DNA of 30,957 bases from a virus: IMG/VR virus record IMGVR_UViG_3300029922_000229, positions 1 to 30,957 of that record. One strand, given 5' to 3'. Below, piece by piece: positions 1 to 30,957 of the stretch. The notes beneath the pieces are model-generated. The model made no database searches and had not been told where the DNA came from. It worked only from the letters and a program-made list of their open reading frames with translations. Each line of letters starts with the position of its first letter. The first letter of the stretch is position 1. The translations under genes and the position numbers were made by a program.

Positions 1-312
1 CCATATACAAGCTACGTAGCCTGTTTTTTAGGTAACACTACACTGTCTCAGTTTTCCACCACATACAACACAGTCTATGTAAATTCTATTGTGTTCGGAC
101 AACCGGGGACACCTTCTGCTAACACGCTTCCAACATACGTGGGTTTGACTAATTCATTAGCTGTAGGCATACGAAGTACCAACGGCGCGGGAGGTTATTG
201 GACGGGATACATGATTGACAACATATGCTGGCCGGTGGTTCTAAATCCTAGTGACGTTGAAAATTTAGGACTCAATCAATTCAAATACGCTGGAATTTTA
301 ACAGGACAATGA
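1..312 (+). CDS. Lectin-like phage structural protein, C-terminal part
   Basis: The reading frame is open from the first base, so the gene starts left of the window; the GTG at 91 is internal. The visible 103 residues are rich in Thr, Asn, Gly and aromatic residues, with alternating beta-strand patterns and a late stretch (GGYWTGYMIDNICWP) that resembles the last strands of concanavalin A/LamG-like domains in phage tail fibres and appendages. A role in a virion appendage that binds sugars is inferred from that resemblance only. The stop overlaps the next gene by four bases (ATGA), so the two are probably translated together. Base composition is much richer in G+C than the genes from 633 onward. 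Confidence 0.6.
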   Translation, partial: PYTSYVACFLGNTTLSQFSTTYNTVYVNSIVFGQPGTPSANTLPTYVGLTNSLAVGIRSTNGAGGYWTGYMIDNICWPVVLNPSDVENLGLNQFKYAGILTGQ

Positions 313-530
313 ACCCCTTATACCGACAATTCAGCACGCTATCGGATGCGGAGGCATACTGTGATTCTCTGCTTGCACAGCAACCGTTGCCAGGCGGAGT
401 CACCAATGCTTGGAGTGCTCCGGTGGCGATGATAGACGGCACGTATACTGTCATTGTGCCAAATAATTTTACTGACGCCCTGGCTGTTACATGGCAGTCT
501 GGCTGGGAGCCGGTCGGCTACGATCAATAG
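309..530 (+). CDS. Small protein following the lectin-like gene
   Basis: A 73-residue protein of unknown function that starts on the ATGA overlap with the lectin-like gene. It has no signal peptide or membrane segment. The N-terminal half looks helical (SDAEAYCDSLLAQQ) and the C-terminal half beta-rich with several Trp residues (W35, W62, W66). The overlap suggests it works with the upstream virion protein, for example as a cap, chaperone or small fibre subunit, but that is inference. G+C is high here too: the line 361-420 counts 34 of 60 G+C, against 14 of 60 at 1081-1140 in the primase gene. Confidence 0.6.
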   Translation: MNPLYRQFSTLSDAEAYCDSLLAQQPLPGGVTNAWSAPVAMIDGTYTVIVPNNFTDALAVTWQSGWEPVGYDQ

Positions 531-598
531 AAACCCTAAAAGATATGAACCCACAAATGGTATCCAACAACCTACTAACATCTACCCCATAAAAACTC

Positions 599-626
599 TT
601 GCATTCCACCATATCTGAGTTAAAAT
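599..626 (+). promoter_or_regulatory. Early promoter of the primase gene
   Basis: TTGCAT (599-604), 16-base spacer, TAAAAT (621-626), then six bases (TGGAAA) to the ATG at 633. It matches the layout of the other early promoters in the window. A start site about six bases after the -10 box would put the mRNA end at or next to the ATG. Confidence 0.7.
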
Positions 627-632
627 TGGAAA

Positions 633-1658
633 ATGTTCGATATTTCAACGATTCCAGATGAATATATTGAAGGGATTATTCGAACTAATGTTAATAAAGT
701 TCGTTATGACAAATACGGGCATCAATTCATCGGATGTTGCCCTATATGTCACGAAGGTCATTCAATGGGCAGGAAGACTAGGTTTTACTATTACACTCGC
801 TCTAAACGATGTTTCTGTTTCAATTGCGGCTATTCTGAAGGTGTTATCAAATTCATAATGGACGTTACTAATAAATCCTTTACTGAAATACTAAAGGATT
901 GTCAAAATACCTCAATAGTTTTTAAAGAAAAAAAAGAAGTAGTTGCCCACAATTTAGAAACTTTACCAAAAGATTCCATAAACTTACTTGACCCAATTCA
1001 ATTAAATTTTCATAAAAATAATCCTCATATTAATAAGTGTTTAGCTTTAATTAAGAATAGGAAATTAGATACAGCAATTAATAAAGTTAAAACCTTATGG
1101 TTCTCATTAAATGATTATGTTCACCAAAATAGATTAATCTTACCTTTTTATGATGAAAATAATAAAATAGATTTTTATCAATCTAGGAAAATTTATGAGG
1201 AAGACAAAGAAAGTCCAAAATATTTGAGTAAGAAAGGTGATATAAAGGGGTTATTTAATTTGGATAACATTCAAGGAAATCGTGACAATTTATATATCTT
1301 TGAAGGTCCGATTGATTCCTGTTTTGTTAAGAATGGTATTGCAGTTGGTGGAATTCAGGAGAAGTCTTTTAAAATGTTCACTGAAAAACAGGAGAAACAA
1401 ATTGCTCAATATTTTTGGATGAAAAAGATATGGGTACTGGATAATCAGTTAAATGATAATGCTGCTAAAAATAAGAGCATGAAATTACTCAAACAAAATC
1501 AGAATGTATTCATTTGGCCAGAAAGTCACATGAAATATAAGGATTTTAACGACATTTGTATAGCAAATAATACCGATGAAGTTCCAGTAGAATTTATTTT
1601 AGAGAATACTTATTCAGGATTGAAAGGTTTGATTAAATTAAAAAGGTTTTTCAATTAA
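633..1658 (+). CDS. DNA primase, T4 gp61-like
   Basis: A 341-residue protein, almost the length of T4 gp61 (342). The N-terminus holds a CHC2-type zinc-binding domain: C36-P-I-C39 and C62-F-N-C65 with the FCFNCGYS signature. The catalytic part has a Toprim-like acidic motif (FEGPIDS, E224 and D228) and a second acidic segment (VLDNQLND, D270). Such primases make short RNA primers for lagging-strand synthesis together with the phage helicase. The start at 633 is fixed by the promoter whose -10 box ends six bases upstream; GGAAA lies directly before the ATG. The stop codon overlaps the stop of the convergent gene by four bases. No neighbouring helicase is visible, so replication genes seem scattered. 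Confidence 0.9.
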   Translation: MFDISTIPDEYIEGIIRTNVNKVRYDKYGHQFIGCCPICHEGHSMGRKTRFYYYTRSKRCFCFNCGYSEGVIKFIMDVTNKSFTEILKDCQNTSIVFKEKKEVVAHNLETLPKDSINLLDPIQLNFHKNNPHINKCLALIKNRKLDTAINKVKTLWFSLNDYVHQNRLILPFYDENNKIDFYQSRKIYEEDKESPKYLSKKGDIKGLFNLDNIQGNRDNLYIFEGPIDSCFVKNGIAVGGIQEKSFKMFTEKQEKQIAQYFWMKKIWVLDNQLNDNAAKNKSMKLLKQNQNVFIWPESHMKYKDFNDICIANNTDEVPVEFILENTYSGLKGLIKLKRFFN

Positions 1659-2095
1659 TTCTCAGTTTTTGACCCAATTAGATAGGCTTTGAGACGTTCT
1701 GATAGACCACTTAGTTCAGAAGCAATTTTCGAAAGTTTTTTACTCTCAGAGGAGGCGATTTTTTCGAAGATAGATTCTGGTTTAGCATCATGAAGTTTAG
1801 CTTGTATAGAATTACCTTCAGTTCCATTGAGAAATTCAGTAAATTCGTCAATTTTGTTGATCCAACTGTCTAATTCTTTGATTTGATTAATTTTGGTTTC
1901 TCGAATTGCACTATCTGCAGCATCCAGTGCTTTAACATCGAAATGGGTAGGATCAGTTCCCTTATCAAGTTCTCCTTGAAAAGCATCTTGTGAAGCATCA
2001 GGATTAGCATTCAAAACAGGGTCTTGAATCGGAGCATCTTCTACTTCAGGTGCTTCTTTCAGAAATTCTAAAAAACGAGCTTGGAAACTTTTCAT
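1655..2095 (-). CDS. Probable late virion protein, acidic and helical
   Basis: A 146-residue protein of unknown function. The N-terminus (MKSFQARFLEFLKEA) is an amphipathic helix of a kind common at the start of T4-like head and core proteins. A disordered acidic segment follows (about residues 17-50), then long helices rich in Lys, Glu and Ser, likely coiled. There is no membrane segment. A late promoter motif (GATAAATA) ends seven bases before the ATG, so the gene belongs to the late, structural class although it lies beside the early primase gene. A prohead-core or internal virion role is a guess. It is convergent with the primase gene, sharing four bases at the stops. Confidence 0.75.
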   Translation of the reverse strand: MKSFQARFLEFLKEAPEVEDAPIQDPVLNANPDASQDAFQGELDKGTDPTHFDVKALDAADSAIRETKINQIKELDSWINKIDEFTEFLNGTEGNSIQAKLHDAKPESIFEKIASSESKKLSKIASELSGLSERLKAYLIGSKTEN

Positions 2096-2102
2096 CTCTA
2101 AT

Positions 2103-2110
2103 TATTTATC
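2103..2110 (-). promoter_or_regulatory. Late promoter of the gene at 1655-2095
   Basis: GATAAATA on the minus strand, seven bases (ATTAGAG) before the ATG at 2095. It resembles the T4 late consensus TATAAATA. No room for a normal ribosome binding site remains downstream of the expected start site. Confidence 0.6.
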
Positions 2111-2116
2111 TTTTTC

Positions 2117-2124
2117 CATAAATA
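2117..2124 (+). promoter_or_regulatory. Probable late promoter of the gene at 2137
   Basis: CATAAATA, twelve bases before the ATG at 2137. It lies seven bases from the oppositely oriented late motif at 2103-2110, so the two form a divergent pair. The longer gap would leave a leader of roughly six bases. Confidence 0.45.
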
Positions 2125-2136
2125 TATAGGTATATC

Positions 2137-2673
2137 ATGCAAAAAATTTTAAATGAGGATCAAAATTCTATCTATGAAAAGTATAAAGGTGAAGTATTGA
2201 CCGAAGATCAAACGATGCTTTACAACAAATGGGTGTCGGGTATTGCGACTCGTGATTTAAAAGGACAACAAGTTACCATGTCTGACATTATTGATAAATT
2301 TAATAATGACGTAAATGGTGACAAAGCACCACCTCAATTACCTTATCCATTAACACTTTTCACTGATTCGATAGGGGAGATTTACATAAAATTATTAGAA
2401 ATGCAGGATAAAATAGTAATGGCTGAAGATTATCCAGTTGTTCAGGAAAATGAATTTGGGAAAGTTGCATTGATTAGAATCAGAAAAAAAAGCGAGAAAA
2501 TGAAGAGAATTTTAATTGCAATGACTAATGATTTGAATCTAATTCTTTCTACTTATGGGAAGAAATCGGAGATTCACGTAAAACCCAAAACGGATAAAGA
2601 TGTAGAATTAGATAAGTTAGCTAAGAAATATAAACCAGATACTGCGAGAAATGCCCAACCAGAGATAAAATAA
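2137..2673 (+). CDS. Unknown phage protein, charged and helical
   Basis: A 178-residue protein I do not recognise. It is mostly helical and rich in Lys, Asp and Glu. The N-terminus repeats a pattern (LNEDQNSIYEKY, LTEDQTMLYNKW) that looks like two copies of one short helical motif. A middle section (PYPLTLFTDSIGEIYIKLLEMQDK) is followed by a basic helix (RIRKKSEKMKR) and a disordered charged tail. No membrane or signal sequence is seen. It is divergent from the late gene at 1655-2095, and a late-type motif lies twelve bases before its start, so late expression is likely. Confidence 0.7.
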   Translation: MQKILNEDQNSIYEKYKGEVLTEDQTMLYNKWVSGIATRDLKGQQVTMSDIIDKFNNDVNGDKAPPQLPYPLTLFTDSIGEIYIKLLEMQDKIVMAEDYPVVQENEFGKVALIRIRKKSEKMKRILIAMTNDLNLILSTYGKKSEIHVKPKTDKDVELDKLAKKYKPDTARNAQPEIK

Positions 2674-2681
2674 AATATTTC

Positions 2682-2709
2682 TTGCATTTTTGAAGTTTTA
2701 TGCTATTTT
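2682..2709 (+). promoter_or_regulatory. Early promoter of the gene at 2716
   Basis: TTGCAT (2682-2687), 16-base spacer, TATTTT (2704-2709), then six bases to the ATG at 2716. It has the same geometry as the primase promoter. Confidence 0.65.
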
Positions 2710-2715
2710 AGTAAA

Positions 2716-3174
2716 ATGGCTTTATTTTCTAAATTACTATTAAATTTTTTACTAGTTGGAATCATTAGTTCTGCTGTTGCAGGATGTTTATATTTCTTTC
2801 ATTTACCATTTTTGCCAAGTTTTATTTTGACCACAATTATTCAATATATCATTGGTTATTTTTATGGGAAGAATCAGGAAATCCAGATTAGAATAAAGGA
2901 AGAGGAGTTAAAAGTTCAATTAGAAGCGGAATATGCCAAACAATCTTTTGAAGTAACTTGTCCATGTTATTTGGCAACGAAAACTACAATTCCTATCCGT
3001 TTTGATACTGATAACAGTTATAATTGTGGAACATGCAAAAAGAATGTATCTGTTTATATTGATGTTAAGACTGCTTTACCAACAATTCCAGTACAGGGTA
3101 TTACCGCACCTACACCACCATTAGAGGAAAAAACAGAATTTATTACTGATCTAGGATTCAAAGTCCAAGAATAA
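2716..3174 (+). CDS. Membrane protein with a zinc-ribbon-like domain
   Basis: A 152-residue protein of unknown function. Two hydrophobic segments at about residues 5-26 and 32-50 should form a membrane hairpin. A charged helix follows (about 55-75), then a soluble domain with paired cysteines (CPC near residue 83 and CGTC near 105) that resembles a small zinc ribbon, and a Pro- and Glu-rich tail. The likely site is the inner membrane with the zinc domain in the cytoplasm. It heads a cluster with the two genes after it and has its own early promoter with a six-base gap to the ATG. Confidence 0.75.
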   Translation: MALFSKLLLNFLLVGIISSAVAGCLYFFHLPFLPSFILTTIIQYIIGYFYGKNQEIQIRIKEEELKVQLEAEYAKQSFEVTCPCYLATKTTIPIRFDTDNSYNCGTCKKNVSVYIDVKTALPTIPVQGITAPTPPLEEKTEFITDLGFKVQE

Positions 3175-3178
3175 TTAT

Positions 3179-3619
3179 ATGGGGAATTCTCTTTCATATA
3201 TTCCGAACGAAATTAAGTATAAGGATCTGGAAATTATTACTAAGGAACAAAATCCTTCTAATATATCATTAGATAAAGTAATTACAGAAGAAGATTCGGG
3301 TAATTTAGAAAAGGAATTGGATAATATTTTTATTAAAAAAGGTGGAGAAATATACCGTATTTTTAGAACAATTAAATCTTTTACAAATTGGGGTAAAGAT
3401 TCTGAACAAGAATTAATTGAAAAGATTTATCAGATTTATAAAGAAGAAATTAATCTTCGGAAGATTCCTTCTCAAGAAATTATAGTTTTACTATCTAATT
3501 TAAGAATTATTTTTGATTTATTGTCAAGTACAGAAAAATTAATGAAGAATCAGAAAATTAATTTGACAAAGGATAAGACGAATGCAATTATTGCAGCTTA
3601 TCTACTTAAAAATTTATGA
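3179..3619 (+). CDS. Unknown early protein
   Basis: A 146-residue, strongly helical and Lys/Ile/Glu-rich protein with no recognised motif. The length is near that of T4 UvsY, but no sequence resemblance was seen, so that name is not used. The gene starts four bases after the stop of the membrane protein gene and ends three bases before the next start, so the three genes form a transcription unit driven from 2682-2709. Confidence 0.7.
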   Translation: MGNSLSYIPNEIKYKDLEIITKEQNPSNISLDKVITEEDSGNLEKELDNIFIKKGGEIYRIFRTIKSFTNWGKDSEQELIEKIYQIYKEEINLRKIPSQEIIVLLSNLRIIFDLLSSTEKLMKNQKINLTKDKTNAIIAAYLLKNL

Positions 3620-3622
3620 AAT

Positions 3623-3886
3623 ATGTTAACAACAACCGACAGTGTAAATCTAAATGTAAAAGATAAAAAATTCGAATTCAATTCTCGTCATTTTTCCAGG
3701 TGGCTTTGTTTAGTGGAAGCTATTGAGGTTATTGAGAATAATGCGAAAAGAAATAAAATCAATTTAGAAAGAACGGATAGATGGATTAAGCCGGGTGCTA
3801 TCACAAAATATATTGATGAGCGAGAGGCAAGTATGATTAAGGATGTGGAATACAATGAGAAATTGGTTCCAATGGAAGCATGTTAA
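3623..3886 (+). CDS. Unknown small early protein
   Basis: An 87-residue protein and the last gene of the 2716-3886 unit. The central part (ERTDRWIKPGAITKYIDER) looks like a small helical domain of a type that recurs in uncharacterised phage proteins; the function is unknown. The gene ends about 30 bases before the right-end signal of the tnpB element, so the element may have inserted just downstream of it or replaced what followed. Confidence 0.65.
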   Translation: MLTTTDSVNLNVKDKKFEFNSRHFSRWLCLVEAIEVIENNAKRNKINLERTDRWIKPGAITKYIDEREASMIKDVEYNEKLVPMEAC

Positions 3887-3918
3887 AAAAATTATGACCA
3901 CACAACAAATTATAAACA

Positions 3919-3946
3919 GTCAACTACCACCAGCTAAAGCAGGTGG
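3919..3946 (-). repeat. Right-end hairpin of the IS605-type element; likely end of the TnpB guide-RNA scaffold
   Basis: Read on the minus strand, an 8-base stem with one mismatch (CCACC-T-GC, loop TTTA, GC-T-GGTGG) is followed by TAGTTGAC. The tnpB stop codon lies inside this hairpin. In this family the 3' end of tnpB and the right end are transcribed as the omega/reRNA, and the bases just beyond the end serve as the guide; here these begin TGTTTATAATTTGTTG. The structure closely matches the relic right end at 26457-26484. Confidence 0.65.
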
Positions 3947-5088
3947 CTTGTAACTGAAGCTTTTAAAGGCTCCGAAACGTAGGGTTCATTGACTGGAACC
4001 ACAAATTGTTTAATATATCTATCTTTAATGTTTTTAGCAGCATTCAAATCGGCATGTTCTGCATGCCCACATTTCAAACAAACAAACTTATCTTCTATCC
4101 TATTTTTTTCTTCACAATGTCCACATTTACTACAGGTTTGACTAGTATAAGCAGCTTTAACGTAAACCACTAACTTACCTTTAGCATCTGCTTTATACTC
4201 TAAGAATTGCTGTAATTGAAAATAACTCCAATTATTAAGTTTGCTATTCGGTTTCTTATTCTTCCATTTGTTTTGATACTTATTAGTATTCTTTTCTTTA
4301 ATACCTTTTAAGTCTTCTAAAACAAAAATATTATAATTTGAATTAACTAACTTTTTACTGATACAGTGATTGGTATCCAAAACAAACCTCTTCTCTTTCT
4401 TATTACGTTTACGGAGTAAACGTTTTGAAGAACGAGTGCCTTTCTTTTGTAGTTTTTTCCTGAGAAAGTCATATTTATTTTTAATAAAGACAGTTCTTTC
4501 AGAGGATACTAACAGACCATCACTAGTAGCAATAACATTATTGATACCTCTATCTACACCTAGAACTGACTGCGTATTCAATTTAGGTTTAATTGGATCA
4601 TTAACCTCTTTAGAATAGGTTAAATGAATCCAAAATTGTTTTTTCTTTTTATCATAGGATAAAGTAGCAGAACCTACTTTCCAGGTTTGATAAATTTCCT
4701 GATAATAATCAGGAACATGAAGAATTTCTTTATGTCTTTTATTAAGTCCTATTAAAGTGAGTTGTTTACCTCTCAAATCAAAGCTTCTAATATTAAGATT
4801 AAGACTTAGACTTTTTTTAATAGGAATTTTACCTTTTAATTTATTTCTTTTACAAGCTGACATAGCTTGATCTCTAATTCCTTGTAAAAGAGCACTTTTA
4901 ATGGTTGGATATTTTTCTTGAAATTTCCTATAAGTTGTTTGGTGGCATTTATTTTTACTATAAGAGCCTACTTCATAGGCATGGTTAGTATAATCATTAA
5001 ACAAACCGTTACAATTTTGTATTAAAGTTAGATAATCTTGTTTTGGAAGATCATTAACTTTTAAGTTAATTGTTTTAATTAATTTCAT
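3934..5088 (-). CDS. tnpB: TnpB RNA-guided nuclease (IS200/IS605 family)
   Basis: A full-length TnpB of 384 residues. The N-terminal part is basic and helical (wedge/REC-like). The RuvC acidic residues are all present: GVDRGINN, VLEDLKG and HADLNAAKN. Between the last two is a zinc ribbon, CSKCGHCEEKN followed by CLKCGH. TnpB proteins are small RNA-guided DNA nucleases, ancestors of Cas12, that help an element persist by cutting empty sites. The protein ends inside the right-end hairpin, as is usual. TTGAAA, 16 bases, TAAATA lies upstream (about 5099-5126 on the minus strand), and a GATAAATA motif ends ten bases before the ATG. All catalytic motifs look intact, so activity is plausible. Confidence 0.93.
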   Translation of the reverse strand: MKLIKTINLKVNDLPKQDYLTLIQNCNGLFNDYTNHAYEVGSYSKNKCHQTTYRKFQEKYPTIKSALLQGIRDQAMSACKRNKLKGKIPIKKSLSLNLNIRSFDLRGKQLTLIGLNKRHKEILHVPDYYQEIYQTWKVGSATLSYDKKKKQFWIHLTYSKEVNDPIKPKLNTQSVLGVDRGINNVIATSDGLLVSSERTVFIKNKYDFLRKKLQKKGTRSSKRLLRKRNKKEKRFVLDTNHCISKKLVNSNYNIFVLEDLKGIKEKNTNKYQNKWKNKKPNSKLNNWSYFQLQQFLEYKADAKGKLVVYVKAAYTSQTCSKCGHCEEKNRIEDKFVCLKCGHAEHADLNAAKNIKDRYIKQFVVPVNEPYVSEPLKASVTSHLL

Positions 5089-5114
5089 TCTTCATATATA
5101 TTTATCATTTATTA

Positions 5115-5142
5115 TTGACATTTCAATAGGAAATGTTAAAAT
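5115..5142 (+). promoter_or_regulatory. Early promoter upstream of the gene at 5220
   Basis: TTGACA (5115-5120), 16-base spacer, TAAAAT (5137-5142). The ATG at 5133 overlaps the -10 region and so cannot be the start of translation from this promoter. The next ATG (5155) opens a short leader frame; the gene proper starts at 5220. Confidence 0.65.
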
Positions 5143-5154
5143 ATTTTTATAATT

Positions 5155-5223
5155 ATGAAAAAATTAACGATATTCATCCCCCATTTGAAAATGGGGGTTT
5201 CCTATCTAAGGACGGTACGATGA
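5155..5223 (+). CDS. Possible 22-codon leader peptide
   Basis: A short frame opens twelve bases after the -10 box and closes on a TGA that overlaps the ATG at 5220 (ATGA), which is the usual arrangement for translational coupling. The peptide begins MKKLTIFIPHL and is basic. The perfect hairpin at 5178-5197 lies within it. It could be a leader that controls the following gene, or chance. There is no second copy to compare. Confidence 0.3.
   Translation: MKKLTIFIPHLKMGVSYLRTVR
5178..5197. repeat. Perfect inverted repeat (hairpin)
   Basis: CCCCCATTT (5178-5186) pairs with AAATGGGGG (5189-5197), a nine-base perfect stem with almost no loop. No U-run follows, so it is not a standard terminator. 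It lies in the 5' region of the gene at 5220 and about 90 bases upstream of tnpB on the other strand. It could be an mRNA leader structure or the left-end hairpin of the IS605-type element. Confidence 0.6.
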
Positions 5224-5486
5224 AAATTAAATCAGGTAAAGAGAAGGAATATCAGGAATACAAGGAGAGAAACTTAGATGATTATGGAAAACCTATAATT
5301 ATTTTTTCTGAAAAATGGGCAGAATTAATGGAGAAAGAAATTTCTACTGGTAAAACAATTGGGGAGGTTTATGACAAAAAACCTAAGATGGGATTGAGTG
5401 GTTTTCAAGTTGAGTGTGCTGTAATTGGTCTGTGTAATTTTTGGGAGCATGGGGATGATCTACGCAGAGTGTGGTACTCCTATTGA
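5220..5486 (+). CDS. Unknown phage protein, probably frameshifted near its end
   Basis: Starts at the ATG at 5220, preceded by AAGGA at a normal distance. The protein resembles a small uncharacterised phage family with an N-terminus like MKIKSGKEKEYQEY, a central FSEKWAELME, and a C-terminal GLSGFQVECAV...WEHGDDLRR. From memory, members continue for about 20 more residues and end in a segment like GVLNPAIL. Here the frame stops soon after DDLRR, but the +1 frame continues with NDGVVSTCSFEISK to a stop at 5530-5532. A one-base shift near 5470-5480 would restore the expected tail. It could be a real mutation, a programmed shift or an assembly error. Confidence 0.65.
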   Translation: MKIKSGKEKEYQEYKERNLDDYGKPIIIFSEKWAELMEKEISTGKTIGEVYDKKPKMGLSGFQVECAVIGLCNFWEHGDDLRRVWYSY

Positions 5487-5533
5487 TAACGATGGTGTGG
5501 TTAGCACTTGTTCATTTGAAATTTCGAAATAAT

Positions 5534-5965
5534 ATGAGTGAATTTGATGATTTTGTCTTAGCAATGCATATTGTTAATTGTGATCTGACTATTTATGAAT
5601 TAGTTTATAGTTTTGCTTCTGGTAGATTGAAAGATTTCTTGGAATTGGATGAAAATGGATTTTCTAGATGTCCACCTAAAACCCAGGGTTATTTTGAAAT
5701 AGGGGATCAGGCAAGAAAAAATTTAAAACCATACTTAAAAATGGAATCTCAAGAAGATATTAAAGAAGTGTTTTTATATTTGTATGATGTGTTTACCAGA
5801 CTGTTAAAATTTTATCGTAAATGTGAGAAAGAGAAAATTAATTTTGCGTGGGAAGAAGTTATTAAAAGGGGTTGGCATTGCGATCATGATTTCCAACTTT
5901 TTGATGAATTGCAAGATCCTAAATTGATAGAGTTGGATGTGAAGCTTTGGAGAGTGGAGATTTAA
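5534..5965 (+). CDS. Unknown early protein
   Basis: The 143-residue version starting at 5534 (MSEFDDFVLAMHIV) is preferred over the longer frame from 5471. The extra N-terminus would overlap the upstream gene and is unlike the rest in composition. The protein is helical, with a C-terminal segment containing His, Cys and Trp (KRGWHCDHDFQLFDEL). No family is recognised. It follows the 5220 gene, or its shifted tail ending at 5532, by one base, so it is co-transcribed. Its stop overlaps the stop of the convergent hub-like gene by four bases. Confidence 0.7.
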   Translation: MSEFDDFVLAMHIVNCDLTIYELVYSFASGRLKDFLELDENGFSRCPPKTQGYFEIGDQARKNLKPYLKMESQEDIKEVFLYLYDVFTRLLKFYRKCEKEKINFAWEEVIKRGWHCDHDFQLFDELQDPKLIELDVKLWRVEI

Positions 5966-7569
5966 ATGGTAGTAGTATCAAATTTTAAATCCTTATAATT
6001 GTAAGTCTTCACACATACTAAGTCATTGTAGTAGGTATTATCAATGAAATGATGTTTAACTTCGGTAATAAAGTAAATTCCCAAGAATTTATCAAAAAAC
6101 TTAGAATTTGGAACATTATACCGCATATCTATGCTTAAGAATCTTCTACTTCTTCTATGCGTACTTCCTCTGACTCTAAATGTTACTGCATTATTTAGAA
6201 AGATCGCACTTTTCAAGATTTCATTTCTACCGTAAGTTATCTTGCCTTCATGGGAATCTTCTGATGAAGTGAATATGTGCTTAGCATTAGTTTGATTTTC
6301 TCGATATTGATTTATGGTTAAATTTGATGAGGGGCTATTGCCTTTATCCCCCTTCATATTTTTTACATAGTTTTGGAAATATATATCACGAGCTTTTGCT
6401 ATATTATTATTGGTTAAATCCATGTAAAATGTTTTCTTTGGAATACTTACACTGTGGACAACAGTAGTTACTAATTTTTTTTGAACATCAAACCCAGAAG
6501 TATTTTTGAAAAAATAATCGTCCAGATTTGAATAATCCAACAAATATATACTATTCTGTTCATATGGATTGCTTCTGAGGGGATTATCATTCAATGTAGT
6601 GGCATCATTTTGATTAGAAATATAGAATTGTTCGATGGTTAATCCACCAGAAGAATTAGATGATGTTGGAGAATTAGCCAAATTAGTCTGGGAATTATAA
6701 GCTTGATCAAATAATTTCTTCATTGACACAAAACTCCAAATATCCGTATATCGATCTTTTTCTAACAAGCAAAAATCATAATTATTATCACTAGTTGAAA
6801 CGTGTCGTTTTAAGAGATAATGCAAATCATCAATAGAATAGTAATCTGATGGGGAAGTATAGAATGTTTTTGACCCACCCAGATCCCAAATGTTAGAGAA
6901 TTGGGTATTATAACCTTCTGTTGTGGGGAAATTTGTTTGTAGCAATTTCATGATGGCATCCCCAGTGAAAAGACTTCGGTCGTTATTCGAAAGATTTTTT
7001 GTATTTGGAGAATTGATATATGCTGCTGTTGAAAAATTAGTATTTTTCTCATTTAATATTTCAAAAGACCAATCCCAAAAGTGTAATTTTTTGAATTTTT
7101 CCCCTAATATTTCACCGGGAATGTCTATGGTATCATATATACAGAAGGTGAATTTCAAATTAAACATTTGTTTGTATGCATCAATATTCGTGGATGTATA
7201 TGGAACTCCAGGCACTTTCGGTAAGATATTGATAATCAACAAGTCTCTTGCATCCCCCCTGAAAGTATATTGTAAATTAGAGTCCTGCACATAACCGGTT
7301 GCATTGGTATTAGATGTATCCGTTATTCCATTATATGATTCAATAGAATCATAAGTATTTTGATAGGTGATACTTCCAAAATGATAAAAATTAGTGGCAA
7401 TATCTTCAATTACTAATTCTTTTATTGCCGCATGATTTATTTTTATTAAATCACCATTGGTATTAGTTAAAAATACTTCGAATATATAATCATCACTTCC
7501 AATTCGAATGGTTTGATTCGAATTTGGGTTTAATAGAATATTCGGAGATGCAAAGTTACTAGATGACAT
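5962..7569 (-). CDS. Baseplate hub-like tail protein
   Basis: A 535-residue late structural protein. The N-terminal segment (AIKELVIEDIATNFYHFGSI, then ITYQNTYDSIES) and the C-terminal segment (FLGIYFITEVKHHF, then NDLVCVKTYNYKDL) resemble hub proteins of T4-like phages (gp27 / gpD fold), in which the C-terminal domain closes a trimeric ring at the tail tip. The middle part is rich in Asn, Ser and Tyr and shows beta character. It follows the gp53-like gene by one base with the same orientation, which fits a baseplate operon read from the late promoter at 7990-7997. The assignment to the hub is from sequence pattern and context; a different baseplate role is possible. Confidence 0.65.
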   Translation of the reverse strand: MSSSNFASPNILLNPNSNQTIRIGSDDYIFEVFLTNTNGDLIKINHAAIKELVIEDIATNFYHFGSITYQNTYDSIESYNGITDTSNTNATGYVQDSNLQYTFRGDARDLLIINILPKVPGVPYTSTNIDAYKQMFNLKFTFCIYDTIDIPGEILGEKFKKLHFWDWSFEILNEKNTNFSTAAYINSPNTKNLSNNDRSLFTGDAIMKLLQTNFPTTEGYNTQFSNIWDLGGSKTFYTSPSDYYSIDDLHYLLKRHVSTSDNNYDFCLLEKDRYTDIWSFVSMKKLFDQAYNSQTNLANSPTSSNSSGGLTIEQFYISNQNDATTLNDNPLRSNPYEQNSIYLLDYSNLDDYFFKNTSGFDVQKKLVTTVVHSVSIPKKTFYMDLTNNNIAKARDIYFQNYVKNMKGDKGNSPSSNLTINQYRENQTNAKHIFTSSEDSHEGKITYGRNEILKSAIFLNNAVTFRVRGSTHRRSRRFLSIDMRYNVPNSKFFDKFLGIYFITEVKHHFIDNTYYNDLVCVKTYNYKDLKFDTTTI

Positions 7570-7570
7570 T

Positions 7571-7984
7571 TTAACTGTTTGCTTGAGTATTAATTGAATT
7601 AATTATTAATTGCAAATATTCTGGTTTTATAATCTTCAAATTACTTCCATTGGGTGGATATATCAGTGGATTAAAAATGTTGTTTGTAAGGCAGATTAGC
7701 CACCAAAGATCAATGGTTCCGTATTCATTATAGGAAATGACTGTCCATGCTAAAGGTCTTAATAAAGTAATGTGATAATAAAAAGAAACATCCATGTTAT
7801 AAGGAAGATACACGGCATTGAGTGGATTGTAATAGTACTGTCCAGATGGATCTTGATGAAGTTTGAATATATTTTCATATTTATATGTTCCCAAGGATGG
7901 TAATGTATTGATATCACCTTGATATTCACCATAATCCAAGTCTTGATTGGAAATAGATGTAAGAGATGAAATTATTTTTCCCAT
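7571..7984 (-). CDS. Baseplate wedge protein, gp53-like
   Basis: The preferred start is the ATG at 7984 (MGKIISSLTS), 137 residues. A late promoter motif ends five bases before it and overlaps the alternative ATG at 7999. The body carries features of the gp53 family: a tyrosine-rich N-terminal half and the signature TVISYNEYGTIDLWWLICL followed by NIFNPLIYPP. In T4 gp53 this region forms a LysM-like domain that joins neighbouring baseplate wedges. The C-terminus (LKIIKPEYLQLII) fits the end of that domain. The stop is adjacent to the start of the hub-like gene, so the two are coupled. Confidence 0.75.
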   Translation of the reverse strand: MGKIISSLTSISNQDLDYGEYQGDINTLPSLGTYKYENIFKLHQDPSGQYYYNPLNAVYLPYNMDVSFYYHITLLRPLAWTVISYNEYGTIDLWWLICLTNNIFNPLIYPPNGSNLKIIKPEYLQLIINSINTQANS

Positions 7985-7989
7985 TTGAA

Positions 7990-7997
7990 TATTTATC
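7990..7997 (-). promoter_or_regulatory. Late promoter of the gp53-like gene
   Basis: GATAAATA on the minus strand, five bases (TTCAA) before the ATG at 7984. The motif overlaps the upstream ATG at 7999, which argues that 7984 is the true start. Confidence 0.65.
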
Positions 7998-8019
7998 ATC
8001 AGATTTTTATTGGGTGTTT

Positions 8020-8027
8020 GTTAAATA
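8020..8027 (+). promoter_or_regulatory. Late promoter of the gene at 8034
   Basis: GTTAAATA, six bases (TACTAT) before the ATG at 8034. It is divergent from the late promoter at 7990-7997. Confidence 0.5.
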
Positions 8028-8033
8028 TACTAT

Positions 8034-8642
8034 ATGGGCCAAACTATTTTGACAAACAAATCCTTAGAAGGAATCGGACTCCTTTATGAACAACTTCGTA
8101 AAAATCAAGAAAATGATTCCGAGGTTATTAAGGAGGAACTTGATAAACCAAAGGTTAATTCCAAGAATAAATTCAAAAAAGTGGATAGTTTTCCTATAGA
8201 AGATCAAAAAACACCACTTTCTAAAGTAACCCCCGAATCATTTTACAAGAAAGATAGTGGTCCAAATCGTCTTTTGAAAGATGTTTTGGTTAAACCATTA
8301 GATCCAAAAGATATTAAAAAAGGTCAAGATGATCCTTATGAAGTTAAGAAATTATCAGTGAATACTGAAAGTAAGAAAATTTTAACCAATAAGAATCTTG
8401 GTTATATCATGGAAGAACTTAAGAAAAATAATCCCGAAGTAATTCTTGAAAATCTTAAGAAATATAAGCTGCTTTGGGGTAAAGACAATTTTCGTAAACT
8501 GATTACTGTTGCTGAACAACGTGGTTGTAGCAAAGAAGTACAGAATCTTAGACTATTTGTAGAAAAGAAAATGTCTAAAAAAGTTAAAGAAGTAAAAAAA
8601 GTCAAAAAAGATAAGAAAAAATCTAAAAAGAACACTAAATAA
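8034..8642 (+). CDS. Lysine-rich probable virion protein
   Basis: A 202-residue protein of unknown function. It begins with a helical segment (SLEGIGLLYEQLRKN), then a disordered charged stretch (about residues 30-110), a folded helical part (LGYIMEELKKNNPEVILENL and onward), and a very basic C-terminus built almost only of Lys, Val and Ser. The basic tail could bind DNA, for instance as an internal head protein. A late promoter motif precedes it, and it lies among tail and head genes. The strong contrast with the following very acidic protein suggests that the two may pair, which is inference. Confidence 0.7.
   Translation: MGQTILTNKSLEGIGLLYEQLRKNQENDSEVIKEELDKPKVNSKNKFKKVDSFPIEDQKTPLSKVTPESFYKKDSGPNRLLKDVLVKPLDPKDIKKGQDDPYEVKKLSVNTESKKILTNKNLGYIMEELKKNNPEVILENLKKYKLLWGKDNFRKLITVAEQRGCSKEVQNLRLFVEKKMSKKVKEVKKVKKDKKKSKKNTK
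8634..8641 (+). promoter_or_regulatory. Possible late promoter of the acidic protein gene
   Basis: ACTAAATA overlaps the stop of the upstream gene, thirteen bases before the ATG at 8655. It is a weaker match than the other late motifs, and the gene could also be read from 8020-8027. Confidence 0.35.
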
Positions 8643-8654
8643 TTATACAAGCTT

Positions 8655-9350
8655 ATGGCAAAACAACCTAAATTCTCGTTCGACGCTCTTTATGAATCCG
8701 CTATTGGTGGAGGTTATTCAGAAGATGAAATTAAACCAGCTACAGAAGATGGCACCAGTGAAGGAGATAGTTCCGTTGCTGATGATGCGGAAATCGATGC
8801 GGATACTGATGTAAAAGACGAGGAAGATCTCTCTGCTTCTGACATTATTGATAAGCTCGTTGAATATCTAGAAAAACTAAAAGCTTTCCTACCTGAAGTT
8901 GATGATGATGCTAAGGATCTTGGAATTGGTGATGATGAAGATGCGACTTCTGAAGATGAACAAATGGCCGGATTAGATGCTGGTGTTGCTGAAGAAGACG
9001 AAGAGGAAGAAGATGAGGATGATGAAGACGAGGATGAAGATGAAGAAACAGTTTCCGAAGAAATTGATTTTGAAGATCTCGGAACTCCTCTAGTTAATCA
9101 GAAGAAAGGTAATCCCACTAAAGTAACTTCTACTCCTGAAAAACCACCTGGTGTACTACATAATGTAGCCAAAGGAAAAACTGGTGATGGTAAAGTATTG
9201 GAAAAACCTGAATTGGATGAAGAAGAAGGAACCCCTCTAGTTAACCAAAAATCTGGTAATCCCACTAAAGTCACTGGAACTGCTAATGTCATTAAAGGTG
9301 TTATCAAAGGCGGTGGAAAAGGTGATCAAGATTTGTTCCAAAAGAACTAA
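8655..9350 (+). CDS. Very acidic late protein, prohead-core candidate
   Basis: A 231-residue protein dominated by Asp and Glu, with an unbroken acidic run around residues 115-135. A helical section (SDIIDKLVEYLEKLKAF) precedes it. The C-terminal third holds two copies of a 16-residue motif (GTPLVNQK-GNPTKVT) near residues 143-158 and 192-207. T4-like heads use small acidic core proteins (gp67, gp68 and parts of gp22) that are cut by the prohead protease; this gene has the composition and context for such a role, but the family is not proven. It ends before a strong terminator. Confidence 0.7.
   Translation: MAKQPKFSFDALYESAIGGGYSEDEIKPATEDGTSEGDSSVADDAEIDADTDVKDEEDLSASDIIDKLVEYLEKLKAFLPEVDDDAKDLGIGDDEDATSEDEQMAGLDAGVAEEDEEEEDEDDEDEDEDEETVSEEIDFEDLGTPLVNQKKGNPTKVTSTPEKPPGVLHNVAKGKTGDGKVLEKPELDEEEGTPLVNQKSGNPTKVTGTANVIKGVIKGGGKGDQDLFQKN
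9081..9277 (+). repeat. Two direct repeats inside the acidic protein gene
   Basis: About 49 bases beginning at 9081 (GGAACTCCTCTAGTTAATCA) recur from 9228 (GGAACCCCTCTAGTTAACCA), 147 bases apart. They encode GTPLVNQK-GNPTKVT twice. Differences are mostly in third codon positions, so the peptide is under selection. Confidence 0.8.
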
Positions 9351-9372
9351 TTGAAGTTGAAAGTTAAAAATG

Positions 9373-9404
9373 AAAAGGCGAATCAGAAATGGTTCGCCTT
9401 TTTT
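9373..9404. terminator. Rho-independent terminator, probably bidirectional
   Basis: AAAAGGCGAA (9373-9382), ten-base loop, TTCGCCTTTT (9393-9402) and further T residues. An A-rich stretch on the left gives a U-run for the minus strand as well. It separates the convergent genes ending at 9350 (+) and 9408 (-). Confidence 0.9.
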
Positions 9405-9407
9405 GTT

Positions 9408-10004
9408 TCAATTTAATGAATATTGCCCGATATCCAAAAGATTTGGGATATATTGAGAAAAAGCAAAAGTTGCTACACATTCTGCTTCTGCTTCATCTCG
9501 ATTATTCATATCGACACCATCTAATTTAATAGGAAAAGCATCTGTAAATTCAAAGTTTATAACTGGATTATTATATTCATCTAACATGAATAAAGTGATG
9601 GTGGTTTGATATAGGGTAAGATTCAATATTCCAACAGGTTTTGATGGGTCTACTATGGATAATTCAGCATTATTTAAAATATTTAACCAGTTGAATAAAA
9701 ACCAATAATTATTCCAGTAGTTATCAACGGTGAAGTTTATTTTTAAATCTCCATGATAAGGTCTAGCTAAACTGGATATACTTACATTCTGTCCTGCATA
9801 TCTTAATGCATTGTGATCAATTGATATTTCAGGTAGATTTATTCCATAGACTGAAAAAGAAAAAGAGTCTGAATTAATTGTATTCTGACTTCTTTGTAGG
9901 GGATTGTTGGTATCAATTCCTTTTAATGCTTTAGGTATAGTTATAACTACTAAAAATTTATCTTTCCGAGCTTTATTAAAGGGTGATTGGTAAGGACTAT
10001 TCAT
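9408..10004 (-). CDS. Tail-tube-fold protein (gp19/gp54-like)
   Basis: A 198-residue protein with the pattern of T4 tail-tube proteins: FSFSVYGINLPEISID, then NVSISSLARPYHGDLKINFT and a Trp-rich NYWNNYWFLFNWLN, ending with a beta-strand YNNPVINFEFTDAFPIKLDG. T4 has the tube protein gp19 and the related tube initiator gp54; a second tube-fold gene beside the tube gene fits the initiator or another tube-cap role. It may equally be a second tube subunit. It lies downstream of the tube gene and the 37-residue membrane protein gene and has its own late promoter. Confidence 0.7.
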   Translation of the reverse strand: MNSPYQSPFNKARKDKFLVVITIPKALKGIDTNNPLQRSQNTINSDSFSFSVYGINLPEISIDHNALRYAGQNVSISSLARPYHGDLKINFTVDNYWNNYWFLFNWLNILNNAELSIVDPSKPVGILNLTLYQTTITLFMLDEYNNPVINFEFTDAFPIKLDGVDMNNRDEAEAECVATFAFSQYIPNLLDIGQYSLN

Positions 10005-10010
10005 TATTAG

Positions 10011-10018
10011 TATTTACG
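10011..10018 (-). promoter_or_regulatory. Late promoter of the gene at 9408-10004
   Basis: CGTAAATA on the minus strand, six bases (CTAATA) before the ATG at 10004. Confidence 0.5.
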
Positions 10019-10039
10019 GATATCACAAAATAATCGATT

Positions 10040-10153
10040 TCAATGAAAAATAAGATATGTGAAGAAAAGTCCTTCACCGACTAAAAGAATTGTAGCAATC
10101 CAAAGTAATATAATAAACCAATCCGGTTGTTTCTCGGGAATGTACGATCTCAT
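10040..10153 (-). CDS. Tiny membrane protein between tail genes
   Basis: A 37-residue frame from the ATG at 10153 to the TGA at 10040. A short hydrophilic start (MRSYIPEKQPD) precedes one strong membrane helix (WFIILLWIATILLVGEGLFF). It begins just after the tube gene stop, so it is in the same late unit. The size and single helix fit a spanin- or holin-helper-like peptide or a small virion membrane contact, but nothing shows which. The whole 10005-10160 gap is accounted for by this frame and the promoter. Confidence 0.6.
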   Translation of the reverse strand: MRSYIPEKQPDWFIILLWIATILLVGEGLFFTYLIFH

Positions 10154-10160
10154 TATTAAA

Positions 10161-10736
10161 TTAGAATTTTGTAGTAGATGTACTGTTAACATCAAATGTC
10201 CGTTCAAAGAAGTGATAACTTAATGTAGCAGTAAAATTAACAACTTCTCCGTTACCAATCATGGAATAAGATAATTCACCAACATTTCCAATAGAAACAC
10301 CTACTAAATTATACTTAGAAACCGCATTTAATTGTTGATCTAATTGAATAAGTGTAATAATAGATCTAGCTGGAGCAGTCATGAAATTACCTGTAGAAGT
10401 TGCATCATCAAAAGTATCTCTGGACCAATCTTCAAATCTTTGTCTTAGACTGGATTTTGCATCACAGAAAAATTCCAAATTATAAGCGTCAGAACCAGGA
10501 TATTTGGCAGTTCCTTTTACATTGAAATCCAATCCCATATAAGGTACTGCTACATTAGTTAAAGCTCTTGCAGGTAGAGCAGCAGCTTTACAATATACTA
10601 AATCTTCCTCATTAAAAGTAATACCGGAAGCATTTGCGGGAGTTAATGCTAAAACTCGAAAAGAAACATCCCTTGCGAAGTCTAATGCCGCAGCTTGTTG
10701 GTAAAATGTTTGAATTGTCTGGTTAGTAACGCTCAT
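10161..10736 (-). CDS. Tail tube protein, gp19-like
   Basis: A 191-residue protein with T4 gp19 traits: an N-terminal helix and FARDVSFRVLALTP, a central segment about the tube fold (VAVPYMGLDFNVKGTAKYP and NLEFFCDAKSSLRQRFEDW), the loop RDTFDDATSTGNFM and the final strand FTATLSYHFFERTFDV. Tube proteins stack as hexamers to form the inner tail tube through which DNA passes. The length is slightly above the T4 protein (163). A late promoter motif ends six bases before the ATG. Its neighbours are a second tube-fold gene and baseplate genes. Confidence 0.85.
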   Translation of the reverse strand: MSVTNQTIQTFYQQAAALDFARDVSFRVLALTPANASGITFNEEDLVYCKAAALPARALTNVAVPYMGLDFNVKGTAKYPGSDAYNLEFFCDAKSSLRQRFEDWSRDTFDDATSTGNFMTAPARSIITLIQLDQQLNAVSKYNLVGVSIGNVGELSYSMIGNGEVVNFTATLSYHFFERTFDVNSTSTTKF

Positions 10737-10742
10737 ATCAAT

Positions 10743-10750
10743 TATTTATC
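10743..10750 (-). promoter_or_regulatory. Late promoter of the tail tube gene
   Basis: GATAAATA on the minus strand, six bases (ATTGAT) before the ATG at 10736. The tube is among the most abundant virion proteins, so this is probably a strong late promoter. Confidence 0.7.
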
Positions 10751-10761
10751 ATTAAAAAATG

Positions 10762-10789
10762 TTGAAATTAAATCTTTCCCTAATAAATT
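10762..10789 (+). promoter_or_regulatory. Early promoter of the gene at 10795
   Basis: TTGAAA (10762-10767), 16-base spacer, TAAATT (10784-10789), then five bases (GTTAT) to the ATG at 10795. The ATG at 10759 lies upstream of the -35 box and cannot be used from this promoter. Confidence 0.6.
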
Positions 10790-10794
10790 GTTAT

Positions 10795-11049
10795 ATGGGT
10801 AGGATTAGTTCAGACAGTTTAATTGATTTTTTAAGTAAAAACGGAATAGTTTTAATTTCTAAATTAGAATCTCCTTCTGGAGATGTTGAATTTTTATGTT
10901 CATCAGGAAAATATAAATTTCTATTAAATTTAGATTGGGATGGTGGTTTATCCGGTACTTTTGTGGATAAGTACAGAAAAGAGTTTTTATATGATTATAT
11001 TCCAGATTTAGATGAATTATTATTAACCATCAAAAAACATTATCGATGA
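10795..11049 (+). CDS. Unknown small early protein
   Basis: An 84-residue protein starting MGRISSDSLIDFL; the start is set by the early promoter just upstream. Pattern: an N-terminal helix, then beta strands (GIVLISKLESPSGDVEFLC, KYKFLLNLDWDGG) and a C-terminal helix (LDELLLTIKKHYR). It looks like a compact alpha/beta fold with no recognised family. It is a single early gene between two late genes; the late promoter of the next gene begins right after its stop. Confidence 0.65.
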   Translation: MGRISSDSLIDFLSKNGIVLISKLESPSGDVEFLCSSGKYKFLLNLDWDGGLSGTFVDKYRKEFLYDYIPDLDELLLTIKKHYR

Positions 11050-11057
11050 GATAAATA
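11050..11057 (+). promoter_or_regulatory. Late promoter of the gene at 11064
   Basis: GATAAATA, six bases (ATTTGA) before the ATG at 11064, directly after the stop of the early gene. Confidence 0.7.
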
Positions 11058-11063
11058 ATTTGA

Positions 11064-12173
11064 ATGAGTAATTACAGCAATTTTTCGAACAATGTACCAA
11101 ACAACCCGGCCATTGTTGAATATGGTAAAGCAATTCAATTAATCGGAGATACTAGGTTCCCTGATATTACTTCTGTACGTATCCATTATCCCGATAATTC
11201 GGCAGCATTCTTTTCATCACAAGCTGTAGCACTTACTTCTTATTCAATTTATCCAAAACATGCACAATTAACTTATGTGGTTAATGCCGCAGATATTCCG
11301 ACTACTACCAATATTGTTTCTGGTGGATTTTTCAATATACAGATTCCTTCTACAGGGCAAGTTAATACAACTGCACCTTTAAGTGCAATTCAAATTGGTT
11401 TTTCGGATATTAATGGTAAATTACAAGCGGTTTCTGATTCTAATCCGCTTCCAATGATTGATGCGTATGTTAATTCAACTAATGTCACTTGGACTAATGC
11501 TACAACACTTAGTTCTGCATTGACTGTTAATACTGCTGGATATGATGGTGTTGGTATTACGATTATTACATCAGGTACAGTTACGGGAGGACAAGTTACT
11601 TTTCAAGTTTGGGATGGTGCAAATTGGTTGACTACTAAAATTGGACGTTGTAACACATATAATTCTGATAGTACATATACAATTGTTGCTGGTGTTCAAG
11701 CGTGGCAAGCTGATGTTGCCCCATTTACTCAATTTAGAGTTATTCTTTCTTCGGTTATTGTTGGATCAGGATCTGTATTGGTTACTGAAGTTGTAAGTTC
11801 AGCACCAATTGTAGGTCCAGTTACTGTTGGTATAGACCCAACCCAACCTTTACCTGCTGGTACAAATAATTTGGGAAGTGTTGTTTTAGCAGTTTCCTCT
11901 TCAAATTTTGTCAATGGACAAGCAACAATTGCTTCGACCGGAGTAGCAGTACAACTCACCAGCAATTCTTATATCGTTCAAAAAGGTGTGAACATTGGTC
12001 TAAGTCCCGCAAGTCCAGGTCTTGGATATATTGGTGCATCCGGTGTTTCTGCTTCTACTGGAGTCATTGTAACTTCCGCTTCTAATAGCTTCCCAATCCC
12101 TTCTGGCGTAAATCTAAATACAATTTATGTTAATGGGACTACAGGTCAAGTGTTTTATTATGGTGGATCTTAA
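11064..12173 (+). CDS. Beta-rich virion surface protein
   Basis: A 369-residue protein, nearly all beta-strand and rich in Ser, Thr, Val, Gly and Asn. There are at least three parts: an N-terminal domain (about 1-130), a central Ig-like or jelly-roll domain (about 135-250, with QVWDGANWLTTKIGRC), and a C-terminal part with repeats of SNS-IVQKGVNIGLSPASPG type (about 270-369) that looks like a fibre or decoration domain. It has the composition of head fibres and decoration or neck proteins of large phages. There is no signal peptide. Late expression follows from the GATAAATA motif. The exact position in the virion is unknown. Confidence 0.65.
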   Translation: MSNYSNFSNNVPNNPAIVEYGKAIQLIGDTRFPDITSVRIHYPDNSAAFFSSQAVALTSYSIYPKHAQLTYVVNAADIPTTTNIVSGGFFNIQIPSTGQVNTTAPLSAIQIGFSDINGKLQAVSDSNPLPMIDAYVNSTNVTWTNATTLSSALTVNTAGYDGVGITIITSGTVTGGQVTFQVWDGANWLTTKIGRCNTYNSDSTYTIVAGVQAWQADVAPFTQFRVILSSVIVGSGSVLVTEVVSSAPIVGPVTVGIDPTQPLPAGTNNLGSVVLAVSSSNFVNGQATIASTGVAVQLTSNSYIVQKGVNIGLSPASPGLGYIGASGVSASTGVIVTSASNSFPIPSGVNLNTIYVNGTTGQVFYYGGS

Positions 12174-12250
12174 TTTATTTAATTGAGTTTTATTTTTTGC
12201 TTTTCGCATATTCTTCTTTACAAATTATTGCGTTTTGTTATCGTGATTCA

Positions 12251-12391
12251 GTGAAGCAAAATATTAACAATAATCAAGCAGGAAAAGGTGATAAACCTCG
12301 TAATTGCTTTTCAAAAGAATTTAAGCGGAATTTTGACCAAGTTAATTGGGGTAAAAATAAATCTAAAAAATCTAATCAGGAGAAATCTTGA
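12251..12391 (+). CDS. Small basic phage protein
   Basis: The frame is open from 12197 (TTG) to 12391. I prefer the GTG at 12251, giving 46 residues, because the recognisable part, GKGDKPRNCFSKEFKRNFD followed by QVNW, lies near the N-terminus in similar short phage proteins known from memory. The protein is Lys- and Asn-rich. Its function is unknown. Its stop overlaps the TTG start of the nuclease gene, so it probably leads that operon. The stretch 12174-12250 holds no clear promoter or terminator. Confidence 0.5.
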   Translation: MKQNINNNQAGKGDKPRNCFSKEFKRNFDQVNWGKNKSKKSNQEKS

Positions 12392-13158
12392 AAAGTTATT
12401 TTCAAAACGTCCCTCTTTATTTTACTGAAGAGGGTCATGAATATCATCACAAAAATGGTCAGAAATATATTTCATGTACTCAAATAATTTCTCAGTATAA
12501 AGAAAAGTTTGATAGTGATAAGATGTCGAGAATTATTGCTAAAAAGCGTGGAGTTTCACAGGAAGAAATATTATTAGAATGGAAAAAGGCGGAGAAGGAT
12601 GGAACAGAATTTGGAACATTGATTCATAAAAATATCGAATCATATTTTAATACTAAAAAGTGTGATGAAAGGATTTTGCCAATGGTTGGAGACTTACATT
12701 TAAAATTAGCATATAGATTAGAGGATTCTTATTTTGAACAATTAGTTTGGAATGAAAAATTTATGATTTGTGGAACAGCAGATTTGGTTAATATTGATGG
12801 GGATTATTTCGATATTTTTGATTATAAAACAAATAAAAAATTTAATATGGAATCCAAATATTCTAATCCATTAATGTTCAAATATCCTTTGGAAAATATG
12901 GAAATTAATGAATATAATGTTTATTCACTACAGTTAAGTATGTATGCAAGATTTGTGAAGGAATTGACGGGGAAAATTCCTAGAGATTTGAGTGTTTTTT
13001 GGTATGACCGGGAAGATACCAAAGATTTTGAAAATTTTAATGGACAATGGGTCGAATATCATCTAGAAAACATGGAAACTGAGGTCAATAAACTATTTGA
13101 GCATTATGATAAAAAAGATCCTATTTTAAAATTAATCTTAAGAAGTAAAAACATGTGA
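12388..13158 (+). CDS. PD-(D/E)XK nuclease, RecB/Cas4-like
   Basis: A 256-residue protein starting at a TTG that overlaps the upstream stop and has AGGAG at the usual distance. Motifs of the RecB-type PD-(D/E)XK family are present: an early helix with GTEFGTLIHKNIE, then CGTADLVNIDGD, the catalytic strand IFDYKTNKK (D and K), and the following helix YSLQLSMYARFV. Such nucleases act on DNA in recombination or end processing; phage members sit near packaging and replication genes. Here it lies at the head of a unit with a HAD-fold protein, a terminase-like protein and the large terminase. The substrate cannot be told. Confidence 0.85.
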   Translation: MKSYFQNVPLYFTEEGHEYHHKNGQKYISCTQIISQYKEKFDSDKMSRIIAKKRGVSQEEILLEWKKAEKDGTEFGTLIHKNIESYFNTKKCDERILPMVGDLHLKLAYRLEDSYFEQLVWNEKFMICGTADLVNIDGDYFDIFDYKTNKKFNMESKYSNPLMFKYPLENMEINEYNVYSLQLSMYARFVKELTGKIPRDLSVFWYDREDTKDFENFNGQWVEYHLENMETEVNKLFEHYDKKDPILKLILRSKNM

Positions 13159-13649
13159 GAATTATTTTTTTGGACATTGATGGGGTTTTAATTTCTAGGA
13201 GAACCCATTCATTACGCTCCAATTTTAAAAATAAAGATTGGAAACACGTAGATTTAAATTTTTGTAAATGGTTAAAGATGATTTGTGAAACTAATGATAT
13301 TAGAATCGTTATTTCATCTTCTTGGAGAAGAATGCCCACGAGTTTAATTCCTTTACTGAAAAAAGCAAAATTGCTGCATCTTTTACATGAAACTGATCCA
13401 TATACTACAACTAATTTCAGTGAAATTAAAAAAACTTTTTCTTATGTCAGAGGAGACGAGATTCAACTTTGGCTAGATAACCACCTAGGAGAATGGGTGG
13501 ATTATTTGATTTTAGATGATGATTCTGACTTTTTGGAACATCAAATGAAAAATCATATCAAAACCGATATTAATAATGGAGTCCAATTTGAACAAATTAG
13601 AAGTATCTTTAAATGGGTTTACGGAGAAAAATCCCCGTATAATGCATGA
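13155..13649 (+). CDS. HAD-fold hydrolase (SAK-type)
   Basis: A 164-residue protein with a GTG start overlapping the upstream stop (GTGA). HAD motifs: motif I FLDIDGVLI near the start, motif II IVISSSWR near residue 55, and motif IV ILDDDSDF near residue 120. This spacing fits the small HAD domains linked to nucleic-acid end repair (the Swiss Army Knife RNA-repair type). It could remove a 5' or 3' phosphate from a nucleic acid end or nucleotide; the substrate is unknown. The next gene begins within its last codons (ATGA-type overlap). Confidence 0.8.
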   Translation: MRIIFLDIDGVLISRRTHSLRSNFKNKDWKHVDLNFCKWLKMICETNDIRIVISSSWRRMPTSLIPLLKKAKLLHLLHETDPYTTTNFSEIKKTFSYVRGDEIQLWLDNHLGEWVDYLILDDDSDFLEHQMKNHIKTDINNGVQFEQIRSIFKWVYGEKSPYNA

Positions 13650-14263
13650 ATAACTTAAAATATCGCTTATTATCGTTTTTACACGGTTTTCTTTGCAAAG
13701 ATAGGTCTAACCTCTATTATATCCAAAAAAGCTTCTTAAAGGCTATTTGTAGTCAAAAGAACACCATTAGGGTAACACCTGTTGGAACTGGATCTACTTC
13801 CATTGGAATTTTGTATGCATTGGGGCAATGTTTGTTCCACCCTGGTTATAAATTTCTGTTTACTTATACTAATCGTTATCATCATATCGGAAGAGTTTTA
13901 CAAATCCATTCCCAATTGGGTTGGTTCTTTGAAAGATTCCTTCCGATTAAATTTAAAAGTAATACCAAAATTGAATTCAAAAATGGAAGTTCAATTAGTA
14001 CCCTTTCTTTGTTTTCTAATAAACATGCTGAACTTGATTGTGTAGGTTTTTATGATTGTATCTTTAATGATGATTGTATGATGGTTTCGGAAGAGATTGC
14101 TCATCAATTTTATAATGATCTTAAAAAATGGAGTAACCAAATTGTAATGATCATTTCTCCATATGATAAGAAACATCCTGCATATTTGATTTTTGAAAAT
14201 ATTTGCCGAAATTATCCAAAGAATAATTGGAAAATTAAGACGGTTTCACAGAAGGAAATTTGA
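13646..14263 (+). CDS. Truncated terminase-like ATPase domain with a degenerate P-loop
   Basis: A 205-residue protein that aligns by eye with the ATPase half of the large terminase just downstream. Shared blocks in the same order: RVTPVGTGSTSIGILYALG against LASRQCGKTTITTIYTLW, the FKNGSSIS block against LANGSSIG, the acidic FNDDCMMVSEEI against AIDEASFIREEL, and a block ending in NNWKIKTVSQKEI against NGWFPSRIDWEEI. The Walker A lysine is absent (GTGSTS), so ATP hydrolysis is doubtful. The nuclease domain is missing. It could be a regulator or a structural partner of the motor, or a decaying duplicate. It overlaps the HAD gene and lies 29 bases from the terminase gene. Confidence 0.65.
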   Translation: MNNLKYRLLSFLHGFLCKDRSNLYYIQKSFLKAICSQKNTIRVTPVGTGSTSIGILYALGQCLFHPGYKFLFTYTNRYHHIGRVLQIHSQLGWFFERFLPIKFKSNTKIEFKNGSSISTLSLFSNKHAELDCVGFYDCIFNDDCMMVSEEIAHQFYNDLKKWSNQIVMIISPYDKKHPAYLIFENICRNYPKNNWKIKTVSQKEI

Positions 14264-14279
14264 TATTTTATTAACCCCC

Positions 14280-14287
14280 ATTAAATA
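14280..14287 (+). promoter_or_regulatory. Late promoter of the large terminase gene
   Basis: ATTAAATA, five bases (GTTTA) before the ATG at 14293. Confidence 0.5.
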
Positions 14288-14292
14288 GTTTA

Positions 14293-16512
14293 ATGGGTCG
14301 TAAAAAGAAAGTTGTTGAAACCAATATTGAAAAAGTTGAGTTAAAACAAAAGGATAGATATTTAAGAAATCCTAATTTACCAGTTTTAGGTGCTTCGTTT
14401 GATTTTACACCTGAGATGGTGAAGGAACTTAAAAAATGTTCTGATAACATCATCCATTTCGCGGAGAATTATTTTTATATCGTAAATCTTGATGAGGGAT
14501 TGATGAAGATTCCCTTACATAAGTATCAAAAGAGGATATTGAGAGCATATAGAGATAATAGATTTAATATAGTTCTAGCATCTAGACAATGTGGAAAGAC
14601 AACTATAACCACAATTTATACACTTTGGAAATGTTGTTTTACTAATTATTATAGGGTATTAATTGTCGCTAATAAAGAATCTACTGCTAAAGGTATTTTT
14701 AATCGTATCAAGAAAGCTTATGAAGAGCTTCCTGTTTGGTTGAAGCCTGGGGTGAAAGAATATGCACAAACATCCATGGTTCTCGCTAATGGCTCATCTA
14801 TAGGAATTTCGACTACTTCAAGCGATGCTGGTCGCGGAGATTCCTGTAATTGTAGCATAGGTCAAACTTTAATCACAATTAAGAACAAAGAAACCGGGGA
14901 AATAATAAATTGTACATTTAGTGATTTTTATGAATTAATTAAACATAATGACGAATATCTTTTATTTGTGTTTGATGATGTGGATAATTATAAAGTTATT
15001 TCAAATAAGAATTATTCTATATTGACACCAACAGGATTTCGAGATTTTAAAGGTCTAATAGTGGGCGAAAATAAAAATAAGATTAAGTTGACTTTTGATA
15101 ATGGAAAAACATTAATATGTACGCCAAAACATAAATTAGTATTATCTGATATTTTTCATGTATATGCAGAGGAATTATCTATTGGTGATATACTCCCAAA
15201 TAATTTAAAATTATTATCTAAAGAATTCATCCAAAATGACGAATTAGTTTATGATATATACAATGTGGAAAATCATATATATCTTATTGATAATCAAATA
15301 GTAACACATAATTGTCTGGCGATAGATGAGGCTAGTTTTATCAGAGAGGAGTTATTAGATCCATTTTGGAAATCAGTTTATCCAATTATTTCTAGTTCTA
15401 AGAAAGCACAAATTTTAATCTGTTCTACTCCAAATGGTACGGGAAATTTATTTCATAAATTATGGTCGGGTGCAATTGCAGGAACAAATGGATGGTTTCC
15501 TTCTCGCATAGACTGGGAAGAAATCCCAGGACGTGATTTGGCTTGGAAACAAGAAACCATTAGAAATTTAGGTTCTGAAGAGATTTTCAATCAAGAATTT
15601 GGGAATGAATTTCTCAAAACTGGGGAGAGTTCCTTAGATGAACAAGTACATGCCAAATTACTTGCTAATTGTAGAGATCCAGAATTCATTTTGGAGGATG
15701 GTTGCTATAAAGTTTGGGATGAGCCTGTTAAAGATAGGATTTATGTGGCTGGAGTAGATATTTCCGAAGGTGTTGGAAAAAATTCTTCAGTTATTAATAT
15801 TCTAGATATAACTGATCTAAGTCATATTAAACAAGTTGCAATTTATTCCAATAATAAAATTATTCCATTTGATTTTGCTAAGAAAGTTAATGATGTCCTA
15901 GACAATTGGGGCAAACCTCCAGCATTAATTGAAAGAAATAATTGTGGGATTACCGTGATAGATCAGCTTGTTCAAACATACAATTATCCACTTATTGTTA
16001 CCTATCAGCATGATAAAAAGGAAGATTTACAGAGACAGGGTATTAATTCGCATACTAATTCTAAGTATAGTGGTGTAGTTAATATGAGATATTGGGTTAA
16101 TTCAAAATGTGTTGTTGATTTAAGAGATAAAGATACTGTTAGTGAACTTAAAAATTTTGTAAGAAAGGATAATGGTACTTGGAGTGGTCAAAATGAGGCG
16201 GATTTAGATGATAGAGTGATGTCATTAATTTGGGCACTTTTCATTTTGGATAAGAAAATTATCGAAAGGTATTTTGAAGTATTGAAAGAGGATGATAATG
16301 GAAAGCCGCTATTAATTAAACCTATTAATTGGGAGCCAAATATCAAAAATAATCCATTTGGAATGTATCGAGTTGAAAATAAACCAGTCTCACAGGATAC
16401 TGATTATTCAACACTTCCTGTTTTCATTGGTAATAATAGAGAATATTTTAGGAATGAGATGGATTGGTTAAAGAAAGAGGGTTACAAACCAGTTTTGGAA
16501 TTGAGTTACTGA
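14293..16512 (+). CDS. Large terminase subunit (T4 gp17-like) with intein
   Basis: A 739-residue precursor; 585 residues after removal of a 154-residue intein (187-340). ATPase motifs: Walker A SRQCGKTT (K102), Walker B CLAIDE (D345, E346) directly after the intein, and coupling motif CSTPNG (377-382). The RuvC-like nuclease has AGVDISEG (D489), ERNNCG (E547) and LDDRVMS (D639/D640). Terminases cut the concatemer and drive DNA into the prohead. The intein breaks the ATPase between the GRGDSCN segment and Walker B, so packaging needs splicing first. No small terminase gene is recognised nearby. Late expression follows from the motif at 14280. Confidence 0.95.
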   Translation: MGRKKKVVETNIEKVELKQKDRYLRNPNLPVLGASFDFTPEMVKELKKCSDNIIHFAENYFYIVNLDEGLMKIPLHKYQKRILRAYRDNRFNIVLASRQCGKTTITTIYTLWKCCFTNYYRVLIVANKESTAKGIFNRIKKAYEELPVWLKPGVKEYAQTSMVLANGSSIGISTTSSDAGRGDSCNCSIGQTLITIKNKETGEIINCTFSDFYELIKHNDEYLLFVFDDVDNYKVISNKNYSILTPTGFRDFKGLIVGENKNKIKLTFDNGKTLICTPKHKLVLSDIFHVYAEELSIGDILPNNLKLLSKEFIQNDELVYDIYNVENHIYLIDNQIVTHNCLAIDEASFIREELLDPFWKSVYPIISSSKKAQILICSTPNGTGNLFHKLWSGAIAGTNGWFPSRIDWEEIPGRDLAWKQETIRNLGSEEIFNQEFGNEFLKTGESSLDEQVHAKLLANCRDPEFILEDGCYKVWDEPVKDRIYVAGVDISEGVGKNSSVINILDITDLSHIKQVAIYSNNKIIPFDFAKKVNDVLDNWGKPPALIERNNCGITVIDQLVQTYNYPLIVTYQHDKKEDLQRQGINSHTNSKYSGVVNMRYWVNSKCVVDLRDKDTVSELKNFVRKDNGTWSGQNEADLDDRVMSLIWALFILDKKIIERYFEVLKEDDNGKPLLIKPINWEPNIKNNPFGMYRVENKPVSQDTDYSTLPVFIGNNREYFRNEMDWLKKEGYKPVLELSY
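14851..15312 (+). other. Mini-intein in the terminase
   Basis: Residues 187-340 of the precursor. It starts at Cys187 (CSIGQTLITI, block A) and ends with VTHN (block G), followed by Cys341 of the extein. Block B is seen as GKTLICTPKHKLV (T-x-x-H) and block F as ELVYDIYNVE. All residues needed for Cys-type splicing are there: first Cys, block B Thr/His, the last His-Asn and +1 Cys. At 154 residues there is no room for a LAGLIDADG or HNH endonuclease. Joined exteins read RGDSCN-CLAIDEASF, which restores a normal Walker B region. Confidence 0.93.
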
Positions 16513-16525
16513 GAAATTTTTGATT

Positions 16526-17353
16526 TCACCCTTTTTTTGCTACTGATGATGCTACAATATTTTGACTAGAAACAATTCCAGCAGGTGCTTGTGTGGAATC
16601 CAATCTAGGAGTTTTTCTATAACCATCCCAGTTGGCACCATCCTGATGTGGTGAAGTGACCAGATGAAGGCATACGACTGTAGGAAGAAGAGCACGACAT
16701 GCCCTTGGCCATTGTGCCGCGAACATTACATCGTCGTGACTTGCCAGTCCTTTTGAAAAAACATAAGGGCGGTCGCATGTAGCGTTCCATACTTGGAAAA
16801 ATCCAATGGGAACATATCCTTCGATTGGATCAGCATATCGGTGACTAAGTGGTCCACTAGATCCACTAGATATTCTGAAACCATATTGATGGGTTGGATT
16901 TTTTCTAGCCTGTTCAATTTCATCTACACTACTAACGTCCACCCTATCGGCACCGTAAACGAAATTACGATCTAGATGGGTGTTATTAAAAAACATTCTT
17001 CGGAAATCTTGTGGTAATACACAATCCACATCAATATGTGCATGCCATCCATAGAACCTATAATAATTTTGTCCTACTGCAATGGCAGCACCTTTATTAA
17101 AATTTCTACCATCTTTTTTAAACGCATCTGTTTGAACACATGTCGCACCATATTTTTTGCATACCAATTGTGTTTTTCTATCATCATGACTAGTTACTAT
17201 AATGGCAGTATCTACTTGAGAATGATTATACCCCAATGTAACATCTAAAATATCATCGAAACCAACACAAGTAGTGACCATTTCAAATCGAAGGGAATCT
17301 TGGTCAAAAAGTTTAGGATCTGTGGGATGTGGATTAGACGGTAGGCTTGGCAT
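16526..17353 (-). CDS. Probable GT-A-type glycosyltransferase
   Basis: A 275-residue protein. The first half has a nucleotide-sugar-transferase layout: a strand VTTCVGFDD, helix, TAIIVTSHDD, a second strand YGATCVQTDAF, and an acidic DxD-like motif (HIDVDCVLP) after about 105 residues. The second half has YGFRISSG, a GYVPIGFFQVW block and SHDDVMF, typical of acceptor-side segments in small phage and bacterial GT-A enzymes. It may modify virion proteins, phage DNA or host surface sugars. G+C is above that of its neighbours (32 of 60 at 16681-16740). A late-type motif precedes the start, and it is convergent with the terminase gene, 13 bases apart. Confidence 0.65.
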   Translation of the reverse strand: MPSLPSNPHPTDPKLFDQDSLRFEMVTTCVGFDDILDVTLGYNHSQVDTAIIVTSHDDRKTQLVCKKYGATCVQTDAFKKDGRNFNKGAAIAVGQNYYRFYGWHAHIDVDCVLPQDFRRMFFNNTHLDRNFVYGADRVDVSSVDEIEQARKNPTHQYGFRISSGSSGPLSHRYADPIEGYVPIGFFQVWNATCDRPYVFSKGLASHDDVMFAAQWPRACRALLPTVVCLHLVTSPHQDGANWDGYRKTPRLDSTQAPAGIVSSQNIVASSVAKKG

Positions 17354-17359
17354 ATAGAT

Positions 17360-17367
17360 TACTTACG
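17360..17367 (-). promoter_or_regulatory. Late-type promoter of the glycosyltransferase gene
   Basis: CGTAAGTA on the minus strand, six bases (ATCTAT) before the ATG at 17353. It carries one change (G for A) from the usual NNTAAATA, but the distance is the same. Confidence 0.4.
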
Positions 17368-17381
17368 AATCGTTAATTTCA

Positions 17382-20300
17382 ATGTCAATAGGAAAACAGC
17401 AAATAAATACTAAAAATAACATGAACAGCCTATATTTGCCATTTTCCATCACAGATTACACAAATAGTCCTGTTCTCTCTGCAGTAACTTCCCCTATCGG
17501 GACACTGAACTTTCAATTTTCTCTTCCTAACCAGTATTCAAATTCCATTTCAAATACCTTAGCAACTTGGTATATGGGTGATGGTACGGTATTAACGGGT
17601 CTTTCTGCAGTCCATTCCTATCAATATCCAGGTACTTATACCATTTCTTTGTTTGTATATAATTCTGCAGGAGATGTTATTCTAAGTACATATCAACCAA
17701 CAATTAATGTATATAACTTAGTACCAGATCAAATTGCCATGGATTCATTAGATGCGCCATTAAGAATCTATAATATCCGTGCAGGACAAATTAGTCCACC
17801 TGTTACAGTGAAAAGGTTAAATTCGTGGCAAAGTTTAACCCCAATGGGTTCTAGTTATACCATTAATTTGTATTGTTCAGGAAGCAATTCTAATTATTTG
17901 GATGAACAGAGATATGATGCAGATGGTTGGGCGCATTTGAATACCTATTTTGAATTCTTATCTTCTGATATGCTTACTCCAGTGAATGCAATCTCTTGCA
18001 ATGCTGATCCAATTTACGCTTATATTTCAAATAATACTATTCAATTTACCCCATTTAGTTCATCAAATACGGTTTTGGTTGGTTCAAGTGGAACTGCTAC
18101 ATTTTATTTTTCAGATGAAATGGCCAAGAACTACGTGTCGGAACCACCTTCAATCCTATTTGCTTCATTAGATATGACAAATTTTCCAGATAAAACTGAA
18201 CAATATTTGAATTATACTGGTAATTCTCCTTTTGGAACACTGAATACTAAAACTGTTCAACAATTCATTAAAACCCGTTTTAATCCCGCTTCACAAATCT
18301 CCATAACTTCTAATGGAATTGATGGGGAAGGCTACGTAGATACTTCATTTTACATTAATCCTATTAAATGGGCAACACAACCCATATCTTTTGTATGTAA
18401 ACTCAAAGACTATCAGTGGTTCAGTACAAAAAGTTATTCAATGTTAACTGCATTTGGAAGTGGGAATTTTAATTTGCAATTAGACTTGGTTCAAATTAAT
18501 TCAAATGGTGCTTTTTCAAGGATTCCTAATGTAAATTGGAATAATGCGGATTTTATACCTGAATTAAGCGCAAATCCTTCCACTGGTGGTTATTATGCTG
18601 GTTATTTTTCATGTAGCGGTAGTAATTTAAATGTGGCATTAACAGCAGGAACTATTATCACTAATCCTTTTTATTATCCGCAAGATAATGATTATGCATT
18701 CTTTTTTCAACCAGAGACTTCTAATTTATATCGATATAATAGAAATATTTCATTTTCAAATTGTACTGGACAATTGATTACTAATTTTAATCCTTCTAAT
18801 ACTTCATTTACTGTTCCATTAAGTAGTTCATTTTCAATAAGTGTTAATCCTAACCAGGAGAGTTCATTTGTTTGCGATCAGGAATTCGATAAAATTTATA
18901 AAATAGATTATAATGGTAATGTTATATATACTGTCGCACTTTCTTCTGCTCGTTTTTATGGTTCTGATGGGAATGTTTACCTGAATGACTTGAGAGTTAA
19001 TAATTCAGCATCTCCAGCACAAGCAGCCATAGATTCCAATGGGGACGCTTGGATATGCCTTTATGACGGTTTAAGTGCCATCAAAATAGAAAACTCTACT
19101 GGTATAATCAAATCATTTGCATATCCTGCTCAATATCTCAATACTAATTATAACTTATCCAGTTTTAATGTTTTAACCCCATTAAGTGGATTTTATGGGG
19201 AAAATACAGTTTCTCCTGTTTCTATTGATACTGATCTCAACAATAACATTTGGATTAGTTATTTTCATCCATTGAGTAGTTTTATTGCGAAGTTTAACAC
19301 TACGGGACAATATTTGACTAGTTATAATTTCCCCACTGGATATTCTTCTCAAGAATTGATAGTGGATGTTAATAACAATGTTTGGGTATCTGTATGGAAT
19401 GATTCATTTCATCCTTCTAATATATCTCAGAGAAATGATTATATTTATAAATTCGATTCGAATGCTTATGTAGTTAATGGTTATCCATTATCTGGTTTTC
19501 AACAACCGAATTCAATTTGTTTAGATGCACATCAAAATTTATTCGTATCTCATTATATCCAAACTGTTACAAAGATTAATTCCAAGCAGGTTTTAACTAA
19601 TTATTACATGGGAAGTTCTTATACAACTTCATTTTTTGAACAACAGATATCAACAATTGGTGCAGATACTAATGATTTTATCTGGGTCATTAATGATTAT
19701 GACTCACAAATTTACTTTCTTAATGTTAAGAGTACCCCTACAGGTATTGCGAATATACCAAGAGTTGCTTTACCACCACAATACTATAGTTATTCCTCTT
19801 ATGGTGACTGGCTGGGAACAAGATACATTTCCAAATACTTAACAGCTACCCCTACAGCTTATGTATCGGGAATGAGTAATATTTTCAATATATATCCAGT
19901 TTCTGGTTACAATTACATTACTAAAGTGAATGAAAATTTTGATATGACTGTACAGTATCAAAGCACGATATACATGGAGAGTTTATTGAGCAAACCTATT
20001 TTATTGAATGATTTCCTTGGTCAAATTGTGGGTGATGTCGATTCTTCCCCAAATACCTTCGGAAAGAGAGTTTATGAGAAAATAGCTAATTATAGTGAGA
20101 ATGTTTCTGATATCGATACTTGTAACATTCAAGCTTTGTTAAGTATGGACCAAATGTTAGGTGCAAGTAGTTTACTGGACTTTAATTTTTCATATCCAAG
20201 TAATATACAGAGAGTTGTGGATCTTTTGAGTATTAAGCAGAGTGATTTGTGGGGGGATATTAATAATTATAGTGATAATTTCAAACAAAATGATTGGGGA

Positions 20301-20747
20301 TTAGCATATAATTCATCTAACCTATTACCAATATCTTCTACAGTATTAGTGGTAAGTGGATATATAGTTGCTTATGAAAAATATTCAAAACTATATAGAA
20401 AAGTTTCTTGTGCAACCCCTTATATTAGTTCTATCGCAAATTTGGATATAAATTCTGGTAATTATATTTTTCCATTAAGTTCCTTCCAAAATACTTGGGG
20501 GTGGGGATTAGTATTACCGGATTATGTTTCGCCTAATAATTTACATTACTATTATGAATTTTATCAATATGTTCCACAGATTGCGGGTGGATTTGTTCAG
20601 AATATTATCAATTGGGATGATCCTTTGACTACACTTTCCCCATATAATTCTTCTAATGAGGCTTGGGTAATGGATAATGGGATTATGGATCAACTCATCA
20701 ATTTCGAACTTTCTAACGGACTTGGACTAATTAATTCTGACAATTAA
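17382..20747 (+). CDS. Large virion appendage protein with PKD domain and beta-propeller
   Basis: An 1121-residue protein, the longest in the window. A PKD-like domain lies near residues 45-115 (WYMGDGTVLTG, then HSYQYPGTYTISLFVYN). Beta-rich domains follow, then a run of NHL/propeller-like blades between about 510 and 800, each with an Asp-Asn-Trp signature: DSNGDAWICLYDG, DTDLNNNIWISYF, DVNNNVWVSVWND, DAHQNLFVSHY and DTNDFIWVINDYD. The C-terminal 300 residues are unassigned. Such proteins serve as tail or baseplate appendages that touch the host or other virions. An alternative start at 17421 (MNSLYLPF) follows an AATAAATA motif at 17402-17409; the short N-terminal extension before it is low-complexity, so either start is possible. 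Confidence 0.75.
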   Translation: MSIGKQQINTKNNMNSLYLPFSITDYTNSPVLSAVTSPIGTLNFQFSLPNQYSNSISNTLATWYMGDGTVLTGLSAVHSYQYPGTYTISLFVYNSAGDVILSTYQPTINVYNLVPDQIAMDSLDAPLRIYNIRAGQISPPVTVKRLNSWQSLTPMGSSYTINLYCSGSNSNYLDEQRYDADGWAHLNTYFEFLSSDMLTPVNAISCNADPIYAYISNNTIQFTPFSSSNTVLVGSSGTATFYFSDEMAKNYVSEPPSILFASLDMTNFPDKTEQYLNYTGNSPFGTLNTKTVQQFIKTRFNPASQISITSNGIDGEGYVDTSFYINPIKWATQPISFVCKLKDYQWFSTKSYSMLTAFGSGNFNLQLDLVQINSNGAFSRIPNVNWNNADFIPELSANPSTGGYYAGYFSCSGSNLNVALTAGTIITNPFYYPQDNDYAFFFQPETSNLYRYNRNISFSNCTGQLITNFNPSNTSFTVPLSSSFSISVNPNQESSFVCDQEFDKIYKIDYNGNVIYTVALSSARFYGSDGNVYLNDLRVNNSASPAQAAIDSNGDAWICLYDGLSAIKIENSTGIIKSFAYPAQYLNTNYNLSSFNVLTPLSGFYGENTVSPVSIDTDLNNNIWISYFHPLSSFIAKFNTTGQYLTSYNFPTGYSSQELIVDVNNNVWVSVWNDSFHPSNISQRNDYIYKFDSNAYVVNGYPLSGFQQPNSICLDAHQNLFVSHYIQTVTKINSKQVLTNYYMGSSYTTSFFEQQISTIGADTNDFIWVINDYDSQIYFLNVKSTPTGIANIPRVALPPQYYSYSSYGDWLGTRYISKYLTATPTAYVSGMSNIFNIYPVSGYNYITKVNENFDMTVQYQSTIYMESLLSKPILLNDFLGQIVGDVDSSPNTFGKRVYEKIANYSENVSDIDTCNIQALLSMDQMLGASSLLDFNFSYPSNIQRVVDLLSIKQSDLWGDINNYSDNFKQNDWGLAYNSSNLLPISSTVLVVSGYIVAYEKYSKLYRKVSCATPYISSIANLDINSGNYIFPLSSFQNTWGWGLVLPDYVSPNNLHYYYEFYQYVPQIAGGFVQNIINWDDPLTTLSPYNSSNEAWVMDNGIMDQLINFELSNGLGLINSDN
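17402..17409 (+). promoter_or_regulatory. Possible late promoter inside the first codons of the PKD/propeller gene
   Basis: AATAAATA, eleven bases before the ATG at 17421. If it is used, translation starts at 17421 and not 17382. Confidence 0.35.
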
Positions 20748-20778
20748 GTTATTTCATTAAAAGGAAAATTATTTTTTC

Positions 20779-20806
20779 TTGATTTTTCGAAAAATTTTGT
20801 TAAAAT
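20779..20806 (+). promoter_or_regulatory. Early promoter of the dUTPase gene
   Basis: TTGATT (20779-20784), 16-base spacer, TAAAAT (20801-20806), then seven T-rich bases to the ATG at 20814. No ribosome binding site fits in the gap. Confidence 0.7.
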
Positions 20807-20813
20807 TCTTTTT

Positions 20814-21335
20814 ATGAGTGAATTATATTTTGTTAATCTAGTTTGTCCGAATGAATTACCCAAGCAAGGGACAGAATTTTCGGCAGGATATGATTTAATC
20901 GCAACTTCTGTTAAATTTGTAGGTAAAAATCCCAAACATGATGATAAAATTTTTAATTCTATTGATTACATTGAATATCAAACGGATTTATCTTTACAAA
21001 TCCAAAATTCTAAGGAACAGCACGCATTTATTTTTCCAAGATCTTCTATATCAAAATATAATTTGGTATTAGCAAATTCTGTCGGTGTAGTGGATAATGA
21101 TTATATTGGAAAAATTTCATTTAGATTTAAATATATAACACAACCTGAAGATTTGCTTTTTGATCCAGAAAATGAAAGATTTTATACGGTTATTAATGAA
21201 GATAAAATTTATAAAGTGGGTGATAAAATCGGTCAATTAGTATTCCTAAAAACAAATCAAGTACACCTAATAAAAACAAATAATTTAGAAGAAACTAAAA
21301 GAGGAATTGGTGCTTATGGTTCCACAGATAACTAA
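20814..21335 (+). CDS. dut: dUTPase
   Basis: A 173-residue trimeric-type dUTPase, which hydrolyses dUTP to dUMP and pyrophosphate. It keeps uracil out of phage DNA and supplies the dTMP route. All five motifs are seen: I AGYDLIA, II PRSSIS, III GVVDNDYIGKI, IV IGQLVF and V RGIGAYGST. It is somewhat longer than typical bacterial enzymes (about 150) through an insertion between motifs I and II and another after motif III. It has its own early promoter and opens the early accessory block that runs to 26321. Confidence 0.93.
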   Translation: MSELYFVNLVCPNELPKQGTEFSAGYDLIATSVKFVGKNPKHDDKIFNSIDYIEYQTDLSLQIQNSKEQHAFIFPRSSISKYNLVLANSVGVVDNDYIGKISFRFKYITQPEDLLFDPENERFYTVINEDKIYKVGDKIGQLVFLKTNQVHLIKTNNLEETKRGIGAYGSTDN

Positions 21336-21350
21336 ATCCGACCTTTTTCG

Positions 21351-21378
21351 TTGACAATTTTTGTTTTTATGATAAAAC
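21351..21378 (+). promoter_or_regulatory. Early promoter of the gene at 21385
   Basis: TTGACA (21351-21356), 16-base spacer, TAAAAC (21373-21378), then six bases (ATATCG) to the ATG at 21385. Confidence 0.65.
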
Positions 21379-21384
21379 ATATCG

Positions 21385-21552
21385 ATGAACATCAAGAAAA
21401 AACTTATTTTTCCTTTGAATGATCCAGAAGTAAAACAAAATAATATAGATTTTTTTGAAGAATTGATTGGAAAAATTGAGGAATACCAAAAGTGCAAATC
21501 TTGTAAAAAGAAGATCGAAGAAATTAATAAAATAAAAAAGAAATATGAATGA
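21385..21552 (+). CDS. Small Cys-pair protein
   Basis: A 55-residue frame that fills the gap between the dUTPase gene and the next one. It is Lys-rich and helical with one CKSC pair near residue 37, perhaps half of a zinc site completed by dimerisation. The end overlaps the next gene by eight bases. An early promoter with the standard six-base gap to the ATG supports it as a real gene. Function unknown. Confidence 0.6.
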   Translation: MNIKKKLIFPLNDPEVKQNNIDFFEELIGKIEEYQKCKSCKKKIEEINKIKKKYE

Positions 21553-21988
21553 TATAATTAAAGAGTTGATTGAAAATTTAAAAACACAGGATAATTACAT
21601 TACATCAGATCCAATTTACACTGTACAAAAACTTAAAAAAATTTATGGATTAGATTTGGATTATGGTGAGTATTATGATTGGATTAATAATGAAAATGAT
21701 TTTTATGTGGCAGATTCTAAATTGAAGGCGGAACTAGATCGAGCATATATCCTTAATCGGTCGTCTTTTACGTATGATGACGAAATTATTATTGTTAACG
21801 GGTGGGAAAAGTCATTCTTTTATGCAGAGTGGGAAACTATTGAAACCTTTTTAACTGAGAAATCTGCAAAGGATTATATTGAACTTCATAAACATCGTTA
21901 TCCTGATAGTGAATTGAAAATGTTTGTAGCTTCTGGATACAGGAATCCAGAAATGAGAGCCATTAGAGAATATTTTTTGAATTTGTAA
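21545..21988 (+). CDS. Widespread uncharacterised phage protein
   Basis: A 147-residue protein. The layout matches an often-seen small phage family: a start with ITSDPIYTVQKLKKIYGLD, a middle with VNGWEKSFFYAEWETIETFL and an end with FTEK-like TEKSAKDYIELHKH, then VASGYRNPEMRAIREYF. I recall this C-terminal pattern from many phage genomes, but no role is known. It overlaps the Cys-pair gene and belongs to the unit starting at 21351. Confidence 0.75.
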   Translation: MNDIIKELIENLKTQDNYITSDPIYTVQKLKKIYGLDLDYGEYYDWINNENDFYVADSKLKAELDRAYILNRSSFTYDDEIIIVNGWEKSFFYAEWETIETFLTEKSAKDYIELHKHRYPDSELKMFVASGYRNPEMRAIREYFLNL

Positions 21989-22001
21989 AGACTAAAACTA
22001 A

Positions 22002-22226
22002 ATGATTTTTAATATAAATGAATTCACTGGTGAAGAACGAGCATTTCTTTTAGAAATAATTAAAAGAAAGAAATCTGATACTGTCTTAACATGGGACACT
22101 GTTAAGTCTATTAAACCTCAGTTTTTAGAAAAATATCTAGAAGAAATTAAGAATGATTTGACAGAGGAAGGATTGAAATTTTTAGATGAAATTAAAGAAA
22201 AATATGAGAAATTTCTTGCTAGATAA
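22002..22226 (+). CDS. Unknown small protein
   Basis: A 74-residue, fully helical, charged protein (Glu and Lys rich) with no recognised motif. It lies 13 bases after the previous gene and is probably co-transcribed with it. The amphipathic C-terminal helix (EEGLKFLDEIKEKYEKFL) could mediate dimer formation. Confidence 0.65.
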   Translation: MIFNINEFTGEERAFLLEIIKRKKSDTVLTWDTVKSIKPQFLEKYLEEIKNDLTEEGLKFLDEIKEKYEKFLAR

Positions 22227-22243
22227 TTGAAATGGTGTATTAA
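22216..22243 (+). promoter_or_regulatory. Possible early promoter of the gene at 22253
   Basis: TTGCTA (22216-22221), 16-base spacer, TATTAA (22238-22243), then nine bases to the ATG at 22253. It is a weaker match but has the standard spacer. Confidence 0.35.
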
Positions 22244-22252
22244 AGTTTACTT

Positions 22253-22516
22253 ATGACAATTAAAAAGTTACGATGGAAAAAGGAAAAGTTTTCTGATGGT
22301 TCAGTTGAATGGGTATCCGCAGAAATACCTATTTTTAAGATTGGATTTAGTATCGAAGAGAAATATCCCGAAACTGGTTATTATGAGTTGTTTTTTCATT
22401 CTGATAATTATAATACAAGTAAACGAATTAAAAAATCAAATGATATTGAATTTCTTAAAGAATATGCTCATTGGTATTGGGAACAATTGATATTGAAGAA
22501 TGTTTTCGAACAATAA
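22253..22516 (+). CDS. Small protein, paralogue of the gene at 22772
   Basis: An 87-residue protein. By eye it aligns along its length with the protein at 22772-23056: KLRWKKEKFSDGSVEWVSAEI against ELKWYAESSFDDSFEWIEGYI, then an FKIGFSIE strand against LIYTIE, a YYELFFHS strand against YNLIFFPH, and DIEFLKEYAHWYWEQL against DVEELKKFSDKFLICY. It looks like a small beta-sheet with a C-terminal helix. Function unknown; the pair suggests local duplication. Confidence 0.7.
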   Translation: MTIKKLRWKKEKFSDGSVEWVSAEIPIFKIGFSIEEKYPETGYYELFFHSDNYNTSKRIKKSNDIEFLKEYAHWYWEQLILKNVFEQ

Positions 22517-22519
22517 TCT

Positions 22520-22717
22520 ATGAATAAAGAAAAATTAGCACAACTATTAAATGGAAGAACCTATGGCGAAAAATTTTTAAGACAAAATACCGTAAGTTCT
22601 ACGGGAATTAACGCTTGTGGAGACATTACCTCTTGGTCTGGAGCAATCCAGAAAAAAGTAGTACCTAAGAAACAAGAAAATAACAAAGAGTCAACAGTTT
22701 ATTACTTAAAAGTATGA
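22520..22717 (+). CDS. Unknown small protein
   Basis: A 65-residue protein starting MNKEKLAQLLNGRTYG, with an N-terminal helix and a Ser/Gly/Thr-rich middle (SSTGINACGDITSWSGA). No family is recognised. It lies between the two paralogues and starts three bases after the first one ends. Confidence 0.6.
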   Translation: MNKEKLAQLLNGRTYGEKFLRQNTVSSTGINACGDITSWSGAIQKKVVPKKQENNKESTVYYLKV

Positions 22718-22771
22718 ATTTAGATTTTTGTAGGTTTATTAGAACGGTATTGTAATTGATTCAAAGGATTT

Positions 22772-23056
22772 ATGCCCCAAGAGTTAAAATGGTATGCCGA
22801 ATCTTCCTTTGATGATTCCTTTGAATGGATAGAAGGTTATATTGAATATGGTAAATTGATTTATACCATAGAAAAGGATGATAATTCTGTTTATGCAGAA
22901 ATTAAACCTAAATTATATAATTTAATCTTTTTTCCTCATGGTAAAAACGGATGCTGCGTGGAATCTTCTTCAGATGTAGAAGAATTAAAGAAATTTTCTG
23001 ATAAATTTTTGATTTGTTACTATCAGGATACTTCGTGGCAAGAAATATTAGAATAA
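22772..23056 (+). CDS. Small protein, paralogue of the gene at 22253
   Basis: A 94-residue protein sharing the pattern described for the gene at 22253. AAAGGA sits before the ATG with a three-base gap, one of the few clear ribosome-binding-site-like sequences in this block, so it is probably translated from a longer message. Function unknown. Confidence 0.7.
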   Translation: MPQELKWYAESSFDDSFEWIEGYIEYGKLIYTIEKDDNSVYAEIKPKLYNLIFFPHGKNGCCVESSSDVEELKKFSDKFLICYYQDTSWQEILE

Positions 23057-23057
23057 T

Positions 23058-23984
23058 ATGACTCAACTCAAACTCAGAATACCTTATGTATTAGACTTTC
23101 CAACTGTTGTTGAGGAAAATTTATTGGTTTTATCCTTCGTAGATCCAGAAATTGTCTATAAAAATCCAACATTTTCCAACCTAAATATTGATTCTTTAAG
23201 ACCTTATTTGGATTTTGTAAATGAGGATGAAGAATGTGATTTTATTCATTTTCCTTGGAAGTTTAATCCAATGGTCAACTATAGTAATATAGTCAAATAT
23301 GCCCAATCAAAAAACAAAAAAATTCTATTTTTCTTTAATGATGACTTGGAAACACCTTTCGAATTGCCTAATTCCATTTTACTCCGAACAAGTTTCGATA
23401 CTAGACACCAGAATACCTCTACTTTTGCTTGGCCTGCCTTTTGTGAAGACTTAGTGAAGAGATATGGTAGATATCCTCCCAGAGAGAAGTGTGAAGTGCC
23501 TGTAATAGGTTTTTGTGGGTGTTATTCAAGAGGAATTCGAGAAAAGGTGGTTAATTTTGTTAAAACTACCAATTTACATACTAATTTCATTATTCGTGAC
23601 AATTTTTGGGCAGGGGATACTTGGGGTAAAAGAGTTAGGCAGGAATATGTGGATAATATACAGAGTTCAGATTATACTTTATGTATGAGAGGGGGGGGTA
23701 ATTTTTCATATAGATTTTTCGAAACACTTTGTTTAGGAAGAATACCTATTTTTATTGATTCGTATACCCCAATTCCTTTTAAAGAATTGACTGGAATTGA
23801 AAAACTGATACCATGTATTCATGAAGATAATATCGACAAATTACCTGAAGTTGTTCTTGATCATTGGAATAATATTGGAGATTATGCAGATTTGCAGAAA
23901 ACATTGAGAAATATATGGTTGGAATATTATTCTCCATTGGGTGCAATTAAAAGTTTAATTAAAATTAAAGAACAATTATTATGA
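23058..23984 (+). CDS. Exostosin-like glycosyltransferase
   Basis: A 308-residue protein. The C-terminal half matches the exostosin/GT47 pattern: VPVIGFCGCYSRGIREKVV, a motif of type QSSDYTLCMRGGGNFSYRF, then FETLCLGRIPIFIDSY and a terminal helix. The N-terminal half contains a second Rossmann-like part (CDFIHFPWKFNP, KKILFFFNDD). These enzymes transfer a sugar from a nucleotide donor. In phages related enzymes may modify surface sugars or virion proteins. It begins one base after the previous stop and overlaps the next small gene. Confidence 0.8.
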   Translation: MTQLKLRIPYVLDFPTVVEENLLVLSFVDPEIVYKNPTFSNLNIDSLRPYLDFVNEDEECDFIHFPWKFNPMVNYSNIVKYAQSKNKKILFFFNDDLETPFELPNSILLRTSFDTRHQNTSTFAWPAFCEDLVKRYGRYPPREKCEVPVIGFCGCYSRGIREKVVNFVKTTNLHTNFIIRDNFWAGDTWGKRVRQEYVDNIQSSDYTLCMRGGGNFSYRFFETLCLGRIPIFIDSYTPIPFKELTGIEKLIPCIHEDNIDKLPEVVLDHWNNIGDYADLQKTLRNIWLEYYSPLGAIKSLIKIKEQLL

Positions 23985-24148
23985 ACAGACTTTTCGAAAA
24001 CGAAGATTGTATATTTTACCGAGGGAATAATTTCTTAAGTATGTCGTGGCAAATTATCTGTTTAATTATTTTGTTGATTATTCAGGTTACTCTTTTGGTA
24101 ATTTATCCTTTTTATAAACTTAATAAAATTATGAATGAGGAACCATGA
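23981..24148 (+). CDS. Small single-helix membrane protein
   Basis: A 55-residue frame with four-base overlaps at both ends (with the gene ending at 23984 and the gene starting at 24145), which strongly supports it. A polar start of about 20 residues is followed by one membrane helix (IICLIILLIIQVTLLVIY) and a short basic tail. An early inner-membrane peptide; function unknown. Confidence 0.7.
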   Translation: MNRLFENEDCIFYRGNNFLSMSWQIICLIILLIIQVTLLVIYPFYKLNKIMNEEP

Positions 24149-24606
24149 ATTTCGAGAAATTGTATTTAGAGTGGATGGATAAGCTTAATAATGATATTGG
24201 GGAGATTTCATTATTGGAGATGTCTACCGATAGAACAGACACCAGAAGACATATTGAAAGTTTAGCTATTCCTATTTGGTTACATCTTTATAAAATATTG
24301 ATCAAACCTAAAAATTTATCTACACAACATTGGAAACATGAATTACGCACCTTTTTGGATGATATTGATGAAAATCTTCGAACAATGATTAAACGATTTG
24401 ATTCAGAAAAGTTATATGAAATTTTATCAAAAAATTCCGAGACATTAAAAATAGCAAAAAGAAGATATCAGAAGGACTATACAAATCCAATATCTGAATT
24501 AGAAACTTATGATGATCAAATTAAGAAAATAATTAGTTATATTTCTTATGAATTGTCTTTTCGTGGTAATTTTGAAGAAGTTGAAAAAATAATTGAAAAT
24601 TTATGA
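24145..24606 (+). CDS. Unknown helical protein
   Basis: A 153-residue, all-helical, charged protein with several His and Trp residues (PIWLHLYKI, STQHWKHELR). No motif is recognised. It is coupled to both neighbours by ATGA-type overlaps, so it belongs to the unit 23058-24791. Confidence 0.7.
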   Translation: MNFEKLYLEWMDKLNNDIGEISLLEMSTDRTDTRRHIESLAIPIWLHLYKILIKPKNLSTQHWKHELRTFLDDIDENLRTMIKRFDSEKLYEILSKNSETLKIAKRRYQKDYTNPISELETYDDQIKKIISYISYELSFRGNFEEVEKIIENL

Positions 24607-24791
24607 ATAAACCAAAAAGCAAAAAAGTATCGTTGGAACAACTGATTTCGTCACTTCTAGATTCTGGCCACATTAAAGTTAAAAATACCAAGAAGAATTA
24701 TCATTTCAATGTATCTGGATTAACCCCTTCAGAATATGGTTCTGTAGAAGAAGTTACTCTAGAGGGACTTCTTATTGAATGGGATGAATAA
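24603..24791 (+). CDS. Unknown small protein
   Basis: A 62-residue protein, last of the overlapping set. A basic start (MNKPKSKKVSLEQLISSLL) precedes a beta-rich acidic end. Function unknown. Confidence 0.6.
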   Translation: MNKPKSKKVSLEQLISSLLDSGHIKVKNTKKNYHFNVSGLTPSEYGSVEEVTLEGLLIEWDE

Positions 24792-24842
24792 GTCATCATT
24801 TATCAAGAATTATACCCAAAATCAATAGATAACTCCTTAAAT

Positions 24843-25307
24843 ATGATTCATTATCGCAAAGGAAATCTTTTAGAACAAAGTGATTTAAGTGCAATTGTGC
24901 ATCAATGTAATCTTATGCATATTTTTGGGGCTGGTATTGCATTGGAAATTAAAGAAACTTTCCCAGAAGCTTATGAAGCGGATAAGCAAACACCTAAAAA
25001 TGATATTTCTAAACTTGGGAAATATAGTTATGCCATTACTCCTACGTTTTTAATCTTCAATATGTATTCACAATTGGGATTATCTAGACATACTAGAACC
25101 ACTTCTTATTCCCATATGGAAATTGCTTTTAAGAAGATTAAAAATGATTTACAAAATAATATTTTCGGATTGAAGATGCCTATTACTTTGGGGATGCCAT
25201 ATAAGATTGGTTGTGGTCTGGGTGGTGGTAATTGGGAAGATGTTGAAAAAATTATTAAAAATGTCTTTACTGATGCAACTTTTGATGTCATTATTTGTGA
25301 ATTGTGA
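24843..25307 (+). CDS. Macro-domain protein (ADP-ribose binding/hydrolysing)
   Basis: A 154-residue stand-alone macro domain. Motifs: YRKGNLLEQ at the start, VHQCNLMHIFGAGIALEI (the ribose-phosphate loop), and YKIGCGLGGGNWEDV at the second phosphate loop. This matches the ADP-ribose 1''-phosphate phosphatase (Poa1) type. Such enzymes bind or remove ADP-ribose and related NAD-derived groups. In a phage this may recycle NAD products or act against host defences that use them; the latter is inference from general knowledge. The 24792-24842 gap shows no clear promoter. Confidence 0.88.
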   Translation: MIHYRKGNLLEQSDLSAIVHQCNLMHIFGAGIALEIKETFPEAYEADKQTPKNDISKLGKYSYAITPTFLIFNMYSQLGLSRHTRTTSYSHMEIAFKKIKNDLQNNIFGLKMPITLGMPYKIGCGLGGGNWEDVEKIIKNVFTDATFDVIICEL

Positions 25308-25338
25308 CTAAAAAAGAATGGGGGTAGATTAGTAATTG

Positions 25339-25488
25339 ATGTTTGGTTTGGGGATGTTAATTGCAACAATTTTTTGGGCATTTATGAATAAATGTAATTA
25401 TAACTCTCATGTAAGTCATTTGGAATATCTTAGAGAACAAAATAGAGAACTAGCTAGAAGATTATTACAAGAAAGAATAAGAAAATGA
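25339..25488 (+). CDS. Small membrane-anchored coiled peptide
   Basis: A 49-residue frame with one N-terminal membrane helix (FGLGMLIATIFWAFM) and a charged helix (VSHLEYLREQNRELARRLL). It overlaps the next start by four bases (ATGA). The layout recalls small spanin-like or membrane-tether peptides; the role is not known. Confidence 0.55.
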   Translation: MFGLGMLIATIFWAFMNKCNYNSHVSHLEYLREQNRELARRLLQERIRK

Positions 25489-26057
25489 ATGCAATTGAAT
25501 TATTTCAAAAAGATGGTAAACAAACTGGTGCTTTTTATTGCGAAAAATGTCGTTTAATTTATCAAAGTTCAGAAAGAGCTAATCAATGTTGTAATAATTA
25601 TCATTGCAATTATTGCGGGAAAGATACTGGAAGTAGGTTTAGATTAATTTGTGATCCTTGCCAAGAATTGAAATTTGAAAATAAAGAAAAGGAAAGATTT
25701 GAAAAGTCCGAAAAACTTACTTCGTATGACGGATGGGTATATTCTGAAGGTCATGGTTATAAAGATGGTTATTTTGAATCCTTAGAAGACTTTTATGATT
25801 GGGCTAGTGAATTAGATGAGAATGATTGGCCTGAATATGTCTGGACTTGTACTCCTAATTATTTTGTACAAGCAGATATTCAAGATATTTCACAACAAAT
25901 TTGTGATAATTCTCATGAAGATTTTGATTTCGATGATTTAGATGGAATTCAAGAACTTGAAAAGGCTTTAGATCAATTTAATGAAAAGAATAATTCCGTT
26001 TGTTCTTATGAAGTTAATTATAAACAAAGTGTTTTAGTTAAGAAACCCGAAAAATAA
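25485..26057 (+). CDS. Zinc-binding early protein
   Basis: A 190-residue protein. The N-terminal third holds at least three Cys pairs: CEKC near residue 19, CNYC near residue 41 and CDPC near residue 56, probably two zinc sites. The rest is acidic and aromatic (GWVYSEGHGYKDGYFESLEDFY, DFDFDDLDG) and ends in a short basic tail. Similar zinc-finger proteins are known in large phages without a role. Coupled to the small membrane peptide gene. Confidence 0.7.
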   Translation: MNAIELFQKDGKQTGAFYCEKCRLIYQSSERANQCCNNYHCNYCGKDTGSRFRLICDPCQELKFENKEKERFEKSEKLTSYDGWVYSEGHGYKDGYFESLEDFYDWASELDENDWPEYVWTCTPNYFVQADIQDISQQICDNSHEDFDFDDLDGIQELEKALDQFNEKNNSVCSYEVNYKQSVLVKKPEK

Positions 26058-26063
26058 TAATAT

Positions 26064-26321
26064 ATGAATTTACCCCAGAATGCAAAATTAGAATCAAGAA
26101 GAGTAATTATTCGCTTGGCATCTGGCGAAAAAGATGTGAAATGGAAATATTATGATCCACACTATTCGTGGGTATTACCAAATGATCAAAGTTTTGAAAA
26201 TGCATGTTTAAAACATGTTGTAGACGGTTATGAGCTTTTTGCACAAGTTGCAGTTCCGAAATGCTCAACTGTGAATGTGGTTTTAGGGAGGATAGAGATA
26301 CTAAAGCTGCAAGAACAATAG
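26064..26321 (+). CDS. Unknown protein, C-terminus probably replaced by transposon DNA
   Basis: An 85-residue frame. The first 60 or so residues look natural (beta-rich, with KWKYYDPHYSWVLPND). From about residue 57 on, the frame runs over DNA that in another frame encodes the zinc-ribbon and C-terminus of TnpB, so the last 25 residues (QVAVPKCSTVNVVLGRIEI and on) are likely junk added when the element inserted. The gene would then be a truncated version of a longer one. Its function is unknown. Confidence 0.55.
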   Translation: MNLPQNAKLESRRVIIRLASGEKDVKWKYYDPHYSWVLPNDQSFENACLKHVVDGYELFAQVAVPKCSTVNVVLGRIEILKLQEQ

Positions 26322-26479
26322 TTTGTATGGGTCTAGATCAATTTGTACCTACGGAATGTAGGGATATTAAACCTGTGGAGATTCTAACCTCTGGCATTGC
26401 CGATAAGTATGAACTACTTTTTGATAATTCTAAGTTAGAGTCGTTGAATCAGGAAGCCGTCTGCTTTAGCAGAGGGTAG
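26234..26479 (+). pseudogene. 3' relic of a TnpB gene
   Basis: The frame encodes FCTSCSSEMLNCECGF, then REDRDTKAARTIV and TECRDIKPVE, ending NQEAVCFSRG. This is the zinc ribbon, the last RuvC Asp region (DRDTKAA) and the usual C-terminal tail of an IS605-family TnpB. The tail is encoded by the right-end hairpin, as is typical. Everything upstream of the zinc ribbon is gone; a stop codon at 26231 closes the frame. No protein of this size could be a nuclease. The piece kept is the one that in this family makes the guide RNA. Confidence 0.75.
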
Positions 26480-26484
26480 TTCAC
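26457..26484 (+). repeat. Right-end hairpin of the relic element
   Basis: CCGTCTGC, loop TTTA, GCAGAGGG, then TAGTTCAC: an eight-base stem with one mismatch. It matches the right end at 3919-3946 in stem length, loop and the AGTTSAC tail. Bases just beyond (ACTAGCTAAGAAAA) take the place of a guide. Confidence 0.65.
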
Positions 26485-26569
26485 ACTAGCTAAGAAAAAA
26501 GGATTAGTTGGCAAGCTTATCAAAACAGAAGATTGGGAATTTCTTCATGGGCAGTTGGAAACTCTATAA
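26480..26569 (+). pseudogene. C-terminal remnant of a gene cut by the relic element
   Basis: Directly after the right end, one frame reads LAKKKGLVGKLIKTEDW and ends HGQLETL with a stop at 26567-26569. It has no start and is 29 codons long. The peptide looks like a natural protein end. It may be the tail of the gene at 26064 (now in another frame) or of a deleted gene. Confidence 0.45.
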
Positions 26570-26572
26570 ATA
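26565..26572 (+). promoter_or_regulatory. Late promoter of the amidase-like gene
   Basis: TATAAATA, an exact match to the T4 late consensus, five bases (TTATT) before the ATG at 26578. With the usual start about six bases downstream the mRNA would begin at the A of the ATG. Confidence 0.8.
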
Positions 26573-26577
26573 TTATT

Positions 26578-27177
26578 ATGTCCTTTATTACTTATAATTC
26601 AAAATTAAATGAAAATGTTGAACTTTTCAAATACAAAAATATCAAGTTGAGATTGGGGGATTTAGTTTTCCAAGATCTTCCTGAAATTTATATCATAGAT
26701 TTGATTTATTACAGTCAGAATTCAAAAGGTCCGGTTCATGTGGGAATAGTTAGTGGATTTGACTCATTAGGAATCCCCATTATTACTGAGGCATTCCCAA
26801 TACTTGGCGTTCATACAATTTCCCTGCCATTATTCGTCACTAGATATCCTTTTGGAATTTTTTATAAAACTTGGAAAGATCAAACAATTGTTGAACCATT
26901 ACTTGCAAACATTGCTACTAAAATCGGATTGGAATATAACATACATTTCAGTGATAACCCCTCAAGTCAATATTGCAGCGGATTAATTTGTGAAGCTTAT
27001 AATGCAATAAGTCCTATTCCAATTTTATGTACTCAAACAATGTTAGAACTTTCCAATAAAGTTCCCGGTTTATCTTCCTTATATGTTCAATATGAAGGAA
27101 TTGTACCTAATTTTGGTGAGAATATTTGGACCCCAAAAGACTTATTGGATGCTAAAGAATTGGAAGATGTTATTTAG
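26578..27177 (+). CDS. Papain-like amidase (YiiX / permuted NlpC-P60 type)
   Basis: The start at 26578 (MSFITYNSKLNEN, 199 residues) is chosen because the late promoter ends five bases upstream; the longer frame from 26533 would begin upstream of it. Features: RLGDLVFQ near residue 25, VHVGIVSG (catalytic His) near residue 55 and SQYCSGLICEAYN (catalytic Cys) near residue 140, the circularly permuted order of the YiiX group. Such enzymes cut amide bonds in peptidoglycan peptides or lipoproteins. Late expression and the nearby endolysin-like gene suggest a role in lysis or as a virion-borne wall enzyme. Convergent with the next gene, with a four-base stop overlap. Confidence 0.75.
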   Translation: MSFITYNSKLNENVELFKYKNIKLRLGDLVFQDLPEIYIIDLIYYSQNSKGPVHVGIVSGFDSLGIPIITEAFPILGVHTISLPLFVTRYPFGIFYKTWKDQTIVEPLLANIATKIGLEYNIHFSDNPSSQYCSGLICEAYNAISPIPILCTQTMLELSNKVPGLSSLYVQYEGIVPNFGENIWTPKDLLDAKELEDVI

Positions 27178-27755
27178 GAATTAATCTTATTCCATAATTC
27201 ATGATAATCAAATTTTACGTGGTAATCTACTGGATAATTTAATGGGAGATTATTATTCAAAATAAGTTCGGCAACATCAGCCGCATCGCGAAGTCTTTTC
27301 GGATTGTGTTTATAAGTATCAAGTTTTAAGGAAATGAGGGAATTTAGATCAATATAATCTGGAGTATTGTTAACTTTTGTGGGTATTGGAAGCATTACTT
27401 CTGCTCTAGGATCAACACTTTTACCTCCTGGTAAAAGATCTACAGGAACAGTATTTTTTCTATCATAAACAATGGTTTTAGTTCCAGGTGCTTCGCGGAA
27501 TCCATTCATGGATAACTTATCCCTTGCTTCATCAATGTCATTAACTACGACATCTAGGTCAATAGTTGTCCTAAAATAACCGTAATGTTGTACAGCAACA
27601 CCCCCAACAATTACATGGGGTATATTAAACTTTCCCAGAACGTTAGATACTCTGGAAGAAGTTTTGGAAATTTCGGAATTACCAATTAATTTCCTATGAG
27701 ATTCAGCTAATATTTCTCTATGGTAAATTTCAGAAATTTTTTCGCCATGATTCAT
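27174..27755 (-). CDS. Nucleotidyltransferase-fold protein
   Basis: A 193-residue protein with the NTase core: VIVGGVAVQHYGYFRTT followed by the catalytic pair IDLDVVV (D-x-D), then a strand VPVDLLPGG that supplies the third Asp. The C-terminal part is helical (LNSLISLKLDTYKHN, RDAADVAELI), typical of AbiEii/MNT-like NTases. These enzymes add nucleotides to tRNA, proteins or small molecules; some act as toxins or antitoxins. A partner HEPN gene is not seen nearby. It has its own early promoter. Its substrate is unknown. Confidence 0.8.
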   Translation of the reverse strand: MNHGEKISEIYHREILAESHRKLIGNSEISKTSSRVSNVLGKFNIPHVIVGGVAVQHYGYFRTTIDLDVVVNDIDEARDKLSMNGFREAPGTKTIVYDRKNTVPVDLLPGGKSVDPRAEVMLPIPTKVNNTPDYIDLNSLISLKLDTYKHNPKRLRDAADVAELILNNNLPLNYPVDYHVKFDYHELWNKINS

Positions 27756-27762
27756 GGACGAG

Positions 27763-27791
27763 ATATTAAATCATTTTTAGTTTTTTGTCAA
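27763..27791 (-). promoter_or_regulatory. Early promoter of the nucleotidyltransferase gene
   Basis: On the minus strand TTGACA (27786-27791), 17-base spacer, TAATAT (27763-27768), then seven bases to the ATG at 27755. The -35 box overlaps the stop of the endolysin-like gene. Confidence 0.65.
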
Positions 27792-28369
27792 TAAATTATT
27801 GCGGCAAGTGTTCTGAGGATAATTAGAACACCTACTTCTTTATCAATTTCAGTAGGAGAATAAACACCATCAGAAGTATATTTTCCTCCTAGATTGTCTA
27901 CCCCATTAAAATAACAATCTGTTCCTGCGAGGGTATAAGGATCAGAAACTCCACGATGCAAATATCCAAGACCATTAAAATAAGTAGCATACGTAATCAT
28001 TTTTCCAAAATCTAAACAATCCTTAGTAATCCCTGATGCTGCAATGGCAGGTTTCTCTCTTGTGAGTGCATCTACTGCACCAGAATACCAATCGTTGAAC
28101 AATAATCCAGATGGGACGTTTACTGTTTCTTTTCCAAGAGGATCACCATTCCCTAAATAAGTCGTAAAATCTAAATCAGCTTCACGATAATGAAGTGCTA
28201 TTATAAGTATACTTGGGATATTAGTAGCTTCTGATACCTGTTCATAAAGGCCAGAATTAGCCCGAAAACAAGTAATGATTTCTTTTAAATCATATTTCTG
28301 ATTCTCTGTAAGATTCTCGTCACAATCAAGGTTGCAATTCGTATACTTTCCAATAATTACTAACTTCAT
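27788..28369 (-). CDS. Probable endolysin (lysozyme-like domain)
   Basis: A 193-residue protein. The central block IPSILIIALHYREADLDF, then YLGNGDPLGKETVNVPSG and a helix WYSGAVDAL, matches a lysozyme-like domain found in phage and bacterial wall hydrolases; the Glu in HYREAD is a candidate catalytic residue. Later parts (FGKMITYATYFNGLGYLHRG, DPYTLAGT) fit the substrate cleft side. There is no signal peptide or membrane helix, so release would need a holin. Read from a promoter with the early geometry, which is unusual for a lysis gene. Confidence 0.65.
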   Translation of the reverse strand: MKLVIIGKYTNCNLDCDENLTENQKYDLKEIITCFRANSGLYEQVSEATNIPSILIIALHYREADLDFTTYLGNGDPLGKETVNVPSGLLFNDWYSGAVDALTREKPAIAASGITKDCLDFGKMITYATYFNGLGYLHRGVSDPYTLAGTDCYFNGVDNLGGKYTSDGVYSPTEIDKEVGVLIILRTLAAIIY

Positions 28370-28374
28370 ATAAG

Positions 28375-28402
28375 AATATAAAAGTTAAGTTTATTTAGTC
28401 AA
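28375..28402 (-). promoter_or_regulatory. Promoter of the endolysin-like gene, overlapping the tnpB stop
   Basis: On the minus strand TTGACT (28397-28402), 16-base spacer, TATATT (28375-28380), then five bases to the ATG at 28369. The -35 box is made from the codons TTG ACT near the end of the IS607-type tnpB gene. Confidence 0.65.
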
Positions 28403-29653
28403 GGGGATTATATTCTCCCTAGCATCATAAACCCCGCCCATCATCCAGAAAAATCCAGACTTTCTATTGAGTTTTTGATGAAACACCTTTTCAGGAACTT
28501 TTTCAAGCTTGAGTGATAGATTCAATGCAGCATTTAAATCTGCATCACTCTCATAAGAGCAATGCTTACATTTAAATAAGGATTTCTTTCTATTTCCTTT
28601 GTTTACATAACCACATGAATAACACCTCTGAGAACGAAACTTATTGTGAACCTCATTGAATTGAAAACCTTTCTCTTCACTGACACTTTTAAGCTTCTTT
28701 TTTATCAACGTGTATTTCCATGCTTGCATTAAACGATTTGTTCGTTTAAATTTCCTGAGATTCTTTACTCTCTCGAAATTAATCTCTTTAACATCATCAA
28801 AATTTAACTGATTAATTGACCAATTAACATAATTTTTCCTGTGTTCTTGAGCTTTACTAAAATTAATACTACCCTTTTTCTTTTTTGATAATTTATGTAA
28901 AATTGTATTCAAATCCTGACCATGCTTATTCATTACGGTGAATTGTCCATCACTCATTGATGCACAGGTTATCTTTCCCTGATCACACCCCACTATCTTA
29001 GTACCATTTGTTTCTTTCTGTTCTAATTCCCATATTAGATCAATAGTTTTATCTTCATATATTCTAATAGCAGAACTTATTCTTTTAGCACCTTTTAATT
29101 CTAAATCTCTTGAATGTTTATGAAAATTATAAGGAATTTTAATTGTTCCTACATTTCCAGCAAATGAAAGCTTAAGAAATTCATGAAAATGTTTAGATGG
29201 TTTAATATCTTTAACTACATCTGGTCTTGATATTTCAATAACTAAATTATTTAAATTTGGTTTCAGTGGTTTGTTTTTCTTTATTGCTTTTATTAATCGA
29301 TTGATTTCCTTTTCATCTGGTTTTTCTTTTTCTTTTAATTTTCCAAGAACATAAAGACGCTTTCTTTGTTTTTCAGTACTACTTTTTAGCATTTGGAGAG
29401 CTTTTAATCCTGCATTTTGTCTAAGCATTCCACCCAATTCCGTTGGGAATTGGGAAAGGAAAGAAACATCTAAAAACTTAGGTAATTGTAATTCATCTTC
29501 TTTTACATTAAATTCTTTATGACCTTTATCCCATATAAAATCAATTAAGGTTTGGACATATGATTTATATTGAGCGAATAATAAATTAAGTTTAACCTGT
29601 TTAGATTTGGTTAAATGGATTTTATGATGACTTCTTCTATAAATCTTTTTCAT
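28391..29653 (-). CDS. tnpB: TnpB RNA-guided nuclease of the IS607-type element
   Basis: A 420-residue TnpB with all RuvC residues: VGCDQGKITCAS, INFERVKNL and DADLNAALN. Its zinc ribbon is CYSCGYVNKGN followed by CKHCSYES. The N-terminal domain is basic and helical. It shares little with the TnpB at 3934 beyond these motifs, so the two are separate lineages. Its start overlaps the end of tnpA by 17 bases. The guide-RNA scaffold should lie at the 3' end, but here only about 20 bases separate the stop from the next gene, so part of the scaffold must be inside the coding region or the guide falls in the endolysin-like gene. Confidence 0.92.
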   Translation of the reverse strand: MKKIYRRSHHKIHLTKSKQVKLNLLFAQYKSYVQTLIDFIWDKGHKEFNVKEDELQLPKFLDVSFLSQFPTELGGMLRQNAGLKALQMLKSSTEKQRKRLYVLGKLKEKEKPDEKEINRLIKAIKKNKPLKPNLNNLVIEISRPDVVKDIKPSKHFHEFLKLSFAGNVGTIKIPYNFHKHSRDLELKGAKRISSAIRIYEDKTIDLIWELEQKETNGTKIVGCDQGKITCASMSDGQFTVMNKHGQDLNTILHKLSKKKKGSINFSKAQEHRKNYVNWSINQLNFDDVKEINFERVKNLRKFKRTNRLMQAWKYTLIKKKLKSVSEEKGFQFNEVHNKFRSQRCYSCGYVNKGNRKKSLFKCKHCSYESDADLNAALNLSLKLEKVPEKVFHQKLNRKSGFFWMMGGVYDARENIIPLTK

Positions 29654-30212
29654 TTAGAACCTCCTTTATAAGATGTGTTTTTCTTTTTCCTCTACGTTGA
29701 CCGTAGATTCTAGCACAGAAGGATGTTATCACGGAGATAAAATCCTGAATTAGATCATCCTGTTCAGTGAGTGTTTCATTAATAACTATCAATTCACAAT
29801 CATTTTTTTGGCATAAAAGTTTAATGAAATTAAACCCGAAACGGGTTAATCTATCTTTATGTTCAACCACTAATCTGGTAACTTTAGATTGTTCTAAGAT
29901 AGACAATAATTTAGGTCTGGAATCATTAAGACCTGATCCTACTTCTTCTATGGATTGATTAACAGACCATCCATTAACATTACAGAACGCTACAATTCTC
30001 TCAGTTTGTGATTCTAAATATTTTTTATTTAAGGTAGATGAAACTCTAGCATACGTGACAGTGAAAGGCGATTTGGTTTTAGTTTTAACATCCGGTACAA
30101 TAATAGTACCGGTTGGGAGTTTATAGGCATTTTCCAATTTACCTGCTTTGAAAATATTCCAAGCAGTTTGATAGGAAACTCCCGTTTGTTTTGCCCATTT
30201 AGATAATTTCAT
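29637..30212 (-). CDS. tnpA: IS607-type serine recombinase TnpA
   Basis: A 191-residue recombinase. An N-terminal MerR-like helix-turn-helix (KLSKWAKQTGVSYQTAWNIF, residues 2-21) is followed by the resolvase domain: TYARVSS (catalytic Ser58), LESQTERIVAFCNVNGW, an acidic IEEVGSGLNDSRPKL, VVEHKDRLTRFGF (Arg cluster) and the ending FCARIYGQRRGKRK. This is the usual order and length for IS607 TnpA, which moves the element with little target preference. All key residues are seen. It is preceded by a phage-type late motif. Confidence 0.93.
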   Translation of the reverse strand: MKLSKWAKQTGVSYQTAWNIFKAGKLENAYKLPTGTIIVPDVKTKTKSPFTVTYARVSSTLNKKYLESQTERIVAFCNVNGWSVNQSIEEVGSGLNDSRPKLLSILEQSKVTRLVVEHKDRLTRFGFNFIKLLCQKNDCELIVINETLTEQDDLIQDFISVITSFCARIYGQRRGKRKTHLIKEVLNEKDL

Positions 30213-30219
30213 CCACTAT

Positions 30220-30227
30220 TATTTATC
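30220..30227 (-). promoter_or_regulatory. Late-type promoter in front of tnpA
   Basis: GATAAATA on the minus strand, seven bases (ATAGTGG) before the ATG at 30212, the same motif and distance as in front of phage late genes. Confidence 0.6.
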
Positions 30228-30328
30228 ACTCTTTTAATATTTTTCTTGATGTTTTTATAAGAAATGATATAAATTGTTATAAAACTAATGAAGATTAACA
30301 ATAGTAGCTTCGCTCATAAGATTACTTA

Positions 30329-30356
30329 TTGAAAAATCTCGAAAAGTAAATAAGTA
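30329..30356 (+). promoter_or_regulatory. Possible early promoter of the HNH gene
   Basis: TTGAAA (30329-30334), 16-base spacer, TAAGTA (30351-30356), then five bases to the GTG at 30362. The -10 box is a poor match, but the spacing agrees with the others. Confidence 0.4.
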
Positions 30357-30361
30357 ATTTG

Positions 30362-30655
30362 GTGCGTTTCCATTGTGAATATCCGTTTTGCGATTATAAA
30401 ACCAACAAAAGAAGTAAAATAGATTATCATCATATTATTCCAAAAGAGGCTGGTGGGTCTGACGACAGTTCAAATCGACTCTGGTTATGCCCAAATCATC
30501 ATAGAAATATCTTCATAAATGAATCTTCGGCAGGTATTCATGCAACCCCCGGTGATAAAACATTAAAACTAATTGGAAAATTCTATTCCACTTCCGGTTA
30601 TGTTCTAGCTTATCAAGAAAGTGGAATTTCTAAGCTTTTCCCATTGCATTATTAA
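30362..30655 (+). CDS. HNH endonuclease-like protein
   Basis: A 97-residue protein. HNH signature: YHHIIPKEAGGSDDSSN followed by LWLCPNHHRNIF, with Cys pairs before (CEYPFC) and around it for the structural zinc. It starts at the GTG at 30362, or at the TTG three bases earlier. Small free-standing HNH proteins in phages act as homing nucleases or help packaging; here it sits next to the IS607-type element and far from the terminase, so a homing or accessory role is more likely. The C-terminal half (KFYSTSGYVLAYQ) is a beta-rich segment of unknown use. Confidence 0.8.
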   Translation: MRFHCEYPFCDYKTNKRSKIDYHHIIPKEAGGSDDSSNRLWLCPNHHRNIFINESSAGIHATPGDKTLKLIGKFYSTSGYVLAYQESGISKLFPLHY

Positions 30656-30671
30656 AAATTTTTGTTAAATT
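30644..30671 (+). promoter_or_regulatory. Early promoter of the gene at 30681
   Basis: TTGCAT (30644-30649), 16-base spacer, TAAATT (30666-30671), then nine bases to the ATG at 30681. The -35 box lies in the last codons of the HNH gene. Confidence 0.6.
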
Positions 30672-30680
30672 CATTTTCAC

Positions 30681-30929
30681 ATGACAAAGAACCAGTTAAA
30701 ACAGGGTCAGAATTACATCAGGATTGAATATAAGGAACTTATAAAGAAAACTGACCAATGGAGTTGGAAAGATAATTATGTCTCGTCTGACAAAGAATTT
30801 AATGATTATTTGAAAATTTTAAAGGAAAATACTAAGATTTTCGATATCAAAAAATACAAAGTAACTTTTTTGGGTATTGATAAGTCAAATCGTGACCACT
30901 GGAAAGTTAATTGTTCGGAATCTGTTTAA
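30681..30929 (+). CDS. Unknown small early protein
   Basis: An 82-residue, Lys- and Asp-rich protein without a recognised motif. A Trp-containing middle (DQWSWKDNYVSSDKEF) precedes beta-strands (YKVTFLGIDKS). It has its own early promoter. Confidence 0.65.
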   Translation: MTKNQLKQGQNYIRIEYKELIKKTDQWSWKDNYVSSDKEFNDYLKILKENTKIFDIKKYKVTFLGIDKSNRDHWKVNCSESV

Positions 30930-30930
30930 C

Positions 30931-30957
30931 ATGGCATTGTTTAAGCTTCTCGAAAGT
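30931..30957 (+). CDS. Start of a gene cut by the window edge
   Basis: An ATG one base after the previous stop opens the frame MALFKLLES, which runs off the end. It resembles the start of the membrane protein at 2716 (MALFSKLL) in its first residues, too short to interpret. Confidence 0.35.

Follow-up and report, generated by a model that had tools for sequence, protein, structure and literature searches.

Late transcription in phage T4 proceeds via gp55 from TATAAATA, a box occupying positions -13 to -6 (PMC2988020). The Far-T4 (RM378) group is described as having a very divergent gp23 and undetected T4 transcription-regulation genes (PMC4360716). Leaderless initiation itself is already known from the Thermus phage phiYS40, for which PMC3594737, citing Sevostyanova 2007, gives the majority of middle and late mRNAs as leaderless. 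In Actinobacteria and Deinococcus-Thermus, a TANNNT element ~12 bp upstream of the start codon serves as the criterion for leaderless cellular genes (PMC3160421). No earlier description of leaderless T4-like phages was found among open-licence papers, and a T4-like clade that is leaderless at both promoter classes appears to be undescribed.

The window analysed here is a 30,957-nucleotide viral DNA, a fragment of one member of a large uncultured T4-like myovirus clade, for which IMG/VR yielded 262 relatives. It carries homologues of T4 gp17, gp19 and gp61, and the relatives add gp18, 21, 23, 25, 32, 41, 43, 44, 46, 47, uvsX and uvsW, a set of core virion and replication genes that places the clade in the T4-like myovirus superfamily. 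The nearest named phages by gp23 (~33%) are the cyano-/pelagi-T4-like P-HM1, Mosig and C48C1. Terminase identity to phages of this type is 28-34%, and the terminase tree sets the clade apart from them with support of 100/100. The gp23 of relative G006 aligns with T4 gp23 at 28% identity over 491 aa; with an alignable gp23 and a gp55, the clade differs from the Far-T4 group as that group is described. The cyanophage hallmark Photo_RC (psbA) and the actinophage hallmark WhiB were each found in 0 of 16 records, an absence compatible with either kind of host. Neither TnpB nor a tail-tube alignment, each scanned against bacterial genomes, gave a match.

The original prediction listed nine T4-type late motifs in the window, and all nine were read in the sequence, each separated by 5-7 nt from the start codon that follows (Table 1). 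Eight contain TAAATA and the ninth contains TAAGTA; the latter also lies at similar spacing before gp19 in one relative (L092/L094), making it a plausible real variant of the late motif. A further site outside the earlier list precedes the start at 30212. Of the 42 window genes, 8 have TAAATA 4-8 nt before their ATG, against 0.60 expected from shuffled upstreams. Elsewhere the hexamer is scarce, with 36 occurrences in the window versus ~79 in dinucleotide shuffles, and it is depleted within genes on both strands (10 and 7, versus 24 and 22 in synonymous shuffles); avoidance on both strands would be expected if the hexamer is a promoter element and not a signal read in RNA. The claimed lack of a ribosome binding site was confirmed, a Shine-Dalgarno (SD) core being present at 0/8 late and 0/4 scored early window sites. 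That the motifs serve most virion genes was worded too strongly for this window: they do abut starts, but several of the promoted genes have no assigned function.

Table 1. Predicted promoters and associated genes in the window; G and L numbers denote relatives.
Feature	Coordinates	Strand	Position relative to start	Remarks
Late promoter GATAAATA	2103..2110	-	7 nt before ATG 2095	
Conserved gene, no assigned function, predicted leaderless late	1655..2095	-		TAAATA a short way upstream of start in 8/9 orthologues in relatives
Late promoter GATAAATA	7990..7997	-	5 nt before ATG 7984	
Baseplate-wedge-like gene	7571..7984	-		PHROG 22056, weak match; G011 orthologue has TAAATA-5-ATG
Late promoter GTTAAATA	8020..8027	+	6 nt before ATG 8034	
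Lysine-rich protein, no assigned function	8034..8642	+		
Late promoter CGTAAATA	10011..10018	-	6 nt before ATG 10004	
Tail tube (gp19-like) paralogue	9408..10004	-		PHROG 45, 1e-20; TAAATA 4-5 nt before ATG in G005, G006, G010 orthologues
Late promoter GATAAATA	10743..10750	-	6 nt before ATG 10736	
Tail tube gp19	10161..10736	-		Homology
Late promoter GATAAATA	11050..11057	+	6 nt before ATG 11064	
369 aa protein, no assigned function	11064..12173	+		
Late promoter ATTAAATA	14280..14287	+	5 nt before ATG 14293	
Large terminase gp17 with intein-like insertion (~14851-15315)	14293..16512	+		TAAATA at same place in gp17 of L021, G008, G007
Variant late promoter CGTAAGTA	17360..17367	-	6 nt before ATG 17353	
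275 aa protein, searches gave no match	16526..17353	-		
Late promoter TATAAATA	26565..26572	+	5 nt before ATG 26578	
Permuted papain-like amidase	26578..27177	+		Pfam Peptidase_C92
Late promoter GATAAATA	30220..30227	-	7 nt before ATG 30212	
Putative IS607-type serine recombinase	start ATG 30212	-		Identity from reading the sequence
Early promoter TTGCAT-16-TAAAAT	599..626	+	6 nt before ATG 633 (primase)	Early promoter of leaderless type before primase in G005, G006, G011
Early promoter TTGCAT-16-TATTTT	2682..2709	+	6 nt before ATG 2716	-35/-10 pair abutting ATG in G005, G006, G007, G008, G011 orthologues
Early promoter TTGATT-16-TAAAAT	20779..20806	+	7 nt before ATG 20814 (putative dUTPase-like, sequence reading)	
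Early promoter TTGACA-16-TAAAAC	21351..21378	+	6 nt before ATG 21385	
Early promoter TTGACA-17-TAATAT	27763..27791	-	7 nt before ATG 27755	
Early promoter TTGACT-16-TATATT	28375..28402	-	5 nt before ATG 28369	
SD sequence AAAGGAGG	29654..29667	-	before TnpB (ATG 29653)	Positive control within window

The same geometry recurs throughout the clade. In a survey of 1,038 distinct gene upstreams, with starts called from the longest ATG-ORF and without independence among the records of relatives, late gaps of 4/5/6/7 nt numbered 14/99/53/19 (mode 5), and strict early gaps of 6/7/8 nt numbered 52/11/12 (mode 6). These two modes are what an AUG at +1 yields with a late box at -13 to -6 and a -10 hexamer at -12 to -7. 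The largest relative (G009, 217 kb) has 52 late sites versus 1.8 in shuffled sequence and 46 early sites versus 2.6. Random placement of the motifs relative to starts, set beforehand as the refuting outcome, was not what the relatives showed genome-wide. At gp19, whose start is fixed by homology, 52 of the 53 distinct upstreams in relatives carry TAAATA 5-7 nt ahead of it (exactly 5 nt in 47, 6-7 nt in five), and gp25 and gp21 have the same promoter spacing. Among 1,481 TAAATA sites, the open-frame triplets at gap 5 comprised 124 ATG and 34 GTG with no enrichment of TTG, and counts at gaps of at least 10 were far lower (ATG 2-10, GTG 0-4).

The two elements are partitioned by gene class: T4 orthologues of virion genes have 33 late and 0 early promoters, and those of replication genes 0 late and 18 early, the latter being host-type -35/-10 promoters with a gap peak at 6 nt. 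A -35-like hexamer accompanies only 27 of 197 late sites, as expected of a TATAAATA-type box with a TAAATA core and no -35; at early sites the -35 most often stands at 16-nt spacing. The first two late-box positions (-13/-12) are relaxed and A-rich. G or C in the first position, read earlier as a local consensus, did not hold up, since -13 is weakly constrained clade-wide (A50 T24 C16 G10); position -12 is mostly A.

A gp55 homologue, sought as a check on the late promoters, was found by tblastn in 8 of 8 large relatives and lies outside the window fragment; in G006 it matches the PHROG late sigma family with E=7.6e-24. The short gp33 had no match in the relatives searched. Neither had gp45, whose Pfam profile matched no control either, and the conserved proteins considered as candidates for it, beside gp41 or at other places, proved to be something else, among them a glycosyltransferase, an amidotransferase, PhoH and QueE.

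SD cores occur at 4/197 late sites, 0/124 early sites and 71/421 operon-internal starts (~17%), although some of the scarcity at early and late sites follows from the promoter filling that space. The arrangement expected of leaderless genes, a -10 box ~6 nt before the start with no SD, is present at both classes. No promoter abuts gp23 or the operon-internal genes, some of which have SDs; an SD is kept at gp23, where GGAG is conserved, and at gp18 in those relatives where gp18 is without its own promoter. A host that no longer uses SDs was rejected as the sole cause: a few relatives' genes retain real SDs, so the anti-SD is probably functional. Translation factors encoded by the phage were likewise rejected as the cause, with no IF3_C domain in 17 records and no S21 or S1 domain in the 8 records searched.

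The clade resembles T4 in its -10-position box without a -35, its gp55, the use of the box at virion genes and the avoidance of the antisense hexamer within genes. In T4, however, the distance from box to ATG is mostly 21-29 nt, as compared with 5 nt in the clade, and SD cores precede 50-59% of genes, as compared with almost none of the clade's promoter-proximal genes. The T4 early set has no site at gaps 0-8 and the late set only two, at gap 1. The clade has also loosened the first two box positions, with mostly A at -12. Leaders in cultured T4-like phages are ~20-30 nt, and a whole-genome search of 15 of them gave 54 matches in ~2.46 Mb (reversed-pattern control, 32), no enrichment comparable to the 195 matches in ~1.17 Mb (control, 28) that the same search returned for the clade. 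The late boxes of P-HM1, Mosig and C48C1 are for the most part 20-33 nt upstream. Phage phiYS40 has leaderless mRNAs of the kind predicted for the clade but is not T4-like, and its whole genome contains only 5 instances of TAAATA-N5-ATG; the clade's early units are also predicted to be leaderless, and its genomes are A+T-rich and T4-like. Moreover, phiYS40 reportedly shifts host IF2/IF3, whereas an IF3 gene was not found in the clade. Unlike the cellular genes of Actinobacteria and Deinococcus-Thermus, which use a host sigma, the clade also joins a phage late-sigma motif to start codons, and GTG, but not TTG, is among its predicted late leaderless starts (at gap 5, 34 GTG and 124 ATG).

We conclude, with a probability of roughly 0.86, that most transcription units of the clade, early and late, produce mRNAs that are leaderless or have a leader of 1-2 nt. 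The argument rests on promoter geometry: motif positions, their conservation, gp55, the gene-class partition and SD scarcity are direct readings, the start sites are placed from T4 and sigma70 geometry, and the absence of longer transcripts and the mode of ribosome loading are deduced. Early and replication units would be transcribed from host sigma70-type promoters (TTGAnn-16-TATNAT) with the -10 typically ending 6 nt before the start, and late and virion units from TAAATA boxes of the gp55 type, whose typical distance to the start is 5 nt. In both classes the start codon would be +1, so the host ribosome would have to load on a 5'-terminal AUG, or for late units also GUG, without an SD. Internal cistrons may be reached through coupling or overlap, with an SD retained at some, notably gp23 and promoterless gp18. 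Genome-wide leaderless expression, as originally predicted, is thus favoured by the two modes, orthologue conservation and gp55, with operon-internal genes and gp23 as exceptions. Read-through from upstream could supply leadered copies as well. Somewhat short of an even bet is the broader proposal that the lineage abandoned the leader-plus-SD arrangement at essentially all units by joining host-sigma as well as phage-sigma promoters to AUG/GUG, kept SDs for internal high-output cistrons such as that of the capsid, and either needs a leaderless ribosome mode in its host or actively imposes one on it.

Transcription might instead begin at variable positions a few nucleotides past the motif, giving SD-free leaders of 1-8 nt that are not strictly leaderless. 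Late gaps of 6-8 nt (84 clade sites) and 9-13 nt (38 sites) do occur, and four window sites (5088, 17421, 2137 and 8655) have gaps of 10-13 nt and would have few-nt leaders, but the sharp modes at exactly 5 and 6 favour a start codon that coincides with +1 in many cases, and we regard this model as rather unlikely. Considerably less probable is that the TAAATA and A/T-rich boxes are SD-independent translation signals, binding the ribosome or S1 through A/U-rich sequence, with the promoters further upstream. The elements do lie at -6 to -12, the region in which A/U-rich enhancers are active in bacteria with few SDs, and internal genes are also mostly without an SD. Such signals would not, however, account for the division of two elements by gene class, the -35 at early sites, the antisense avoidance of TAAATA, the encoded gp55 or the 1-nt difference between the late and early modes predicted by promoter geometry; in G009, -35/-10 pairs were also seen by eye before untranslated tRNA genes. 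It is very improbable that the leaders are T4-like and the true starts are downstream codons with SDs: longest-ATG-ORF calls are uncertain for some genes, for example 7984, whose orthologues begin ~15 residues later, but homology between the gp19 proteins of the clade and of T4 reaches back to residue 1-2, and gp25 and gp21 agree with it in spacing. Chance has a negligible probability, for although GC content is 31% and TAAATA is a common A/T hexamer, it was rejected by shuffled upstreams (the window and G009 excesses above), permuted hexamers and reversed patterns, and the pattern is not seen to such a degree in the A+T-rich T4 or in a Campylobacter phage.

If the leaderless reading is correct, expression in this bacterial virus would be unusually complete in its leaderlessness, in a lineage whose model, T4, is leadered and SD-rich. 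Promoter position would be a direct reporter of translation initiation in the host and may help to locate that host, and gp18, followed across close relatives, would let leaderless initiation be compared with SD initiation at one gene in a natural setting. SD-dependent gene callers may misplace starts in such genomes, leaderless GTG starts included. A possible additional window site at 30359/30362 has a TTG at gap 6 and a GTG at gap 9.

The T4-type late motifs that the original prediction placed 5–7 bases upstream of virion-gene starts are real at nine of nine sites by direct sequence reading, with TAAATA at eight (gaps of 5–7 nt between box and start codon) and TAAGTA at the ninth. TAAATA lies 4–8 nt upstream of ATG in 8 of 42 window genes, versus 0.6 after shuffling each gene's upstream region. 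It is otherwise scarce (36 observed, 79 expected from dinucleotide shuffling) and under-represented within genes on both strands. Host σ70-type early promoters, also claimed to abut starts, do so at six window genes. Sites absent from the prediction are marked as extra.

Promoter sites and other features in the window and its relatives (G006, G010: IMG/VR clade records; L027, L141: stretches of their DNA; gap ranges apply to the class; early sites by sequence reading, −10 box to ATG)
Record	Position	Feature	Gap (nt)
Window	17353	Late, TAAGTA	6
Window	30212	Late, extra	7
Window	30359/30362	Possible late, extra	
Window	2137	Near-leaderless, extra	10–13
Window	5088	Near-leaderless, extra	10–13
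Window	8655	Near-leaderless, extra	10–13
Window	17421	Near-leaderless, extra	10–13
Window	633	Early	5–7
Window	2716	Early	5–7
Window	20814	Early	5–7
Window	21385	Early	5–7
Window	27755(-)	Early	5–7
Window	28369(-)	Early	5–7
Window	14851–15315	In-frame intein-like insertion in terminase gene (C...CSIGQT ... VTHNC), apparently missing from listed relatives' terminases	
Window	17421–20747	1108-aa protein, N-terminal PKD domain, kept across clade	
Window	24843–25307	ORF, macrodomain-like by sequence reading	
Window	28391–30212(-)	IS607-type pair; recombinase with phage-style late box	7
G006 (L027)	9392–9436	Conserved GGTCGA(C) element and GGAG upstream of gp23; same place in G009, G010, G011	
G010 (L141)	4004–6689	Several early genes share TTGAC-..-TATAATAGGAGTATG	

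The window is identifiable as a fragment of a T4-like myovirus. Among its genes are terminase gp17, which the intein-like insertion interrupts, two for tail tubes, one for a primase resembling gp61 and one resembling baseplate genes. Its terminase matches cultured phages at ~30%, and its proteins are far from theirs and closer to an uncultured clade; the tail tube reaches 46–57% to this clade, with 262 relatives in IMG/VR. A terminase tree sets 13 clade members apart from T4, P-HM1, Mosig, C48C1 and SRB7757 with support of 100/100. The relatives examined range up to 217 kb; the 217-kb relative G009 (stretches L131, L138, L139) carries 16 tRNA genes, with −35/−10 pairs ahead of some.

The pattern proved to be genome-wide in the clade, as had been suggested, when motif positions were compared with starts: TAAATA-to-ATG gaps are concentrated at 4–8 in 10/10 records (genes: window 8, G002 10, G003 9, G005 11, G006 23, G007 12, G008 12, G009 52, G010 34, G011 26; shuffles across the ten 0.4–1.8). 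Host-type promoters abut starts in G006 (21 vs 1.4 shuffled), G009 (46 vs 2.6), G010 (26 vs 1.3) and G011 (20 vs 1.6). In contrast, an identical analysis of T4 places late boxes mostly 21–29 nt from the start and none at 4–8. TAAATA-N5-ATG has 195 matches in the ten clade records (~1.17 Mb; reversed-pattern control 28) and 54 in 15 cultured T4-like whole genomes (~2.46 Mb; control 32), while TTGA-N18/19-TATNAT-N6-ATG gives 53 (control 0) and 9 (control 3), respectively.

The σ70 −10 hexamer spans −12 to −7, so that 6 nt remain to +1. The T4 late box spans −13 to −6, leaving 5 nt (PMC2988020). Among 1,038 pooled clade genes the most frequent gap is 5 at late boxes (99 genes) and 6 at early promoters by the strict definition (52 genes); thus two unrelated elements are each placed as required if transcription begins at the start codon, and this promoter geometry favours AUG as +1. 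Start calls can be trusted at genes where homology determines them. At gp19, one such gene, the box lies exactly 5 nt upstream in 47 of 53 distinct upstreams and 6–7 nt in 5 more, the last having TAAGTA. Triplets in open frame at gap 5 after 1,481 TAAATA sites include ATG (124) and GTG (34), with TTG (1) at background, so the clade's late leaderless starts would be AUG and also GUG. GTG use without TTG is a possible hint of host type.

The TAAATA and −35/−10 elements are recognizable as promoters rather than translation signals. T4-orthologue virion genes have 33 late boxes and no early ones, and replication genes have 18 σ70-type elements and no late ones; the 93 orthologues with neither are presumably operon-internal for the most part. 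Early sites favour a −35 at 16-nt spacing, several tRNA genes are also preceded by −35/−10 pairs (by eye), and TAAATA avoidance extends to the antisense strand of genes. Of the T4 homologues sought, gp55 was found in 8/8 large relatives; gp33, which is short, and gp45, whose Pfam search was silent in controls too, gave no match in the relatives.

In the proposed mechanism, host RNA polymerase would begin early units at AUG and gp55-RNA polymerase late units at AUG or GUG. By analogy with known leaderless initiation, ribosomes would load directly on the 5'-terminal codon, and downstream cistrons would be translated via coupling or Shine-Dalgarno (SD) sequences; most operon-internal starts lie −40 to +20 relative to the preceding stop. 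The search for phage-encoded translation factors found no IF3, S1 or S21 gene in the records searched, so leaderless translation is presumably within the capacity of the host machinery itself.

Leaderless expression itself is already known. Many genes of Actinobacteria and Deinococcus-Thermus are leaderless (PMC3160421), and Thermus phage phiYS40 produces middle/late mRNAs of this kind (PMC3594737). In the literature searched, no report was found of T4-like phages forming a clade in which early and late promoters alike are joined to the start codons.

SD cores precede 4/197 late, 0/124 early and 71/421 operon-internal starts, a contrast partly built in because an abutting promoter occupies the SD space. 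At gp18 the SD is missing in relatives with their own abutting promoter, whereas relatives without one have GGAG. The capsid gene gp23 has GGAG ~14–16 nt upstream of ATG in 4/4 relatives, and a dedicated leader is possible for this gene. The IS607-type TnpB in the window, unlike the phage genes, has a canonical SD, AAAGGAGG. The SDs at gp18, gp23 and TnpB suggest that the host anti-SD is probably functional and that the clade phages use SDs selectively. Several G010 early genes have AGGAGT in the stretch from the −10 box to ATG, where it is too near the start for SD function.
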